Shown piece after piece: positions 1 to 64,000 of a DNA stretch of 64,000 nucleotides. The stretch covers positions 2,340,501-2,404,500 of the forward strand of contig NZ_CP075189.1 in assembly GCF_020510565.1 (NCBI RefSeq), in the 5' to 3' direction. The notes beneath the pieces are model-generated. The model was not told the DNA's origin. It saw nothing but the letters and a program-made list of their open reading frames with translations, and searched no databases. Made by a program: the position numbers and the translations under genes. Position 1 is the first letter of the stretch. Each line of letters opens with the position of its first letter. Source of the stretch: Ferribacterium limneticum. Its GTDB lineage: Bacteria; Pseudomonadota; Gammaproteobacteria; Burkholderiales; Rhodocyclaceae.

Positions 1-138
1 TTTCACTTGGCGTATGCACTGGCCAAACTTGGGAGAAAAAGCGAAGCTCGTGAGGAGTTGAAAGCTGTTCTTGAGAATCCACGTGTCGCTTTGGATGGTG
101 CGGCACTTGGTTTGCTGAAAAAAGATTTGGGGCTTTAA
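1..138 (+). CDS. TPR-repeat protein, C-terminal fragment
   Basis: An open frame enters from the left edge and ends at TAA 136-138, giving the last 45 residues. The segment begins FHLAYALAKLGRKSEAREEL and matches the second half of a tetratricopeptide helix pair (A-x-A-x-x-x-L-G-x-x-x-E-A-x-x-x-L). A PEP-CTERM protein follows directly, so this could be the end of a PrsT-type TPR lipoprotein of the PEP-CTERM/exosortase system. That identity is inferred from context only. The N-terminus and most of the gene lie outside the window. Confidence 0.6.
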   Translation, partial: FHLAYALAKLGRKSEAREELKAVLENPRVALDGAALGLLKKDLGL

Positions 139-231
139 TTTTTTTGAAATTGAGTGTCGGAATTTTTTACAGTAGACTCTGGTTCGTCGAATGTTTGTAT
201 CTAACAAATTGAATTAATAGATAAATTATAT

Positions 232-247
232 TTGGCTTGATATTTGC
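232..247 (+). promoter_or_regulatory. Candidate sigma-54 (RpoN) -24/-12 promoter
   Basis: TTGGC at 232-236 and TTGC at 244-247 are separated by seven bases. This puts the invariant GG (234-235) and GC (246-247) exactly 12 bases apart, as in RpoN promoters. It lies 37 bases before the start codon of the PEP-CTERM gene, within an AT-rich leader. PEP-CTERM genes are known in several bacteria to be controlled by PrsK/PrsR with RpoN, which fits. Activator sites upstream were not resolved. Confidence 0.55.
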
Positions 248-283
248 TAGCTTACAAAGCAAGAGTCGCGTTAGGAGTGGGAA

Positions 284-1147
284 ATGAAAATTCAATTCAA
301 GGCATCGTTCTGTTCAGTAGCGTTGGTGTTTGCGAGCCAGGTTTCTGCTGCGACGTGGGAGTTGATAGGAACGCCAACAGCGGGTGTTTCGGCTATCAAC
401 GCGTATGCCAACACTGGCAGCACTGTAGATGATGCTTCTTCGTCGGCTAATAACGGTGCATCGCAAACCATTCAGGCGGCCCAATGGGTGGGATCCTATG
501 CTGGATATGGCGGAGTTACTAACGCAGAGTGTACGTCTGGATTGAGTTGTGACCAAAACGAAGGTGGTAATCCAGAGCACGCGATGGACAACAATCAGCG
601 TTACGATATGGTATTGGTTAGCTTCGATTCGCTGGTGCAGCTGACTTCACTGGAGCTATCTTGGTATAAGTATGACTCTGACTATACGGTTATGGCCTAT
701 ACGGGGTCAGGAAATCCGACGGATACGATGAGTGCGGCATCTATCGTAGGTAAAACGTTTACCAGTAGCATGGCAGGGTGGACAGTTATTGGTAGCTACG
801 ATGGAGATTCGTACAATGGCGAGAAATCAGGGGAATTTAACCGAGGCATCACTTACACTCCGGCAAATGCCAATGTCTATTCGTCTTATTGGCTGATCGG
901 TGCATACAATCCGTTGGTTGGTGGGCCTACGGTTGGTAATCCAAATATGGGAACGGGGGAGTTGAATTATTATCAAACCGCTGTTAAGTCAAATACCGGC
1001 TACGACTACATCAAACTTTCATCAGTAAGCGGTAATGTTTGTACGACGGGTTGTGGATCTAATGACAATAAAATTCCCGAGCCTGGTTCGCTGGCATTGA
1101 TGGGGATTGGATTGGTTGGATTACTTCGCTTGCGCAAGAGGCGCTAA
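284..1147 (+). CDS. PEP-CTERM sorting-signal exported protein
   Basis: A 287-residue exported protein with an N-terminal signal peptide (cleavage near VSA-A, residues 21-23). The C-terminus holds the tripartite PEP-CTERM signal: IPEPGS near residue 265, a hydrophobic helix ALMGIGLVGLL, and a basic tail RLRKRR. Proteins of this type are anchored, cut and usually processed to the surface or exopolysaccharide matrix by EpsH-type exosortases. The middle is rich in Ser, Thr, Asn, Gly and Tyr and contains a DNN-x-x-x-D-M-V-L-V-x-F segment reminiscent of exosortase-dependent XDP-type surface proteins. The ATG at 284 has GGAGTGGGA in front. Base composition is less GC-rich than the neighbours. The ligand or function is unknown. 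Confidence 0.85.
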   Translation: MKIQFKASFCSVALVFASQVSAATWELIGTPTAGVSAINAYANTGSTVDDASSSANNGASQTIQAAQWVGSYAGYGGVTNAECTSGLSCDQNEGGNPEHAMDNNQRYDMVLVSFDSLVQLTSLELSWYKYDSDYTVMAYTGSGNPTDTMSAASIVGKTFTSSMAGWTVIGSYDGDSYNGEKSGEFNRGITYTPANANVYSSYWLIGAYNPLVGGPTVGNPNMGTGELNYYQTAVKSNTGYDYIKLSSVSGNVCTTGCGSNDNKIPEPGSLALMGIGLVGLLRLRKRR

Positions 1148-1160
1148 ACAGATGGTCAAA

Positions 1161-1190
1161 TCAAAACGGCACCTTTTGGTGCCGTTTTGA
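1161..1190. terminator. Bidirectional intrinsic terminator
   Basis: A perfect 13-bp stem TCAAAACGGCACC / GGTGCCGTTTTGA surrounds a TTTT loop (1174-1177). It lies between the convergent PEP-CTERM gene and the acyl carrier protein gene. A-runs and T-runs on the two flanks let it work on either strand. Confidence 0.8.
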
Positions 1191-1192
1191 TT

Positions 1193-1450
1193 TCAGCGCT
1201 GTGATTCGATCAGAGCTGCCAGCGTTACGACTGAACTTAGGTGCTGGCGTGCCGTTTCGTCATTGGCCTCAAGCACAACGCCATACTTCTTCTTGAGTGC
1301 CAGTACAAGTTCGAGTGCATCAATTGAATCCAAGCCCAAACCATCATCGGCAAAGAGCAGTGTGCCTTCGCCAATGTCGGTAGGGGTGATGTCTTCAAGA
1401 TTCATCGTTTCTATGATGAATACCTTCAATTCGTGATGCAGATCGTTCAT
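1193..1450 (-). CDS. Acyl carrier protein
   Basis: An 85-residue acyl carrier protein starting MNDLHHELK at 1450. The phosphopantetheine attachment Ser is in GLGLDSIDALELVLAL (Ser about residue 40), with the usual DSxxxxEL context and acidic helix II. It begins 7 bp after the stop of the upstream serine hydrolase, so the two are probably co-transcribed. The MNLED...LLFADDGLGLDSID pattern is like the standalone ACPs seen in aryl-polyene-type fatty acid clusters, but no ketosynthase or other partner is visible here. It is not the housekeeping acpP. An open frame extends upstream to 1516, but that part overlaps the previous gene. Confidence 0.85.
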   Translation of the reverse strand: MNDLHHELKVFIIETMNLEDITPTDIGEGTLLFADDGLGLDSIDALELVLALKKKYGVVLEANDETARQHLSSVVTLAALIESQR

Positions 1451-1457
1451 TTCTAGT

Positions 1458-3215
1458 TTATTTCTTGCGTAGTTGAATTCCGGAAAAGCCCAGCATGGCT
1501 TCGTCTCCGGCGCCAATCAGTCGTAGCGTGTCTCCGCGACCGGTACCCAAGCCGGCTGTTACCACTTCGTTGTCGGAGACTGCATGAAAGGCGATCTGCA
1601 AAAGGAGGTCGGGTACCTCCGGAAAGTGCGCTTCACCGACTAGTAGCCCGTTGTCTTCCTTGAGCAGAAGTCTGTCAGGAGTAGGGCCGTCTATCTTTCC
1701 AATGATCTCGTAGTGGCCGAGATTGTTCCAGAAGCGCTCAGGAATTTTCGTTGGCTTCAGTTTTTCGCCAAATATCAGCGATTCTGCGCCGATACGGCCG
1801 ACGATGATTTGCCGACCGTCGACATTGGCCATCGACAAGTGAATATCCTCGAATGCGCCGACGCGTACAGCCATCATTCCAAACAATCGATATTTGATAG
1901 TCAGCAAGCCGTCTTCGTGCGGCACCAGACGGAAATGATGGCCCGCAGCCTCAACGTCAATCTGGCCATTTTTTGTGCTGATTCTGGCCAAGCCAACCAT
2001 GGTGTCAAAGTTGCCGTCAAACTGGCGCAATTCCTCGGTAGTTGGTGCGCGTTCTGCAGCTCGTGCTGGTGGTGTTGCATCCTGGCGAATTCCGGTCTTT
2101 GCTTCAAGCATGAGGCGCAAGGCCTCGGTGGCGATTTTGGAGACCGCAACGTGGGACGAGGATGAGTTGGAGAGGATGACGACGCCCAGTTTGTGCTCAG
2201 GCAAGATGGCCATCATGCTGTGAGAGTCGGGCAGGGAACCGCCGTGGCTGGCAACGCTGCCGCCACCGGGCACGTCGATGCCACTCATCATCCAGCCCAA
2301 GCCAACGTATTGCCCGAATGTCATCGGGAAATTCTTGTTCTGGATGCGCACCATCTCATGGGTTGAAGCAGCCGAAAGAATTCGGTTTTCACCAGCCTTG
2401 CCATCAGCGAACTGCATTTTCATGAAATTGCCGAGGTCAACAACGTTACTCAGCAAGTTCGCGGCCGGCATATCACGAAGAGAAAATACCTCGATTTCCT
2501 TGTTGCGGTCGTAAGCTTTGGCGATGGGACGTGGTACGAAACTGCTATGGCGCATGCCTAGAGGCTGGAAGAATTGACGATCCATGTATCTGTCAAAGGG
2601 TTCGCCGCTAACCTTCTGAATTGCGGCACCAAGCAGCGCCATGCCGAGATTGGAATAGGAAAAAACGTAGTTAGGTGGAAAGGCCTGGTATTCGTCGCGG
2701 ATATTGGCAACAACCGACTCGAAACGATCAGGCTCGCGAACGAACAGGCCTTGCAGGAAATTGGATGGCAGTCCCGAGTGATGGCACATGATGTTGCGTG
2801 GCGTCACCGGTGCTGCGTTCGGAAATCGAGTCTTTATCGTGAATTCGGGCAGTGCCGCAGAGAGTGGCTGATCAATGTCGAGCTTGCCTTGTTCAGCTAG
2901 TTGCATTGCTGCTGCGGCCGTGAAGACCTTGGCAATTGATCCGGCTCGATAGACGGTATCTGGTGTGGCCTCTATTTTATTTTCAAGGTCGGCATAGCCA
3001 AAGCCTTGCTGCCAGATCACTTTCTGGTCATCGACGAGTGCGATGCTTATGCCGGTAATCTCGTTTTGCGCCATTTCACGGTCTATCAGCCATGAAAGGT
3101 ATTTTTGGGTGTGGCTGTAATCGCCGCGTGTATTTCTTGTTGCGACCGGTGGTGGCGTTGCGCAACCGGCAAGCAAAATGATGGCAACAAGTAGCGATGC
3201 GAGGCGGTTTGGCAT
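1458..3215 (-). CDS. Lipoprotein serine hydrolase (beta-lactamase/PBP4* family)
   Basis: A 585-residue protein with a lipoprotein signal: a hydrophobic N-terminus followed by LLAGC, with Cys about residue 18 as the lipid anchor. The N-terminal half is a class C beta-lactamase-like (peptidase S12) domain. It has SIAK (S-x-x-K nucleophile motif, about residues 93-96), YSNLG (Y-x-N) and HGGS in the KTG position. The C-terminal 200 residues form a separate beta-rich extension like those of EstB/PBP4* family members. Likely a periplasmic esterase or peptidase acting on the outer face of a membrane; the substrate is unknown. It is followed 7 bp later by an ACP gene, suggesting a role in handling acyl groups, but this is inference. 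Confidence 0.8.
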   Translation of the reverse strand: MPNRLASLLVAIILLAGCATPPPVATRNTRGDYSHTQKYLSWLIDREMAQNEITGISIALVDDQKVIWQQGFGYADLENKIEATPDTVYRAGSIAKVFTAAAAMQLAEQGKLDIDQPLSAALPEFTIKTRFPNAAPVTPRNIMCHHSGLPSNFLQGLFVREPDRFESVVANIRDEYQAFPPNYVFSYSNLGMALLGAAIQKVSGEPFDRYMDRQFFQPLGMRHSSFVPRPIAKAYDRNKEIEVFSLRDMPAANLLSNVVDLGNFMKMQFADGKAGENRILSAASTHEMVRIQNKNFPMTFGQYVGLGWMMSGIDVPGGGSVASHGGSLPDSHSMMAILPEHKLGVVILSNSSSSHVAVSKIATEALRLMLEAKTGIRQDATPPARAAERAPTTEELRQFDGNFDTMVGLARISTKNGQIDVEAAGHHFRLVPHEDGLLTIKYRLFGMMAVRVGAFEDIHLSMANVDGRQIIVGRIGAESLIFGEKLKPTKIPERFWNNLGHYEIIGKIDGPTPDRLLLKEDNGLLVGEAHFPEVPDLLLQIAFHAVSDNEVVTAGLGTGRGDTLRLIGAGDEAMLGFSGIQLRKK

Positions 3216-3285
3216 GGAGAGCTAGCGAATTGCGGCGGATTTCGGATTATAAACTTATACGACTCGCAGCTCGTTGGGAAAATAG

Positions 3286-3314
3286 CTGACAAATTCAGTC
3301 GAGTATTCTAAAAT
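3286..3314 (+). promoter_or_regulatory. Probable sigma-70 promoter of cysE
   Basis: CTGACA (3286-3291), a 17-base spacer and TAAAAT (3309-3314) form a good sigma-70 promoter. The expected start is near 3321, about 25 bases before the cysE ATG. An AGGGAGA ribosome site lies between. It sits in the divergent gap with the serine hydrolase gene. Confidence 0.5.
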
Positions 3315-3345
3315 CGCCCTCCATTCAACAGGGAGATCAGGTTTC

Positions 3346-4101
3346 ATGTTCCGGTATCTGCGTGAGGACATCCGTGCGGTCTTTGACCGCGATCCGGCCG
3401 CCCGCTCATTCTGGGAGGTACTCACCTGCTACCCGGGCATTCATGCATTGATCATGCATCGCCTGGCCCACTGGCTATGGGGGCATCGTCTTCGTTGGTT
3501 GGGCCGCTTTACGGCTCATTTGTCACGGATGCTGACTGGCATCGAAATTCATCCTGGCGCAACCATCGGTCGCCGTTTCTTCATTGATCATGGCATGGGT
3601 GTTGTGATTGGAGAAACGGCTGTTATCGGAGATGACGTCACGCTCTACCACGGGGTTACTCTCGGTGGCACTTCCTGGAACAAGGGCAAGCGTCATCCGA
3701 CTCTGGAAAATGGTGTGGTTGTCGGAGCTGGGGCAATGGTGCTTGGGCCGATCACTATTAGTGCCGGTGCTAAAGTTGGTTCAAATGCTGTGGTCACAAA
3801 GCCCATACCTGCCGGAGCAACCGCGGTTGGGAACCCGGCACGGATTCTCGATAACACTGAGCAAACCCGCCAACGGGAGGCTCAAGCCGAAAAATTGGGC
3901 TTTTCTGCCTATGCGGTTGGGCGCGATCAGGACGATCCGCTGGCCAAAGCGATCCACGCATTGCTGGATCACGCTGCCGAGACTGATCGGAGGCTGGCCT
4001 CGCTGGTCAAGGAGCTTGATGCACAAGGCGTCAAGTGTGATCAAGACGTCGATCAGTCCGATATATTCGATCCGAAATACCTGAGTAAAATAGTTGACTA
4101 A
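3346..4101 (+). CDS. cysE: Serine O-acetyltransferase CysE
   Basis: A 251-residue enzyme that acetylates L-serine with acetyl-CoA, the first step of cysteine synthesis. The N-terminal alpha-helical segment ([19 protein letters not shown]) is followed by left-handed beta-helix hexapeptide repeats. These include [29 protein letters not shown] (catalytic His) and GNPARIL at the end of the fold. A charged tail of about 80 residues follows. It stands just before iscR, a common betaproteobacterial arrangement linking cysteine supply with Fe-S cluster assembly. Its last codons overlap a candidate IscR site. Confidence 0.95.
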
Positions 4102-4143
4102 TTTTGTCTGATTTGGATATAGTTGACTGCAACACTAGGTTAT
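4090..4143 (+). promoter_or_regulatory. iscR promoter with two candidate IscR type 1 sites
   Basis: Two copies of ATAGTTGACT start at 4090 (inside the 3' end of cysE) and 4119. The second, running 4119-4143, agrees at about 21 of 25 positions with the E. coli type 1 IscR consensus. The first matches mainly in its left half. A promoter can be read as TTGACT (4094-4099), an 18-base spacer and TATAGT (4118-4123), so both sites would block RNA polymerase. This fits the known autorepression of isc operons by [2Fe-2S]-IscR. The transcript start and binding are inferred. Confidence 0.6.
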
Positions 4144-4158
4144 TTATAGAGGTTCGGA

Positions 4159-4659
4159 ATGCGTTTGACAACCAAAGGACGTTTCGCCGTAACGGCCATG
4201 ATGGATCTCGCCATGCGGGGCGAGGGCGGGCCCGTGGCGCTGGCCAGCATCAGTGAGCGGCAGCAGATATCGCTGTCCTATCTTGAGCAGTTGTTTGGCA
4301 AATTGCGTCGTCACAAGCTGGTCGATAGCGTGCGTGGCCCAGGTGGCGGTTATTGTATAGCCCGACCTTTCGATCAGGTTGCGGTGGCAGACATCATTCG
4401 GGCAGTCGATGAACAACTCGATGCCACTCAATGCGGTGGCCGCGAAAACTGCCATGACGAACACCGTTGCATGACACATGATCTGTGGTCGACGCTGAAT
4501 GCCAAAATGTTCGATTACCTTGCTTCCGTAACGCTCGCTGAGCTTGTCGGGCGTGAAAAAGCAAAGCGTGGTGTGGGTATGATCGTCCTTGAGGATAAGC
4601 GCCTTGGCCCGCAACCCCGGCCCCGTAGCGGTCGCGACAAGGTGCCGGCTGCGGCCTGA
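4159..4659 (+). CDS. iscR: Fe-S cluster regulator IscR (Rrf2 family)
   Basis: A 166-residue Rrf2-family transcription factor. It has an N-terminal winged helix (MRLTTKGRFAVTAMMDLA...LSYLEQLFGKLR), a wing containing GPGGGY, and three cluster-binding cysteines in C-GGREN-C-HDEHR-C followed by MTHDLW. The ligand set Cys3 plus His matches [2Fe-2S] IscR. It represses the isc operon when iron-sulfur supply is sufficient; candidate sites lie just upstream. It is the first gene of the operon and ends 7 bases before the next gene. Confidence 0.95.
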   Translation: MRLTTKGRFAVTAMMDLAMRGEGGPVALASISERQQISLSYLEQLFGKLRRHKLVDSVRGPGGGYCIARPFDQVAVADIIRAVDEQLDATQCGGRENCHDEHRCMTHDLWSTLNAKMFDYLASVTLAELVGREKAKRGVGMIVLEDKRLGPQPRPRSGRDKVPAAA

Positions 4660-4666
4660 GAAAACC

Positions 4667-5821
4667 ATGTCGATGCCCATTTATCTCGACCACAATGCCA
4701 CGACACCGCTCGACCCGGTGGTGCTGGTTGCGATGTTGCCTTGGCTGGAAAGCCAGTATGGCAATGCGTCGAGCCGCCATGAATATGGTCGGCAGGCACG
4801 ACAGGCTATCGACGAGGCGCGCCAGAAAGTTGCTGTGGCGGTTAATGCACACCCCACAGAGGTAATTTTTACCAGCGGGGGCAGCGAAGCCAATAACCTA
4901 TTCCTCAAAGGAGCTGCGGCCTGCCTCAAGCCCGGTATACTTGCCGTCAGCGCTACAGAGCATCCCTGCGTACTCAAGCCGGCCGCTCAGCTGGTCCGGC
5001 AGGGCTGGGAAGTCAGGAGTCTTGCGGTCGACGGTACTGGAAGGGTAAAAATCGAAGACTATGCCGAGGCACTGCTCGACAAGCCGAAAATGCTCTCTGT
5101 CATGCTGGCTAACAATGAAACAGGTGTCGTGCAGGATGTTGCGGCGTTAGCGAATGCTGCAAGTCCCACCGGGGCCTGGTTTCATTCCGATGCCGTACAG
5201 GCTTTGGGCAAGCTGGCTATCGATTTTCGCGCTTTCAACGGAGCTGGCGTTCATGCCATGACGTTGTCTGCGCACAAGGCAGGTGGCCCCAAGGGCGCGG
5301 CAGCGCTGGTTCTTGACAAGCGCGTCGAATTGCAGCCCTTGATTGCCGGCGGCGGTCATGAACGCGGACTGCGCTCGGGCACCGAAAATATCCCGGCGAT
5401 CGTTGGATTCGGCGTTGCTGCGGAACTTGCCGCAGTTCGCGTTGCCGAACTACCTGCTCGGATGCGGGCTATGCAGGTAAAGCTGGAATCTGGACTGGCA
5501 GGATTAGGCGCCAGGATTTTTGCGACGGACGTGACGCGTTTGCCGAATACCAGCTATTTCGCCTTCCCGAATATTGATGGCGAAACGCTCGTCGGTAAGC
5601 TGGACCGCGAAGGATTCGCTGTGGCCAGTGGTGCGGCATGTTCAAGCGCCAATCCGGAGTCATCGCATGTTTTGCGCGCCATGGGTATCGCCCCTGATAT
5701 TGCTCGCGGGGCTGTGCGAGTTAGCCTCGGTGTGGCAAATACGGAAGCTGAGATTGAACAATTTATCAACGCCTTGCAGGTGACAGTCGGACGACTGCAA
5801 GGACTGACAGCCATTAGCTGA
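4667..5821 (+). CDS. Second cysteine desulfurase of the isc operon (NifS/IscS family)
   Basis: A 384-residue class V PLP enzyme that removes sulfur from cysteine. It contains [12 protein letters not shown], the PLP lysine in [11 protein letters not shown], the GTEN/SGTEN region and the catalytic cysteine loop [15 protein letters not shown]. It is clearly different from the canonical IscS immediately downstream, which has [10 protein letters not shown] and [10 protein letters not shown]. The start at 4667 (MSMPIYLDH) lies 7 bases after iscR; 4673 is also possible. A longer frame running back into iscR is not needed. Duplicated desulfurases between iscR and iscS occur in some betaproteobacteria. 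Whether this one feeds IscU or another acceptor is unknown. Confidence 0.9.
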
Positions 5822-5862
5822 AAAGATGGCTGCCTGAACAACCCGACTTAGCGAGAATGACG

Positions 5863-7074
5863 ATGAAACTCCCTATTTACCTGGATTACTCGGCAACTAC
5901 CCCGGTCGACCCGCGTGTCGCTGAAAAAATGATTCCCTACTTGTGCGAGCATTTCGGCAATCCCGCTTCGCGCTCGCACAGCTTTGGCTGGGTAGCCGAT
6001 GCGGCGGTTGAGGAAGCACGCGAGCAGGTGGCCGCACTGGTTAATGCGGACCCCAAGGAAATCGTCTGGACCTCCGGTGCAACAGAGTCCAACAATCTCG
6101 CCATCAAGGGGGCTGCGAATTTCTACGCAGGGACCAAGGGCAAGCACATCATCACGGTGAAGACCGAGCACAAGGCCGTGCTCGACACTGTGCGCGAAAT
6201 GGAACGCCAAGGATTCGAAGCGACCTATCTTGATGTCAAGGAAGACGGCCTGCTCGACCTGGAGGTCTTCAAGGCCGCCATCCGACCGGATACCGTCCTT
6301 GCCTCCGTGATGTTCGTCAATAACGAAGTCGGTGTCATCCAACCGATTGCCGAGCTGGGTGAGATCTGCCGCGAGAAGGGTGTGATTTTTCACGTCGATG
6401 CTGCTCAGGCTACCGGCAAGGTGGATATTGACCTGAGCAAGCTCAAGGTCGACCTGATGAGCTTCTGTGCTCACAAGACCTACGGTCCGAAAGGTATTGG
6501 CGCGCTGTATGTCCGTCGCAAGCCGCGTATTCGTCTTGAGGCGCAAATGCATGGTGGTGGCCACGAACGCGGTTTCCGCTCAGGCACCCTGCCGACGCAC
6601 CAGATCGTCGGGATGGGCGAGTGCTTCCGTCTGGCTCGTGAGGAAATGGCAGAAGAGAACAAGCGCATCGGCGCCTTGCGCGACAAGTTGCTGAAAGGTT
6701 TGCAGGACATCGAGGAAACCTTCGTCAATGGTGACCTGACTCAACGGGTGGCGCACAACCTCAATATCAGCTTCGCTTACGTTGAAGGCGAATCGATGAT
6801 CATGGCCATCAAGGATCTGGCAGTCTCTTCCGGTTCGGCTTGTACCTCGGCCAGTCTGGAACCATCCTATGTGCTGCGCGCCTTGGGGCGCGATGATGAA
6901 TTGGCCCATAGCTCCATCCGTTTCAGCATCGGCCGCTTCACGACAGAAGAAGAAATAGACTATGCAATCAAATTATTGCATACGAAAGTTGGTAAATTAC
7001 GAGAGCTTTCTCCGTTGTGGGAAATGTTCAAGGACGGCATTGACCTGAGTACCGTTCAATGGGCTGCACACTAA
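5863..7074 (+). CDS. iscS: Cysteine desulfurase IscS
   Basis: A 403-residue IscS that supplies persulfide sulfur to IscU and other acceptors. The N-terminus [23 protein letters not shown] is essentially that of E. coli IscS. The PLP lysine is in [10 protein letters not shown] and the mobile-loop catalytic Cys in [13 protein letters not shown]. The C-terminus [18 protein letters not shown] is the IscU-binding tail. The start at 5863 is preferred over 5857 because it matches E. coli and puts AGCGAG at normal spacing. Confidence 0.96.
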
Positions 7075-7095
7075 AGAAATTCAAGGAGAAACAGC

Positions 7096-7479
7096 ATGAG
7101 CTACAGCATAAAAGTCATTGATCATTATGAGAATCCGCGCAACGTTGGTTCCTTCGGCAAGGAAGATGATGACGTAGGTACCGGCATGGTCGGCGCACCG
7201 GCTTGCGGCGACGTCATGAAACTGCAGATCAAGGTGAACAAGGCCGGCGTGATCGAGGATGCCAAGTTCAAGACCTACGGTTGCGGTTCGGCCATCGCAT
7301 CGTCTTCACTTGTGACCGAGTGGGTCAAGGGTAAGACGGTCGATCAGGCCTTGTCGATCAAAAACACGGAAATTGCCGAAGAATTGGCCTTGCCGCCGGT
7401 TAAAATTCACTGTTCGATTCTGGCCGAGGATGCCATCAAGGCAGCTGTGGCCGATTACAAGAAAAAGCACGGAGAATAA
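7096..7479 (+). CDS. iscU: Fe-S cluster scaffold IscU
   Basis: A 127-residue scaffold on which [2Fe-2S] and [4Fe-4S] clusters are built. It carries the three conserved cysteines ([37 protein letters not shown]) and the LPPVK motif recognised by HscA. It follows iscS with an AAGGAG ribosome site and precedes iscA by 2 bases. Confidence 0.97.
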
Positions 7480-7481
7480 GC

Positions 7482-7805
7482 ATGGCTGTGACCTTGAGCG
7501 ACAAGGCGGCAAAACATGTCGCCAACTACCTGACCAAGCGTGGCAAGGGCATTGGCCTGCGTCTCGGCGTGCGGACCAGTGGCTGTTCCGGCATGGCGTA
7601 CAAACTGGAATTTGTCGACGAGGTGAATCCTGATGACATGGTGTTTGAACACAATGGCGTCAAGGTTATTGTCGATGCCAAGAGCCTGCCTTATCTGGAT
7701 GGAATGGAACTGGACTTCGCTCGCGAGGGCTTGAACGAAGGTTTCAAGTTCAACAATCCGAACGTCAAGGATCAGTGCGGTTGCGGCGAATCCTTTAACG
7801 TCTGA
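7482..7805 (+). CDS. iscA: A-type Fe-S carrier IscA
   Basis: A 107-residue HesB/IscA-family carrier with the three cysteines in [11 protein letters not shown] and the C-terminal CGCGESF motif. It accepts clusters or iron and passes them to apoproteins. The stop overlaps the start of hscB (TGATG), indicating translational coupling. Confidence 0.96.
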
Positions 7806-8329
7806 TGGATTTCCGAGCCGACCATTTCTCCCTGTTTGGGTTGAATCCGGGCTTCCGGCTCGATTTGTCTGACCTGGATTCCCGCTATCGCGATATTCAG
7901 GCGCAGGTGCATCCGGATCGGTTTGCCAACGCTGGTGATGCCGACCGCCGCCTCTCGATGCAGTGGGCCACGCATGCCAATGAAGCCTACCAGACGCTAA
8001 AAAAGCCGCTCGAGCGGGCGAAATATATGCTCCATCTGGCTGGCCACGACATTCAGGCGGAGAGCAATACCGCCATGCCCACCGATTTTTTGATGGAGCA
8101 AATGGAATGGCGCGAAGCGGTGATGGAGGCTCGCGATGGTGGTGATCACCACGAACTGGAGCGCCTGCACAACCGCCTCCGTGGCGACATTAATTCGCGT
8201 TATCAAGAACTGGGCGAGCTATTCGAGCTGGGCGAGCTTGCGCTGGCCACGGATCGTGTTCGTCGGCTGATGTTCCTGGAAAAACTTTTGTACGAAATCG
8301 ACGACGCGCTGGCGTCGCTGGAAGAATAA
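7805..8329 (+). CDS. hscB: Co-chaperone HscB
   Basis: A 174-residue J-domain co-chaperone that brings IscU to HscA and stimulates its ATPase. The N-terminal J domain includes HPDRFANA (HPD about residues 37-39), and the C-terminal three-helix part binds IscU. It overlaps iscA by one base and ends 2 bases before hscA. Confidence 0.95.
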
Positions 8330-8331
8330 AA

Positions 8332-10212
8332 ATGGCCCTGTTTCAAATTGCCGAGCCTGGTGAGTCGGTAGCCCCTCATGAACACAAACTTGCCATCGGT
8401 ATCGACCTTGGTACGACCAACTCTTTGGTTGCCACGGTTCGTAGTGGTATGGCCGTCTGCCTTAACGATGAGCAGGGACGTCCCTTGCTGCCGTCGGTAG
8501 TTCGTTACCATGCTGACAACAGCACCGAAGTCGGTTTTGACGCCCAGACCAAGCAGGCGATCGATCCGCGCAACACCATCGTTTCGGTCAAACGCTTCAT
8601 GGGGCGCGGGTTGAAGGATATTGCCCACGTTGAATCGATGCCTTACGACTTCATCGAAGCTCCGGGCATGGTCAAGGTCAGGACGATTGCCGGTATCAAA
8701 AGCCCGGTGGAAGTCTCGGCTGAAGTGTTGAAAAGTCTCAAGGAGCGTGCCGAGACAGCGCTTGGTGGCGATCTGGTCGGGGCGGTGATTACCGTACCGG
8801 CCTATTTTGACGACGCACAGCGCCAAGCCACCAAGGATGCGGCGCGTCTGGCCGGTCTGAATGTTCTGCGCCTGCTCAATGAGCCGACGGCTGCAGCCAT
8901 CGCTTATGGCCTCGATAACGCTGCCGAAGGCGTCTATGCGGTCTACGACCTCGGCGGTGGTACTTTTGACATCTCCATTCTCAAACTGACCAAGGGTGTT
9001 TTCGAAGTCATGTCTACTGGCGGCGATTCGGCGCTGGGCGGGGATGACTTTGACCACCGCATCTTCTGCTGGGTTATTGAACAAGCCAAGCTGCAGCCTT
9101 TGTCGCCGGAAGATGGCCGTCATTTGATGATGCGTTGCCGCGAGGCCAAGGAATACCTGACCAACAACCCGGAAGCGCAGATCACGGTTCGACTGACCTC
9201 GGGCGAAATGGTCGACATAAAGCTCGATGTGCCAACCTTCGCGGCGATTGCCCAGACGCTGATCTCGAAGACGCTGCAACCGGTCAAGAAGGCCCTGCGT
9301 GATGCCGGCTTGCGCGTTGAGGACATCAAGGGTGTGGTCATGGTTGGTGGCTCGACGCGCATGCCGCAGGTGCAGAAGGCTGTTGGCGATTTCTTCCGCC
9401 AGGATCCGCTGACCAATCTCGATCCGGACAAGGTCGTTGCTCTCGGCGCGGCGACCCAGGCCAACTTGTTGGTCGGCAACAAGACCGGCAAGGATGACTG
9501 GCTGCTGCTTGACGTCATTCCGCTGTCGCTTGGCCTGGAGACCATGGGCGGCCTGACCGAAAAGGTGATTCCGCGCAATTCCACCATTCCGACGGCACGG
9601 GGCCAGGAATTCACGACATTCAAGGATGGCCAGACGGCGATGGCGATTCACGTTGTGCAAGGTGAGCGGGAGCTGGTGAGCGACTGCCGTTCGCTGGCGT
9701 GCTTCGAGCTGCGCGGTATTCCGCCGATGGTGGCTGGTGCAGCGCGTATCCGCGTGACGTTTCAGGTCGATGCCGACGGGTTGCTTTCGGTAGCGGCGCG
9801 TGAACAGACGACCGGTATCGAGTCCAGCGTGACCGTCAAGCCGTCCTACGGCCTGACGGATGACGAGATCGCCGGCATGCTCAAGGATTCGATGGAGCAC
9901 GCTAAGGACGACGCAATGAGCCGTGCCCTCAAGGAGGCACAGGTGGAAGCGCAACGGATGATAGAGGCTACCGAAGCCGCGATGGCGGAAGATCCGCATC
10001 TGTTGAATGAGGCTGAAACCGCCAAGATCTTCGCTACCATCGCCAAGCTGCGCGAAACCATCGCTGGCGAGAATCGGCGCCTGATCAATATTGCCATGGA
10101 CGACTTGGGTTTCGAGACACAGGCCTTTGCCCATCGCCGCATGGACCAAAGCATCAAGAAGGTGTTGGCCGGCCGCAACGTGGACGACATCAAAATGGGA
10201 GAAGACGCATGA
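8332..10212 (+). CDS. hscA: Hsp70-type chaperone HscA
   Basis: A 626-residue specialised Hsp70 that drives cluster transfer from IscU. It has the nucleotide-binding signature [14 protein letters not shown] (residues 24-37), a connect region [14 protein letters not shown] and the substrate-binding domain from about residue 390. A large minus-strand reading frame covers this gene but is a codon-bias shadow. The stop overlaps the fdx start. Confidence 0.96.
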
Positions 10213-10553
10213 CGCAATTGATCGTCCTGCCACATCTTGAACTTTGCCCGGATGGCGCCGTCATTGAAGCGGAAGAGGGTAAATCGATTTGTGAGAATCT
10301 GCTGGCCAACGAGATCGAACTCGATCATGCCTGCGAAATGTCCTGTGCCTGCACGACGTGCCACGTCATCGTGCGCGATGGCTTCGACTCGTTGGAGCCG
10401 GCTGAAGACATTGAAGAAGACCTTCTCGACAAGGCTTGGGGCCTGGAACCCAATTCCCGTCTCGGCTGCCAGGCAATCGTACGGTCAACGCCAATAACGG
10501 TCGAAATTCCGAAATACAGCATCAACATGGCGAAGGAGGGGCATCGCAAATGA
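10209..10553 (+). CDS. fdx: ISC [2Fe-2S] ferredoxin
   Basis: A 114-residue adrenodoxin-type ferredoxin that supplies electrons for cluster assembly. Ligand cysteines are in [10 protein letters not shown] and LGCQ, and the C-terminus is [14 protein letters not shown], like other Isc ferredoxins. It overlaps hscA by four bases and iscX by four (ATGA). Confidence 0.96.
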
Positions 10554-10744
10554 AATGGACCGACATCAACGATATCGCCATCGAACTGACCGATACCCAC
10601 CCGGACAAGGATCCGCTGACAGTCAATTTCGTCGATCTGCGTGACTGGGTGATGGCTTTGCCCGATTTCAACGACGACCCCAAACACTGCGGTGAAAAGA
10701 TTCTCGAAGCGATCCAGCAGGCCTGGATCGACGAGGTCGCGTAA
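10550..10744 (+). CDS. iscX: IscX (YfhJ) Fe-S assembly regulator
   Basis: A 64-residue acidic protein [19 protein letters not shown]...WIDEVA, matching IscX throughout. It binds IscS and iron and tunes sulfur transfer. The ATG overlaps the fdx stop. It is the last canonical isc gene, but reading frames continue on the same strand with almost no gaps. Confidence 0.95.
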   Translation: MKWTDINDIAIELTDTHPDKDPLTVNFVDLRDWVMALPDFNDDPKHCGEKILEAIQQAWIDEVA

Positions 10745-10746
10745 TC

Positions 10747-11031
10747 CTGGCTGTCGAATCGCCCTCCATTACCTGCGAGCAATGCGCAGCCTGTTGCTGC
10801 CAGCTTGAAGTCATGTTGATGGACGGAGATGATGTGCCTCGCCGCTTCTCCACTCAGGACGATTGGGGTGGCTGGGTCATGCGACGCCTTGATGACGGCT
10901 GGTGTGCAGCGCTTGATCGTGACACCATGCGTTGCACAATTTATGATCGCCGACCCGATAATTGCCGGGTGTTTGAAATGGGCGACAGCGATTGCCAGCG
11001 CGAACGGCAACTTTTCTACGCCCCGGCCTGA
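10747..11031 (+). CDS. YkgJ-family cysteine cluster protein (start uncertain)
   Basis: The frame encodes C-EQ-C-AA-CCC near its beginning and later [18 protein letters not shown] and SDC, the cysteine pattern of the YkgJ/UPF0153 zinc- or Fe-S-binding family. The first ATG is at 10813, which would delete the N-terminal cysteine cluster. No ATG, GTG or TTG lies in frame between the upstream stop (10693-10695) and 10813. I placed the start provisionally at the CTG at 10747, 2 bases after iscX; ATC 10744 and ATT 10768 are other options. The Fe-S operon setting supports a metal-binding role, but function is unknown. Confidence 0.65.
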
Positions 11032-11059
11032 GTTTTCCACTAACCAAACGTTGCCACCC

Positions 11060-11287
11060 ATGTCAGAAAAACAAGCCAACAATCCACTACACGGCCTGAC
11101 CTTGGAGAAGATTCTCAATAGGCTGGTGGCCAGGTATGGATGGGCCGAACTGGGTCAGATCATCGACATTCGCTGTTTCAACCTCGATCCAAGCATTGCT
11201 TCCAGCCTGAAGTTCCTGCGCCGCACGCCTTGGGCGCGGGAAAAGGTTGAGGCGCTCTACGTTTCTACTGAGTTTGACCTGCCATGA
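11060..11287 (+). CDS. VF530 family (DUF2132) protein
   Basis: A 75-residue protein starting [19 protein letters not shown] at 11060. NNPLHG, IRCF-type and [20 protein letters not shown] blocks match the VF530/DUF2132 family, which is named after a Vibrio structure with a DNA-binding-like fold. Role unknown. Its stop overlaps the start of the next gene by four bases. Confidence 0.8.
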
Positions 11288-11481
11288 CTTACGAAGAACA
11301 TCTCGACGAAGTAACGACACTCATCACCGAAAAATACGACATCGCGGACGATGCGGCGATAAAAATGGTGATGCGCGCCCAGGCTGACGATTTTTTTACC
11401 GGCCATGACGATGATGAATCGATCTGCACGCTGGATCGTGCCCATCTCGACGCCAAGGCAGTTTTCAAGAAGTACAAGTAG
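11284..11481 (+). CDS. Small acidic hypothetical protein
   Basis: A 65-residue acidic protein ([19 protein letters not shown]...AVFKKYK) predicted to be helical. I do not recognise the family. It is translationally coupled to the VF530 gene (ATGA overlap) and lies in the same short-gap array after iscX, so co-expression with the Fe-S operon is likely. Confidence 0.7.
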
Positions 11482-11486
11482 CCAGA

Positions 11487-11741
11487 ATGCGCTCGACTCG
11501 TGCCACTGCTGCTGTTGCGCGGCTGAATCAACGCAGCGCAGGCCGTCATTACGTGATGGTGATCACCAGCAACAGCCTGTTTGTCTTGCGCGAGCGGGTT
11601 GAGGGTGTCGATAAGGAAGTTTCCGAGCCGCTGGCGCTCGACGATTTTGTTCGCTTTGTGAACGCGCAAGGCCCACAGGTCGTGCCGCGCGTTACCAAGA
11701 ACGACGCTGCTTTCGCCCGTCAATTGGTCAAGAAAAACTGA
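11487..11741 (+). CDS. Small hypothetical protein
   Basis: An 84-residue basic protein beginning MRSTRATAAVARLNQR. The middle (HYVMVITSNSLFVLRERVEG) looks like a beta-strand pair. Family not recognised. It begins 5 bases after the preceding small gene and ends 5 bases before the SulP transporter gene, so it is likely part of the same transcript. Confidence 0.65.
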   Translation: MRSTRATAAVARLNQRSAGRHYVMVITSNSLFVLRERVEGVDKEVSEPLALDDFVRFVNAQGPQVVPRVTKNDAAFARQLVKKN

Positions 11742-11746
11742 ATGAC

Positions 11747-13468
11747 ATGGCTAGGCTGATCCCGGGTTGGCTGGCCCATTACCCGAAGGACAAGCTGGGC
11801 GCGGATATCGCTGCCGGCCTCATCGTCACCATCCTGGTCATTCCGCAGAGTCTGGCCTACGCGCTTCTGGCTGGCCTGCCGCCGCAACTCGGTTTGTATG
11901 TCAGCATTTTCCCGGTCATTGCCTACGCGCTGCTCGGTAGCAGCATGGTGCAGGCCGTCGGGCCGGTGGCCATTACCGCGATCATGACCTATTCAGTCTT
12001 GAGTCCGATTGCACCGCCAGGTTCGTCGCTCTACATCACGTTGGCTGCCGCACTGTCGCTGCTATCCGGGTTGATGCTGCTGGCCTGTGGCGCTCTGCGC
12101 CTAGGTTTCTTGTCACAACTGCTCAGTCGACCGGTGATCAGCGGCTTCATCTCGGGTTCGGCCGTGCTGATCATCATCAGCCAGCTGAAATATCTGACCG
12201 GCGTCGTGCCGCACGGATCGAACAGCGGTGAACTGCTGCTCGACCTGCTTGAGAAACTGCCACAGGCGCATTTGCCGACGCTGACCATCGGACTGCTCGC
12301 CTTCGGCATCCTTGCCATTGTTCGCCTGGCGCTGGCCGACTGGCTGGTCAGGGTGGGGCTGAGCAAGGCAGGGGCCGATTTCATCGTGCGCCTGATGCCG
12401 CTGGTCGTGGTCATTGTCGGCACGCTGGCCGTTATCGAATTTAATCTTGACCACGGGCAGGGCGTAGCGGTCGTTGGTTCGGTGGTGGCGGGCCTGCCCG
12501 GCTTCACCTTCTTCGTTCCCGGCCTCGACACCGTGCATCGCCTGCTGTTGCCGGCCTTCGTGATGATGCTGATCGGCATGGTGCAGAGCATCACCATGGC
12601 CCAGGCGCTGGCTATCAAGCGGCGTGAGCGGATCGATCCGAATGCCGAACTGGTTGGTCTCGGCGCGGCCAATGTTGTGGCGGGGTTTTACGGTGGCATG
12701 CCGGTCGGCGGTGGCCTGTCGCGTTCGGCGATTAATGTCGCGGCGGGGGCTCAGACGCCGCTGGCCAGCATTCTGTCGGCACTGGCCATGATCGGCGTCG
12801 TGGCTGGTGCGGCACAGTGGTTCGAGCGCCTGCCGCTGGCCGTGCTGGCGGCCAGCATCATGATGGCCGCAATCTCGATGATCGACCTGCAGGCGCTCCG
12901 CCAGGCCTGGTCCTACGACCGGGCCGATGCGCTGGCCTTGTTGTGCACGGCCGGTGGCGTGCTGCTCTTTGGCCTGGAGGCAGGGATTGGCATGGGTATC
13001 GTGTTGTCGATGGCGACCTTGTTGTATCGCACGAGCGTCCCCCATATTGCCGTCGTCGGGCGGGTGCCCGGGACCGAGCATTTTCGCAATGTCGCCCGTT
13101 ACGAGGTCGAAACACTTCCTGGCGTGCTTTTCGTCCGCATTGATGAGCGCCTGTTTTTCGGCAACCTGGGCGCTGTCGAGCAACGCCTGACTCAGGAGCT
13201 GGAACGCGTCGCTGGTGCGCATGATCTGGTCCTGGTAATGAGCGGCGTTAACCTGCTCGACACAACTGCGGTCGAGGTTTTCGGCGAAATCAATCAGGAT
13301 CTTGCCGAGCGTGGCATCAAGCTGCACCTGGCCGAGGTCAAAGGGCCGGTGCAGGACAGGCTGATGAAGTCTTCGCTGTGGAAGGCGCTGACTGGCGAGG
13401 TTTTCCTGTCGGCCAATGCTGCCTACGAAAAGCTGGCACCACCCGAGGTGTGGTGTCCGGAAATCTAG
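11747..13468 (+). CDS. SulP-family anion transporter with STAS domain
   Basis: A 573-residue inner-membrane transporter of the SLC26/SulP family. It has about 11-14 hydrophobic helices, the N-terminal signature AGLIVTILVIPQSLAYALLA, and a GMPVGGGLSRSAINV segment. A cytoplasmic C-terminal STAS domain follows from about residue 440, with VLVMSGVNLLDTTAVEVF. Substrates in this family include sulfate, bicarbonate and dicarboxylates; which one applies here cannot be told. It follows the isc operon tail without a terminator. Sulfate uptake would suit a cysteine/Fe-S context, but that is inference. Confidence 0.88.
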   Translation: MARLIPGWLAHYPKDKLGADIAAGLIVTILVIPQSLAYALLAGLPPQLGLYVSIFPVIAYALLGSSMVQAVGPVAITAIMTYSVLSPIAPPGSSLYITLAAALSLLSGLMLLACGALRLGFLSQLLSRPVISGFISGSAVLIIISQLKYLTGVVPHGSNSGELLLDLLEKLPQAHLPTLTIGLLAFGILAIVRLALADWLVRVGLSKAGADFIVRLMPLVVVIVGTLAVIEFNLDHGQGVAVVGSVVAGLPGFTFFVPGLDTVHRLLLPAFVMMLIGMVQSITMAQALAIKRRERIDPNAELVGLGAANVVAGFYGGMPVGGGLSRSAINVAAGAQTPLASILSALAMIGVVAGAAQWFERLPLAVLAASIMMAAISMIDLQALRQAWSYDRADALALLCTAGGVLLFGLEAGIGMGIVLSMATLLYRTSVPHIAVVGRVPGTEHFRNVARYEVETLPGVLFVRIDERLFFGNLGAVEQRLTQELERVAGAHDLVLVMSGVNLLDTTAVEVFGEINQDLAERGIKLHLAEVKGPVQDRLMKSSLWKALTGEVFLSANAAYEKLAPPEVWCPEI

Positions 13469-13474
13469 ACTCCC

Positions 13475-14320
13475 TTATTCTTCCGCGAACAGCTTGAGCA
13501 GTGCATCCAGTCCGCCGAAATTGATCGCCACATCGGCCTTGGCGCGTGTTGCCGGCTTGGCGCGGTAGGCTACCGATAAGCCTGCCTGGGCCATCATCAG
13601 CAGGTCGTTGGCGCCATCGCCGCAAGCGATGACCTGTTCCCTGGTCAAACCCAGTTCGTCAGCCAGTCGGGCGAGGTGGTGGGCCTTGGCGGCGGCATCG
13701 ACGATGTCGCCGACGACACGACCAGTCAGCTTGCCACCGGAAATTTCCAGCTCGTTCGAGGTGGCGAAATCGAAACCGAGTTCGATGCGCAGGCGCTCGG
13801 TGAAATAGGTGAAGCCGCCCGACAGGATGGCGGTGCGCAGGCCGGCGTTCTGTGCCGCTTCGAGCAGTTCGCGGGCGCCCGGTGAAAGCAGCAGGCGTTC
13901 GCCGAAAACACGAGCCAGGACGCGGGCATCCAGCCCGGCGAGCAGGGCCAGTCGGCGGCGCAGGCTTTCGCGGTAATCGATTTCGCCACGCATGGCGGCT
14001 TCGGTCACGGTCGAAACCTCTTCCTTCTTGCCGGCAAAATCGGCCAGTTCGTCGATGCATTCGATGGTGATCAGCGTTGAATCCATGTCGAAGCAGATCA
14101 GGCCATAGTCGGAAAGCTTCTTGTTCGCCGGAAAGAATGCCCAGTCCAGTTTCTCGGCTTCGATGAGCGGGATCAGCGCATCAAAGTCGGCTGTGCGTGT
14201 CGCGTTCTTCAGGCGAACGACCTGGGGGGGCAGTGGTTCGACGGCAGATGCGCCGGTGGCAGCCACGATGCGCTCAAGCAGGAAGGTGGGCAGGGCGCCG
14301 CCCTGGACGATCAGGTTCAT
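13475..14320 (-). CDS. serB: Phosphoserine phosphatase SerB
   Basis: A 281-residue HAD-superfamily phosphatase, last step of serine synthesis. Motif I is CFDMDSTLITIECIDELA (nucleophile Asp in DMDST), motif II ILSGGF, and motif III/IV GDGANDLLMM. The N-terminal 70 residues form the ACT-like extension seen in gammaproteobacterial and betaproteobacterial SerB. It converges on the SulP gene with a 6-base gap. A gap of about 160 bp upstream (14321-14484) shows no gene or clear signal. Confidence 0.95.
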   Translation of the reverse strand: MNLIVQGGALPTFLLERIVAATGASAVEPLPPQVVRLKNATRTADFDALIPLIEAEKLDWAFFPANKKLSDYGLICFDMDSTLITIECIDELADFAGKKEEVSTVTEAAMRGEIDYRESLRRRLALLAGLDARVLARVFGERLLLSPGARELLEAAQNAGLRTAILSGGFTYFTERLRIELGFDFATSNELEISGGKLTGRVVGDIVDAAAKAHHLARLADELGLTREQVIACGDGANDLLMMAQAGLSVAYRAKPATRAKADVAINFGGLDALLKLFAEE

Positions 14321-14484
14321 GGTTCAGGTTCGGAAGTCGGATTGCAGGAATTCTTGTGCCGGTAGCGTGGCGATGGCGGTCGCTTTGCCGGTACGGAACG
14401 GCATTCTATTCGCCGATGATGCAGGAGACCAGCGAATCAGCGGGCGTGGCTGTTGCGATCAGGGGCATGGCAGGCGTTCCCCGG

Positions 14485-14718
14485 CTAGTCCTTGCTTGGC
14501 GGAAAGAGCGCCTTGCGCAGATTGAACAGGTAACTGCCGGCGCCGACCAGACCGGCAGCAATCCCGAGCACAATTTTCAGGTCATGCTCCATGAGCGAAT
14601 CGGGCGCAAACAGAATCCACCAGGCGGCGACCAGCAGGCCGATCAACAGTCCCCGCAGGTAAATCCAGCGGCGAACGGAGGGATGAACGGTTGTCGGAGC
14701 TTCAGATTGAGTATTCAT
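14485..14718 (-). CDS. Small two-helix membrane protein
   Basis: A 77-residue protein with a cytosolic-looking N-terminus (MNTQSEAPTTVHPSVRRW) and two hydrophobic segments, LRGLLIGLLVAAWWILF and LKIVLGIAAGLVGAGSYLF. A basic tail NLRKALFPPSKD follows. It is probably an inner-membrane hairpin protein. Family not recognised. Confidence 0.7.
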   Translation of the reverse strand: MNTQSEAPTTVHPSVRRWIYLRGLLIGLLVAAWWILFAPDSLMEHDLKIVLGIAAGLVGAGSYLFNLRKALFPPSKD

Positions 14719-14746
14719 GGGCGAAATGTTGTGTGAGAAAACCGGG

Positions 14747-15124
14747 TTAGAGGTCTAGAGACAGATTCTCGTGTGCCAGATGTCTGGCGATCACCGCTGG
14801 CAGATTCTGCGGCGAGCGGATGCGCAACTTCTTGTTGATATTGTAGCGGCCGAAGACGACCTCAATGTCGGTCACTGTGACGCCAAACTCGCCGGCCAGG
14901 AAGCGCACCATGTGGTCAGTTGCTCGCCCGGCGACCGGTGTCGCGGTGACGCTGACCTGCAACTGCTTGCCTTTCGGCTTGCCAATCGAATCGCGCTTGG
15001 CATTCGGTTCGCCGAGAATATTGAGGACCAGAATCTGGCCATCCATGGCGCAAAAGGAATCGAGCGCCATGCCTTTTTCGCTGCCAGGGGGAACGTGACG
15101 CGGTTTTCTGGTTTTTGGCTTCAA
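14747..15124 (-). CDS. DUF167/YggU family protein
   Basis: A 125-residue protein whose residues 28-120 match the YggU/DUF167 fold: LVLNILGEPNAKRDSIG, LQVSVTATPVAGRATDHMVRFLA, and the INKKLRIRS strand. Function in the family is unsettled. No ATG is available at the upstream end: the frame opens with TTG at 15124, while an internal ATG at 15070 would still keep the whole domain. A dispersed repeat copy lies 17 bp upstream of the TTG. Confidence 0.78.
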   Translation of the reverse strand: MKPKTRKPRHVPPGSEKGMALDSFCAMDGQILVLNILGEPNAKRDSIGKPKGKQLQVSVTATPVAGRATDHMVRFLAGEFGVTVTDIEVVFGRYNINKKLRIRSPQNLPAVIARHLAHENLSLDL

Positions 15125-15140
15125 ATTTATGTGTCGGGCG

Positions 15141-15176
15141 ATTTCAATTTTGGCCGAAATTTCCGGTTGACCGTGG
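15141..15176 (-). repeat. Dispersed 35-bp repeat, copy 1
   Basis: Read on the minus strand it begins CCACGGTCAACCGGAAA, then TTTC, then GGCCAAAATTGAAAT. It sits in the 131-bp gap between the aroG stop and the DUF167 gene. It is one of the best-matching copies and can serve as the reference for the family. Confidence 0.85.
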
Positions 15177-15255
15177 CAACTCTTGAGGCGTCACCCCGCG
15201 TTACGCCAGGCCGATTTGTCCAATGGCATCCCGGCCTGTTATCCCCGTGGAAACC

Positions 15256-16335
15256 TCAGGAAAGCCGTTCCGGCAGCACGTCGCGGAGCATGATGGCGGC
15301 GTCGCGGATCATCTTTTCGGTGGTCGCCCAATCGACGCAGCCATCGGTGACCGAGCAGCCGTATTTGAGCTGGCTGAGATCGGCCGGAATCGACTGGTTG
15401 CCGGCTTCAATGTTGGATTCGATCATGACGCCGAGCAGCGACTTGTTGCCGAGACGGACCTGATTGACGATGTCGGCCATGACCAGCGGTTGCAGTTCGG
15501 GTTTCTTGAAGCTATTGGCGTGCGAGCAGTCGACAACGATGTTGTGCGGAAGCTTGGCCTTGTCCAGCGCCTGTTCGACCATGGCGATGGAAACGGTATC
15601 GTAGTTCGGGCGACCATCGCCACCGCGCAGCACGATGTGGCCGTAGCCGTTGCCCTTGGTACGGACGACGGCGACACGGCCCTGGCTGGTCAGGCCGAGG
15701 AAGGAATGCGGCTTGGAGGCGGAGAGGACGGCGTTGACGGCAACGCTGAGGTCGCCGCTGGTGCCGTTCTTGAAGCCGACCGGCGTGGAGAGACCGGAGG
15801 ACATCTCGCGGTGGGTCTGTGATTCGGTGGTACGGGCGCCGATGGCGGTCCACGTGATGAGGTCGCCGTAGTATTGCGGGGCGTTCGGGTCGAGTGCCTC
15901 GGTGCCGGTCGGCATGCCGATTTCGGCAACCTGGAGCAGGAATTCGCGGGCCTTGGCCATGCCGATGTCGATGCGGAAGCTGTCGTCCATGAACGGGTCG
16001 TTGATGTAGCCCTTCCAGCCGACGGTCGTGCGCGGTTTTTCGAAATAGACGCGCATGATCAGCTGCAGGGTATCGCCGACTTCTTCGGACAGCGCCTTCA
16101 GGCGACGGGCGTAGTCGAGGCCGGCCACCGGGTCGTGGATGGAGCAGGGGCCAACGACGACAAACAGGCGATGGTCCTTGCGATCCAGGATGTTGCGCAG
16201 CACATGCCGGCCATGGGTGACCGTCTTGGCGGCTTTCTCGGAAAGCGGCAGGCTGGCGTGGATTTCTTCCGGCGTCGGCATTTCGTCGAAGGCGGTGACG
16301 TTGATGTTGTCGATGTGGTGTGTGGTCATGGTCAT
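15256..16335 (-). CDS. aroG: DAHP synthase (3-deoxy-7-phosphoheptulonate synthase), AroG/AroF type
   Basis: A 359-residue type I DAHP synthase that condenses PEP and erythrose-4-phosphate, the entry step of the shikimate pathway. It has VVVGPCSIHDP, MRVYFEKPRTTVGWKG, the HANS motif VVDCSHANS, and GVMIESNIEAGNQ. Feedback sensitivity (Phe versus Tyr) was not inferred. The start overlaps the mfd stop by four bases; a second ATG lies 6 bases downstream. Confidence 0.94.
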   Translation of the reverse strand: MTMTTHHIDNINVTAFDEMPTPEEIHASLPLSEKAAKTVTHGRHVLRNILDRKDHRLFVVVGPCSIHDPVAGLDYARRLKALSEEVGDTLQLIMRVYFEKPRTTVGWKGYINDPFMDDSFRIDIGMAKAREFLLQVAEIGMPTGTEALDPNAPQYYGDLITWTAIGARTTESQTHREMSSGLSTPVGFKNGTSGDLSVAVNAVLSASKPHSFLGLTSQGRVAVVRTKGNGYGHIVLRGGDGRPNYDTVSIAMVEQALDKAKLPHNIVVDCSHANSFKKPELQPLVMADIVNQVRLGNKSLLGVMIESNIEAGNQSIPADLSQLKYGCSVTDGCVDWATTEKMIRDAAIMLRDVLPERLS

Positions 16336-19300
16336 TTGCTCAGCTGGCGAATCATGTCTTTCACCGCTACGACCTTGTCGTTCAAGGTCGGGCAGTGGCG
16401 TAAAAGGGAAAGTTTATCCTGTCCCGCCAGCTTATAGCTGCGGTCTTTTTGAATCAAATTGATTATCTTGATCGGCTCGATTGGCGGATTCTTCGAGAAT
16501 TCCGGGCTGAACTGGATGGTGATCTGGTCGTTGGTCGCGTCGAGCTTCTGGATGAGCAGCGGCTTGACGAGTAGACGCAGGCGGTGCGTGGCGAGCAGCG
16601 ATTGGGCCTGGAGCGGCAGTTCCCCGAAGCGGTCGATTAGCTCTTCCTGCAGTGTGTCGATGTCCTCGGTGCTTTCACCGTTGGCCAGGCGTTTGTAGAG
16701 GGTCAGGCGTTCGTGCACGTCGGGGCAGTAGGCATCGGGTAGCAGGGCAGGGGTGCGCAGGTTGATCTCGGTGCCGATACCGAGCGGCTGGGTCAGATCG
16801 ACCGCGGCCAGATGCTTGCCCTGCTTGAGGGCAGCGACGGCTCGATTGAGCATGTCGGCGTACATGTTGAAGCCGACTTCCTGCATTTCGCCGGACTGGT
16901 TGTCGCCCAGCACCTCGCCGGCGCCACGGATTTCCAGGTCGTGCATGGCGAGGAAGAAGCCGGAACCGAGTTCTTCCATGGCCTGGATGGCTTCGAGGCG
17001 CATTTTCGCCTGCTTGGTCAACGCTTTTTCGTCCTGCACCAAGAGGTAGGCGTAAGCCTGGTGATGCGAACGGCCGACCCGGCCGCGCAATTGGTGCAAC
17101 TGGGCAAGGCCGAATTTCTCGGAACGGTTGATCAGAATGGTGTTGGCGTGCGGATTGTCGATGCCGGTTTCGATGATGGTCGTGCACAGCAACACGTTGG
17201 CGCGCTGGCCGGTGAAGTCGCGCATGACGCGTTCCAGCTCGCGCTCGTTCATCTGGCCGTGGCCGATGACGATGCGCGCTTCCGGCACCAGCTTGGCCAG
17301 TTTTTCCTGCATGTTGTTGATGGTGTCGACTTCGTTGTGCAGGAAGTACACCTGGCCGCCGCGCTTCAGTTCGCGCAGCACGGCTTCGCGGATGATACCG
17401 TCGGAGAAATTGCTGACGAAGGTCTTGATGGCGAGGCGCTTTTGCGGCGCGGTGGCGATCACCGAGAAGTCGCGCAGGCCTTCCATCGACATCGCCAACG
17501 TGCGCGGGATCGGCGTTGCGGTGAGCGTCAGGACATCGACCTCGGCGCGCATCGACTTCAGCGTTTCTTTCTGGCGCACGCCGAAACGGTGTTCCTCGTC
17601 GATGACGACCAACCCGAGGCGCTTGAATTTGACGTCCTTGCCGATCAGCTTGTGCGTACCGATGATGATGTCGATCTTGCCTTCGGCCAGTTCCTGCAAG
17701 GCTTGCGCTGATTCCTTGGCGGTCTTGAAGCGGGAGATTTCGGCGATCTTGACCGGCCAGTCGGCAAAGCGGTCGGCGAAGGTCTGGTAATGCTGTTCGC
17801 AGAGCAGGGTGGTCGGGCACAACACGGCGACCTGTTTGCCACCGGCCACCGCGCAGAAGGCGGCACGCAGGGCAACTTCGGTCTTGCCGAAGCCGACGTC
17901 GCCGCACACCAGGCGGTCCATCGGCTTGCCGGAGCGCATGTCGCCGATGACAGCGGCGATGGCCGTGGCCTGATCATTGGTTTCCTCGAAGCCGAAACCG
18001 TCGGCGAAGGCTTCGTAATCGGTTTCCTTGAAATCGAAAGCATGGCCCTCGCGGGCAGCGCGGGCGGCGTACAGCGCGAGCAGTTCGGCAGCGGTGTCGT
18101 GCGCCTGCTCGGCGGCCTTGCGCTTGGCCTTCTCCCACTGGCCGGAGCCGAGGGTATGGAGCGGGGCGCTTTCCGGGTCGGCGCCCGAATAGCGGGAAAT
18201 GACGTGCAACTGGGCGACCGGGACGAACAGCTTGGCTTCGTTGGCGTAGTGCAGTTCAAGGAACTCCTGCTCGCCGAGGCCGAGATCCATGCGAACCAGG
18301 CCCTGATAACGGCCAATGCCGTGGCTTTCGTGAACCACCGGGTCGCCGACCTTGAGTTCGGTGAGATCCTTCAGCCAGTTGTCGAAGGTGGCTTTCTTCT
18401 GCGCTTCGCGCCGGGTGCGCCGCGGACTGCCGGCGAACAGTTCGGTTTCGGTGATGAAGGCGAGCTTTTCCAGCGCAAAGCCAGCCTGCAAGGGGCCGAT
18501 GCCGAGTGCCAGTTGCGCCTTGCCCGAGAGGAAGGTTGGCAGATCGGCAATGGCTTCGGGCTTCAGGCCATGCTCGGCGAACATCGCCGCCAGGGTTTCG
18601 CGGCGGCCCGCCGTTTCGGCAACCAGCAAAACCCGGCCGGAAAACCCGGCGAGATGATTTTTCAGGGCGCCGAGCGGCGCCTCGCTTCTGCGGTCAACGG
18701 CAATATTGGGCAGTTTTCCCGAAGCGTTTTCATTTTTGGCCTCAAATGCCAGTCGACCGTAGGATTTGGCCGCCGTGAAGAAGGCCTCGTCCGACAGGAA
18801 GAGTTCATCGGGCGGCAGTAGCGGCCGGGATTTGTCGCCCTGCAGCATATTGTAGCGCGAGCGGGTATCGTTCCAGAAGGCGGCGATGGCGGCCGGCGCG
18901 TCGCCGTGGGTGACGAAGACGGCGTCCTTGGGCAGGTAATCGAAAATGCTTGCCGTTTCGTCGAAGAACAAGGGCAGGTAATACTCGATGCCGGCACTGG
19001 CGATGCCGGTCGAAATATCCTTGTAGATGCCCGACTTGGCCGGGTCGCCCTCGAAGCGCTCGCGGAAGCACTGGCGGAAATGGGTGCGGCCCTTGTCGTC
19101 CATCGGGAATTCGCGGGCCGGCAGCAGGCGGACTTCCGGCACCGGATAGACGGTGCGCTGGGTATCGACGTCGAAGGTCTTGATGCTTTCGATTTCATCG
19201 TCGAAGAGGTCGAGCCGGTAGGGCAGTTGCGAGCCCATCGGGAAGAGGTCGATCAGGCCGCCGCGAATCGAATACTCGCCGGGTGTCACAACTTGTGTGA

Positions 19301-19772
19301 CGTGGGCGTAGCCGGCCAGCGTGACCTGGCTGCGGAACTTCTCGGCGTCGAGTTTCTGGCCCTTCTTGAAGGCGAAGGTATAGGCGGCGAGGAAAGCCGG
19401 CGGGGCGATCCGGTAAACCGCCGTCGAGGCCGGCACGAGCAGGATGTCGATTTCGCCCTGGGTGGCCGCCCACAAGGTGGCCAGGCGCTCGGAGACGAGA
19501 TCCTGATGTGGCGAGAAATGGTCGTAAGGCAGCGTTTCCCAGTCGGGCAGCAGACGGACGCGCAGCGTCGGTCCGAACCACGGAACTTCATCGAGCAGGC
19601 GCTGGGCATCGGCCGCGCTGGCAGTAACGACGGCGAGCAGTTTGCCGGGGTTACGCCCGGCGATTTCGGCCAGCGCCAAGGCGTCGGCGGAACCGGCCAG
19701 CAGGGGCAGGTCCACGCGGTTACCTGCCTTGGGCAGGGCGGGAAGGGAAAGCAGGGGCTGGGGAGCGGACAC
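16332..19772 (-). CDS. mfd: Transcription-repair coupling factor Mfd
   Basis: A 1146-residue ATP-dependent translocase that removes stalled RNA polymerase and recruits UvrA. The N-terminal UvrB-homology region is followed by the RNA polymerase-interacting domain (about residues 470-545, VHESHGIGRYQGL). The RecG-like motor follows, with GDVGFGKTEVALRAAF (Walker A), DEEHRFGV (DEEH box) and RVGRSHHQAYAYLL, and then the C-terminal TRCF domain. A degenerate copy of the dispersed repeat lies in frame at about residues 337-349, in the variable linker before the conserved LPNIAVDR segment. It is transcribed divergently from the Hcp-like PEP-CTERM gene. Confidence 0.95.
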   Translation of the reverse strand: MSAPQPLLSLPALPKAGNRVDLPLLAGSADALALAEIAGRNPGKLLAVVTASAADAQRLLDEVPWFGPTLRVRLLPDWETLPYDHFSPHQDLVSERLATLWAATQGEIDILLVPASTAVYRIAPPAFLAAYTFAFKKGQKLDAEKFRSQVTLAGYAHVTQVVTPGEYSIRGGLIDLFPMGSQLPYRLDLFDDEIESIKTFDVDTQRTVYPVPEVRLLPAREFPMDDKGRTHFRQCFRERFEGDPAKSGIYKDISTGIASAGIEYYLPLFFDETASIFDYLPKDAVFVTHGDAPAAIAAFWNDTRSRYNMLQGDKSRPLLPPDELFLSDEAFFTAAKSYGRLAFEAKNENASGKLPNIAVDRRSEAPLGALKNHLAGFSGRVLLVAETAGRRETLAAMFAEHGLKPEAIADLPTFLSGKAQLALGIGPLQAGFALEKLAFITETELFAGSPRRTRREAQKKATFDNWLKDLTELKVGDPVVHESHGIGRYQGLVRMDLGLGEQEFLELHYANEAKLFVPVAQLHVISRYSGADPESAPLHTLGSGQWEKAKRKAAEQAHDTAAELLALYAARAAREGHAFDFKETDYEAFADGFGFEETNDQATAIAAVIGDMRSGKPMDRLVCGDVGFGKTEVALRAAFCAVAGGKQVAVLCPTTLLCEQHYQTFADRFADWPVKIAEISRFKTAKESAQALQELAEGKIDIIIGTHKLIGKDVKFKRLGLVVIDEEHRFGVRQKETLKSMRAEVDVLTLTATPIPRTLAMSMEGLRDFSVIATAPQKRLAIKTFVSNFSDGIIREAVLRELKRGGQVYFLHNEVDTINNMQEKLAKLVPEARIVIGHGQMNERELERVMRDFTGQRANVLLCTTIIETGIDNPHANTILINRSEKFGLAQLHQLRGRVGRSHHQAYAYLLVQDEKALTKQAKMRLEAIQAMEELGSGFFLAMHDLEIRGAGEVLGDNQSGEMQEVGFNMYADMLNRAVAALKQGKHLAAVDLTQPLGIGTEINLRTPALLPDAYCPDVHERLTLYKRLANGESTEDIDTLQEELIDRFGELPLQAQSLLATHRLRLLVKPLLIQKLDATNDQITIQFSPEFSKNPPIEPIKIINLIQKDRSYKLAGQDKLSLLRHCPTLNDKVVAVKDMIRQLSK
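18728..18763 (-). repeat. Dispersed repeat, degenerate copy inside mfd
   Basis: On the minus strand it reads CCTACGGTCGACTGGCA, TTTGA, GGCCAAAAATGAAAAC. It agrees with the family at most positions of both blocks, with a few substitutions. It is in frame and encodes YGRLAFEAKNEN in Mfd. It could be an old insertion that has drifted, or partly chance. Confidence 0.5.
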
Positions 19773-19840
19773 TCGGGAGAAGGCAGCGTTACGGGGCAGG
19801 AATTATAGCGTTATACGCCCCGACCATTTCGCGGCGGCGC

Positions 19841-19867
19841 TTGTATTCATCCGTCCCTTGAATACAA
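19841..19867. promoter_or_regulatory. 9-9-9 inverted repeat over a symmetric promoter
   Basis: TTGTATTCA (19841-19849), nine bases, then TGAATACAA (19859-19867) make a perfect interrupted palindrome. It contains TTGTAT, a 16-base spacer and TACAAT (19863-19868), a plausible sigma-70 promoter for the PEP-CTERM gene at 19953. Because of the symmetry a similar weaker pair faces mfd on the other strand. It may be an operator for an unknown dimeric regulator. Confidence 0.5.
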
Positions 19868-19952
19868 TGACGTTGCGATAATTCCATATGAATTCACGGT
19901 TGTCGCCGCGACGCTTTTCCCCTGACGCCTATTGAAGTTTTTCGGAGGTCAC

Positions 19953-20663
19953 ATGAACACCGACTCAAAACCCCAGCGCTTCCTGTTTTCCGCTCTTGCC
20001 GGCGTTATCTTGCTGGCCAGCAGTTTGCCGGCCATCGCGGCGAACGATTATTTTCTGAAGTTTGATGGGATCGACGGCAGTAGCGTTCAGAAAGGCCACG
20101 AAAAAGCGATTGAATTCGATTCGTTCAACTGGGGAATCTCGATTGCCCGCCCCCCAATTGGTTCTGGTGGCGGCGCCGGGAAAGCTGTTTTCTCGGATTT
20201 TTTCTGGACTCAGGATCCGGTCGATAGCAGTGCTGGCGGGTTGTCCACCGCGCTGTGGAATGGCAAGTCGATTGCGACGGCCGTCGTCGATTTCACAACA
20301 CAGGTTGGCAGTGGACAAAGTCAGACATATTTTCGCCTGAGTTTTGAGAACGTATTCATAACCGATCTGGATTTCTCGGCGAGCAACGACAGCTTTGTCA
20401 ATCTGGCAGGAAGTTTTGCCTATGACAAGGTCACGCTGGATTACTGGTCGCAGGACAAGACCGGAAAATTCGTCAAAACCTCGACAGCTTCTTACGATTT
20501 GAGAGATGGAACTGGCTCCGTTCCAGCGGTTGCGACCCTATTTGCTCAGGGCGTTGCCGGGCCGCAGGCTACCGTGGTGCCTGAGCCGGAAAGCTACGCC
20601 ATGTTTCTGGCCGGTCTGGGCCTTTTGGGGGCGGTTGCCCGGCGTCGGCGCATCCGCGCCTGA
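19953..20663 (+). CDS. PEP-CTERM protein with Hcp-like (type VI tube) domain
   Basis: A 236-residue exported protein. The signal peptide ends near ALAA/AIAA, around residue 30. Residues 33-200 resemble the Hcp/COG3157 fold of type VI secretion tube proteins: DYFLKFDGIDGSS, then a SFNWGIS strand, then VVDFTT, FRLSFENVFITD and KVTLDYW. The C-terminus has the PEP-CTERM signal VPEPESYAMFLAGLGLLGAVARRRR. No other type VI genes are visible, so this is likely a secreted surface relative of Hcp. The start at 19953 has GGAGGTC in front; a longer frame from 19932 lacks this. Confidence 0.85.
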   Translation: MNTDSKPQRFLFSALAGVILLASSLPAIAANDYFLKFDGIDGSSVQKGHEKAIEFDSFNWGISIARPPIGSGGGAGKAVFSDFFWTQDPVDSSAGGLSTALWNGKSIATAVVDFTTQVGSGQSQTYFRLSFENVFITDLDFSASNDSFVNLAGSFAYDKVTLDYWSQDKTGKFVKTSTASYDLRDGTGSVPAVATLFAQGVAGPQATVVPEPESYAMFLAGLGLLGAVARRRRIRA

Positions 20664-20693
20664 ACGCCAGCCGTTCTTGCGAGTGCTTGCGAA

Positions 20694-20746
20694 CTCCCCG
20701 GAAATCGGGGAGATAGCTGAGGGCCGGGGAAACCCGGCCATTTTTT
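20694..20746 (+). terminator. Tandem hairpins, intrinsic terminator
   Basis: The first hairpin is CTCCCCG, loop GAAAT, CGGGGAG (20694-20712). The second, GGCCGGG, loop GAAA, CCCGGCC (20722-20739), is followed by ATTTTTT. The second is a textbook Rho-independent terminator for the PEP-CTERM gene. Confidence 0.85.
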
Positions 20747-20779
20747 GCCAACCCCAACCCGTTGAATACAGTGAAATCG

Positions 20780-21034
20780 ATGAGTGATACCCACGCGAAG
20801 CAGGAGCGCCGTCATCGCCAGGAGCGACGCCTGGCGGACAGCGGGCCGCCGACAGGCGTGCATGATCGTCGGGTAAATATCGAGCGTCGGCTGTTCAACC
20901 TGGGGCTGGATGGCGGCGTGGCGTGGCTGAGTACGGCGGCTCCCGTCAGGGAGTGGAATGCCAAGCCGTCAGGGGCCGATCTCAGTGTTTCAGGTGAGGC
21001 GTGGCCAGGGCTTGCAGGCTGGCTTCTTCACTAA
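20780..21034 (+). CDS. Small Arg-rich hypothetical protein
   Basis: An 84-residue frame from ATG 20780. The N-terminal half carries ERRHRQERRLADSGPPTG and DRRVNIERRLF, an ERR/DRR repeat pattern typical of small conserved proteobacterial proteins. The C-terminal part overlaps the 3' end of the minus-strand zinc-ribbon gene by 53 bases. The ribosome site is weak, and a TTG at 20762 is an alternative start. Function unknown. Confidence 0.5.
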   Translation: MSDTHAKQERRHRQERRLADSGPPTGVHDRRVNIERRLFNLGLDGGVAWLSTAAPVREWNAKPSGADLSVSGEAWPGLAGWLLH

Positions 21035-21185
21035 GGCCGCTGGATTCGGTGAAATAGCCGCATAGCGGGCATTTGAAGCCGGGCGGGCAGTCGTGTTCGC
21101 GGGCACATTCGGCCTGGGTTTCATCGGTCAGAACCATTTGGCGGACAGCTTCGCAACGGGCGAGGGGGGAGTCGAAGAAGGACAT
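20982..21185 (-). CDS. Small zinc-ribbon-like protein
   Basis: A 67-residue protein with AECAREHDCPPGFKCPLCGYF, a cysteine arrangement (C-x6-C-x6-C-x2-C) suited to binding one metal ion. It begins with a good ribosome site (AGGAGACTCC then ATG). Function unknown. It is oriented with, but separated from, the AmmeMemoRadiSam operon by about 80 bases that contain a repeat copy. Confidence 0.6.
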   Translation of the reverse strand: MSFFDSPLARCEAVRQMVLTDETQAECAREHDCPPGFKCPLCGYFTESSGLSEEASLQALATPHLKH

Positions 21186-21260
21186 CGGAGTCTCCTGAAT
21201 TGTTGTTTACATACTCAGTCTAGTCGCGATGCGGCTATTTGCCATGACCGTGATAAATCT

Positions 21261-21294
21261 CACGGTCAACCGGAAAAAAGGCCCAAAAACCAAA
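21261..21294 (+). repeat. Dispersed 35-bp repeat, copy 2 (provides a stop codon)
   Basis: CACGGTCAACCGGAAA, AAA, GGCCCAAAAACCAAA. The complement of GGTCAACC supplies the TGA that ends the minus-strand hydrolase gene, and the repeat encodes its last residues (WFLGLFSG). Confidence 0.85.
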
Positions 21295-21859
21295 TGGCGG
21301 CGGGGGCGGCCGGATCTTTGCCGATGTCCACAAGCTGCATGGCGTGAACGCCGCCAAGGTGTGATGTGGCGCGCTGGTAGGCGGTTTTGCCGATGGAGTC
21401 ATCGGCGTCGAACAGCATGAGCAGCGGCGCGACCAGCAGCTTGAGTGCTTGGGCGCCGGCCCGGTCGATCAGGCCACCGTGGCAGGCGACGGCCTTGACC
21501 AGTGTGTCGCGCTGGGCGGCGGCGCGGATGGCGGCCGGCGCAACGTCGCCGCTGGTGAAAATGGCGAGTGGCAAGGCCTCCATGTCGCCGTCCTTGCGGG
21601 TCATGTCGAGGATGTCGATCAGGCGCTGGGTCAGGCGTGGCACGTTTTGCGTGGCATCGGGGAACTGCACCTCCTGGGCGGTGAGCAGTTCCATCGTCAA
21701 GGTGGCGCAGCCGAATTCGGCAAAGCATGACGAAATGGCCGCGTCTTCCGCCGCATGGTGGGCGCGGGCGATCAGGATCAGGCCGCAGGGGTTGTCGGGG
21801 AACTCCAGATGGCCATGCAGCGAGCCATGCGGAGTTTGCAGGGTGATGAAGCGGTTCAT
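21266..21859 (-). CDS. Alpha/beta hydrolase-like protein downstream of AmmeMemoRadiSam genes
   Basis: A 197-residue protein resembling dienelactone hydrolase-type alpha/beta hydrolases. It has MNRFITLQTPHGSLHGHLEFP, GLILIARAHHAAED, IFTSGDVAPAAIRAA and VKAVACHGGLIDRAG. The expected nucleophile-elbow G-x-S/C-x-G is not clear, so catalysis is uncertain; ACHGG may be the equivalent. Its start overlaps the radical SAM gene by four bases. The open frame continues far upstream, but that part is a shadow of the radical SAM gene. The C-terminus is encoded by a dispersed repeat. Confidence 0.7.
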   Translation of the reverse strand: MNRFITLQTPHGSLHGHLEFPDNPCGLILIARAHHAAEDAAISSCFAEFGCATLTMELLTAQEVQFPDATQNVPRLTQRLIDILDMTRKDGDMEALPLAIFTSGDVAPAAIRAAAQRDTLVKAVACHGGLIDRAGAQALKLLVAPLLMLFDADDSIGKTAYQRATSHLGGVHAMQLVDIGKDPAAPAAIWFLGLFSG

Positions 21860-22950
21860 TCGGATAGTCGGACAGCGATGCGGTTCGGGCCGAAGGCTTT
21901 GCCGGCGTGGCCGAGAACCTTGCCGAAGCGGCCGGCGATGGCGGTCAAGCAATGCGGGCAACGGCCTTCCGGCGTCAGGTCGTAGCGCTGGATGTCGTAC
22001 CAGTCGCGGACGATCAGCGCGGCGTGGCAACTTGGGCAGAAGGTGGTGCCGCCTTCCGGGTCGTGCACGTTGCCGGTAAAAACGTGGTGCAGCCCGGCGT
22101 CGAGGGCGATGCGGCGGGCCTGGATGAGCGTTGCCGGTGGCGTCGGCGGGAGGTCGCCCATTTTCCAGTCGGGGTGAAAGGCGGAGAAGTGCAGCGGCAC
22201 GTCCGGCCCGAGTTCGCGGGCGACCCAAGTGGCCAGTTCGTTGATCTCCTGGGCGCTGTCGTTCTGGCCGGGAATGAGCAGGGTGGTGATTTCCAGCCAG
22301 CAGTCGGTTTCGTGGTGTATGTAGGCCAGCGTGTCGAGCACCGGCTGCAGATGGCCGACGCAGAGCTTGTGATAGAAGCTCTCGGTAAAGGCCTTGAGGT
22401 CTACGTTGGCGGCATCCATGACGGCGAACAGCTCGCGGGCCGGTTCCGGGTGGATGTAGCCGGCGGTAACGGCGACGTTGCGAATGCCCTGTTCGCGGCA
22501 GGCGAGTGCCGTGTCGATGGCGTACTCGGCGAAGGTGACCGGGTCGTTGTAAGTGTAGGCCACGGCGTCGGCGCTGTAGCGGCGGGCGGCTGCGGCGATT
22601 ATCTGCGGGCTGGCCGTGTCCATCAGGCGGTCCATGTCCTTCGACTTGGAAATGTCCCAGTTCTGGCAGAACTTGCAGGCCAGATTGCAGCCGGCGGTGC
22701 CGAAGGACAGGATGCTGCTGCCCGGATAAAAGTGATTGAGCGGCTTTTTTTCGACGGGATCGATGCAGAAGCCCGACGAGCGGCCATAGGTTGTCAGTTG
22801 CATGGCGCCATTGACCATCTGGCGGACGAAGCAGGCGCCGCGCTGGCCTTCGTGCAACTGGCAGTCGCGCGGGCAGAGGTCGCATTGCACGCGGCCGTCG
22901 GGCAGGGCGTGCCACCAGCGGCCGGGGAACAGGGATTCGGTGGCGCTCAT
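21856..22950 (-). CDS. AmmeMemoRadiSam system radical SAM enzyme
   Basis: A 364-residue radical SAM protein of the PflA-like subgroup. The N-terminus has a ferredoxin-like cysteine set (VQCDLCPRDCQLHEGQRGAC), the SAM cluster is CNLACKFCQNWD, and a C-terminal pair of zinc-type CPSC and CPHC motifs follows. This arrangement is the defining radical SAM member of the AmmeMemoRadiSam three-gene system, whose reaction is not established. ATG 22950 has AAGGAGG in front. The start overlaps the AMMECR1-like gene by four bases. Confidence 0.92.
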   Translation of the reverse strand: MSATESLFPGRWWHALPDGRVQCDLCPRDCQLHEGQRGACFVRQMVNGAMQLTTYGRSSGFCIDPVEKKPLNHFYPGSSILSFGTAGCNLACKFCQNWDISKSKDMDRLMDTASPQIIAAAARRYSADAVAYTYNDPVTFAEYAIDTALACREQGIRNVAVTAGYIHPEPARELFAVMDAANVDLKAFTESFYHKLCVGHLQPVLDTLAYIHHETDCWLEITTLLIPGQNDSAQEINELATWVARELGPDVPLHFSAFHPDWKMGDLPPTPPATLIQARRIALDAGLHHVFTGNVHDPEGGTTFCPSCHAALIVRDWYDIQRYDLTPEGRCPHCLTAIAGRFGKVLGHAGKAFGPNRIAVRLSE

Positions 22951-23495
22951 GGTGCGGCCTCCTTCCATTTCTTGACACCGTAGCGTTCGAGGCGGACGTC
23001 CGAGCCCCAGTAATTGGCCGGCAGCCCGGCTTTCTGCTTGAGGTGGGCCATGAAGACGACCGGGGCGGGCAGTTGCTCCCAGACTTGCGGCAAGAAAGTC
23101 GAACGACGACGGCCCGCAGTGAAAATCACGCCATCGATATCCGGGCGCAGTTGGTCCAGAGCATCGGCCTCGCTGGTAAATAATATTGGCTCGGCCGGCG
23201 TCAGCAGCGAGACTTCGACGCGGGTGATGGGCAATTCGTCGGCCGTCAGCGGCTCGAAACGCGGGTCGCGAAAAGCGGCGGCCAGGGCATTTTCGTGAAC
23301 ATCCTGGGCCAGCGGTCGCCAGGCTTCGAGGCTGCCGATGCAGCCGCGCAGGTCGCCATGCTGGGTCAGCGTGACGAAGGTGGCGCCGTGTTGATGCAAT
23401 TCCGGGTAGTCATTGGTCGGGGTTTGCCCGAGACCGAAGCGGCCGGAAATGGCATTTCGGGCCAGGGTCAGCAGGGTTGTGCCGAGCTCAGACAT
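22947..23495 (-). CDS. AmmeMemoRadiSam system protein A (AMMECR1 domain)
   Basis: A 182-residue AMMECR1-domain protein starting MSELGTTLLTLARNAIS at 23495. The conserved LRGCIGSLEAWRPL block (the LRGCIG hexapeptide of AMMECR1) is present, as is VEVSLLTPAEPI. The frame open further upstream lies inside the Memo-like gene. It overlaps that gene by 8 bases and the radical SAM gene by 4, a tightly coupled trio. Confidence 0.9.
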   Translation of the reverse strand: MSELGTTLLTLARNAISGRFGLGQTPTNDYPELHQHGATFVTLTQHGDLRGCIGSLEAWRPLAQDVHENALAAAFRDPRFEPLTADELPITRVEVSLLTPAEPILFTSEADALDQLRPDIDGVIFTAGRRRSTFLPQVWEQLPAPVVFMAHLKQKAGLPANYWGSDVRLERYGVKKWKEAAP

Positions 23496-24291
23496 GATCG
23501 TCGGCCTCAGTGAAGGAAAAGGCGGCGTAACCGACAACGCGGGCCTTGTCGCCAGCCGTATCACCGGAATTGCACAGGCCGAGCAGTGTCGGCTTCAGGC
23601 CGCGCTGGCGGGCGGCGAGCAGCAGGCCGTTGATCGGGTAGGCGCCGCAGGCCTGTTCGGGATGGATGTGGGTATCGAGCTGCATGATGTGCCGGCAGGT
23701 CTCGGCATCGACTTGCTGGGCGGTGGCGTAGCCCAGGAAATGCGAGAGGTCGGAACTGACGACGATCAGCGTTTCCGGCCCGCCCCAGAGCCGGTCAAGG
23801 ATTTGGCCAACGGCCTCCGGCGTGGCGTGGCCGACGGCCAGCGGGACGAGCGTGAAATGCTCCAGCACGCGCTGCAGGAAAGGCAGATGCACCTCCAGCG
23901 AATGCTCGAAGGCATGAACGTGATCGCTGAAAACGATCTGCGGCAGATCGGCGATGGCGGCGATGGCCTGGGCGTCGAGCCGGATGGTGCCGAGCGGCGT
24001 CGAAAACGCCTCGGCTTCGGGCAGGGCGATGCCGTCGACGGCCACCCGGTGGGTCGGGCCGAGCAGGATCACCCGATGAATATGCTTCGACCACGGGGCC
24101 AGCGCGGCGTAGGCCGTGGCGGCTGTCGAACCGGAATAGACGTAGCCGGCGTGGGGCACGATCAGGGCCTTGGGCTGGCTGACCGGAGTGGCGTTGGCCT
24201 CGGCGAGCAGTTGGTCGACGGTGCCCGACAGCTTGGCGGGATCGCCGGGGTAAAAAGCACCGGCGACGGCGGGAGGACGGGTGTTGAGCAT
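23488..24291 (-). CDS. AmmeMemoRadiSam system protein B (MEMO1 family)
   Basis: A 267-residue MEMO1/class III extradiol dioxygenase-like protein. Recognisable blocks are RPPAVAGAFYPGDP, IVPHAGYVYSGSTAATAYA, HSLEVHLPFLQ and VVSSDLSHFLGY, with the usual His and Cys/Asp metal-site residues. Human MEMO binds copper or iron; the bacterial role is unknown. It begins 10 bases after the DUF4010 membrane protein gene. Confidence 0.92.
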   Translation of the reverse strand: MLNTRPPAVAGAFYPGDPAKLSGTVDQLLAEANATPVSQPKALIVPHAGYVYSGSTAATAYAALAPWSKHIHRVILLGPTHRVAVDGIALPEAEAFSTPLGTIRLDAQAIAAIADLPQIVFSDHVHAFEHSLEVHLPFLQRVLEHFTLVPLAVGHATPEAVGQILDRLWGGPETLIVVSSDLSHFLGYATAQQVDAETCRHIMQLDTHIHPEQACGAYPINGLLLAARQRGLKPTLLGLCNSGDTAGDKARVVGYAAFSFTEADDHV

Positions 24292-24301
24292 GGTCGTCTC
24301 C

Positions 24302-25558
24302 TCAAATGATCATCAGCCCGGCCACCATGCCAGCGCCGATGGCGAACAGGCCGGGCAGGGCGTGACGGGCCAGCTTGCCGCCGCCGATGCTGAGGACCAG
24401 CCCGATCTTGAAGACCAGGTTGGCGAGCAGGGCCAGCGTGACGGCAATGACGGCATCGCCGCTGACCACCTTGTCGAGGTTGAACATGCGCAAGGTGGAC
24501 AGGACGCTGGCGTCGGCATCGGTCAGGCCTGACACCAGCGCCACGATGTACAGGCCGCTGCTGCCGGCAATGTCCTGCAGCCAGGCCGAGGCGAGGACCA
24601 CGACGGCGTAGAGCAGACCGAAGGAAACGGCGGTACGCATTTCGGTCGGGTTCTTGACTTCCGGCATCGGCAAGTCTCCGGCGTCGCTGAGTACCTTCCA
24701 GCGATACAGCGCCATTGCCACGCCGGGGACGATGCCGCACGCGAAAACGATGGCGATCTGGGTTGCCAGGCTGGGCGCGACGACGCTGGCGACCAGCCAC
24801 AAACGGATCATGACCATGACGTTGGCGATCAGGATGACGATGGCCGACATGTGGATGAGGTCGGCATGGTCGCGGGCGTGGCGGGAAAACATCATGGTCG
24901 TTGCGGTCGACGAGGCCAGACCGCCGAAAATGCCGAGCAGCGCCGCGCCGTGGCGGGCGCCGACGATGCGCAGGGCGAGGTAGCCGGACAGGGCGAGGCC
25001 AGAGATCAGCACAACCATGTACCAGACCTGGCGCGGGTTGATGGCGTTGTACGGCCCGAAATCCTCGCTCGGCAGAATGGGCAGGATGACCAGCGAGAGG
25101 ACGGCGAATTGCAGGATGGAGTTGATGTCCTTGGGTGTCGTCCGTTCGCTGAACTGGCGCAGTTCGGCCTTGAAGTAGAGCAGCACGGTGGTCGTGATGG
25201 CGAGCATGACGGCCAGCGTCGAGTAGCCGAACCAGACGGCGGCACCCAGGCCATAGGTGACGATGATGGCCGCCTCGGAGGTGAAGCCGCGATATTGCTC
25301 TTCCTGCTGGGCGGAAAAATTCGAGGCGACCATGCTCCCCGAGATGACGAGCAACCCGGTCACCAGCAACCAGGGACCGCCGGTTTTTTCGCCGAGCAGC
25401 GCAAACAGGCAGCCGAGCATGGCGACCAGGGCAAAGGTGCGCAGGCCGGCCGCGGCGTCCGGGCGCCGTTCGCGCTCCATGCCGATGAGCAGGCCGATGC
25501 CGAGCGCGGTGGCAAAAGCCTCGACGGGGGCAGCCAGTTCCGGGACCACGAAGGTCAT
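24302..25558 (-). CDS. MgtC/DUF4010 family membrane protein
   Basis: A 418-residue polytopic membrane protein. The N-terminal third is MgtC/SapB-like (GIGLLIGMERERRP, AGLRTFALVAMLG). The rest is the DUF4010 domain with about eight helices, including SGLTDADASVLS near the C-terminus. The combined family is widespread but uncharacterised; magnesium or other ion transport is often suggested. It heads the operon leading into AmmeMemoRadiSam, with a 10-base gap, and diverges from ispD across only 41 bp. Confidence 0.85.
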   Translation of the reverse strand: MTFVVPELAAPVEAFATALGIGLLIGMERERRPDAAAGLRTFALVAMLGCLFALLGEKTGGPWLLVTGLLVISGSMVASNFSAQQEEQYRGFTSEAAIIVTYGLGAAVWFGYSTLAVMLAITTTVLLYFKAELRQFSERTTPKDINSILQFAVLSLVILPILPSEDFGPYNAINPRQVWYMVVLISGLALSGYLALRIVGARHGAALLGIFGGLASSTATTMMFSRHARDHADLIHMSAIVILIANVMVMIRLWLVASVVAPSLATQIAIVFACGIVPGVAMALYRWKVLSDAGDLPMPEVKNPTEMRTAVSFGLLYAVVVLASAWLQDIAGSSGLYIVALVSGLTDADASVLSTLRMFNLDKVVSGDAVIAVTLALLANLVFKIGLVLSIGGGKLARHALPGLFAIGAGMVAGLMII

Positions 25559-25599
25559 ACGAATCCTCTTTTACGATGGTTCTTAAGTAAAATTAAGCC

Positions 25600-26286
25600 A
25601 TGCCACGCCATTACGCAATCGTTCCCGCTGCCGGCAGCGGTTCCCGCTTCGGAAGCGAGAAGCCGAAGCAGTATCTCGACCTGCTCGGTCGGCCGCTGAT
25701 TTTCCATACCTTGAAGGCCTTGACGGCTTGCCCGGACATCGAACGGGTATGGGTCGTGCTGGCTCCGGATGACCCGTGGTGGCCGCGCTACGATTGGAGT
25801 GAGCTCGGCCCCAAGCTCGAAACCGTGCGCTGCGGCGGCGCGACGCGGGCGGCGAGCGTGAGCAACGGATTGCGGGCGGCGGCGATGGTTGCCGCCGACG
25901 ATGACTGGATCCTCGTGCACGACGCGGCGCGGCCCTGCCTGTCGGCGGCCATGCTCGAGGCGCTGTTCGACGAGTTGGCTGACGATGCGGTTGGCGGCAT
26001 CCTCGCCGTGCCGGTCGCCGACACCATCAAGCGGGCCGATGCCGGGCAGCGCGTTGCTGCCACCGAGCCACGCGACGGTTTGTGGCAGGCACAGACGCCG
26101 CAGATGTTTCGCTACGGTCAACTGGAAAAATCGCTCAAAAATGAAATGGCCGTCACCGACGAAGCCGGTGCCATCGAGGCCATGGGCCTCAAGCCGAAAC
26201 TCGTGCGCGGCGATTCGACCAATCTGAAAGTCACCTATCCGGCCGACCTCGCCTTGGCCGCGATGATCTTGAGAGCACGCAAATGA
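25600..26286 (+). CDS. ispD: 2-C-methyl-D-erythritol 4-phosphate cytidylyltransferase IspD
   Basis: A 228-residue cytidylyltransferase, third step of the MEP isoprenoid pathway. It has the nucleotide-binding [32 protein letters not shown], and the DEAGAIE substrate motif. It ends overlapping ispF by four bases, so the two consecutive pathway enzymes are translationally coupled. The promoter must lie in the AT-rich 41-bp divergent gap. Confidence 0.95.
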
Positions 26287-26777
26287 GCACGCCAATCAAT
26301 TTCCGCGTCGGGCAGGGCTACGATGTGCACCAGCTGGTCGAAGGCCGCAAACTGATTCTCGGCGGCGTCGATATACCGCATTCGACCGGCTTGCTTGGCC
26401 ATTCCGACGCCGATGCGCTGCTCCACGCTATTACCGATGCGCTGCTCGGCGCCGTCGCCCTCGGCGACATCGGCCGCCATTTTCCTGATACCGATCCACG
26501 CTACAAGGGCGCCGACAGCCGCGTCCTGCTCCGCGCCGCCGTCGCCCTGCTGGCCGAACGCGGCTGGCGGCCGGTCAATGTCGATGCGACGCTGATTGCC
26601 CAGCAGCCGAAACTCGCCCCGCACGCCGCGGCGATGGTCGCCAACGTCGCCGCCGACCTCGGTATCGCGCCCGACTGCGTCAATATCAAGGGCAAGACCA
26701 ACGAGCGCCTCGGCTACCTCGGCCGCGAGGAAGCCATCGAAGCGCAGGCCATCGCGCTGGTCGAACGTGTTGGCTGA
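26283..26777 (+). CDS. ispF: 2-C-methyl-D-erythritol 2,4-cyclodiphosphate synthase IspF
   Basis: A 164-residue trimeric zinc enzyme of the MEP pathway. It carries the metal-binding GYDVHQL (Asp, His) and [11 protein letters not shown] motifs, GDIGRHFPD, and the C-terminal [13 protein letters not shown]. It overlaps ispD and also the 2'-5' RNA ligase-like gene that follows. Confidence 0.95.
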
Positions 26778-27363
26778 GCGGCGAAACCAGAAACAACCCA
26801 AACCGGCCACGGCCAGAGTTTTCTTCGCCCTCTGGCCAGCGCCTGAGGTGGCCGAGCGCCTCGGCACAATCGCCGACAACGCCGCCCTGTCGTTCGGCGG
26901 CCGCGCCACCCGGCGCGACACCATCCACCTGACGCTGGCCTTTCTCGGCAACGTTCCCGAAGCGCGTCTGCCTGAATTGTCGAAGGCCGTCACCAGCCTT
27001 CGCGCCGAGCCATTCGCCATCAACGTGAATCAGCTCGGCTTTTGGGCGCACAACCATTTGCTGTGGGCTGGGTGCAAGGCACCATCGGCTCATCTGGACG
27101 CGCTATCAAGCCAGTTGCGCCAGGCGCTGGCGCGGGCCGGATTCCGGGTCGGGGGCGAAGGCCGGGATTTCGTGCCCCATGTCACGCTGGTCCGCCGCGT
27201 ACCGGAGGTAACTGAGCCGTCGGAAAGCCACCCGCTTCCGTCAATTGAACCCTTCATCTGGTGCAACGAACGTTTCGTGCTGGTTTGTTCGACGCTGTCG
27301 GCGCTCGGCTCGTCCTACCGGATCATCGACGAATTCCCGCTGACGACGGGCCTCAGGGCCTGA
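26767..27363 (+). CDS. thpR: RNA 2',3'-cyclic phosphodiesterase / 2'-5' RNA ligase ThpR
   Basis: About 198 residues with the two H-x-T catalytic motifs of the 2H phosphoesterase family: HLTLAFLG (about residue 57) and HVTLVRR (about residue 138). The N-terminus [16 protein letters not shown] is typical. No ATG is available: the start is GTG 26767 or TTG 26770, both overlapping the ispF stop, so translation is coupled to ispF. The 3' end overlaps the convergent histidine kinase by 11 bases. Confidence 0.85.
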
Positions 27364-28657
27364 TCGGCAGGACCAGGCGAACGAGCAGGCCGCCGCCAGG
27401 ATTGGGCAGCAGATCGAGCCGTCCTTCATGTAGACGGGCGATACGCTCGACGATGGCCAGTCCGAGCCCCGTGCCGGTGGCGTCGGTGCGGGCGTTCTCG
27501 AGCCGGGTGAAGGGGCGTTTCAGGCGTTCGATCTCGTCTGCCGGCACGCCGGGACCGCGATCCTTGATTTCCAGCCAAATTTCCCCGTTGACCGTAGCAG
27601 CCGACAAAGTGATCTCGCCGCCGCCGTATTTGACGGCATTGTCGATCAGGTTGGTTACGGCGCGGGTGATCGCCTTTGGCCGCAGCGTCGTTTCGGGCAG
27701 GGCTTCAATTGCCGTGGTCAGGGCATGGCCAACATAGCGTTGGCGCTCGACAATGCTCGACAGCAGGGCGCCAAGATCGGTCGCCACTGCCGCCTCGCCG
27801 GATTCTGTCCGGGCGTAATCCATGAACTGCGAAATCACCGCTTCCATCTGTTCGATGTCGGCCACCACAGCCTGACGGGCATTGTCGGCGACGCTCATTT
27901 CGGCCTCCAGACGCAACCGGGTGAGCGGGGTGCGCAGGTCGTGCGAGATGCCGGCCAGCACCTCCGATCTATCCTTTTCATGCCGTTCGAGGTCGGCCGC
28001 CATGGTGTTGAAGGCGACGGCCAGACGACTCAGTTCCTCAGCGCCATCCTCCGGCAGCGGCGCCGGCGTCTGGCCGCGGCCGACCGCCTCGGCCGATCTG
28101 GCCATGGCCTTGAGCGGCCGGCTGATGCGCGAGGCGATGAGCCAGGCGACCGCCAGGGCCAGGACTACGGCGAGCAGCCCCCAGGCCAGCCAGTGGCTGG
28201 CGAAATCGCGGGCCGCACGGTCGCGCGGCAGGACCAGCCAGTATTCTTCGTCATCGGCGTCATCGAGGCGGAAGCTGACCCAGAATCCGGAAACCTCGTC
28301 GACGCTGGCGGCAATCCGCGTGTGGTCGCCCAGGCGCGCCGTCAGCTCGCGTTGCAGGAGCCGGAAAAAGCGCGAATCTGGCATGGCCTCGATCTTGTCT
28401 TCCGGTTCGGCCGGCAGCAGGCGGATGCCTTCGCGTGTAGAGAATTCGTTGAACAGCCCGAGACGTTTCGCCGGTGCTGCGGCAAACAGTGAGGCGCGGA
28501 TCAGGTTGACTGCCGAAGCGGCCAGTTGCGCCGTTTCCCGCGCTCGCGGTTCGGCATCGATGTAACGGAACAGGCTGAGCCAGCCCGCCGTGGTCAGCAG
28601 CACGAGCATGGCGAGCAACAGAAAGGTGCGCGCCAGCAGCGTGCGTGGCATCAGCAC
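27353..28657 (-). CDS. Membrane sensor histidine kinase (EnvZ/RisS-like)
   Basis: A 434-residue sensor kinase. It has TM1 near residues 10-28, a periplasmic sensor of about 130 residues, and TM2 near 160-180. HAMP (SRISRPLKAMARSAEAVGRG), HisKA with GISHDLRTPLTRLRLEAEM (phospho-His about residue 240), and HATPase with NLIDNAVKYGGG, DRGPGVP and GTGLGLAIV follow. It follows its response regulator by a few bases; start GTG 28657 or ATG 28651. The ATVNGEIWLEI segment before the G1 box looks like a degenerate copy of the dispersed repeat. Confidence 0.9.
   Translation of the reverse strand: MLMPRTLLARTFLLLAMLVLLTTAGWLSLFRYIDAEPRARETAQLAASAVNLIRASLFAAAPAKRLGLFNEFSTREGIRLLPAEPEDKIEAMPDSRFFRLLQRELTARLGDHTRIAASVDEVSGFWVSFRLDDADDEEYWLVLPRDRAARDFASHWLAWGLLAVVLALAVAWLIASRISRPLKAMARSAEAVGRGQTPAPLPEDGAEELSRLAVAFNTMAADLERHEKDRSEVLAGISHDLRTPLTRLRLEAEMSVADNARQAVVADIEQMEAVISQFMDYARTESGEAAVATDLGALLSSIVERQRYVGHALTTAIEALPETTLRPKAITRAVTNLIDNAVKYGGGEITLSAATVNGEIWLEIKDRGPGVPADEIERLKRPFTRLENARTDATGTGLGLAIVERIARLHEGRLDLLPNPGGGLLVRLVLPIRP
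27565..27597 (-). repeat. Possible degenerate dispersed repeat inside the kinase gene
   Basis: On the minus strand CTACGGTCAACGGGGAAA is followed by TTTGGCTGGAAATC, close to the repeat family with one inserted base. It is in frame and encodes ATVNGEIWLEI just before the DRGPG box. Because kinases commonly have a similar strand there, chance resemblance is possible. Confidence 0.35.
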
Positions 28658-28662
28658 CAGGA

Positions 28663-29391
28663 CTATTCCTTCGCAGCGCCGTCCGGCACGAAGACGTAGC
28701 CGAAGCCCCAGACTGTCTGCAGGTAGCGCGGCTGGGCCGGGTCGGCTTCGATGAGTTTGCGCAGGCGGGAAACCTGGACGTCGATGGCCCGGTCGAAGGG
28801 GCCCTGTTCGCGGCCACGGGCCAGGGTCATGAGCTTGTCGCGCGACAGCGGCTGGCGCGGGTGCTGGAGCAGCACCTTGAGCACGGCGAACTCGCCGGTG
28901 GTCAGGGCTTGCAGCTCATTGTCGCGGGTCAGCGTGCGGGCGGCGAGATCGACTTCGATGTTGCCGAAAGTGATTTTTTCCTGGTCGTCTTCCGGCGCGC
29001 CGGGCGGGCGGCTGCCTTGGCGGCGCAATACGGCGTGGATGCGGGCGAGCAGTTCGCGCGGGTTGAAGGGTTTGGGCAGGTAGTCGTCGGCGCCCATTTC
29101 GAGGCCGACGATGCGGTCGATCTCGTCTCCCTTGGCGGTCAGCATGATGATCGGCGTGCGGTCGCCCTGGCCGCGCAGGCGGCGGCAGATGGTCAGGCCG
29201 TCTTCGCCCGGCATCATGAGGTCGAGGACGATCAGGTGGTAATGTTCGCGGGCGCGCAGCTTGTCCATCTGCTGGCCGTCGGCGGCAGCCTTGACCTCGA
29301 AGCCCTGTTCGCCGAGGTAGCGGGTGAGCAGGTCACGCAGACGGGCGTCGTCGTCGACGACAAGGATGTGTTGGTGTTGTTGTTCGTTCAT
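28663..29391 (-). CDS. OmpR/PhoB-family response regulator
   Basis: A 242-residue OmpR-type regulator. The receiver domain has VVDDDARL, the phospho-acceptor Asp in VLDLMMPGEDG (about residue 57), TAKG and KPF. The C-terminal winged helix has LTTGEFAVLKVLL and VSRLRKLIEADPAQPRYLQTVWGFGYVF. Start at ATG 29391; an apparently longer frame upstream is not coding. It forms a two-component operon with the kinase and lies divergent to an Arg-rich exported protein, a candidate target. Confidence 0.92.
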   Translation of the reverse strand: MNEQQHQHILVVDDDARLRDLLTRYLGEQGFEVKAAADGQQMDKLRAREHYHLIVLDLMMPGEDGLTICRRLRGQGDRTPIIMLTAKGDEIDRIVGLEMGADDYLPKPFNPRELLARIHAVLRRQGSRPPGAPEDDQEKITFGNIEVDLAARTLTRDNELQALTTGEFAVLKVLLQHPRQPLSRDKLMTLARGREQGPFDRAIDVQVSRLRKLIEADPAQPRYLQTVWGFGYVFVPDGAAKE

Positions 29392-29462
29392 GCTGGCAAG
29401 GATAATGGCGGACAGTGAATGGAACGCGGCAAATGGTAACAAGCTTTTGCCGGGGCGGGCCG

Positions 29463-29488
29463 TGAAACATATTCTTACATTTTGAAGC
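29463..29488 (+). promoter_or_regulatory. Possible OmpR-like binding site
   Basis: The stretch TGAAACATA then TTCTTACATTTTGAAGC contains elements like those of enterobacterial OmpR sites (TTACATTTTGAAACA). It lies between the divergent response regulator gene and the exported Arg-rich protein gene, so it could serve autoregulation or target control. This is based on resemblance only. Confidence 0.35.
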
Positions 29489-29550
29489 GTTTGTCGGGCG
29501 CCGCCAGATGGACAATGGTGGCATCTGAAACGCCTGCCGCAATGCCTGCC

Positions 29551-29898
29551 ATGAAACGTCTTTTCGCCCTTTCCCTGTTGCTGCTGAGCCTTCTGGGCTC
29601 GGCCGGTGGCGTCTGGGCGCAGGGTTACTGGCGCGACCTGCCGCCGGATGAGCGGCGCCAGTTGCGTCAGCAGATGCGTGAACACTGGCAGCAGGAACGC
29701 GAAATCCGCCGCGAGGAAGGTGCACCGCGCTGGCGCGATGTGCCGCCGGAAGACCGCCGCCGCTTGCGCGACGACATGCGCGAGCAGCGCGCCTGGCAGG
29801 AGCGTGAGCGAGGAAGCTGGGCCGAACAGCGCGAGCAACGCGGCTGGGGTGAGCAACGTGAACGTCGGGGTGACGGCCGGGGCTGGCGCCGAGATTGA
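29551..29898 (+). CDS. Exported Arg/Glu-rich small protein (DUF3106-like)
   Basis: A 115-residue protein with a signal peptide (MKRLFALSLLLLSLLGSAGGVWAQ). A highly charged part follows with two matching segments, YWRDLPPDERRQLRQQMREH and RWRDVPPEDRRRLRDDMREQ, then an Arg/Glu/Trp-rich tail. This W-x-x-L/V-PPxxRxxLRxxM pattern resembles DUF3106-type periplasmic proteins and, distantly, Spy/CpxP-like helical proteins. Start at ATG 29551. Divergent to the OmpR-type regulator. Confidence 0.7.
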   Translation: MKRLFALSLLLLSLLGSAGGVWAQGYWRDLPPDERRQLRQQMREHWQQEREIRREEGAPRWRDVPPEDRRRLRDDMREQRAWQERERGSWAEQREQRGWGEQRERRGDGRGWRRD

Positions 29899-29936
29899 AT
29901 CCCGACTGGGCTGCGCCTCCGGTAAAATGCCGGCCC

Positions 29937-30626
29937 ATGCTGATCCTCGCACTCGAAACTTCAACTGAACTTGGCTCCTGCGCCCTCTGGCGCGATGGCG
30001 TGGTAGCCGAACGTATCTGTCCGGCGGGGAAATCTCATTCCGAAACGCTGTTGCCGCTGGTCCGCGAACTGCTGGCCGAAGCCGGCGTCAAGGTCGGACA
30101 ACTCGATGCAATTGCTTTCGGTGTCGGTCCCGGCGCCTTTACCGGTTTGCGCGTTGCCTGTGGCGCAGCGCAGGGTCTGGCGGTGGCTGCCAACCTGCCG
30201 CTGATTCCGGTGACCAGTCTTGAAACGCTGGCCGCGCAGGCCGGCGGCCAGCGCGTCCTGGCCCTGCTCGATGCGCGCATGGGCGAGGTCTATTCGGGCT
30301 GCTATCAACTGATCGACGGCGCATACGTTCTGCAGGGCGATATTCGTGTATCGGCGCCGGATGCGGTCGCGTTGCCTACCGAGCCAGGCTGGATCGCCTG
30401 CGGCAATGCCATCGCTGCCTATCCGGTTTTGGCTGAGCGCCTGAGCGTCGCCGGCATCGCCGTGCAAGTGGATGTCTTGCCGACTGCCACCACCGTGGTA
30501 CGTCTGGCGGCACCACGCGCCGCTCGTGGTGAAGGCATCGATGCCGCGCTGGCCGCACCACTTTACATCCGTGACAAAGTGGCCAAAACGGTGGCCGAAC
30601 GCCTCAGTGAAGGCGGGCGGGCTTGA
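29937..30626 (+). CDS. tsaB: tRNA t6A biosynthesis protein TsaB
   Basis: A 229-residue ASKHA-fold protein, partner of TsaD/TsaE in making threonylcarbamoyladenosine in tRNA. The N-terminus MLILALETSTELGSCALWRDG, the motif GVGPGAFTGLRVACGAAQGLA and LLDARMGEVY are diagnostic. Start ATG 29937. It overlaps rimI by four bases. Confidence 0.93.
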   Translation: MLILALETSTELGSCALWRDGVVAERICPAGKSHSETLLPLVRELLAEAGVKVGQLDAIAFGVGPGAFTGLRVACGAAQGLAVAANLPLIPVTSLETLAAQAGGQRVLALLDARMGEVYSGCYQLIDGAYVLQGDIRVSAPDAVALPTEPGWIACGNAIAAYPVLAERLSVAGIAVQVDVLPTATTVVRLAAPRAARGEGIDAALAAPLYIRDKVAKTVAERLSEGGRA

Positions 30627-31084
30627 GCGCCTTGAGCATTCCGGCCGAGTTTTTCCCGATGAACGAGCGCGACCTTGATGCGGTGGCGGCGCTCGAAGCT
30701 ACCCTGCAGACTTTTCCGTGGTCGCGTGGCAATTTCGCCGATTCGTTGACGGCCGGCTATAGCGTCTGGGTGTTGCGCGTGGGCGGCGAGTTGATCGGTT
30801 TTTCGGTGGTCATGCGCGTTATCGACGAGGCGCATCTGCTGACCATAGGCGTCTGCAAGCGTTACCAGGGACAGGGCTACGGTGCGCGGATGCTGCGCCA
30901 CGCCATGGAGTGCGCCCGGCTCGGTGGCGCCAGCAAGCTGTTTCTCGAAGTCCGGCCGTCCAACGAGCGGGCCGTCGAACTTTATCGCCACTTCGGATTC
31001 CACCAGATCGGCCTGCGCAAAGGCTATTATCCGGCGGTGATCGGGCGCGAGGATGCGCTGGTTTTTGATAAGGAATTGGCATGA
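30623..31084 (+). CDS. rimI: Ribosomal protein alanine N-acetyltransferase RimI
   Basis: A 153-residue GNAT acetyltransferase that modifies ribosomal protein S18. Acetyl-CoA motif: CKRYQGQGYGARMLRHAME (Q/R-x-x-G-x-G/A), followed by LEVRPSNERAVELYRHFGF. The start is TTG 30623, overlapping the tsaB stop; ATG 30659 would remove the conserved first strand. tsaB-rimI pairing is common. Confidence 0.88.
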   Translation: MSALSIPAEFFPMNERDLDAVAALEATLQTFPWSRGNFADSLTAGYSVWVLRVGGELIGFSVVMRVIDEAHLLTIGVCKRYQGQGYGARMLRHAMECARLGGASKLFLEVRPSNERAVELYRHFGFHQIGLRKGYYPAVIGREDALVFDKELA

Positions 31085-31884
31085 GCCTGAGCCGCGAGCA
31101 GATGCTGGTCGAGATGGGCATTACGCCGATCTGGGTGTTGCGCGATAACGAGCCAAGCGCACCGGCCGTTGAGGAGTACGAGGCGGTCGCGGCCGAGCCG
31201 GAAGCCCGTGTGCCGACGCCAGAAAAAGCAACTGCGATCGTTCAAGAGCCCGCCCCGGTAGCCAGGCCAGCGCCCGCTGCGGCACTGCGCCCGATGACGC
31301 CGGTCGATAACCTGAACTGGCCTGAATTGGCCAAGCAGGTCGCCGAATGTCGTGCCTGCCCATTGTGCGAGCAGCGCAAGCAGGCCGTGCTTGGCGTTGG
31401 CGATCTGAATCCGGACTGGCTGTTCATCGGCGAAGGGCCGGGCGCCGAGGAGGACGTCAAGGGCGAACCTTTTGTCGGTCAGGCCGGCAAGCTGCTCGAC
31501 GCCATGCTCGCCTCGCTCGATATTGCGCGCGGCAACCGGGTTTATATCGCCAACGCGGTCAAGTGCCGGCCGCCCGGCAACCGGACGCCGGAAGCGGCCG
31601 AAATGGCCGCCTGCTGGCCCTACCTGGAACGGCAGATCGCGCTGCTCAAGCCGAAGATCATCGTCCTGCTCGGCAAGGCGGCCGTCCATGCGGTGCTGCA
31701 CGATGACAAGTCGCTGGCCTCGCTGCGCGGCAAGCGTTACGAATACGCGGGGATTCCGCTGGTGGTGACCTATCACCCGGCCTATCTGCTGCGCAATTTG
31801 CCGGACAAGGCGAAGGCCTGGGAAGACTTGCTCTTCGCCCGTCGTCTGCTGCGCGAAGCCTCGGCACCCGAACTGCCGTTCTAG
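31081..31884 (+). CDS. Uracil-DNA glycosylase, family 4 (Fe-S type)
   Basis: A 267-residue enzyme that removes uracil from DNA. The catalytic core starts near residue 80, with Fe-S cysteines beginning CRACPLCEQRKQAVLG, the active-site GEGPGAEEDVKGEPFVGQAG, KCRPPGNRTP with the third Cys, and VTYHPAYLLR. An N-terminal Pro/Ala/Glu-rich linker of about 70 residues (residues 20-75) links a short helix to the core. That type of tail in family 4 enzymes has been likened to a DnaQ/phage polymerase-derived tether. Overlaps rimI by four bases. Confidence 0.9.
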   Translation: MSLSREQMLVEMGITPIWVLRDNEPSAPAVEEYEAVAAEPEARVPTPEKATAIVQEPAPVARPAPAAALRPMTPVDNLNWPELAKQVAECRACPLCEQRKQAVLGVGDLNPDWLFIGEGPGAEEDVKGEPFVGQAGKLLDAMLASLDIARGNRVYIANAVKCRPPGNRTPEAAEMAACWPYLERQIALLKPKIIVLLGKAAVHAVLHDDKSLASLRGKRYEYAGIPLVVTYHPAYLLRNLPDKAKAWEDLLFARRLLREASAPELPF

Positions 31885-31897
31885 GCGCCTACAGCAG

Positions 31898-31933
31898 ATT
31901 TCATTTTTGGCTGTTTTTCCCGGTTGACCGTGG
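31898..31933 (-). repeat. Dispersed 35-bp repeat, copy 3
   Basis: Minus strand: CCACGGTCAACCGGGAAAAA then CAGCCAAAAATGAAAT. It lies in the 61-bp gap between the convergent udg and lplT genes. One G is inserted in the left block. Confidence 0.8.
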
Positions 31934-31945
31934 GAACGGCGGACC

Positions 31946-33301
31946 TCAGTGGTGTGACGAGTCGTCCAGATGCTGGACGTCGTCCTGCTGCGCTTGGTTG
32001 GCGAGGTGGCGCTGGCGGATCATATACATGAGCCCGCTGACGAACAGCCCGAACAGCGTGACGACCCAGTAGATCGACAGGTCCATCTTGACCATGAGGT
32101 AGTACAGCCCCGTCATGATCAGGATGGAGATGTTTTCGTTGAAATTCTGCACGGCGATCGAGTGGCCGGCGCCCATCAGGATGTGGCCGCGGTGCTGGAG
32201 CAGGGCGTTCATCGGCACGACGAAGAAGCCGGACAGGCCGCCGATCAGGATGAGCAGCGGCACGGCCAGCCATATTTCATGAACGAAGTTCATGATGAGC
32301 ACGATGAGGCCCATGGCGATGCCGAGCGGGATGACCCGGACCGACTTGCGCAGGGTGATGAACTTGGCGGCCATGATGGCGCCGACCGCGACGCCGACGG
32401 CGACCACGCCCTGGAGCATCGAGGCTTTGGACAGACCGAGGCCCAGCGCGGTTTCCGACCATTTGATGACGATGAATTGCAGCGTTGCACCGGCGCCCCA
32501 GAACAGCGTGGTGACAGCCAGCGAAATCTGGCCGAGGCGGTCGCGCCAGAGCAGCGTCAGGCAGTGATTGAATTCGTGGATCAGGAAGATCGGATTCTTC
32601 TTGAGCGCCTTGTGGTCGACGCCGGTGTCGGGAATGTACAGATTGAAGACGGCAGCGAGGATGTAGAGCACGGCGACGACCGAGAGGGCCATTTCGCCGA
32701 TGCTGTCGACCCCGGTGTCGATCACCGGGAAGTCGAAAGCCAGCAGGTGCTGGGCGATCTCCGGGCGGATCAGGGTGCCGCCGATGACGACGCCGAGGAT
32801 GATGGCGCCGACGGTCAGGCCTTCGATCCAGCCGTTGGCGACGACGAGCAGGCGGTGCGGCAGGTATTCGGTCAGGATGCCGTACTTGGCCGGCGAGTAG
32901 GCAGCGGCGCCGAGGCCGACGACGGCGTAGGCGAGTAGCGGATGGGCGCCGAAGAACATCATGCTGCAGCCGATGATCTTGATACCGTTGCTGATCAGCA
33001 TGACCCGGCCCTTGGGCATCGAATCGGCGAAGGCGCCGACGAAGGCGGCGAGGACTACATAGGAAACGGTGAAGAAGGTCTTGAGGAGCGGTTCGTACTC
33101 TGACGGCGCCTGCATCTCGCGCAGCGCGGCGATGGCGGCAATGAGCAGGGCGTTGTCGGCCAGCGCGGAAAAAAACTGCGCGGCCATGATGATGTAGAAG
33201 CCGAACGGCACGAAATATTTGTCTCTTATATGACTTTGGGCGAGGTTTATACCACGCTCAGGATTCGGCGCAAGGCTTGCGCGATCGTCGCCGTTATGCA
33301 T
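31946..33301 (-). CDS. lplT: Lysophospholipid transporter LplT
   Basis: An MFS-type transporter of about 451 residues with 12 predicted helices. The signature AAQFFSALADNALLIAA is characteristic of LplT, which moves lysophosphatidylethanolamine across the inner membrane. GAAAYSPAKYGILTEYLP and LIGGLSGFFVVPMNALLQHRG also fit. In E. coli it is partnered with Aas; no acyltransferase is adjacent here. I chose ATG 33301; the frame extends to 33331, and the true start may be even later since residues before HIRDKYFVPFGF look unconserved. Confidence 0.85.
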   Translation of the reverse strand: MHNGDDRASLAPNPERGINLAQSHIRDKYFVPFGFYIIMAAQFFSALADNALLIAAIAALREMQAPSEYEPLLKTFFTVSYVVLAAFVGAFADSMPKGRVMLISNGIKIIGCSMMFFGAHPLLAYAVVGLGAAAYSPAKYGILTEYLPHRLLVVANGWIEGLTVGAIILGVVIGGTLIRPEIAQHLLAFDFPVIDTGVDSIGEMALSVVAVLYILAAVFNLYIPDTGVDHKALKKNPIFLIHEFNHCLTLLWRDRLGQISLAVTTLFWGAGATLQFIVIKWSETALGLGLSKASMLQGVVAVGVAVGAIMAAKFITLRKSVRVIPLGIAMGLIVLIMNFVHEIWLAVPLLILIGGLSGFFVVPMNALLQHRGHILMGAGHSIAVQNFNENISILIMTGLYYLMVKMDLSIYWVVTLFGLFVSGLMYMIRQRHLANQAQQDDVQHLDDSSHH

Positions 33302-33403
33302 CGTTGCGCCAGCCCGGGTCAAATCAATCAAGCGTATGGAGCGCCGGTTAAGGCTTGATGACAGTCGGTCAATGTCGAACGTGCGGCGGCTATTTCGACA
33401 CCT

Positions 33404-33437
33404 CCACGGTCAACCGGAAATTTGGCCCGAAATTGAA
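33404..33437 (+). repeat. Dispersed 35-bp repeat, copy 4
   Basis: CCACGGTCAACCGGAAA, TTT, GGCCCGAAATTGAA. It lies in the divergent gap between lplT and the LysR gene, 66 bases before the LysR start, so it could influence either promoter. Confidence 0.85.
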
Positions 33438-33502
33438 GTTGGCCGCCGGAAGCAGGGCGGAATGTGGTTGAATATCGGCCGCACCCCTCCAGGAGAGAAA
33501 TC

Positions 33503-34405
33503 ATGGCTGACCGGCGCTTGCAGGTCTTTCATGCCGTCGCAAAACATCTGAGCTTTACGCGGGCGGCCGACGCCTTGTTCATGACGCAGCCGGCCGTCAC
33601 CTTCCAGATCAAGCAACTGGAAGAACAGTACGGCACGCGCCTGTTCGAGCGGCGGCACGGCGGCATTTCGCTGACGCCGGCCGGCGAGATGGTGCTCTCC
33701 TACGCCGATAGAATCCTCGCGCTGTCCGATGAAATGGAGACGCGGCTGTCCGAAATGACCGGCGAAATGCGCGGCCCGCTGCTCGTCGGCGCCAGCACGA
33801 CCATTGCCGAGTTCATGCTGCCGCGCGTCCTCGGCGAATTCAACGCGGCCTATCCGCAGGTGCGCGCCCGCTTGATTGTTGCCAATTCGGAAAGCATCGA
33901 GAGCCGGGTGGCCGAACATACGCTCGATGTCGGGCTGATCGAAGTCCCGGCCAAGCTCGGCGGCCTGACCAGCCAGATCTGCTGCGAAGACGAATTGCTC
34001 GTCATCTGCGCGCCCGATTACCCGCTGGCCGGCATGACATCGGTGACGCCGAAAGCGCTGGCTGAATACGAATACATTTCGCGCGAACCAGGTTCGGGGA
34101 CGCGGGAAATCACCGACGCCTATTTTCTCGCCCACAAGGTGCCGCCGGCCAGCCTCAAGACGCAAATGGAACTGGGCAGTCCGGAAGCGCTGAAAGGCGT
34201 CGTGGCGACCGGCCTCGGCTTCGCCATCGTGCCCAAGGCCGTCGTCGCCAAGGAAATCCAGCTCGGCGAACTGCTCGCCATCCCGCTCAAGCCGCCGCTC
34301 AAGCGCAGCCTCTATCTCGTCTTCCAGAAGGATCGCTTCCAGTCCCGACTGACTGGCACCTTCATTGAATTCACCCGCTCCAAACTGAAAGAAATGGCTT
34401 CATGA
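33503..34405 (+). CDS. LysR-family transcriptional regulator
   Basis: A 300-residue LysR-type regulator. The N-terminal helix-turn-helix has FHAVAKHLSFTRAADALFMTQPAVTFQIKQLE, followed by a linker helix. The co-inducer domain begins near residue 90 (GPLLVGASTTIAEFMLP). The start ATG 33503 has AGGAGAG upstream. It overlaps alr by four bases and may control the operon it heads. It resembles the CysB/CysL/YeiE branch in general appearance, but the ligand cannot be predicted. Confidence 0.88.
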   Translation: MADRRLQVFHAVAKHLSFTRAADALFMTQPAVTFQIKQLEEQYGTRLFERRHGGISLTPAGEMVLSYADRILALSDEMETRLSEMTGEMRGPLLVGASTTIAEFMLPRVLGEFNAAYPQVRARLIVANSESIESRVAEHTLDVGLIEVPAKLGGLTSQICCEDELLVICAPDYPLAGMTSVTPKALAEYEYISREPGSGTREITDAYFLAHKVPPASLKTQMELGSPEALKGVVATGLGFAIVPKAVVAKEIQLGELLAIPLKPPLKRSLYLVFQKDRFQSRLTGTFIEFTRSKLKEMAS

Positions 34406-35514
34406 AAACCTCGCGTCCCATTCGCGCGCGCATCGCGCCGGCGGCGATTCTCCACAACTACCGGCTGGCCAAAAGTCATGCGCCGCAGGCCAAGGCATGG
34501 GCGGTCGTCAAGGCCAACGCTTACGGCCACGGACAATGGCGGGCGGTCGAAGCCCTGCGCGGCGAAGCTGACGGTTTTGCCCTGCTCGAATGCGAAAACG
34601 CTGTCGCCCTGCGCGAAGCCGGCGTCACCCAGCCCATCCTGCTCCTCGAAGGCGTCTTCAGCGCCCGCGATGTGCGCGCCGTCATCGAACACCGGCTGAC
34701 CTGCGTTGTCCATTGCCTCGAACAACTGGAACTGCTCGTGCGCAACGGCCAGTTTACGGCACCCGTTGCGCTTTACCTCAAGCTCAATACCGGCATGAAC
34801 CGCCTTGGTTTTACGCCGGAAACCTTGGGAAAGGCCTGGGCGATCCTCCAGCAACTGCCGCAGGTCGACGTCTCGCTGATGACCCATTTTGCCGAAGCCG
34901 ATGGCGAGCGTGGCGTCAGCGAACAGCTTGAGCGCTTTCGCCGAATGGCTGGCGACTGGCGCGGTCCGGTCAGCCTGGCCAACTCGGCGGCCATCCTGCG
35001 CCACCCGACAACGCACGGCGACTGGGTGCGGCCGGGCATCATGCTTTACGGCGCCAGCCCGTTTGCCGAGATCAGCGCCGAGTCGCTCGGCCTGCAGCCG
35101 GTGATGACCCTGGAGAGCGCCATCATCGGCGTCCAGGATCTGGTCGCCGGCGACCGCGTCGGTTACGGCGGCACCTTCACGGCCGACAAACCGATGCGCA
35201 TTGGTGTCGTTGCCTGCGGCTATGCCGACGGCTACCCGCGCCACGCGACTAGCGGCACGCCGATTGCCGTCATGGGGAAACGCACGCAGACGGTCGGCCG
35301 CGTCTCGATGGACATGATGGCCTGCGACCTGACCGATATTCCCGAAGCCGGCATCGGCGCGCCGGTTACGCTGTGGGGCGAGGGCATTGCTGGCAGCGTG
35401 CCGGCCGACGAAGTCGCTGCGGCCGCCGGCACCATCGCCTACGAACTGTTCTGCGCCCTGGCGCCCCGCGTCCCGGTCAGCCTGGACGAGACTGCTACGG
35501 TCAACCGGAAATAA
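34402..35514 (+). CDS. alr: Alanine racemase
   Basis: A 370-residue PLP enzyme that makes D-alanine for peptidoglycan. The PLP lysine is in VVKANAYGHG, the catalytic Tyr region is GDRVGYGGTF, and the C-terminal beta domain has GRVSMDMMACDLTD. Its last residues TVNRK and TAA stop are encoded by a dispersed repeat, which also gives the radA start codon (TAATG). Confidence 0.94.
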   Translation: MKTSRPIRARIAPAAILHNYRLAKSHAPQAKAWAVVKANAYGHGQWRAVEALRGEADGFALLECENAVALREAGVTQPILLLEGVFSARDVRAVIEHRLTCVVHCLEQLELLVRNGQFTAPVALYLKLNTGMNRLGFTPETLGKAWAILQQLPQVDVSLMTHFAEADGERGVSEQLERFRRMAGDWRGPVSLANSAAILRHPTTHGDWVRPGIMLYGASPFAEISAESLGLQPVMTLESAIIGVQDLVAGDRVGYGGTFTADKPMRIGVVACGYADGYPRHATSGTPIAVMGKRTQTVGRVSMDMMACDLTDIPEAGIGAPVTLWGEGIAGSVPADEVAAAAGTIAYELFCALAPRVPVSLDETATVNRK

Positions 35515-35529
35515 TGGCCAAAATCAAAA
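35495..35529 (+). repeat. Dispersed 35-bp repeat, copy 5 (alr stop / radA start)
   Basis: CTACGGTCAACCGGAAA, TAAT, GGCCAAAATCAAAAC. It contains both the alr TAA and the radA ATG, and encodes TVNRK at the end of alr and MAKIKT at the start of radA. The element therefore bridges two genes in different frames. Confidence 0.85.
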
Positions 35530-36875
35530 CAATTTATAGCTGCACTGAATGCGGCGCCACCAGCCCGAAATGGCAAGGCCAGTGCCCGGGCTGCAACGAC
35601 TGGAACACGCTGGTCGAAACCGTCGCTGAAAAAGCCCCGACCAACAGCCGCTTTGAATCGCTGGCGCCCACCGCCCGGCTGCAGAACCTCTCGGAAATCG
35701 AAGCGCGCGAAGTCGACCGCATCGCCACCGGTGTCGGCGAATTCGACCGGGCGCTCGGCGGCGGGCTGGTCAACGGCGCCGTCGTGCTGATCGGCGGCGA
35801 CCCCGGCATCGGCAAGAGCACCTTGCTCCTGCAGGCGTTGGCCCACCTGTCGCTCGACAACAAGGTGCTCTACGTCAGCGGTGAGGAATCCGGCGAACAG
35901 GTCGCCCTGCGCGCCCGCCGTCTTGGCCTCGATACCCGGCGTTTGCAATTGATGGCCGAGATCAACCTCGAACGCATCCTCGCCACGCTGCAGGCAGAAA
36001 AGCCGGTCGTTGCGGTCATCGATTCGATCCAGACGCTATGGTCCGACCAGCTTTCCAGCGCCCCCGGCTCAGTCGCCCAGGTGCGCGAATGCGCCGCACA
36101 ACTGACCCGGCTGGCCAAGCAGGCCGGCATCACGGTGATTCTGGTCGGTCACGTGACAAAGGAGGGCGCCCTGGCCGGGCCGCGCGTGCTCGAACACATC
36201 GTGGACACCGTGCTCTATTTCGAGGGCGACACGCACTCGAGCTTCCGCCTCGTGCGCGCCGTCAAGAACCGCTTTGGCGCGGTCAATGAAATCGGCGTTT
36301 TTGCCATGACGGAAACCGGCTTGAAAGGCGTTAGCAATCCTTCAGCCCTGTTCCTGTCGCAGCACGGGCAGGACGTGGCGGGTTCTTGTGTGATGGTGAC
36401 GCAGGAGGGCACGCGGCCGCTGCTTGTCGAAATCCAGGCGCTGGTCGATACCTCGCACGGCAATCCGCGCCGGCTCACGGTCGGCCTGGATCCGCAACGC
36501 CTGGCCATGTTGCTGGCGGTTTTGCATCGTCATGCCGGTATCGTCTGCTTCGATCAGGATGTTTTCGTCAATGCCGTCGGCGGCGTCAAGATTACCGAGC
36601 CTGCGGCCGATTTGGCAGTCTTGTTGTCGATTACATCATCGTTAAAAAACAAACCATTGCCGTCGAAACTTATTGTATTTGGTGAAGTTGGTCTGGCCGG
36701 TGAGATTCGCCCGGCACCGCGCGGCCAGGAGCGTTTGAAGGAAGCCGCCAAGCTCGGTTTCACGCGCGCCCTGATTCCTGAGGCGAACCGGCCCAAACAG
36801 GCGATTGCCGGCATGGAAGTCATCGCTGTCAAACGCGTCGAGGAGGCGGTGGCGCGGATCCGCGAGTTGGAATAA
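35514..36875 (+). CDS. radA: DNA repair/recombination protein RadA (Sms)
   Basis: A 453-residue RecA-like helicase for branch migration. The N-terminal zinc finger is CTECGATSPKWQGQCPGC, Walker A is GGDPGIGKSTLLLQ, the KNRFG signature is present (AVKNRFGAVNEIG), and a Lon-like C-terminal domain follows. ATG 35514 overlaps the alr stop; a longer frame running back through alr is a shadow. The usual RadA N-terminus MAK-x-K-T-x-Y is preserved although it is written by a repeat. Confidence 0.95.
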   Translation: MAKIKTIYSCTECGATSPKWQGQCPGCNDWNTLVETVAEKAPTNSRFESLAPTARLQNLSEIEAREVDRIATGVGEFDRALGGGLVNGAVVLIGGDPGIGKSTLLLQALAHLSLDNKVLYVSGEESGEQVALRARRLGLDTRRLQLMAEINLERILATLQAEKPVVAVIDSIQTLWSDQLSSAPGSVAQVRECAAQLTRLAKQAGITVILVGHVTKEGALAGPRVLEHIVDTVLYFEGDTHSSFRLVRAVKNRFGAVNEIGVFAMTETGLKGVSNPSALFLSQHGQDVAGSCVMVTQEGTRPLLVEIQALVDTSHGNPRRLTVGLDPQRLAMLLAVLHRHAGIVCFDQDVFVNAVGGVKITEPAADLAVLLSITSSLKNKPLPSKLIVFGEVGLAGEIRPAPRGQERLKEAAKLGFTRALIPEANRPKQAIAGMEVIAVKRVEEAVARIRELE

Positions 36876-36902
36876 GCTGGCCGGATAATTCATTCGGCCA
36901 CC

Positions 36903-38990
36903 ATGTTCAATCTTTCGCGCTACTTTTCGACGGTCAGTTTCATTCTTATCGTGCTGGCGGCCGGGGTTCTCGGGCCGCTTTACCAGAAGCTGTCGCTGCA
37001 GCAAATGCAGGATCTGGCCGAAGGACGCAATCTGGCCATGGCGCAGGTTTTCCAGAACGCCCTGCGTAATTCGCTCGATACGCTGATGAGCGATTCGGTC
37101 GGCCGGGAGCTTGAATTTCTCCGCCAGTCGGACGAGGCCCGTCGGCTCCAAGTCAGCGTTCTCGGCCTGATGCACGATACCGCCATCGTCAAGATCAAGA
37201 TCTACAACCGCCTCGGCAACACGGTTTTTTCAAGCGACGCCGGGCAAATCGGCGAGAGCCGCCTGAGCAATCCCGGTTTTCGCTCGGCAATCAGCGGGAC
37301 GATTACCAGCAACCTGACCCATCGGGACAGCATCGACAGTTTTGAAGGGACGCTGGCCGAGGTCGATATTCTGGCCAGCTACATCCCCATCCGCGCCAAG
37401 GACAATTCGATTGAGGGCGTTTTCGAGCTGAACCAGAACGTCACGCCCTATGTTGCCCAGTTGCATCGCAACATGTGGCTGGTTACCGGCGGCGTGGCGC
37501 TCGTCTTTGCCGCGCTCTACCTCATGCAGTTTCTCGTCGTCCGCCGCGCCCAGGGCATTCTGGAGGATCAGGAAGGGCGTATCGCGGCCGCCCGCGATAC
37601 GCTGGAAATCCAGGTCGCTGCGCGCACTGACGAACTCAAACGAACCAATACCCAGCTCGAAGGCGAAATCGTCGAGCGCCGGCAGGCGCAGAGCAAACTC
37701 AACTATCTCGCCTACCACGATCCGTTGACCGGACTCTCCAACCGCCGCAGCTTCATCGAACGGCTCGAAGAAAGCCTGCGCGAATCGGCCCGGCGCAACG
37801 AGCGGCTGGCAGTGCTCTTCATTGACCTCGACCAGTTCAAGCAGGTCAATGATTCGCTCGGCCACGGCGTCGGCGACGAACTACTGATCGCGGTCGCGGC
37901 GCGACTGTCCGAGCATGTCCGGTTGATCGACATGCTGGCCCGGCTTGGCGGCGACGAGTTCATCTGCCTCATGGAAGGCGTGCGCAGCGAAGGCGACGTC
38001 GAAATCCTCGCCGGCGAGATCATCGGCGCCTTCGAGTTCCCGTTCAAACTGGACGACCACGAGCTATTCCTGAGTGCATCGGTCGGTATCTGTCTTGCTC
38101 CCGGCGACGGCAACAGCGTGCTCGATCTCATGCGCAATGCCGATACGGCGATGTATCGCGCCAAGGCGCTGGGGCGCGGCAATTTCCACTTTTACACCCC
38201 GGAAATGACGCGCGATGCGCAGGAACGCATCCGCATGGAAAACCTGCTGCGCCGGGCGCTCGACAACGGAGAACTGTCGGTGCACCTGCAGCCCCAGGTC
38301 GAGACCAGCAGTGGCCGGCTGGTCGGTGCCGAAGCCCTGGTCCGCTGGAACAGCCCGGAACTTGGCCTGGTCATGCCGATGCGCTTCATTCCGCTGGCCG
38401 AGGATTCGGGGTTGATCATCGGGCTCGGCAACTGGGTGCTGCGCGAAACCTGCCGGCAGGTCATGCAATGGCGCGCCAGCGGATTCGACCTGCCGCAGGT
38501 GTCGGTCAATCTGTCCGCCAAGCAGCTCGAGCGCCCGGAATTCATCGAAGTCCTCAGCACTATCCTGGACGAAACCGGCATGGATGCGGCGAGCCTCAAG
38601 CTTGAGCTGACCGAGTCGGTCGTCATGGCCGTCGGCGATACCTTCGATCTGCTCGAACGCCTGCGCGACCTCGGCATCAGCCTGTCGCTCGACGATTTCG
38701 GGACGGGCTATTCGTCGCTGAGCTATCTGAAAATGCTGCCGGTACAGCAACTCAAGATCGACAAGTCCTTCATCGACGGCATCGGCAAGAACTCGGGTGA
38801 CGAGGCGATCATCCGGACGGTCATGGAGCTGGCGCGCAGCCTCGATTTCGAGGTGATCGCCGAAGGCGTCGAGACGATCGAGCAATCTGAATTTCTGGCC
38901 GCGCTCGGCTGCGAACAACTGCAGGGCCATCTGCACGGAAAAGCTGTCGCGCCGGCGGAGTTCCGCGCCCGCTGGTCGGTTCCCCAGTGA
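36903..38990 (+). CDS. Membrane GGDEF-EAL cyclic di-GMP protein
   Basis: A 695-residue protein with TM1 (residues 8-25), a periplasmic sensor of about 170 residues, and TM2 (about 195-215). A coiled coil (VAARTDELKRTNTQLEGEIVE), GGDEF domain (LARLGGDEF with the I-site RLID upstream) and EAL domain follow. EAL residues look intact: GAEALVRW, NLSAKQLE, LELTES, LDDFGTGYSSL, LKIDKSF, EGVET. It could both make and degrade c-di-GMP. No clear ribosome site precedes ATG 36903. Instead TGGCCG-N11-CGGCCA (36878-36900) abuts it and may mask initiation. Overlaps the next gene (GTGA). Confidence 0.92.
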   Translation: MFNLSRYFSTVSFILIVLAAGVLGPLYQKLSLQQMQDLAEGRNLAMAQVFQNALRNSLDTLMSDSVGRELEFLRQSDEARRLQVSVLGLMHDTAIVKIKIYNRLGNTVFSSDAGQIGESRLSNPGFRSAISGTITSNLTHRDSIDSFEGTLAEVDILASYIPIRAKDNSIEGVFELNQNVTPYVAQLHRNMWLVTGGVALVFAALYLMQFLVVRRAQGILEDQEGRIAAARDTLEIQVAARTDELKRTNTQLEGEIVERRQAQSKLNYLAYHDPLTGLSNRRSFIERLEESLRESARRNERLAVLFIDLDQFKQVNDSLGHGVGDELLIAVAARLSEHVRLIDMLARLGGDEFICLMEGVRSEGDVEILAGEIIGAFEFPFKLDDHELFLSASVGICLAPGDGNSVLDLMRNADTAMYRAKALGRGNFHFYTPEMTRDAQERIRMENLLRRALDNGELSVHLQPQVETSSGRLVGAEALVRWNSPELGLVMPMRFIPLAEDSGLIIGLGNWVLRETCRQVMQWRASGFDLPQVSVNLSAKQLERPEFIEVLSTILDETGMDAASLKLELTESVVMAVGDTFDLLERLRDLGISLSLDDFGTGYSSLSYLKMLPVQQLKIDKSFIDGIGKNSGDEAIIRTVMELARSLDFEVIAEGVETIEQSEFLAALGCEQLQGHLHGKAVAPAEFRARWSVPQ

Positions 38991-41476
38991 TTGCTGGACA
39001 CGCCTGGCGCACCCTCGGCCGCGAATTACGCTCCGGCGAACTGCGCCTGCTTTTCGCGGCACTGGCCATCGCCGTCGCTGCCGTCACCGCCGTCGGCTTC
39101 TTTGCCGACCGGGTCCGCCTGGCGCTGGAACGCGAGGCGCAGCAGATGATGGGTGGCGACCTGATCCTCATCGCCGATCATGCCTTGCCGGAAGCCTATG
39201 CCGCCGAAGCCCGGCGGCGCGGGCTCAAGCTGGCCGAAACACTGATTTTTCCGAGCATGGTCATCGGCCCCGAACAGGCGCAACTGGCCGATATCAAGGC
39301 GGTCAGCCCGGGCTACCCTCTGCGTGGCCGGGTGGAAATAAGTGCAGATGAAGACCAGCCCGGCGCACCCGCCGAAGGTGGCCCGGCAACGGGCTCGGTC
39401 TGGCTCGACGAACGACTCTCGGCGGCGCTGCAGGTTGCGCCGGGTGGATCGGTAACTGTCGGCGCACAAACACTGCAGGTCGCCGCTATCCTGACCCGCG
39501 AGCCGGATCGGGGCGTCAATTTTTTCAGCCTGGCACCACGGCTCATGATGCACGTCGACGATATTCCGGCCACCGGCCTGATCCAGCCCGGCGCGCGCAT
39601 TCGCTACAGCTTGCTGGCGGCCGGTGAGGCGAAAGCGGTTGCTGGCTATCAAACCTGGCTGACGCGACGTCTGGACCGAGGCGAACGACTTGAAGACACG
39701 CGCAATGCCCGGCCGGAAATCCGCGGCGCGCTGGACAGGGCCGAGCGGTTTTTGGGCCTTTCCACCGTGTTGACCGTGGTACTGGCCGCTGTTGCTGCGG
39801 CCATGGCGGCGCGCCGTTACATGCAGCGCCATCTCGATGCCTGCGCCGTCATGCGCTGCCTGGGCATGACGCAGGGCGGCCTGCTTCGCCTGCATGGCTG
39901 GCTGTTCCTGTGGCTGGCCTTGCTCGCTGCCGTCGTCGGCAGCATCGTCGGCTATGCCGCCCATTTCGTGCTGATCCACTGGCTGTCCGCCTTGCTCGTG
40001 CTCGAATTGCCGGTGCCGGGCTGGTTGCCGCTGGTCGGTGGGCTCGGCGTTGCTGGCGTCTTGCTCTTCGGCTTCGCTTTCCCGCCGCTCATGCAACTGG
40101 CCAGCGTGCCGACCCTGCGTGTCATGCGCCGCGAACTCGGGCCGCCGCAGGCTTCATCGCTTAGCGGCTACGCCCTTGGGCTGGCCCTGCTCGCTGGCCT
40201 GATCATCTGGGTGGCTGGCGATATCCGGCTCGGCGCCTATGCCGTCGGCGGCTTCGTCGTCGCCCTCGGCAGCTTCTGGGTCATTGCCCGGCTGATCATT
40301 GCCGCTATCGCCCGCCTGCGGGGCGGGGCCGGCTTCGGCTGGCGGCAGGGACTGGCCAGCCTGACCCGTCACGCGTCGTCGAGCGCCGTGCAGATCGTCG
40401 CGCTGGCCATCGGTTTGATGGCCATGCTCCTGCTGACGGTGATTCGCGCTGAATTGCTCGATGCCTGGCAACAATCCGTGCCCGTCGACGCCCCCAACCG
40501 TTTCGTCATCAATATCCAGCCCGATCAGCGCCAGCCGGTGGCTGACATGCTGCGCGCCAGCGGCGTCGAGGCTGAGTTGTTGCCGATGATTCGCGCCCGC
40601 CTGGTCAGGATTGCCGGCAGGGAAGTCAGCCCGGCGAGCTTTCCTGAAGACGAACGTGCCCAGCGTCTGATCGAACGCGAATTCAACCTGTCGTGGCGTG
40701 GCGATCTGCCCGCCGGCAACCGGGTCACGGCCGGTCGCTGGTTCGCGCCGGAGGATGCCGGGCAGGGGCTGGCCTCGGTCGAGGAAGGGCTAGCCAAGAC
40801 GCTGGGCATCCAGCTCGGTGATGAACTGGTGTTCATGGTTGCTGGCGTAGAAAAACGCGTCAAAACGAGCAATCTGCGCAAGCTGTCCTGGGATTCGATG
40901 CGCGTCAATTTCTTCGTGCTGACCCCGCCCGGCGTTATTGAAGACGCGCCGGCCAGTTACATCACCAGTTTCCATCTGCCGGCCGAACGGGCCGATGCCG
41001 CGTCTGATTTGGTCCGGCGTTTTCCCGGGCTGACGATGATCGATGTTGGCGCCATCCTGCACCAGTTGCAGGCGGTCATCGGCCAGGTGGCCGGCGCTGT
41101 GCAGTTCGTTTTCGTCTTTGCCTTGCTGGCCGGCGGCATTGTTCTGTATTCGGCCTTGCTGACCAGTTTCGACGAGCGGCGCTATGAACTGGCCGTGATG
41201 CGCTCGCTCGGTGCCCAACGGGCGCAACTGCGCCAGGCCATGCTCGTTGAACTGGGCGTCATTGGCAGCGTCGCCGGGCTGATGGCGGCGATCGGCGCCA
41301 TGTTGCTCGGGCGCATTGTTGGCCAGCAGGCGTTTCAGCTCGATTTGTCGTTCGGTCTCTGGTTGCCGGCGCTATCGACCGTCGGCGGTGGCTTGCTGGC
41401 GGTAGTCATTGGCTGGCTGGCGATTCGCCAGTTGATCGCCACGCCGCCCTTGCTGGCATTGCGCAACGGCGCCTAG
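38987..41476 (+). CDS. FtsX-like ABC transporter permease (YbbP type)
   Basis: An 829-residue membrane protein with the duplicated FtsX/MacB permease layout. A TM near the N-terminus precedes a large periplasmic domain (about 50-240), and three TM helices follow (FLGLSTVLTVVLAAVAAAMA and next). A central TM pair (about 395-440), a second periplasmic domain, and three final TM helices complete it. YbbP partners the ATPase YbbA in E. coli; no ATPase gene adjoins it here. Start is GTG 38987, overlapping the GGDEF-EAL stop. Its stop overlaps the convergent RsbW-like gene (CTAG). Confidence 0.88.
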   Translation: MIAGHAWRTLGRELRSGELRLLFAALAIAVAAVTAVGFFADRVRLALEREAQQMMGGDLILIADHALPEAYAAEARRRGLKLAETLIFPSMVIGPEQAQLADIKAVSPGYPLRGRVEISADEDQPGAPAEGGPATGSVWLDERLSAALQVAPGGSVTVGAQTLQVAAILTREPDRGVNFFSLAPRLMMHVDDIPATGLIQPGARIRYSLLAAGEAKAVAGYQTWLTRRLDRGERLEDTRNARPEIRGALDRAERFLGLSTVLTVVLAAVAAAMAARRYMQRHLDACAVMRCLGMTQGGLLRLHGWLFLWLALLAAVVGSIVGYAAHFVLIHWLSALLVLELPVPGWLPLVGGLGVAGVLLFGFAFPPLMQLASVPTLRVMRRELGPPQASSLSGYALGLALLAGLIIWVAGDIRLGAYAVGGFVVALGSFWVIARLIIAAIARLRGGAGFGWRQGLASLTRHASSSAVQIVALAIGLMAMLLLTVIRAELLDAWQQSVPVDAPNRFVINIQPDQRQPVADMLRASGVEAELLPMIRARLVRIAGREVSPASFPEDERAQRLIEREFNLSWRGDLPAGNRVTAGRWFAPEDAGQGLASVEEGLAKTLGIQLGDELVFMVAGVEKRVKTSNLRKLSWDSMRVNFFVLTPPGVIEDAPASYITSFHLPAERADAASDLVRRFPGLTMIDVGAILHQLQAVIGQVAGAVQFVFVFALLAGGIVLYSALLTSFDERRYELAVMRSLGAQRAQLRQAMLVELGVIGSVAGLMAAIGAMLLGRIVGQQAFQLDLSFGLWLPALSTVGGGLLAVVIGWLAIRQLIATPPLLALRNGA

Positions 41477-41871
41477 AACTCGATTTCGGTGATGTTGCGC
41501 TGCCCCGACCGCTGGTAGCGGATGGCTTTGCTCATGCCGTGGATCAGGCCAAGACCTTGGCCGCCGACTTCCACGGTCAACCGGAAATTTTGCCCAAATT
41601 TGGAATGGTCAAAAGGCGGCGCATCGTCTTCGTAGCGCAGGGTCAGGATGCCATCGTTACGGCCCAGGGCGAGGCTAACCCGGTGCTCGCTGTCGCCTTG
41701 ATGGCCATGGGCGATCGTGTTGGTAAATAGCTCTTCGACAACCAGTTGCAGGCGCAGCGAATCGTCGGCGGCAAGGCCCAGCCCGGCCGCCTGTTCAGCG
41801 ATGCGGGCAATCAGCCCGGGAAGCTCGTCATAGCGCGCGCTGACGGAAATGTCCGTAAAATGTGCAGTCAT
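41473..41871 (-). CDS. RsbW/SpoIIAB-like serine kinase (anti-sigma type ATPase)
   Basis: A 132-residue GHKL ATPase starting MTAHFTDISVSARYDEL at 41871. N-box: VVEELFTNTIAHGHQ; G1-like box: YEDDAPPFD; G2 box: GGQGLGLIHGMS. Such proteins phosphorylate STAS antagonists or hold sigma factors in partner-switching systems; a STAS gene and a PP2C phosphatase gene lie nearby. No sigma factor is in the window. About 12 residues (KFGQNFRLTVEV) between the G1 and G2 boxes, in the ATP lid, are encoded by a dispersed repeat. Divergent to the FecR gene with a 21-bp gap. Confidence 0.85.
   Translation of the reverse strand: MTAHFTDISVSARYDELPGLIARIAEQAAGLGLAADDSLRLQLVVEELFTNTIAHGHQGDSEHRVSLALGRNDGILTLRYEDDAPPFDHSKFGQNFRLTVEVGGQGLGLIHGMSKAIRYQRSGQRNITEIEF
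41571..41605 (+). repeat. Dispersed 35-bp repeat, copy 6 (inside kinase gene)
   Basis: CCACGGTCAACCGGAAA, TTTT, GCCCAAATTTGGAA. It lies fully within the RsbW-like gene in antisense orientation and in frame, encoding KFGQNFRLTVE, about residues 90-101. Confidence 0.85.
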
Positions 41872-41892
41872 CGAATCATCAAGGTTTTCGCC

Positions 41893-42351
41893 ATGATTAA
41901 AGCACATTGGGCTGCGCTTTGTGCGCTGCTCGCCCTGTTGTCCGGCTCGCCCGCCCAGGCTGCCGACCCGGCCGGCATGGTCAAGGTTGCCAAGGGGCAG
42001 GTCAGCATCGAACGGAGTGGCAAGAAATTGCCGGCCGCCGTTGGTGCCACGATTGAAGTCGCTGACCGCGTGCGGACCGGCGCCGATGGTTCGGTTGGGG
42101 TCACGCTGCGCGACAACACACTGCTCTCGGCAGGGCCGAACTCACTGATCGTCATCGACAAATTCGCTTTCGACAACGCGACCCAGGACGGCAACATGTC
42201 GATTCGCATCCGCAAGGGAACGCTCTCCGTGGCCTCGGGCAAGATCGCCAAACGGACGCCGGAATCGGTCGATTTCCATACGCCGACTTCGGTTCTCGGC
42301 GTGCGCGGTACCGAGTTCGTCATTGAAGTCGAAGGTGATCGCGATGAATAA
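41893..42351 (+). CDS. FecR-domain exported protein
   Basis: A 152-residue protein with a signal peptide (cleaved near AQAA, residue 23). A FecR fold follows: GMVKVAKGQVSIERSG, LRDNTLLSAGPNSLIVIDKF, IRIRKGTLSVASGKIA, and the conserved TPTSVLGVRGTEF. This type of periplasmic FecR domain without a TM is often encoded beside CHASE2 and OmpA-like proteins. Probably a sensor or binding protein at the cell wall. It overlaps the OmpA-like lipoprotein gene by 8 bases. Confidence 0.88.
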   Translation: MIKAHWAALCALLALLSGSPAQAADPAGMVKVAKGQVSIERSGKKLPAAVGATIEVADRVRTGADGSVGVTLRDNTLLSAGPNSLIVIDKFAFDNATQDGNMSIRIRKGTLSVASGKIAKRTPESVDFHTPTSVLGVRGTEFVIEVEGDRDE

Positions 42352-42931
42352 GCCGACTGTTTCCCTGATATTGGTCGCGCTGTTGACCTTGGCCGGTTGT
42401 GTCAGCGAACGCGTCGTCCTGATGCCCTCCGCCGATGGCCGGGCCAGCGCCATCGTCGTCCGCGACACCAGCGGCGAGATCGTGCTCGACAAACCCTATG
42501 CGGCGGTCAGGCGGAGCGTGGGGGCCAACAGCATCTACCAGTCGTCAGCAGAAGAGGTCACGGAGCGCTTCGGGCAGGCGCTTGGGGCACAGCCGCCACG
42601 GCCGAATAGCTACGTGCTGTATTTCGAAGCCGGCGGCAATGTTTTGACGGCAGAGTCGCAGGCGGCGCTGGCCAATATCCGCAAGGAAATCGCCGAGCGT
42701 CCGGCCTCCGAAGTCATGGTCATCGGCCATACCGACCGCGTGGGCAGCGTCGACGGCAACGACCGTTTGTCGAAAACCAGGGCCGAAGGTCTTCGTGACT
42801 TGCTGATTGAATCTGGCGTTGCTGCCGACAAGCTGGAAGCGGTCGGTCGCGGTGAACGCGACCCGCTGGTGCCGACCGACGACGAAGTCGACGAGCCGAA
42901 AAACCGGCGTGTTGAAATCAGCGTTCGCTAG
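42344..42931 (+). CDS. OmpA-like lipoprotein
   Basis: A 195-residue outer-membrane lipoprotein: signal ending LTLAGC (Cys about residue 19), a variable region, then an OmpA C-terminal peptidoglycan-binding domain. The domain has YVLYFEAGGNVLTAES, VIGHTDRVGSVDGNDRLSKTRAEG, GRGERDPLVPT and NRRVEIS. Translationally coupled to the FecR gene; the 3' end overlaps the convergent phosphatase gene by 14 bases. Confidence 0.9.
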   Translation: MNKPTVSLILVALLTLAGCVSERVVLMPSADGRASAIVVRDTSGEIVLDKPYAAVRRSVGANSIYQSSAEEVTERFGQALGAQPPRPNSYVLYFEAGGNVLTAESQAALANIRKEIAERPASEVMVIGHTDRVGSVDGNDRLSKTRAEGLRDLLIESGVAADKLEAVGRGERDPLVPTDDEVDEPKNRRVEISVR

Positions 42932-45044
42932 CCGCCGGACCGTGCCACTGCATGAGCAGCAAGGTCAGATCGTCTGCTGGTGGCTGACCGGCTTCGAAAC
43001 GGCGCACGGCATCGCGTAGCGTCGTCGCGGTGATTCCCAGTTCGGCCTCGGCGCAATCCTCGATGGCCGACAGCAAACGCCCCAGGCCAAACATCTCCAG
43101 GCCATTACTGGCCTCGGTAACGCCATCGGTGAACAGGCAAATCCGGTCGCCCGGCAGCAATTGCATGCGACCGGCAAGGTAGGGGAAGTCGCCAGCGGCA
43201 CAAAGTGGCGGGCCGGCGATGACGGAGGTATCGACCCGCGACAGCTGGCCGGCGCGCTGCAGGATGGGCGCGTCGTGGCCGGCGCAAACGTATTCCATGT
43301 CGCCTGACGCCAGATCGAGCACGGCGATAAAGGCTGTGACGAACAGATACTCGGCATTTTCGCGATTCAGCTCACATTCCAGTTCGCGCACTGCCAGGCC
43401 AAGGTCGGCCTGGCGCCGCGTCAGGACACCGGTCAGCGTTTTCGAGATGGCCATGAACAAACTCGCCGGCACACCCTTGCCGGAAACGTCGCCGATTGCC
43501 ACGCAGAGCCGTTGGTCGTCGAGCATGAAACAGTCGTAATAATCGCCACCCACGGCCGCGGCTGGTTCAAGGAGGGCGGCGATGGAAAATCGTCGCTCAG
43601 CGGCGAAGACCGTCGCCGGGTCCGGCAACAGCCCCATCTGGATGCGCCGGGCGGCATCGAGTTCGCCGGCTACCCGAGCTGACTCTTCGCGGCTGCGTTG
43701 CAGTTGCAATTCGGCATCGCGCCGCCGGCCGTCGGCGACAACCAGTGTATTGCCAAGCAGCAGGATGAACACCGGGGCGAGCAGCAGCACTTGCGAGACG
43801 CCATCGAACAACCAGCGTCCGCCGAAAAAGGCAAGGTAGCCGCTGGCGATCAGCAGCAGGCCCAGGGCGGTAAAGCTGGTCACGGCGTAGCGTGGCCGGA
43901 GCACCGGAATCGTCGCGATGAGCAGCAGGCCGCCAAGCAGTAGCGTGGCTGTTTCCAGATGCGACATCCAGACCGGGCGCTGCAAGGCCTGGCCGCTGAG
44001 CAGGCTTTCGATGACCTGGGCGTGGATATCGATGCCGGGCAGACTTTCGCCGAGCGGCGTGATGATGCGGTCCTGCAGCCCGGTGCTGTTGAAACCGATG
44101 ATGACGAAACGGTCGTCGAAAATGTGCGGGGGATGCACGCCGGCCAGCACATCGGCGGCCGACAGGTAGTAGTTGGAGCTGGCGCGCCCGAAATGGAGCA
44201 GTACTTCGCCATTGGCCTGGGTGGGTAGCCGATAGTCGCCGATGCGGATCGCCGTCATGCCCTGTGGCCCGCTTTCGGGAACAACGGCGCCGCCACCAAG
44301 CGCCAGACGGACCATTTCGAGCGGCAGCGAAAGGAAGGGCAGCTGGTTGATGCTGCCGACGGTCGGCACCTGGCGCAGTACGCCGCGCTCGCTGTTCGCT
44401 TGCAGCAGGCCCGGGCTGGCATTGATCAGGCCTTCGCCGGCAGCCGACTTTTCGATGAGCGGGCGGCTGGCCAGCGCCCCGGCGTATTGAGGCAGATGCT
44501 GTTCGAGACCGGCGCCCGGGTTGAACTCCGGCAACGGGCGGGCCGGTTGTGTCGAGCCGGGCAGGGCCTTGCTCAGGCCGACGACGGCGAGGGCGGTCGG
44601 ATGGCCGCTCAAGGCGCTGGCCAGTTCCCGGTCGGGATCGGGCAGTGCGGCCAGCGCATCCGGCGACAGGTCGGGGAATCGGGCCGACAGGATTTCGGGG
44701 CTATATCGGTCGCGCTCGGCAAAAACGATGTCGATGCCCAGCGCCAGCGGCTTGCCGGCGTGAACTTTGCGCACCAGTTGGGCCACCAGATCGCGTGACC
44801 ACGGCCACTGGCCGTGTTTTACCAGGCTTTGACTGTCGATGCCGACGACGATGACCGGCTCGTTGACTCGCGCTCGTGGCATCTGGCGCTGATACTGGTC
44901 GAACAAGGCTTCGCGGACGTTGAGTAGCGGTGTACGGTCAATACCGTTCAGAACCAGTGCGCCAACCGTGAGCAACAGCAGGGGAAGGGCCCGACCACGT
45001 CCGGCCTGGATCGCCGCGAGGAGCAGTCCGGCCGGATGCCTCAC
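42918..45044 (-). CDS. CHASE2-PP2C (SpoIIE/RsbU-type) membrane phosphatase
   Basis: A 708-residue protein. N-terminal TM (residues 18-34), a large extracytoplasmic CHASE2 sensor (about 35-355, VVGIDSQSLVKHGQWPWSRDL), and three TM helices (about 365-440) come first. A coiled-coil linker and a SpoIIE-type PP2C phosphatase follow, with AVGGDYYDCF, GDVSGKGVPASLFMA and FTDGVTEASN and the expected Asp residues. It probably dephosphorylates the STAS protein encoded two genes upstream. The start overlaps the MBL gene stop by four bases. Confidence 0.92.
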   Translation of the reverse strand: MRHPAGLLLAAIQAGRGRALPLLLLTVGALVLNGIDRTPLLNVREALFDQYQRQMPRARVNEPVIVVGIDSQSLVKHGQWPWSRDLVAQLVRKVHAGKPLALGIDIVFAERDRYSPEILSARFPDLSPDALAALPDPDRELASALSGHPTALAVVGLSKALPGSTQPARPLPEFNPGAGLEQHLPQYAGALASRPLIEKSAAGEGLINASPGLLQANSERGVLRQVPTVGSINQLPFLSLPLEMVRLALGGGAVVPESGPQGMTAIRIGDYRLPTQANGEVLLHFGRASSNYYLSAADVLAGVHPPHIFDDRFVIIGFNSTGLQDRIITPLGESLPGIDIHAQVIESLLSGQALQRPVWMSHLETATLLLGGLLLIATIPVLRPRYAVTSFTALGLLLIASGYLAFFGGRWLFDGVSQVLLLAPVFILLLGNTLVVADGRRRDAELQLQRSREESARVAGELDAARRIQMGLLPDPATVFAAERRFSIAALLEPAAAVGGDYYDCFMLDDQRLCVAIGDVSGKGVPASLFMAISKTLTGVLTRRQADLGLAVRELECELNRENAEYLFVTAFIAVLDLASGDMEYVCAGHDAPILQRAGQLSRVDTSVIAGPPLCAAGDFPYLAGRMQLLPGDRICLFTDGVTEASNGLEMFGLGRLLSAIEDCAEAELGITATTLRDAVRRFEAGQPPADDLTLLLMQWHGPAASER

Positions 45045-46003
45045 AGGTCGATAGTCAGGCCGTCGTAGGCGGAAATGATCTCGAGCGGCGCCCGGCTGCC
45101 CCGGGTGATCTGCTCGAGCCGCCGCGTTTCGGCGACCAGACGGGAGAGCTGCTTGTCGTCATGGACCGGTTCGTGGTGAAACAGCGCCAGCCGCTTGACG
45201 GCCGCCGCCTGGCAGAGCTCGACGCCAACGATGTTGCTCGAATGCCCCCAGTCGGCCTTGACCGATACGGCCTCGGCCAGCGAGTACATGGCATCGAAGA
45301 TGACGAGGTCGGCCTTGCGGAAGAACTGGCTGAATTCAGCGTGTTCGTCGGGGTTTTCCAGCTTGTGCTCGGAGTCGGTCGAATAGACGACCGTTTTATC
45401 CAGGCTTTCAAAGCGATAGCCGTAGGAGTCGCCGGCGTGCATCTGGCGCTTGGGCGTCACGTTGATGCCCGAGATATAACGCGGCTGATCCGGCGTCATG
45501 ACGTCGAATTCGATCTTGGCGCCGGCCATCGAGTAATCGACGGGGAAGTTGGGCGACTGCATCTGCAGGCGGACGGCCTGCTCGAGATCGGGGTGGCAAC
45601 CATGGACGACGATGCGGTTGCCCGGGATGTACATGGGCGTGAAATACGGGAAGCCCATGAGGTGATCCCAGTGCAGATGGGAAATGAAGATGTGGTAGGT
45701 CTGCGGATTGGGCACGCCGAAGCGGGCGATCTTTGCCTGACCGAGCGGCCGGGCGCCGCTGCCCATGTCGCAGATGAAATGATCGTTGCTGTCGCCAACG
45801 ATCTCGACGCACGACGAATTGCCGCCAAAGGTGCCGGCCACGGAAAAGGGCAGCTTGTCGACGAATTCGTCGAGGGCCGTGCGGGTCTTGAAGGTCTTGC
45901 CGTTGGCGGCGGTCAGGGCGGCGACGATTTTTTCCCGGATATCGCGGTGCGAGAGCGAAACCGGCAGCGAACCGCGGGTTCCCCAAAATACGACCTGATT
46001 CAT
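45041..46003 (-). CDS. MBL-fold metallohydrolase
   Basis: A 320-residue metallo-beta-lactamase-fold protein. It has VFWGTRGSLPVS at the N-terminus, HLHWDHLMGFPYF (HxHxDH), TDSEH, and a later DWGHSS. GTRGS-type members include phosphodiesterases and ribonuclease-like enzymes. It sits between the STAS and CHASE2-PP2C genes with four-base overlaps on both sides, so it belongs to that signalling operon. It may hydrolyse a signal nucleotide, but this is only a guess. Start ATG 46003. Confidence 0.88.
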   Translation of the reverse strand: MNQVVFWGTRGSLPVSLSHRDIREKIVAALTAANGKTFKTRTALDEFVDKLPFSVAGTFGGNSSCVEIVGDSNDHFICDMGSGARPLGQAKIARFGVPNPQTYHIFISHLHWDHLMGFPYFTPMYIPGNRIVVHGCHPDLEQAVRLQMQSPNFPVDYSMAGAKIEFDVMTPDQPRYISGINVTPKRQMHAGDSYGYRFESLDKTVVYSTDSEHKLENPDEHAEFSQFFRKADLVIFDAMYSLAEAVSVKADWGHSSNIVGVELCQAAAVKRLALFHHEPVHDDKQLSRLVAETRRLEQITRGSRAPLEIISAYDGLTIDL

Positions 46004-46392
46004 GAGCCGAGTACCTTGCAGGCGGTTTCGACGTTCACATAGCACGGCACGATCAGATTGAAGCGGCTGATGGCAAAGACTTCCTGAACCAGAGGCTGCA
46101 GTGCGGCGATGGCGAAGACGCCTTTTTGCGCCTTGGCGCGACGCGAGGCCATCATGAGGACGCGCAGGCCGGCGCTGCTGATGTAGTCGACCCCGGAAAA
46201 GTCGAGGAGGACGGAAGGATGGCCCTGGGCACAACGATCGAGCAGGGGATCGAGCGCTTTTGTGAACTCTTCGCTCGCTGTGTGGTCTATGCGTCCGCTG
46301 ACGGAAACGATCAGGACACCGGCCTGTTCGCGGGTGGGAAGATTCATCATCGCGTAGGGGTTGGGCTCTTGGACAAAGGGCAAGTATGCCAT
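46000..46392 (-). CDS. STAS-domain anti-sigma factor antagonist
   Basis: About 130 residues, first gene of the minus-strand trio. The SpoIIAA-like STAS core has [16 protein letters not shown], the phosphorylatable serine region [19 protein letters not shown], and [17 protein letters not shown]. Expected to be phosphorylated by the RsbW-like kinase and reset by the PP2C phosphatase. Start 46392 (MAYLPFVQ) or the MM pair at 46350, which is closer to the usual STAS N-terminus; neither has a strong ribosome site. Divergent to ygiQ with a 30-bp gap. Confidence 0.88.
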
Positions 46393-46422
46393 GCCCCTAG
46401 GCGCTCTCAGGTAAAATATTGC

Positions 46423-48618
46423 ATGGATTCAAATCAGCAAAACACCCGCCCGCTCTTCGCTTACCGCAAATTCTGGGCACATCGTTTCGGGCCTGCCCCC
46501 TTCCTGCCCATGTCGCGCGCCGAGATGGAGTCTTTGGGCTGGGATTCGTGCGACATCATTCTCGTCACCGGCGATGCCTACATCGACCATCCGAGCTTCG
46601 GCATGGCCTTGATCGGGCGTTTGCTCGAAGCGCAGGGTTTTCGCGTCGGCATCATTTGCCAGCCGGACTGGAATTCTGCGGTCGACTTCAAAAAACTGGG
46701 AAAACCGAACCTTTTCTTCGGCGTCACGGCCGGCAACATGGACTCGATGGTCAATCGCTACACGGCCGACCGCAAGATTCGCTCCGATGATGCTTACACG
46801 CCGAACGGCGAGCCGAACAAGCGCCCGGATCATGCCGTGACGGTCTATGCCCAGCGTTGCCGCGAGGCTTTCCCTGGCTGCAACGTGGTGGTCGGTTCGA
46901 TCGAGGCCAGCCTGCGCCGTATTGCACATTACGATTACTGGTCAGACAAGGTCCGCCGTTCGGTGCTGCCCGACTCCAAGGCCGACATGCTCGTCTTTGG
47001 CAATGCCGAGCGGGCGATCGTCGAACTGGCCCATCGTCTGGCCAAGGGCGAGAAAATCGGTGAAATCCGCGATCTGCGCGGCACGGCTTTCATGGTGCCG
47101 CGCGGCTGGTTGCCGTCCGGGGAGTGGGAAGCTGTCGATTCGTCCTCGGTCGATACACCGGGGCCGCTGGTCAAGCACACCGACCCGTACGCCATGGAAG
47201 GCGATTCCAAAAATGGCCAAAATATCCGGTCGACCGTGGGAATGGACGCACAAGCGGGCTCGCAAAACGTCGGCCAGCCAATCCGCATCGTCTCGCGCAC
47301 CGAGCGGCTGGCGGCCCGCCAGGACCGGCGCGCCCATACCGCCATCCGCCTGCCGTCCTACGAGCAGGTCAAGGACGATCCGGTGCTCTACGCCCACGCC
47401 TCGCGTACCTTTCACCTCGAATCCAACCCCGGCAACGCCCGGGCGCTGGTGCAGGGCCACGGCGAACGCGATGTCTGGCTCAATCCGCCACCGATCCCGC
47501 TGACTACCGAAGAGCTTGATCAGGTTTACGAGTTGCCCTACGCCCGTCGTCCGCACCCGAGCTACGGTGAGGCCAAAATTCCGGCTTGGGAAATGATCCG
47601 TTTCTCGGTCAACATCATGCGCGGCTGTTTCGGCGGCTGTACCTTCTGCTCGATCACCGAGCACGAAGGGCGCATCATCCAGAGTCGTTCCGAAGACTCG
47701 GTGATCCGCGAAATCGAGGAAATGCGCGACAAGACACCGGGCTTCACCGGCATCGTCTCCGACCTCGGCGGGCCGACCGCCAACATGTTCCACCTCAAGT
47801 GCAAGGACGAGAAGATCGAGTCGGCTTGCCGTCGGCTGTCCTGCGTCTATCCGGACATCTGCGAGAACATGAACACCGATCACAGCAAGCTGATTTCGCT
47901 GTATCGCAAGGCGCGTTCGCTGAAAGGCGTCAAAAAAGTGCTGATTGGTTCCGGCCTGCGCTACGACCTCGCCGTGCGCTCACCGGAATACATCAAGGAA
48001 CTGGTCACCCATCACGTTGGCGGCTACCTGAAAATTGCTCCGGAACACACCGAAGAACGCCCGCTATCCAAGATGATGAAGCCGGGTATCGGTTCCTACG
48101 ACCGCTTCAAGCAGCTGTTCGACCGTTTCTCGCGCGAGGCCGGCAAGGAGCAGTACCTGATCCCGTACTTCATCGCCGCCCACCCAGGAACGGAAGATGA
48201 GGACATGCTCAACCTGGCGCTGTGGCTCAAAAAGAACAACTTCCGCCTCGATCAGGTGCAGACCTTCATTCCGACGCCAATGGCGATGGCGACGACGATG
48301 TATCACAGCGAACGTAACCCGCTGCGCAAAGTCACGCGTAGTAGCGAGCATGTGAACACCGTGCGCAATGGTCGCCAGCGTAAGTTGCACAAAGCCTTTC
48401 TGCGCTACCACGACCCGGCCAACTGGCCGTTGTTGCGCGAAGCCCTCAAGGAAATGGGGCGCGCCGATCTGATTGGCAATGGCAAAAAACAACTCATTCC
48501 AGCCTGGCAACCGGCCGGTACGGGCGGCACCTCGGCCGTATCCACCGGAAATATTCGGCGGAGTACGCCGGTGCCTCGCTCCGGCGTGCAGCGGCAACAG
48601 CGTTCCAAGAACAAATAA
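46423..48618 (+). CDS. YgiQ family radical SAM protein
   Basis: A 731-residue UPF0313/YgiQ radical SAM protein. The N-terminal domain has [22 protein letters not shown], the SAM cluster is in [16 protein letters not shown] (C-x3-C-x2-C), and a C-terminal DUF3362 region has [11 protein letters not shown]. Function uncharacterised. Residues about 261-272 ([12 protein letters not shown]) are encoded by a repeat copy located in a variable linker before [14 protein letters not shown]. The tail is Arg/Gln/Lys-rich. Confidence 0.93.
47204..47239 (-). repeat. Dispersed 35-bp repeat, copy 7 (inside ygiQ)
   Basis: Minus strand: CCACGGTCGACCGGATA, TTTT, GGCCATTTTTGGAAT. Somewhat diverged. It is in frame within the YgiQ gene, encoding [13 protein letters not shown], the same reading frame of the element as in the RsbW-like kinase. 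Confidence 0.7.
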
Positions 48619-48760
48619 GTATCCATTGTGAGTTTGACGGGGCTGCGGGAAGTGGTGATACTCTAAAAAAACGCCGCATTTTCTGTAGCTTTGAAAGCTA
48701 TTCGCCCGTTCTTGTTGTCATAAGACCGGGAGCAGACAGCTTGGGCGGCATCAAGATAGG

Positions 48761-49921
48761 ATGGCCGGAGCAGACATGTACAGAGGACGAGACCACGAGC
48801 GGGGCGGGTGCCACGGTCGACGGGTGACCGATCGACGGCCCGGTTTCGCCCGGCATCTTGATCTCCACTTGCTTGATGGGGCGCCACATCGGCTGTCATG
48901 GGAAGACCAGAGAGGGCAGTACTGGACGCGCCTGTTGTTCTGCGTACTGGCCCTGATGTATTTCAATTTTGGTGGCGATGCCCAGGTTCGGCCTTGGGCA
49001 AGTCTGCCCATCGTCAATCTGGTGATGACGGTTTATGGCCTAGAGATCCTGTTTTTCATGTGGCATGCGACGCGTGTGCCGCACGCTCCGTGGCGGCAGC
49101 GACTGACCATGTGGGTGGATATCGGCGCGGCTGCTTTCGCTGCTTTGGCCGACGCCACGCTCAGTTCCCCCGGCTTTCTCGTTTTTCTGATGGTCATTCT
49201 CGGCAACGGAATGCGTTATGGCCTCCGGCTTTTCGGCGAAGCCGTGATCGGCAGCCTGGGGGCCTCGATTCTGATTGTCTGGCTGCGTTTGCCCGACTAC
49301 CTCGCCATTTTCTCAGTCAGCGCCATCTTTTTCCTGGTGTTTTTTGCCATCGTCGTTCTCTATTCGTATTCGCTGACAGCCAAGATAGAACGGGCTCGCC
49401 AGAAGCTGTCGCACGAGAGAAATGTCGATGCGCTGACCGGCATGCTCAACCGGCGGGCGCTGATTGAGCGGGCTGCCCAGCTTTTCCAGTCGCCAGCGGC
49501 GCATGGCGGCAAAATTGTTGTGCTGTTTGCCGATCTGGATGGTTTCAAGAGCGTGAACGATACGCACGGCCATCATGTAGGCGACAAAGTCCTGGTTGCC
49601 GTGGCTGAGCGCATCCTTGACAACGTTCGCGATATCGATCTGGTGGCGCGCTATGGCGGTGATGAGTTCCTGCTCGTGCTGCCCAGAACCTCGCGTGAGG
49701 GTGGTGAAATCGTTGCTCAGCGCGTGCGGCAGGAAATCAATGACTGGGCCAGACAAAACGCCATCGACTTCAATGTTTCGATTGGTGTCGGCAACTATCC
49801 GGAGCATGGCCGCGATCTGGAGTCTGTCATCGCCTCGGTCGACAAGGCCATGTACCGCAGCAAGTCGGAAAATGGACGGGGCGGCATCCTGCATGCCGAA
49901 AGCGCAATCGTCTCCTCCTGA
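48761..49921 (+). CDS. Membrane diguanylate cyclase (GGDEF)
   Basis: A 386-residue protein with a cytoplasmic Arg/His-rich N-terminus and about six TM helices (residues 55-205) in a compact bundle. A coiled-coil stretch and a GGDEF domain follow (LVARYGGDEFLLVLP with I-site RDID). No EAL domain. It should make c-di-GMP and is subject to product inhibition. Start ATG 48761; ATG 48776 is an alternative. The 142-bp upstream gap shows no strong promoter. Confidence 0.88.
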   Translation: MAGADMYRGRDHERGGCHGRRVTDRRPGFARHLDLHLLDGAPHRLSWEDQRGQYWTRLLFCVLALMYFNFGGDAQVRPWASLPIVNLVMTVYGLEILFFMWHATRVPHAPWRQRLTMWVDIGAAAFAALADATLSSPGFLVFLMVILGNGMRYGLRLFGEAVIGSLGASILIVWLRLPDYLAIFSVSAIFFLVFFAIVVLYSYSLTAKIERARQKLSHERNVDALTGMLNRRALIERAAQLFQSPAAHGGKIVVLFADLDGFKSVNDTHGHHVGDKVLVAVAERILDNVRDIDLVARYGGDEFLLVLPRTSREGGEIVAQRVRQEINDWARQNAIDFNVSIGVGNYPEHGRDLESVIASVDKAMYRSKSENGRGGILHAESAIVSS

Positions 49922-50000
49922 GGAGCTGGCATGCTATCGGCAATCGTCGTCGCCTCCGTTACACTTGCCGGATTTCCCACGATTCCCTAAGAGTTGATTC

Positions 50001-50399
50001 ATGACCGACCAGGCCAAGACGCCCACGACCTACGAAAAAATCGGTGGCGAAGCCACCGTTGCCAAGCTGACCGCGCGGTTTTACGAATTGATGGACACGA
50101 CATCCCATTTTGCGGAACTGCGGGCCATGCATCCGGCCGATCTTTCGGGTTCCCGGGACAAACTCTTCATGTTCCTTTCCGGCTGGTTCGGCGGTCCGGA
50201 TCTTTTCGTCGAGAAATTCGGCCATCCGAAGCTGCGCGCCCGTCACATGCCCTTTGCCATCGGCACCAAGGAGCGTGATCAGTGGGTCGCCTGCATGGTG
50301 CTGGCGATGGAAGATGTCGGTCTGAGCGAAGATGTTCGCAAGGTGTTGCTGACCAATTTCTTCAACACTGCTGACTTTATGCGCAATAAAGAAGGATAA
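50001..50399 (+). CDS. Group II truncated haemoglobin
   Basis: A 132-residue 2-on-2 globin. It has YEKIGGEATVAKLTARFYELM, FMFLSGWFGGPDLFVEKFGHP, the proximal His in LRARHMPFAIG, and the G8 Trp in RDQWVACMV, typical of the trHbO group. Likely binds O2 or NO, or detoxifies peroxides. It stands alone between a diguanylate cyclase gene and typA. Confidence 0.9.
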   Translation: MTDQAKTPTTYEKIGGEATVAKLTARFYELMDTTSHFAELRAMHPADLSGSRDKLFMFLSGWFGGPDLFVEKFGHPKLRARHMPFAIGTKERDQWVACMVLAMEDVGLSEDVRKVLLTNFFNTADFMRNKEG

Positions 50400-50469
50400 A
50401 AACTCGGCCGGGGATGTTGCGGCGCACCATCGGTGATAGAATCACGCCTTTGATTTTTCAGGCCTTCCC

Positions 50470-52311
50470 ATGTCCGCTCGTCCGATCCGCAACATCGCCA
50501 TCATCGCGCACGTTGACCACGGTAAAACCACCCTGGTCGACCAACTGCTCCGCCAGTCCGGCACCTTCGCCGCTCACCAGCAACTGGTCGAGTGCGTCAT
50601 GGACTCCAATGACCTGGAAAAAGAACGTGGCATCACGATTCTTTCCAAGAACACCGCGGTTGAATACCAGGGCGTTCACATCAACATCGTCGATACGCCG
50701 GGACACGCGGACTTCGGTGGTGAAGTCGAGCGCGTGCTGGGCATGGTCGATGGCGTGGTCCTGCTGGTCGATGCGGCCGAAGGCCCGATGCCGCAAACCC
50801 GTTTCGTTACCAAGAAGGCACTGGCCCTCGGCCTGCGCCCGATCGTGCTGGTCAACAAGGTCGACCGCGATGGCGCCGATCCTGACCAAGCCGTCAATCT
50901 GACCTTCGACCTGTTCGACAAGCTCGGCGCGACCGACGAACAACTCGATTTCCCGATCGTTTATGCTTCCGGCCTCAATGGCTGGGCGGCCATGGAACTG
51001 GATCAGCCGCGCGAAAACATGATTCCGCTGTTCGACACGATTCTGCGTCACGTGCCGGCTCCGGATACCGATATCGAAGCCCCGCTGCAACTACAGATTA
51101 CCGCCCTTGATTATTCGTCCTACGTCGGTCGAATCGGCGTCGGCAAGATCAATCGTGGCAAGGTCAAGACCGGTCAGAACGTGCTGGTCATGTTCGGTAC
51201 CGAAGAAGAAGCGGCCGAACACGAGCGCACCCCGATCAAGGCCAAGATTGGCCAGGTTTTCGGCTACAAGGGCCTGAACAAGATCGAGCTCGAAGAAGGC
51301 CACGCTGGCGACATCGTCCAGATCACCGGTATTGAAGACCTGGTTCTTGGCTGTACCGTGACCGATCCGGAGCAGCCGGAATCCCTGCCGCTGCTCAAGA
51401 TCGACGAGCCGACGCTGTCCATGCAATTCATGGTCAATACCAGCCCGCTGGCCGGTACCGAAGGCAAGTTCGTTACCAGCCGCCAGATCCGTGATCGCCT
51501 GCACAAAGAACTGCTGACCAACATGGCACTGCGCGTTCATGACACCGGTAACGGCGATGTGTTCGACGTGGCTGGCCGTGGCGAACTGCACCTCGGCATC
51601 CTGCTCGAAAACATGCGTCGCGAAGGCTATGAACTGGCCGTCGGTCGTCCGCGCGTCGTCAAGAAGACGATCAACGGCGTCGAGTGCGAGCCGTATGAAC
51701 TGCTGACGGTTGACGTCGAAGAAGACACCCAGGGCGGCGTCATGGAAAGCCTCGGCATGCGCCGCGGCGACCTGCAGGATATGGTGCCGGACGGTCGCGG
51801 TCGCGTCCGTATCGAATACCGCATCCCGGCCCGTGGCCTGATCGGTTTCCAGGGCGAATTCATGAACCTGACCCGCGGCAACGGCCTGATGAGCCACGTT
51901 TTCGACGAATACGCCCCGGTCAAGGACGGTACGGTTGCCGAGCGTCGCAACGGCGTGCTGATCTCCCAGGACAACGGCGAAGCCGTCGCATACGCGCTGT
52001 GGAAGCTGCAGGATCGCGGCCGCATGTTCGTGGTGCCTGGCGACAAGCTGTACGAAGGCATGATCATCGGTATTCACAGCCGTGAAAACGACCTCGTGGT
52101 CAACCCGATCAAGGGCAAGCAACTGACCAACGTTCGTGCCTCCGGTACCGACGAAGCGGTTCGCCTGGTGCCGGCCGTCCAGCTCAGCCTGGAGGCAGCT
52201 GTCGAGTTCATCGAAGAAGACGAACTGGTTGAACTGACGCCGAAGTCGATTCGTCTGCGCAAGCGCTACCTGACCGAAATCGAGCGCAAGCGCGCGGTGC
52301 GCGGTCTGTAA
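50470..52311 (+). CDS. typA: Ribosome-binding GTPase TypA/BipA
   Basis: A 613-residue translational GTPase: GTP-binding motifs [32 protein letters not shown] and [12 protein letters not shown]. An EF-Tu-like domain II, EF-G III/V-like domains and the TypA-specific C-terminal domain with [19 protein letters not shown] follow. It assists ribosome assembly and stress or cold adaptation. The upstream region contains GTGAT-AGA-ATCAC (50433-50445), which overlaps a possible -10. Confidence 0.95.
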
Positions 52312-52320
52312 GGATGTAGC

Positions 52321-52476
52321 ATGAGTTTCTGCCAACCCTGTCGCAACTGGGTCGGACAGCACAAAAAGGCGGCCCGTTGGGTCGCCTTTTTACTTTTGTT
52401 GTCGCTTTTCTTTACCTTGCTCGGCCAATTTACGACGCCGATCAACGCCATCGGTTTCTGCAAGGTTTATCCGTAA
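52321..52476 (+). CDS. Small one-TM protein (51 residues)
   Basis: ATG 52321 opens a 51-codon frame ten bases after the typA stop. It has an N-terminal MSFCQPCRNWVGQHKKAARW with a CxxC pair, one TM helix (VAFLLLLSLFFTLLGQF), and a short tail ending CKVYP. The composition is that of a real membrane peptide. However, a strong terminator-like hairpin lies inside the coding sequence, which argues that the transcript may often end within it. Could be real or fortuitous. Confidence 0.5.
   Translation: MSFCQPCRNWVGQHKKAARWVAFLLLLSLFFTLLGQFTTPINAIGFCKVYP
52363..52391. terminator. Hairpin with A5/T5 flanks (typA terminator?)
   Basis: AAAAAGGCG (52363-52371) pairs with CGCCTTTTT (52383-52391), and the inner CCC and GGG (52373-52375, 52379-52381) extend the stem around GTT. 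This is a convincing intrinsic terminator for typA, located inside the small TM reading frame. Confidence 0.65.
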
Positions 52477-52479
52477 ATT

Positions 52480-52514
52480 CCACGGTCAACCGGAAAAAAC
52501 GGCCAAAATCGAAA
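52480..52514 (+). repeat. Dispersed 35-bp repeat, copy 8
   Basis: CCACGGTCAACCGGAAA, AAAC, GGCCAAAATCGAAA. It is located between the small TM gene and moaA, abutting the moaA stop codon on the minus strand. Confidence 0.85.
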
Positions 52515-53588
52515 TCAGCCGCCGGTCATCGACATGAAGCGGACGACTTGGGGTGCATCCATCTGTTTGGTAAAGTCGTGCCCGTAGGGCTTGATGCCCA
52601 TGCTGTCGATGATGGCCTGGCGCAGGGCCGTATCATCATTTCCGGCCCGTAAAGTCGGCAGCAGATTGGCCGCATCATTCTGGCCGAGACATGGGTAGAG
52701 TTCGCCCTTGGCGGTAATCCGGACCCGGTTGCAGCTGTCGCAGAAATTGTGGCTGTGCGGCGAAATGAATCCAACGCGTGATTCGCTGCCTGGAATGCGC
52801 CAATAACGCGCCGGTCCGCCGGAATCCTCCGTCGATGGAATCAGCTCGAAATGGCGCGACAGCATTTCCCGCGTTTCCTCGGACGAAATATAGGTATTGC
52901 TGCGCCCGTGAATTTCGCCCAGCGGCATTTCCTCGATAAACGAAATATCCAGTTCGTTTTCGATGGCAAACCTGACGAGATCGACGAATTCGTCATCGTT
53001 GGTGCCGCGCATCATCACGGCATTGAGCTTGGTGCGCCGAAATCCGGCTTGTCGCGCTGCTTCGATACCGCGCAGAACCTTGGTCAGATCGCCGATCCGG
53101 GTAATTTGCCTGAAGCGCTCCGGATTCAAGGTGTCGAGACTGATATTGATGCGCTTGACGCCGGCCGCCCGCAACGGGGCGGCAAACCGGTCAAGCTGCG
53201 AACCGTTGGTGGTGAGCACCAGATTTTCCAGGCCGGGCAGGGCGCCGAGGCGTTCAATCAGCCACATGGCATCCTTGCGCACCAGTGGCTCGCCGCCAGT
53301 GATCCGCAGCTTGGTAACACCCAGACCAACGAACACCGACGCTACGCGCAAGCACTCCTCAAGGCTCATCACCGCCTGCCGTGGCAGAAAGGTCATTTCC
53401 TCGGCCATGCAATACGTGCAGCGGAAATCGCAGCGATCGGTAATCGACAGGCGAACATAGGAAATCCGCCGCCCGTACTTGTCGAGTAGCGTGCCTTCCT
53501 GATACCCCATTGACGAGGGATCGATGCGTGGCGTGAAGTCGGCAAGGCCGACGGGCGTTACTTCCTGCCGTAGTGTTTCATTTTGCAT
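52515..53588 (-). CDS. moaA: GTP 3',8-cyclase MoaA
   Basis: A 357-residue radical SAM enzyme, first step of molybdenum cofactor synthesis. The N-terminal cluster motif is CDFRCTYC, ITGGEPL follows, and the C-terminal second cluster is CDSCNRVRITAKGELYPC. The C-terminal Gly-Gly needed for activity (MSMTGG) is present. Start ATG 53588 (MQNETLRQ); the frame is open back to 53615. It stands alone without other moa genes. Confidence 0.94.
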   Translation of the reverse strand: MQNETLRQEVTPVGLADFTPRIDPSSMGYQEGTLLDKYGRRISYVRLSITDRCDFRCTYCMAEEMTFLPRQAVMSLEECLRVASVFVGLGVTKLRITGGEPLVRKDAMWLIERLGALPGLENLVLTTNGSQLDRFAAPLRAAGVKRINISLDTLNPERFRQITRIGDLTKVLRGIEAARQAGFRRTKLNAVMMRGTNDDEFVDLVRFAIENELDISFIEEMPLGEIHGRSNTYISSEETREMLSRHFELIPSTEDSGGPARYWRIPGSESRVGFISPHSHNFCDSCNRVRITAKGELYPCLGQNDAANLLPTLRAGNDDTALRQAIIDSMGIKPYGHDFTKQMDAPQVVRFMSMTGG

Positions 53589-53826
53589 GGCGGATGTTTC
53601 ATTGATGGCCCACAAAGATTGAGGCTGCTGTCTGGTCGGCGATTATCGATGGCAGCGTGCCCTCAAACAAGTAGAGACATCAAAAATACAGAAAGTTTCT
53701 TGCCACAATGAAATAGACCCGCTTGGCCAAGAAAAAGCCCACCCCCGAAGATGCCGTGTGGATGATGCTATCATCACTTGTCACGCCACTAGGCCATATT
53801 GCAATAAACGCAGGGAGGAGTTGAAA

Positions 53827-53874
53827 ATGCCAAAACAAAACAAAAAGCCCAACCAAATTGGCTGGGCTTTCTGA
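53827..53874 (+). other. 15-codon ORF with a strong ribosome site
   Basis: GGGAGGAG (53813-53820) precedes ATG 53827 by six bases. The frame reads MPKQNKKPNQIGWAF and stops at TGA 53872-53874. It runs antisense through the tRNA-Asn terminator hairpin. The excellent ribosome site is unexpected in a non-coding gap. It may be a leader peptide, a remnant or chance. Confidence 0.3.
53844..53870 (-). terminator. Intrinsic terminator of tRNA-Asn
   Basis: AAAGCCCA (53844-53851) pairs with TGGGCTTT (53863-53870), and CC/GG extends the stem around AAATT. On the minus strand the stem is followed by TTTTTGTTTTGTTTT. It lies 14 bases past the tRNA 3' end. Confidence 0.8.
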
Positions 53875-53884
53875 TGTGTTTTTC

Positions 53885-53960
53885 TGGCTCCCCGACCTGG
53901 GCTCGAACCAGGGACCTACGGATTAACAGTCCGGCGCTCTACCAACTGAGCTATCGAGGA
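53885..53960 (-). tRNA. tRNA-Asn (anticodon GTT)
   Basis: A 76-base cloverleaf on the minus strand with encoded CCA. The acceptor stem is TCCTCGA / TCGGGGA with one T-G pair, and the discriminator base is G. The D-arm contains AGCTCAGTTGGTAGAGC, the anticodon loop CTGTTAA, and the T-arm GGTTCGAGCC. A consensus promoter lies upstream and a terminator downstream, so it is a single-gene unit. Confidence 0.97.
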
Positions 53961-53972
53961 ACAGAGATCGGC

Positions 53973-54001
53973 ATTATAGGAGTAGAATCCCCTCGTGTCA
54001 A
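53973..54001 (-). promoter_or_regulatory. Consensus sigma-70 promoter of tRNA-Asn
   Basis: On the minus strand, TTGACA (54001-53996), a 17-base spacer and TATAAT (53978-53973) match the consensus perfectly. Transcription would start near 53966, six bases before the mature tRNA 5' end. Confidence 0.85.
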
Positions 54002-54037
54002 GCATCTTGTGGTTTTTTAAGAAGAAAAAACAGGGTT

Positions 54038-55729
54038 ATGGATTCCAATTTGGTTTATGCAAAAACGCCAACTGGCGATGAGGCGGTTCGCCAGAGTACA
54101 CGCGTCGTTCAGCGCAATCTGCGCATGGTTTTGGTGCAAGTCGACGGAAAAATGAGTGTTGAGGACTTAACCGCAAAGATCGGCAATCCTCGGCTGGTTC
54201 AATCTGCACTGCGCGAGCTTGAGGAGGGTGGCTTTATTGCCCCAACCGCGGATGCAGTGTCTGTGTGGGAAGAAAGTATAAAGGCGGCCAAACAGGAGGC
54301 TGAGCAGGAACAAATGCCGCCGATGTCGGAGTTTTCCACTTTCGGGCCTAAATCACAGGCTGCTTCCGAGTCGAAAAAAGGTGAGAGCACGGGTACTGGC
54401 TTTTCTTCGTTTGGCAAGCCGATTCTTCCGTCACCATCTCAGATCGCTCCAGAGGCTGTACAGCCAGCCATTATCGCCGACGTGCGAGAACCGGAAGATT
54501 GTCCCTATCGGCAAGGTATGTCAGCAGGACGCAAGGGGCTATTGGCGATAGCAGCACTTCTGGCCATTCTGGTCGTTACCGTTATCTTCTACCCCTACGA
54601 GCAATTCAAGCCGGCCCTTGAGGCATCGGCAACGCGAATGCTCAATGCACCCGTCAAAATAGACCGGGTTGGCGTAACACTTTTTCCAAGCCCATCGTTG
54701 AAATTGGTTGGGGTCAAAATTGGCGAACCTGCGGATGGGAAGATTGCCGAAGTGCGTATTTCTTCGCTGCTCTCACTGCTGGGGAGTGCGCCACATCAAG
54801 TTGCAAGGGTTGAAGTATCGGGAGCTACGTTGGCCGCCAACCGCCTTGTGGCATTGCCGATGTTCATTGGTCAAGCGGCCGGCAGCCACGAGGTGATCAT
54901 TCAGAAAATGTTGATTGACCATTTGCAACTGACGTTCGGTGACAGCCTCACTTTGAATGACCTTTTTGGCGAGATAGCATTTCGACAGGATGGATCAATC
55001 GAAAAAGCCATGTTCGAAACAGCTGACCGCAGCATGCTCATCAATGCCCAAGCGGGTAGTCAGGGTTTGGCTCTTAGTCTGGAAGGCCGGGCTTGGGTAC
55101 CATTTGGCACAGAGATTTCATTCGCTTCCCTGCAAGCCCAAGGCTTGTTGCAGAAAAACAAGTTGCTGATCCAGAACATTGATACCACCTTTCTGGGCGG
55201 CATTCTGCGCGGGAACTGGCTTCTCGATTGGAGCAATGGCTTGGTGATGGCTGGTGACGGCATTCTGAGCAGACTTGATACCCGAAAGGTCAGCGCAGCT
55301 TTCGCACCATCCTTGAAAATCGACGGTGATATGAGCGGGACAATGCGCTTACGCTCCAGCGGAAGCGACTGGGAGAGCCTGTGGGGCAATCTTGAAGCGG
55401 TATTGAGTACAGAAATAACCCGCGGCGCCTTCCATGGTGTCGATCTCGGCGAGGCGGTTCGCCGCAGTGGCGTATCCGAGGTGCGGGCGGGGTCAACAAA
55501 ATTCGATCGCCTGCGCTCTACGATCAATATCACCCCCAAACAGGTCATTGGTCGTGATGTCAGAATGGATGCCGGGATGGTGACCGCAGTCGGTCAGTTT
55601 AATTCTCCGCGCAACAGACAGATCGAAGGCAATATGGCCGTCACCATGCAAACATCAGTATCGAGCCAGAGTGCGGCGGTTCGGATTTATGGCGTCTTGC
55701 CCGACCTGAGCGCAACGACCCGGAAATAA
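54038..55729 (+). CDS. AsmA-like membrane protein with N-terminal helical domain
   Basis: A 563-residue protein. Residues 1-75 form a winged-helix-like domain (MSVEDLTAKIGNPRLVQSALRELEEGGFI), followed by a disordered linker rich in Ser, Pro and Gln (80-150). One TM comes next (LLAIAALLAILVVTVIFYPY, about 168-187). A periplasmic AsmA-like domain follows, with VKIDRVGVTLFPSPSLKLVGVKIG and, near the C-terminus, LSATTRK. Less GC-rich than its neighbours. AsmA-family proteins affect outer-membrane lipid transport; the cytoplasmic winged-helix-like part is unusual. Confidence 0.75.
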   Translation: MDSNLVYAKTPTGDEAVRQSTRVVQRNLRMVLVQVDGKMSVEDLTAKIGNPRLVQSALRELEEGGFIAPTADAVSVWEESIKAAKQEAEQEQMPPMSEFSTFGPKSQAASESKKGESTGTGFSSFGKPILPSPSQIAPEAVQPAIIADVREPEDCPYRQGMSAGRKGLLAIAALLAILVVTVIFYPYEQFKPALEASATRMLNAPVKIDRVGVTLFPSPSLKLVGVKIGEPADGKIAEVRISSLLSLLGSAPHQVARVEVSGATLAANRLVALPMFIGQAAGSHEVIIQKMLIDHLQLTFGDSLTLNDLFGEIAFRQDGSIEKAMFETADRSMLINAQAGSQGLALSLEGRAWVPFGTEISFASLQAQGLLQKNKLLIQNIDTTFLGGILRGNWLLDWSNGLVMAGDGILSRLDTRKVSAAFAPSLKIDGDMSGTMRLRSSGSDWESLWGNLEAVLSTEITRGAFHGVDLGEAVRRSGVSEVRAGSTKFDRLRSTINITPKQVIGRDVRMDAGMVTAVGQFNSPRNRQIEGNMAVTMQTSVSSQSAAVRIYGVLPDLSATTRK

Positions 55730-55732
55730 AAA

Positions 55733-55754
55733 GGGCGGAACCGAAGTTCCGCCC
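55733..55754. terminator. Terminator between convergent AsmA-like and aminotransferase genes
   Basis: GGGCGGAAC, loop CGAA, GTTCCGCCC (perfect 9-bp stem). On the minus strand it is followed by TTTTTATTT, a strong terminator for the aminotransferase gene. On the plus strand the T-run is weaker. Confidence 0.85.
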
Positions 55755-55779
55755 ATTCTGCTTTTGGGTATTGACTCGA

Positions 55780-56988
55780 TCAGGCCTTGGTGACTGCCGC
55801 AATCGCTTTGGCTACGTAATCCAGATTCTTGGTATTCAGTGCCGCCAGGCAAATACGGCCAGTCGACACGGCATAGATACCGAACTCATCGCGCATGCGA
55901 TCAACCTGCGCAGCGCTGAGGCCGGTGTAGGAGAACATGCCGCGCTGCTGGGCAACGAAGGAGAAGTCCTGTGCCACGCCTTGCGCCTTGATGGCGTCGA
56001 CCAAGCCAGTACGCATGGCACGAATGCGGTCACGCATGCCGGCCAGTTCGGCTTCCCACATCTGGCGCAGTTCTGCAGAAGCCAGCACACCAGCCACCAG
56101 GGCGCCGCCGTGGGTGGGCGGATTGGAATAGTTGGTACGGATAACGCGTTTGACTTGCGACATGACGCGGGCAGACTCTTCCTTGCCGGACGTGACGATG
56201 GACAGGGCACCGACGCGCTCGCCGTACAGCGAAAAGTTCTTGGAGAAAGAACTGGAAGCGAAGAACTGCAGGCCGGAAGCCGAGAAGGCACGAACCGCGA
56301 CGGCGTCAGCGTCTATACCGTCGGCAAAACCCTGATAAGCCATGTCGAGGAAGGGCACCAGACCGCGCTCCTGGCAGATGGCGACGATTTCGCCCCACTG
56401 GGCGTCCGACAGGTCAGCGCCGGTCGGGTTGTGGCAGCAGGCGTGCAGCAGAATGATCGAGCCGGCAGGCAGCCCGTTCAGGCAAGCTTTCATGCCGGCA
56501 AAGTTAACTCCACGCGTTGCTGCGTCGTAGTACGGATAATTTTCGACGACAAAACCCGCTGACTCGAACAGGGCACGGTGATTTTCCCAGGACGGGTCGC
56601 TGATGTAGACCTTGGCATCGGGGTTCAGGCGCTTCAGATAGTCGGCACCAATTTTCAGGGCGCCGGTGCCACCGAGGGCTTGAGCGGTGATAACCTGACC
56701 ATTGGCGATCAGCGTGGAGTCTTTGCCCAGCAACAGATTTTGAACTGCCTGATTGTAGGCCGGGGAGCCTTCGATTGGCTGATAGCCACGCGGTAGTGCA
56801 GCTTTCACGCGAGCATCTTCTGCGGCCTTGACGGCAGCCAGCAACGGAATCTTTCCGTTGTCGTCGAAATACACGCCAACGCCGAGATTGACCTTGGTGG
56901 TACGCGCATCGGCGTTGAAAGCTTCGTTCAGGCCGAGGATAGGATCGCGCGGGGCCATTTCCACCGCTGCGAAGATCGAAGAGGACAT
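55780..56988 (-). CDS. Aromatic amino acid / aspartate aminotransferase
   Basis: A 402-residue class I aminotransferase starting MSSSIFAAVEMAPRDPILGL at 56988, with a good GGAG site in front. The PLP lysine is in SSSFSKNFSLYGERVGAL; HACCHNPTGADLS and the C-terminal Arg region STGRICLAAL are present. It closely resembles AspC/TyrB of gamma- and betaproteobacteria; which substrate is preferred cannot be decided. The open frame upstream of 56988 overlaps uvrB and is not coding. Confidence 0.93.
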   Translation of the reverse strand: MSSSIFAAVEMAPRDPILGLNEAFNADARTTKVNLGVGVYFDDNGKIPLLAAVKAAEDARVKAALPRGYQPIEGSPAYNQAVQNLLLGKDSTLIANGQVITAQALGGTGALKIGADYLKRLNPDAKVYISDPSWENHRALFESAGFVVENYPYYDAATRGVNFAGMKACLNGLPAGSIILLHACCHNPTGADLSDAQWGEIVAICQERGLVPFLDMAYQGFADGIDADAVAVRAFSASGLQFFASSSFSKNFSLYGERVGALSIVTSGKEESARVMSQVKRVIRTNYSNPPTHGGALVAGVLASAELRQMWEAELAGMRDRIRAMRTGLVDAIKAQGVAQDFSFVAQQRGMFSYTGLSAAQVDRMRDEFGIYAVSTGRICLAALNTKNLDYVAKAIAAVTKA

Positions 56989-57064
56989 AGGAACTCCGTG
57001 AAATAATACAAACAATGTCCGCGCAACCGATTTGCTGCGCGACGAAAAATCGAAGAATTTTAGC

Positions 57065-59134
57065 ATGAGCGAAACCAACAACATCATTCCCGTTGTCAGC
57101 TTTGACGGCAGTCCCTTTCGACTGCACCAGCCGTTTCCTCCGGCTGGTGACCAACCTGAGGCGATCCGGCAACTTGTCGAGGGACTGGAGGATGGTCTGT
57201 CATTCCAGACCTTGCTCGGCGTTACCGGCTCAGGGAAGACCTATACGATGGCCAACGTCATCGCCCGCACCGGTCGTCCTGCACTGGTTCTGGCGCCCAA
57301 CAAGACGCTGGCGGCTCAGTTGTATTCCGAATTCAAGGAATTTTTCCCCGAGAACGCTGTTGAGTACTTTGTTTCCTACTACGACTACTACCAACCGGAA
57401 GCCTACGTGCCATCCCGCGACCTGTTTATCGAGAAGGACAGCTCGATCAACGAGCACATCGAACAGATGCGCTTATCCGCGACCAAGAGTCTGATCGAAC
57501 GGCGAGATGTGGTCATCGTCGCCACTGTATCCTGCATCTACGGCATTGGTGATCGCGACGAATATCACAACATGATCCTGACCATGCGCGTTGGCGACCG
57601 GCTTGATCAGCGTGCCATAGTCAAGCGGTTGACCGACATGCAGTATGAGCGCAACGAGATGGACTTCCATCGTGGCACCTTTCGCGTTCGCGGCGATATC
57701 ATCGACATTTTTCCAGCGGAACATGCCGAACACGCCATTCGCGTTTCGTTGTTCGATGATGAGCTCGAAGCACTGCAGTTTTTCGATCCGCTGACCGGCC
57801 ATCTGCTGCACAAGGCGCTCCGCTTTACGGTATTCCCCGCATCCCATTACGTGACGCCGCGCGGCACCGTCCTGCGTGCCATTGAAGCGATCAAGGATGA
57901 ACTGCGCGAGCGTATCGACTTTTTTGCCCGGAACAACCGGTTGGTTGAGGCTCAGCGTATCGAACAGCGCACCCGATTCGATCTGGAAATGCTCGACCAG
58001 ATTGGTTTCTGCAAGGGTATCGAAAATTACTCGAGACACTTTTCCGGGCGCAAGGCAGGCGAATCTCCGCCGACGCTGATCGATTACCTGCCAGCTGATG
58101 CGCTGATGTTCATCGATGAATCGCATGTCAGCATTGGACAAGTCGGCGGGATGTACAAAGGCGACCGTTCGCGCAAGGAAAACCTGGTTGACTACGGCTT
58201 CCGCCTACCATCAGCGCTCGACAACCGGCCATTGCAATTCAATGAGTTTGAGGCGCACATGCGCCAGACCATCTTTGTTTCGGCTACGCCGGCCGACTAT
58301 GAGCAGCAACATGCCGGTCAGGTGGTAGAGCAGGTGGCTCGTCCCACCGGATTGATTGATCCGGAGGTCATCGTTCGGCCGGCATCGACACAAGTGGACG
58401 ATCTGTTGGCAGAAATTGGCAAGCGGATTGCCGTAGGTGAGCGGGTGCTGGTTACGACGCTGACCAAGCGCATGTCCGAAGACCTGACGGATTTTCTGGC
58501 TGACAACGGTATCAAGGTTCGCTATTTGCACTCGGACATCGATACCGTCGAGCGTGTCGAAATCATCCGCGACCTGCGCCTGGGTGAGTTCGACGTTCTT
58601 GTTGGCATCAATCTGCTGCGTGAAGGACTGGATATTCCGGAAGTTTCACTGGTCGCGATCCTTGATGCGGACAAGGAGGGCTTTCTGCGTTCAGAGCGAT
58701 CACTAATACAGACAATCGGTCGCGCCGCACGCCATATCCATGGCACAGCCATCCTCTATGCTGATACGATTACACGGTCCATGCAGCTGGCTATTGGCGA
58801 AACGGGGCGGCGACGGGAGAAGCAAATCAGCTTCAATCTGGCACACGGCATCACACCACGCGGCGTGTCCAAGAAAATCAAGGACATCATCGATGGCGTT
58901 TATGATGCAGGAACGGCGCAAACAGAGCTGAAAGCCGCTCAGCAGTTGGCAATATACGAAGCCATGGATGAAAAGACAGTGGCCAGGGAGATCAAGCGAC
59001 TCGAGAAAGCGATGCTTGAGTGCGCAAGAAACCTGGAATTCGAAAAAGCGGCGGCTGCCCGCGACGAATTGTTCCGACTTAAGGAGCAGATATTCGGCGT
59101 GGTGCGACACGACCCTGACGGAGAGACAAAATGA
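57065..59134 (+). CDS. uvrB: Excinuclease ABC subunit B UvrB
   Basis: A 689-residue helicase-like subunit of nucleotide excision repair. It has Walker A GVTGSGKT, the beta-hairpin [12 protein letters not shown], the motif [10 protein letters not shown], the helicase motif QTIGRAARH, and a C-terminal UVR motif ([18 protein letters not shown]). Start chosen at ATG 57065 ([13 protein letters not shown]); a TTG 33 bases upstream keeps the frame open. No convincing LexA box was seen in the 76-bp divergent gap. Confidence 0.95.
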
Positions 59135-59613
59135 GCTATCGCGTGCTACTTGTCTGCATGGGCAATATCTGCAGATCGCCGACAGCTGAAGGTGTTTTTA
59201 GATATTTCATAAAAATCAATAATCTTGGAAGTAAAGTTGAAGTAGATTCTGCGGGAACGCACGGCTACCATGTCGGCGAAGCTCCCGATTCCCGGACGCA
59301 ACGCGCGGCAGCGGCGCGGGGTTACAACCTTTCCCAGCTACGCGCTCGCAAGGTCGCGCGCCAGGATCTTGATTATTTCGATCTCATTCTGGCCATGGAT
59401 AAAAGTAACCTTGATAACTTGATGCGCATGGCGACGCCGGATCAGCAAAAACGAATCGGGCTATTCATGGACTACTCGCAGAATTTCGACGATGACGAAG
59501 TGCCCGATCCATACTATGGATTGGGTCATGGCTTTGATCTTGTTCTCGACATGGTTGAGGATGCTTCACTGGGGCTGGTCGAGGAAATAAAAAAGAAACT
59601 GGAACACTCCTGA
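59131..59613 (+). CDS. Low-molecular-weight protein tyrosine phosphatase
   Basis: A 160-residue LMW-PTP. The P-loop [14 protein letters not shown] (C-x5-R-S) is near residue 9, and the general-acid DPYYG motif is near residue 130. It overlaps uvrB by four bases, so it is probably co-expressed. In the absence of an adjacent tyrosine kinase or capsule locus its substrate is unclear. Confidence 0.93.
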
Positions 59614-59633
59614 ACTGTTTTTTACCAGAAACA

Positions 59634-59661
59634 AGAAGGGGCTCCCATGGGAGCCCCTTCT
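59634..59661. terminator. Perfect palindrome, bidirectional terminator
   Basis: A 28-bp perfect palindrome centred at 59647/59648, AGAAGGGGCTCCCA / TGGGAGCCCCTTCT, lies between the convergent phosphatase and rne genes. The strong GC core with T-rich flanks on the minus side fits transcription termination for both. Confidence 0.75.
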
Positions 59662-59680
59662 GCATTACGTCATGGACGTC

Positions 59681-62353
59681 TTATTTGCCAGTTTCAACCA
59701 TCACCAGCGGTTCGTTTTCGGCTTGCTCGGCAATGGACTTCTGCTTGCGCGGACGTCCTAGCTTGACCGGAGGCTCAGCAGGGACAACAGCTGCAGCGGG
59801 TGCTGTTGTCTGAACCAGAACCAATCCGCTTTCAGCCAAAGCCGAGGTTAAGTCGATCGGTTCAGAAGCAACAGCGACCGGCTGGGCTACGGTTTCGGCG
59901 ATTGGCGGGGCGCTGACTGCAATAGTCTCGACCACCGCAGTTTCGATTGCTGCAGCTTGGGCCGATGAGGGTTCCGGTGCAGCTTGGTCAAGTTCGATAA
60001 CAGAGTCAGGAGAGGCGATTTCTGGCTCACTAACTACCGGGATCGGCTCAATCATCTGTGCAGTGGCTTGGGCAATAGCTGGTTCGGCTGCCGGGATAAC
60101 AACGATCACCGGCTCCTGGCTGACAGGTTCTGCGGTTTCCTGAGCCGGGGCGACTATCTCGCCAGTTTCGATGACTGGTATGACTGTCTCCGCTTCGGGG
60201 CGACGCTCACCACGACCGCGTCCGCCACGACGGCCACGACGACGATTGCCCTGTTCTTCACTGCCGTTGGCTTCTTGCGCTTCATTGCCGGTCAGCGGGG
60301 TGACTGATACGGACAAATCCGCACCTGATGCCTGTTGCGCCAGCTTGTTTTCAGCCGCCTCTGCTTGCGGACGTTCACCACGCCCCTTGCGCTCACCACG
60401 CGGACGGCGTTCCTGACGTTCGGTGTTGCCTGCGGTCGACTCGTCTGAAGGTGCCTTTTCTGCGCCGCGTTCATTGCGGTTGCCGCGATCCTTGTTACGT
60501 TCGCCGCGTTCCCCACGTTCCTCTTCGCGCTTGTTAGCGTTACGGCCGCCACGACGACCGTCGCGGTCTCGACGACCATCACCGCGACCTTCGCGGGGTT
60601 TCTTCGCCGGTTCAGGCGCAACAACCGTTTCGACCGGCTTTGCCGGAGTACGGAACCACGAAAAAAGCTTGGAGAAAATACCGGCTTCCGGCTGGACTGG
60701 TGCTGCAACCGGTGCCTCTGTCTTCTCCGGGAGGTTAGGCGCGGGCTGGTCGGGCGAAATTCCCTTGATTGCCGCCTCCTGACGGGGTTTGACTATCTCT
60801 TGCTGAGTTGCCTGTTTGATGGCTTCCTCAAGAGGCATATCAACCATGCGGTAGGACGGCTCGCGGATGTCATCCTGATTCAGGTCGTCGTGGCGCAGGC
60901 GGGTGATGGTATGGGCCGGCGTTTCGAGATGGATGTTCGGGATGAGCAGGATGGTGACCTTGTGGCGCAACTCGATGGCCTGGATGTCCGGACGCTTTTC
61001 ATTGAGCAGGAAGGTGGCGACATCGACCGGAACTTGAACATGAACGGCGCCGGTGTTTTCCTTCATCGACTCCTCTTCCAGAATGCGCAGGATATGCAGC
61101 GCAGCGGATTCGGTCGAGCGGATGTGTCCGGTGCCGGTGCAGCGCGGGCAGGGGATGTAGCTGGTTTCGGCCAATGCAGGGCGCAGGCGCTGACGGGACA
61201 GTTCCATCAGGCCGAATCGGCTGATCTTGCCCATCTGAACGCGGGCACGGTCAAAACGAAGGCCGTCGCGCAGGCGGTTTTCGACGTCGCGCTGGTTCTT
61301 CTGGCTTTCCATATCGATGAAGTCGATGACGATCAAGCCGCCAAGGTCGCGCAAGCGCAGTTGGCGGGCTAATTCGTCGGCCGCTTCCTGGTTGGTCTTG
61401 AGCGCGGTTTCTTCGATATCGGCTCCTTTGGTCGAGCGACCGGAGTTTACGTCGACAGCGACCAGTGCTTCTGTGTGGTCAATGACGATGGCGCCACCGG
61501 ATGGCAGATTGACCTGACGGGCGAAGGCGGTCTCGATCTGGTGTTCGATCTGAAAGCGCGAGAACAGCGGTACGTCGTCGCGGTAGCGTTTGACGCGATT
61601 GACGTTGCCCGGCATGACCGTGCCCATGAAGGCGCGGGCTTGCTCGTAAACCTCGTCGGTATCGATGAGGATCTCACCGATATCCGGCTGGAAGTAATCG
61701 CGGATGGCACGAATGACCAGGCTGCCTTCCAGATAAATCAGGAAAGCGCCGCTCTGCTGCTGGGCGGCACCGTCGATGGCGGTCCACAGTTGCAGCAGGT
61801 AGTTCAAGTCCCATTGCAGTTCTTCGGCTTGACGGCCAATAGCTGCGGTACGGGCAATCAGGCTCATGCCGTTGGGCACTTCGAGCTGATCCATGACGTC
61901 ACGCAGTTCAGCGCGCTCGTCGCCGTCAACGCGACGGGAAACGCCACCGCCGCGCGGATTGTTCGGCATCAGTACTAAGTAGCGGCCGGCCAGAGAAACG
62001 TAGGTGGTCAGGGCAGCGCCCTTGTTGCCACGTTCGTCCTTGTCGACCTGGACGATCAGCTCCTGGCCTTCCTTCAGCGCATCCTGAATTCTGGCTCGGC
62101 CGGCTTCTGCGCCTGGCAGAAAGAAGGCGCGGGAGACTTCCTTAAAGGGGAGAAATCCGTGGCGGTCGGCACCGTAGTCGACGAAGCAGGCCTCGAGCGA
62201 CGGTTCGATGCGGGTAATTACACCCTTGTAGATGTTGCTTTTACGTTGTTCCTTGGCGGCGGATTCAATGTCGAGATCAATCAGTTTCTGACCATCGACA
62301 ATGGCGACACGGAGTTCTTCCGCCTGTGTCGCATTGAATAGCATGCGTTTCAT
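59681..62353 (-). CDS. rne: Ribonuclease E
   Basis: An 890-residue endoribonuclease. It starts MKRMLFNATQAEELRVAIVD, the canonical N-terminus. An S1 domain (YKGVITRIEPSLEACFVDYG) and DNase I-like catalytic domain follow, with DVNSGR and DFIDM metal residues, and the Zn-link CPRCTGTG. From about residue 515 it continues as a disordered scaffold with two Arg-rich RNA-binding blocks (RRDRDGRRGGRN and RRRGRRGGRGRGERR) and a Glu/Pro/Ala/Val-rich tail. The tail ends in a conserved VKLGRPRKQKS microdomain. It would organise the degradosome. A frame open 36 bases further upstream is not used. Confidence 0.95.
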   Translation of the reverse strand: MKRMLFNATQAEELRVAIVDGQKLIDLDIESAAKEQRKSNIYKGVITRIEPSLEACFVDYGADRHGFLPFKEVSRAFFLPGAEAGRARIQDALKEGQELIVQVDKDERGNKGAALTTYVSLAGRYLVLMPNNPRGGGVSRRVDGDERAELRDVMDQLEVPNGMSLIARTAAIGRQAEELQWDLNYLLQLWTAIDGAAQQQSGAFLIYLEGSLVIRAIRDYFQPDIGEILIDTDEVYEQARAFMGTVMPGNVNRVKRYRDDVPLFSRFQIEHQIETAFARQVNLPSGGAIVIDHTEALVAVDVNSGRSTKGADIEETALKTNQEAADELARQLRLRDLGGLIVIDFIDMESQKNQRDVENRLRDGLRFDRARVQMGKISRFGLMELSRQRLRPALAETSYIPCPRCTGTGHIRSTESAALHILRILEEESMKENTGAVHVQVPVDVATFLLNEKRPDIQAIELRHKVTILLIPNIHLETPAHTITRLRHDDLNQDDIREPSYRMVDMPLEEAIKQATQQEIVKPRQEAAIKGISPDQPAPNLPEKTEAPVAAPVQPEAGIFSKLFSWFRTPAKPVETVVAPEPAKKPREGRGDGRRDRDGRRGGRNANKREEERGERGERNKDRGNRNERGAEKAPSDESTAGNTERQERRPRGERKGRGERPQAEAAENKLAQQASGADLSVSVTPLTGNEAQEANGSEEQGNRRRGRRGGRGRGERRPEAETVIPVIETGEIVAPAQETAEPVSQEPVIVVIPAAEPAIAQATAQMIEPIPVVSEPEIASPDSVIELDQAAPEPSSAQAAAIETAVVETIAVSAPPIAETVAQPVAVASEPIDLTSALAESGLVLVQTTAPAAAVVPAEPPVKLGRPRKQKSIAEQAENEPLVMVETGK

Positions 62354-62753
62354 TATTTTCGGGCTCCAGCGCACGGCAGCACGCTGCAACGAAACGCCCG
62401 GGCAGGCAGCGACAGTTTCAGTTTTCGGGTTGCGTCATAAATGGTTGGCAAAGGCGATGGTGAATGTGCTGATCAACAGACGGCCGCGTGCTTTTTATTG
62501 AAATGCGCGACCTGAAAATTCCTGCAACGGGCAATCCGTGCGTGCTTACAGTGGGCTTATCCATTAACATCACTACTTTTGGTGAGTGAACTTAACCAGT
62601 CGTTTTACGTTGGTCTGGCCTGGGCAGTTGGCACAGGTGAGACTTTCGAGCCTGCCGCTTGGCGGTCGCGCATTTAGCGCAAGGTCACAAACGGTCTGAC
62701 GGTTCGGCATCTCTTGCAAACCGAGACGTAGAACGCAGGCAGTATATTAGAAA
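62354..62753. other. 400-bp divergent rne/rluC regulatory region
   Basis: No gene is visible. The rne side probably holds a long 5' leader; in E. coli such a leader mediates RNase E autoregulation. CTGGAGC serves as ribosome site at the rne start. On the rluC side TATATT (62743-62748) ends only five bases before the rluC ATG. If it is the -10 box, the transcript would be leaderless. I could not fold the leader by eye. Confidence 0.45.
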
Positions 62754-63758
62754 ATGACCGGGGTAGGTAACAATTCAGTCACGCACGCAGTCATCGGCGA
62801 AGAAGAAGAGGGGCAGCGCCTCGACAACTTTTTGATTCGCCGTTGCAAGGGGGTTCCGAAGAGCCATATCTACCGGATTTTGCGGAGCGGAGAAGTACGG
62901 GTGAATAGCGGCCGGGTTGATGCAACTTATCGTCTTTGCGCTGGCGATAATGTGCGAATTCCGCCGATTCGCATTGCTGAGCGGCCGCAAAACGAGGTCG
63001 ACGAAGTCGCCAAGGAGCGCGTCGATCTGCCGATTATTTACGAAGACGAGGCAATGCTCGTCATCGACAAGCCGGAAGGTATTGCCGTCCATGGTGGCAG
63101 CGGCGTCAGTTTTGGCGTGATCGAGGCTTTGCGCCGACAGCGACCGCAAGCCAAGTTTCTTGAGCTGGCGCACCGACTTGATCGCGAGACCTCCGGTGTG
63201 CTGCTCGTTGGCAAGAAGCGACTGGCGCTGACTGCGTTGCACGACATGTTTCGCGAACACGGGGCAGGGGCTGACAAGCGCTATCTGGTTCTGGTCAAAG
63301 GGCGTTGGATGAACGTCACCCAGCACGTGAAGTTGCCCCTGCACAAATATCTGACTGAGGGCGGTGAGCGGCGTGTTTCGGTAAATCCCGAGGGCAAGGC
63401 TTCACATACGATCTTCCGTTTGCTGGCTCGCTGGTCGGATATGAGCCTACTTGAAGCGCAACTGAAAACCGGGCGCACGCACCAGATTCGAGTTCATCTG
63501 GCGCATCTTGGCTTTCCTATCCTTGGTGACGAGAAGTACGGTGATTTCGCGTTGAACAAGAATCTGAAACGCGATGGCCTGAAACGCATGGCGCTCCATG
63601 CCTGGCGGATGGCTTTTCGCCACCCGCTGATGGCAACTCCGCTTGAGTGTATTGCGCCACTGCCGGATAGCTTCGGTAGCTACATTGCCACGGTCAACCG
63701 GAAAAAAGACCCGGAATTCAAATCCGACAATCTGGACGAGATATTGAACAAACGATGA
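62754..63758 (+). CDS. rluC: 23S rRNA pseudouridine synthase RluC
   Basis: A 334-residue RluA-family enzyme. The N-terminal S4 domain (EGQRLDNFLIRRCKGVPKSHIYRILRSGEVRVN) precedes the catalytic domain, with HRLDRETSGVLLVGKK (catalytic Asp) and KTGRTHQIRVHLAHLGFPILGDEKYG. It probably modifies U955, U2504 and U2580 of 23S rRNA. The last 20 residues (TVNRKKDPEFKSDNLDE and on) are partly encoded by a dispersed repeat. Divergence from rne is a conserved arrangement. Confidence 0.94.
   Translation: MTGVGNNSVTHAVIGEEEEGQRLDNFLIRRCKGVPKSHIYRILRSGEVRVNSGRVDATYRLCAGDNVRIPPIRIAERPQNEVDEVAKERVDLPIIYEDEAMLVIDKPEGIAVHGGSGVSFGVIEALRRQRPQAKFLELAHRLDRETSGVLLVGKKRLALTALHDMFREHGAGADKRYLVLVKGRWMNVTQHVKLPLHKYLTEGGERRVSVNPEGKASHTIFRLLARWSDMSLLEAQLKTGRTHQIRVHLAHLGFPILGDEKYGDFALNKNLKRDGLKRMALHAWRMAFRHPLMATPLECIAPLPDSFGSYIATVNRKKDPEFKSDNLDEILNKR
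63688..63722 (+). repeat. Dispersed 35-bp repeat, copy 9 (end of rluC)
   Basis: CCACGGTCAACCGGAAA, AAA, GACCCGGAATTCAAA. It is in frame within rluC, encoding ATVNRKKDPEFK close to the C-terminus, the same frame of the left block as in alr. Confidence 0.85.
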
Positions 63759-64000
63759 AATACGAACTGGTAGTCTTTGACTGGGATGGCACGCTGCTCG
63801 ACTCGGCTGGCGCCATCGTTCATGCCATCCAGGCGTCTTGCCGCGATCTGGGCTTATCAGTCCCGGATGATGCCCGTGCTCGCCATGTTATTGGACTTGG
63901 GCTGGCTGACGCTTTGCGCCATGCCGTACCGGATTTGCCTCCCGAAAGTACGCAGGCGATGGTCGAGCGCTATCGTTTTCACTATCTGTCTGGCGATAAG
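63755..64000 (+). CDS. HAD-family phosphatase, N-terminal fragment
   Basis: The first 82 residues of a HAD hydrolase of the Gph/PGMB type. MKYELVVFDWDGTLLDS holds the nucleophile Asp in DWDGT, and a cap domain begins after it. It overlaps the rluC stop (ATGA) and runs off the right edge. This gene is often found directly after rluC. The substrate (phosphoglycolate or similar) is not certain. Confidence 0.88.
   Translation, partial: MKYELVVFDWDGTLLDSAGAIVHAIQASCRDLGLSVPDDARARHVIGLGLADALRHAVPDLPPESTQAMVERYRFHYLSGDK

What the first reader, a model, noticed from the sequence alone, without database searches (positions are those of the whole stretch)
15141..63722. A dispersed ~35-bp repeat with nine clear copies in 49 kb, several inside genes
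Copies at 15141, 21261, 31898, 33404, 35495, 41571, 47204, 52480 and 63688 share a left block CCACGGTCAACCGGAAA, a 3-5 base spacer and a right block near GGCCAAAAT with an A-rich end. Six are in one orientation and three in the other. The density (about one per 5-6 kb) suggests hundreds in the genome. They tolerate coding positions and often sit at gene ends. The behaviour resembles Rickettsia palindromic elements or REP/MITE-type repeats, but the left block is only weakly palindromic (CGGT-CA-ACCG). A protein-binding site or uptake-like sequence is the alternative. I do not recognise it as a named family.
Basis: partly seen in the sequence, partly recalled or inferred. Interest (0 to 1): 0.85.

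Follow-up and report, generated by a model that had tools for sequence, protein, structure and literature searches.

The report
Uptake-type repeat with genus-wide dialects
This bacterium, of the Azonexus/Dechloromonas group, carries about 700 copies of a short DNA signature that its relatives carry in different 'dialects'; it looks like the self-recognition tag with which some other bacteria choose to take up DNA of their own kind.

Summary
The repeat is real. All nine listed copies exist, plus two weaker ones; the one-contig genome holds 723 core matches against 12 of a reversed control, evenly on both strands. It is a fixed-length, gapless ~38-bp motif: TgC[CT]ACGGTCAACCGGAAAWWWnGGCCAAAWTTGAAAT. 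It does not behave like a mobile repeat: positions are unequally conserved, there are no shared flanks, and most coding copies align to relatives without a repeat-sized length gain (one exception; non-coding copies are mixed, and sites are gapped more often than random windows). In the genus (Azonexus/Dechloromonas), 39 of 76 genomes carry 324-1491 copies of a shared core, CGGTCRAC, with an A/T tract about two helical turns downstream, in several dialects. A three-genome clade uses AATGCTACGGTC instead, at the radA start in the same place. Genomes sampled outside the genus are at or near background. Copies are scarcer in low-GC stretches, show no replication-strand bias and favour non-coding, above all convergent, spaces. 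Best explanation (0.78): a DNA uptake sequence, built like the Pasteurellaceae USS, in a third bacterial family. The receptor is unknown and uptake was not tested. A 2025 paper's introduction names only Neisseriaceae and Pasteurellaceae as families with such sequences.

The parts
15141..15176 (-). copy between ORFs 14747-15124 (-) and 15256-16335 (-)
   Evidence: exact core; ORFs
21260..21295 (+). copy at the end of ORF 21266-22978 (-)
   Evidence: ORF
26112..26147 (+). weaker copy inside ispD (25600-26286 +)
   Evidence: IspD by Pfam; ungapped in 30 of 30 genus loci, own included
27562..27597 (-). weak copy inside a RisS-like sensor kinase gene (27353-28657 -)
   Evidence: 3 mismatches to the 17-mer; Pfam; ungapped in 14 of 14 relatives with a hit, one of them partial
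31898..31933 (-). copy just beyond the end of ORF 31946-33331 (-)
   Evidence: ORF
33404..33439 (+). copy upstream of a LysR-type regulator gene (33464-34405 +)
   Evidence: Pfam
35495..35530 (+). copy spanning the alanine racemase stop codon (35512-35514) and the ATG of the radA-like gene (35514)
   Evidence: the same place carries another dialect in genome G227
41571..41606 (+). copy inside a HATPase_c_2 gene (41473-41907 -)
47204..47239 (-). copy inside a radical-SAM gene (46126-48618 +); the one coding copy with a consistent length gain
52480..52515 (+). copy at the end of a moaA-like gene (52515-53615 -)
63688..63723 (+). copy near the 3' end of a pseudouridine synthase gene (62754-63758 +)

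Best explanation
It is a DNA uptake sequence: a site that a surface receptor of the natural-transformation machinery (probably a type IV pilus minor pilin) binds, so that cells preferentially import DNA of their own lineage. Imported DNA carrying good sites replaces resident alleles with poor ones, so the motif accumulates in place at permissive positions of the core genome. When the receptor's specificity drifts the whole genome follows and a dialect results; when specific uptake is lost the copies decay. Architecture: a sequence-specific core (CGGTC plus dialect-specific neighbours) and A/T tracts about one and two helical turns downstream, plausibly for bending or melting. Shown: the motif, its numbers, its dialects, mostly in-place origin in coding sequence, restriction to the genus among the genomes sampled, scarcity in low-GC stretches. 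Inferred: the receptor, uptake itself and the biased-conversion dynamics.
For: 723 copies against 12 control, strand-balanced; 71 on leading and 83 on lagging strand by GC skew (p 0.38). Exact copies outnumber single mismatches, 88 to 38. Generic pattern CGGTCRAC-16N-WWWW: 39 of 76 genus genomes have 324 to 1491 copies, 6 have 110 to 144, 31 have fewer than 100. Third dialect: 218, 325 and 266 copies in G227, G553 and G557, one clade with support 98/99. A/T tract centred about +24 from the core C in 6 of 6 samples enriched for CGGTCRAC and, by its own core, in G227; weak or none in G244 and G112. Outside the genus: 194 of 194 family genomes have 3 or fewer copies of the core; 296 of 296 order genomes have 39 or fewer of the generic pattern. 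In-place origin: ispD site ungapped in 30 of 30 loci (own included), kinase site in 14 of 14 relatives with a hit; 12 of 12 coding sites compared with four sampled genomes have net length -6 to +9. Low-GC stretches: 11 sites in 140 kb against 143 in 704 kb (p 4.5e-4). 45% of sites wholly in CDS against 83% at random. ComEC intact in the genome; 16 pilin-type N-termini over cut-off.
Against: No uptake experiment. No receptor found: a PilA-like pilin and a FimT-like pilin do not track dialect, and NCBIfam names none of nine pilins beyond the generic prepilin domain at its cut-offs. Most motif-poor genomes keep ComEC, and ComEC is split or broken in some rich ones (G200, G206). Aligned sites are gapped more often than random windows (32 of 44 against 360 of 2495, a few sites counted twice through overlapping loci); over coding sites net length is zero in 14 of 29 alignments against 86% of control windows and within 9 nt in 20 of 29 against 98%; site 47204 shows +18 to +33 nt in 5 relatives, and 3 of 12 non-coding alignments show +25 to +50. 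So some copies came with length change or imported segments. Density (about 1 per 5.7 kb) is below the one per kb reported for DUS and USS. Some low-count congeners are above control (G244 110 against 32, G112 88 against 24). DprA, ComEA, PilQ and PilT were not searched.
Confidence: 0.78

Rival explanations
1. A binding site for an intracellular chromosome-organising or DNA-repair protein (nucleoid-associated, Chi-like or segregation site) whose specificity drifts between species.
For: Unclumped spread (mean 3.67, variance 2.96 per 20 kb), a graded binding-site logo with phased A/T tracts, restriction to the genus in the samples.
Against: No strand bias relative to GC-skew replication direction (density by distance from the origin was not tested formally); fewer than 100 copies in 28 of 76 congeners even after the third-dialect clade is set aside, with at least three state changes forced on a 30-row tree, whereas such sites usually serve conserved functions (recalled); exact copies outnumber near copies, which the 2006 Pasteurellaceae paper calls a shared trait of USS and DUS, unlike regulatory binding sites.
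Confidence: 0.13
2. A mobile miniature repeat (REP/REPIN, RPE, MITE) inserted at many places.
For: High copy number and strong consensus; sites gapped more often than random windows; some non-coding sites and site 47204 show length gain.
Against: Most coding copies align without a repeat-sized gain; no identical pair among 125 copies, element identity median 0.75, best flank identity per copy median 0.44 and 0.42; covariation, though above null on average (0.052 against 0.034 bits), passes the highest null value only between near neighbours, 9 of 325 pairs; folds less than random genomic DNA; two dialects at the same place.
Confidence: 0.04
3. A transcription terminator or other RNA element at gene ends.
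For: Enriched in convergent intergenic spaces: 30 sites in 19.3 kb, against 42 in 66.9 kb tandem and 6 in 11.8 kb divergent.
Against: Orientation beyond stop codons is even, 47 against 49; folding weaker than the genomic average; 70 of 154 sites lie wholly inside genes; only 3 pairs under 300 nt apart.
Confidence: 0.03

Closest known systems
Uptake signal sequence (USS) of Pasteurellaceae, Hin type AAGTGCGGT and Apl type ACAAGCGGT
   Same: Hundreds of strand-balanced copies, strong consensus, arises in place, core plus two A/T-rich segments at helical-turn spacing. The common core CGGTC overlaps the USS inner core GCGG; the dialects of G228, G236 and G062 favour GCGGTC.
   Different: Different family and class (Rhodocyclales, Betaproteobacteria); in most dialects the core continues into RAC; core-to-tract distance longer by my reading of the paper's numbering; about a sixth of the density in this genome; uptake and receptor unproven.
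DNA uptake sequence (DUS) of Neisseriaceae, with eight dialects and receptor ComP
   Same: Dialects sharing a short inner core and following phylogeny; frequent at permissive core-genome positions, absent from recently acquired genes.
   Different: DUS is a continuous motif of up to about 13 nt without A/T segments; sequence unrelated (GCCGTCTGAA); often in inverted-repeat terminators, here mostly single copies; ComP not identified here.
REP/REPIN and Rickettsia palindromic elements (features recalled)
   Same: Short, dispersed, hundreds of copies.
   Different: No palindromic fold, mostly no insertion pattern in coding sites, two dialects at one place.

Membership tests
DNA uptake sequence (functional kind: DUS/USS) | strongly over-represented short motif, hundreds of copies, both strands equally | tested here: met
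DNA uptake sequence (functional kind: DUS/USS) | more perfect than singly mismatched copies | tested here: met
   88 exact, 38 with one mismatch in 844 kb sampled
DNA uptake sequence (functional kind: DUS/USS) | arises in place, not by insertion | tested here: met
   coding sites, with one exception (47204); non-coding sites mixed, and gaps more frequent than in control windows
DNA uptake sequence (functional kind: DUS/USS) | dialects that follow phylogeny, with a shared inner core | tested here: met
   the clade test is for the third dialect only, on a tree from one short protein
DNA uptake sequence (functional kind: DUS/USS) | rare in recently acquired DNA | tested here: met
   low-GC stretches as proxy; cut-off of 0.57 chosen after seeing the table
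DNA uptake sequence (functional kind: DUS/USS) | carrier is naturally competent | not testable with these tools
   only ComEC and pilin genes seen
DNA uptake sequence (functional kind: DUS/USS) | motif raises uptake or transformation; bound by a surface receptor | not testable with these tools
   none; two pilin candidates did not track dialect
Pasteurellaceae USS | 9-nt core AAGTGCGGT or ACAAGCGGT | tested here: not met
   cores; only GCGG(TC) is shared, in some dialects
Neisseriaceae DUS | GCCGTCTGAA-type core with inner CTG | tested here: not met
   logos
REP/REPIN or MITE | palindromic fold of the element | tested here: not met
   mean MFE -9.5 and -11.4 (two strands) against -15.4 for random genomic 55-mers, -8.6 for shuffles
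REP/REPIN or MITE | insertion footprint at orthologous places | tested here: not met
   12 of 12 coding sites with net -6 to +9; 47204 and some non-coding sites do show length gain against other relatives
REP/REPIN or MITE | linked RAYT or parental transposase | not tested

The most novel reading that the evidence does not exclude
Uptake sequences exist in a third bacterial family, with several dialects inside one genus and one clade that changed dialect in place, and their GCGGTC-type core with helically phased A/T tracts matches the Pasteurellaceae USS because the receptors are homologous, so that one uptake-recognition system spans two proteobacterial classes.
Probability: 0.12. Interest if true: 0.95.

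Novelty: new variant of a known kind. Interest (0 to 1): 0.86.

Why it matters
Specific uptake sequences are stated to be known in only two families (PMC12616744, introduction). A third, independent case, with many dialects, repeated presence and absence among congeners, and close relatives on both sides of a switch, would allow the long-argued question of why cells discriminate at DNA uptake (safe recombination or a by-product of receptor bias) to be tested by comparison. That these bacteria are environmental rather than pathogens of people is recalled, not tested. A second USS-like architecture would also suggest a common physical need for bendable DNA during import.

Tried and rejected
Protein-coding repeat: the opposite strand reads FPVDR in one frame and frames are biased (24 and 23 of 68 single-gene coding sites in two frames), but 21 of 68 are in other frames, a stop falls in that frame in copy 26112 (read by eye), and 84 of 154 sites are not wholly coding, so this is taken as codon tolerance. 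Strand-skewed segregation signal: rejected. Terminator: rejected. PilA-like pilin at 764736 as receptor: relatives of similar score in rich and poor genomes alike. FimT-like pilin at 1631259: 81% identical in one same-dialect genome (G249), but at 46% or less in the other same-dialect genomes listed with a match over 100 residues. ComEC loss as the cause of motif poverty: only a few cases, and some rich genomes are affected too. Counting orthologous dialect switches by blastn was muddied by multi-copy loci, so I rest on the radA start. De novo words also picked up local repeats in G062, G227 and G547, set aside. No paper on this motif was found in the listings (open-licence PMC only; some searches showed 25 of 41, 15 of 35 and 10 of 14 papers); other words could still find one.

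Full report
Observation. In the own genome (one contig, 4,150,051 bp) the 15-base core occurs 723 times at up to 2 mismatches, 359 and 364 per strand, against 12 for the reversed control.

Anatomy. From 844 kb of own sequence (39 stretches outside the window plus the window; L062 dropped because it lies inside it) the logo of 88 exact copies is gapless: TgC[CT]ACGGTCAACCGGAAA, three A/T, one free base, GGCC, AAA plus A/T, TTGAAAT. Matches to the core number 88, 38, 28 and 48 at 0, 1, 2 and 3 mismatches; the last include background. Among 125 copies with at most one mismatch no two are identical over 40 bp. Mean covariation is above the shuffled null (0.052 against 0.034 bits), but only 9 of 325 position pairs pass the highest null value, all near neighbours such as AAA or TTT in one tract. 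Flanks are unlike (median best identity 0.44 and 0.42; single values up to 0.94), and the folded copies are less stable than random genomic 55-mers.

Place in the genome. With home-made gene calls (691 genes, 85% coding), 70 of 154 sites lie wholly in CDS, 63 wholly outside and 21 across an edge; random windows give 83%, 13% and 4%. Convergent spaces are densest: 30 sites in 19.3 kb, against 42 in 66.9 kb tandem and 6 in 11.8 kb divergent. Orientation beyond stop codons is 47 same, 49 opposite. Leading and lagging strands, by GC skew of each stretch, hold 71 and 83. Seven stretches of GC below 0.57 hold 11 sites in 140 kb against 143 in 704 kb (p 4.5e-4; the cut-off was chosen after seeing the table). 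A fuller exact pattern occurs in 1 contig of the IMG/VR set.

Distribution and dialects. In 199 family genomes of 68 genera, at up to 1 mismatch, only the own genus exceeds 3 copies. De novo words in 200-kb samples of congeners gave related motifs, TGCTGCGGTCRAC in G228 and AGCGGTCRAC in G236, but none in G244 and G112. Aligning all CGGTCRAC sites showed an A/T tract centred about 24 bp downstream in G000, G236, G228, G547, G062 and G147, and weak or none in G244, G112 and G227. The generic pattern CGGTCRAC-16N-WWWW was then counted. In the order, 296 genomes outside the genus have 39 or fewer. In the genus, 39 of 76 have 324 to 1491, 6 have 110 to 144 and 31 have fewer than 100; some of the low ones remain above control (G244 110 against 32, G112 88 against 24). 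G227 was among the poor, but its own words gave AATGCTACGGTCRGCCGGAAAAAATGGCCAAAATCGAAAT, its 11-base core 24 times in 200 kb. I expected three near relatives to share it; two do: G553 325 and G557 266, with G227 218, but G205 only 2. In a tree of 30 IspD proteins the three carriers form one clade (98/99) that excludes G205, while rich and poor states need at least three changes on well-supported branches.

Origin of copies. The ispD site aligns without a gap in 30 of 30 loci (own included), from the full motif through intermediates to none; the sensor-kinase site in 14 of 14 relatives with a hit, one of them partial. Of 15 coding sites with an orthologue, the 12 compared with G112, G228, G236 or G244 have net lengths -6 to +9, seven of them zero, some through balanced gaps; site 47204 gains 18 to 33 nt in five relatives; the radA-start site ranges from -45 to +17. 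Against this, sites are gapped more often than random windows (32 of 44 against 360 of 2495), net length is zero in 14 of 29 coding alignments against 86% of control windows, and 3 of 12 non-coding alignments gain 25 to 50 nt. Import of divergent segments by recombination, reported for Neisseria, could explain these, but I did not test it. At the radA start the own copy and the G227 copy lie at the same place in two dialects, which insertion does not explain.

Mechanism. A genome-wide motif with a graded binding-site logo, phased A/T tracts, dialects, frequent absence among congeners, scarcity in atypical DNA and no replication-strand bias is what DUS and USS look like (passages and section 7 of PMC1626085; passages of PMC3630211; passages of PMC2397512; abstract and introduction of PMC12616744). 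I infer specific uptake by a type IV pilus receptor. ComEC is intact in the own genome (833-aa frame; the family is found in 71 of 76 genus genomes) and 16 pilin-type N-termini exceed the cut-off. The two pilins tested across the genus do not follow dialect, so the receptor is open.

Comparison and novelty. It works like USS and DUS but is a member of neither by core sequence. The 2025 paper says that these two families are the only ones known to discriminate at uptake; the listings of my ten paper searches showed nothing on this motif or on uptake sequences in this group. The overlap of CGGTC with the USS inner core GCGG may be chance, convergence or shared receptor ancestry; it was not tested.

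Noticed in passing
G241:C1:2218607-2251879 (L349, L350) and G200:C33:109525-144033 (L351, L352): comEC is split near its start by a 33-34 kb low-GC element in two congeners; parts of the two elements are about 70-90% alike. In G241 it has a serine recombinase next to the comEC 5' end, a phage integrase, a B-type DNA polymerase and D5/VapE-like genes. The generic motif pattern has no match in either fetched stretch.
   Followed up: partly
G216:C8 near 1085724 (L353) and G232:C1:1959178-1959913 (L354): comEC matches are truncated or split in two motif-poor genomes.
   Followed up: no
window 35512-35516: The alanine racemase stop and the start codon of the radA-like gene overlap by one base inside a copy of the motif.
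   Followed up: partly
L286:2945-3110 (G227): A 9-bp tandem repeat (AAGGCTGAG-type), probably coding for a repetitive peptide.
   Followed up: no
L297-L306 (G062): 29 copies of a GAGAGAGGGAGCTA-type word in 200 kb, nature not examined.
   Followed up: no
window 53885-53960: tRNA-Asn on the - strand.
   Followed up: no
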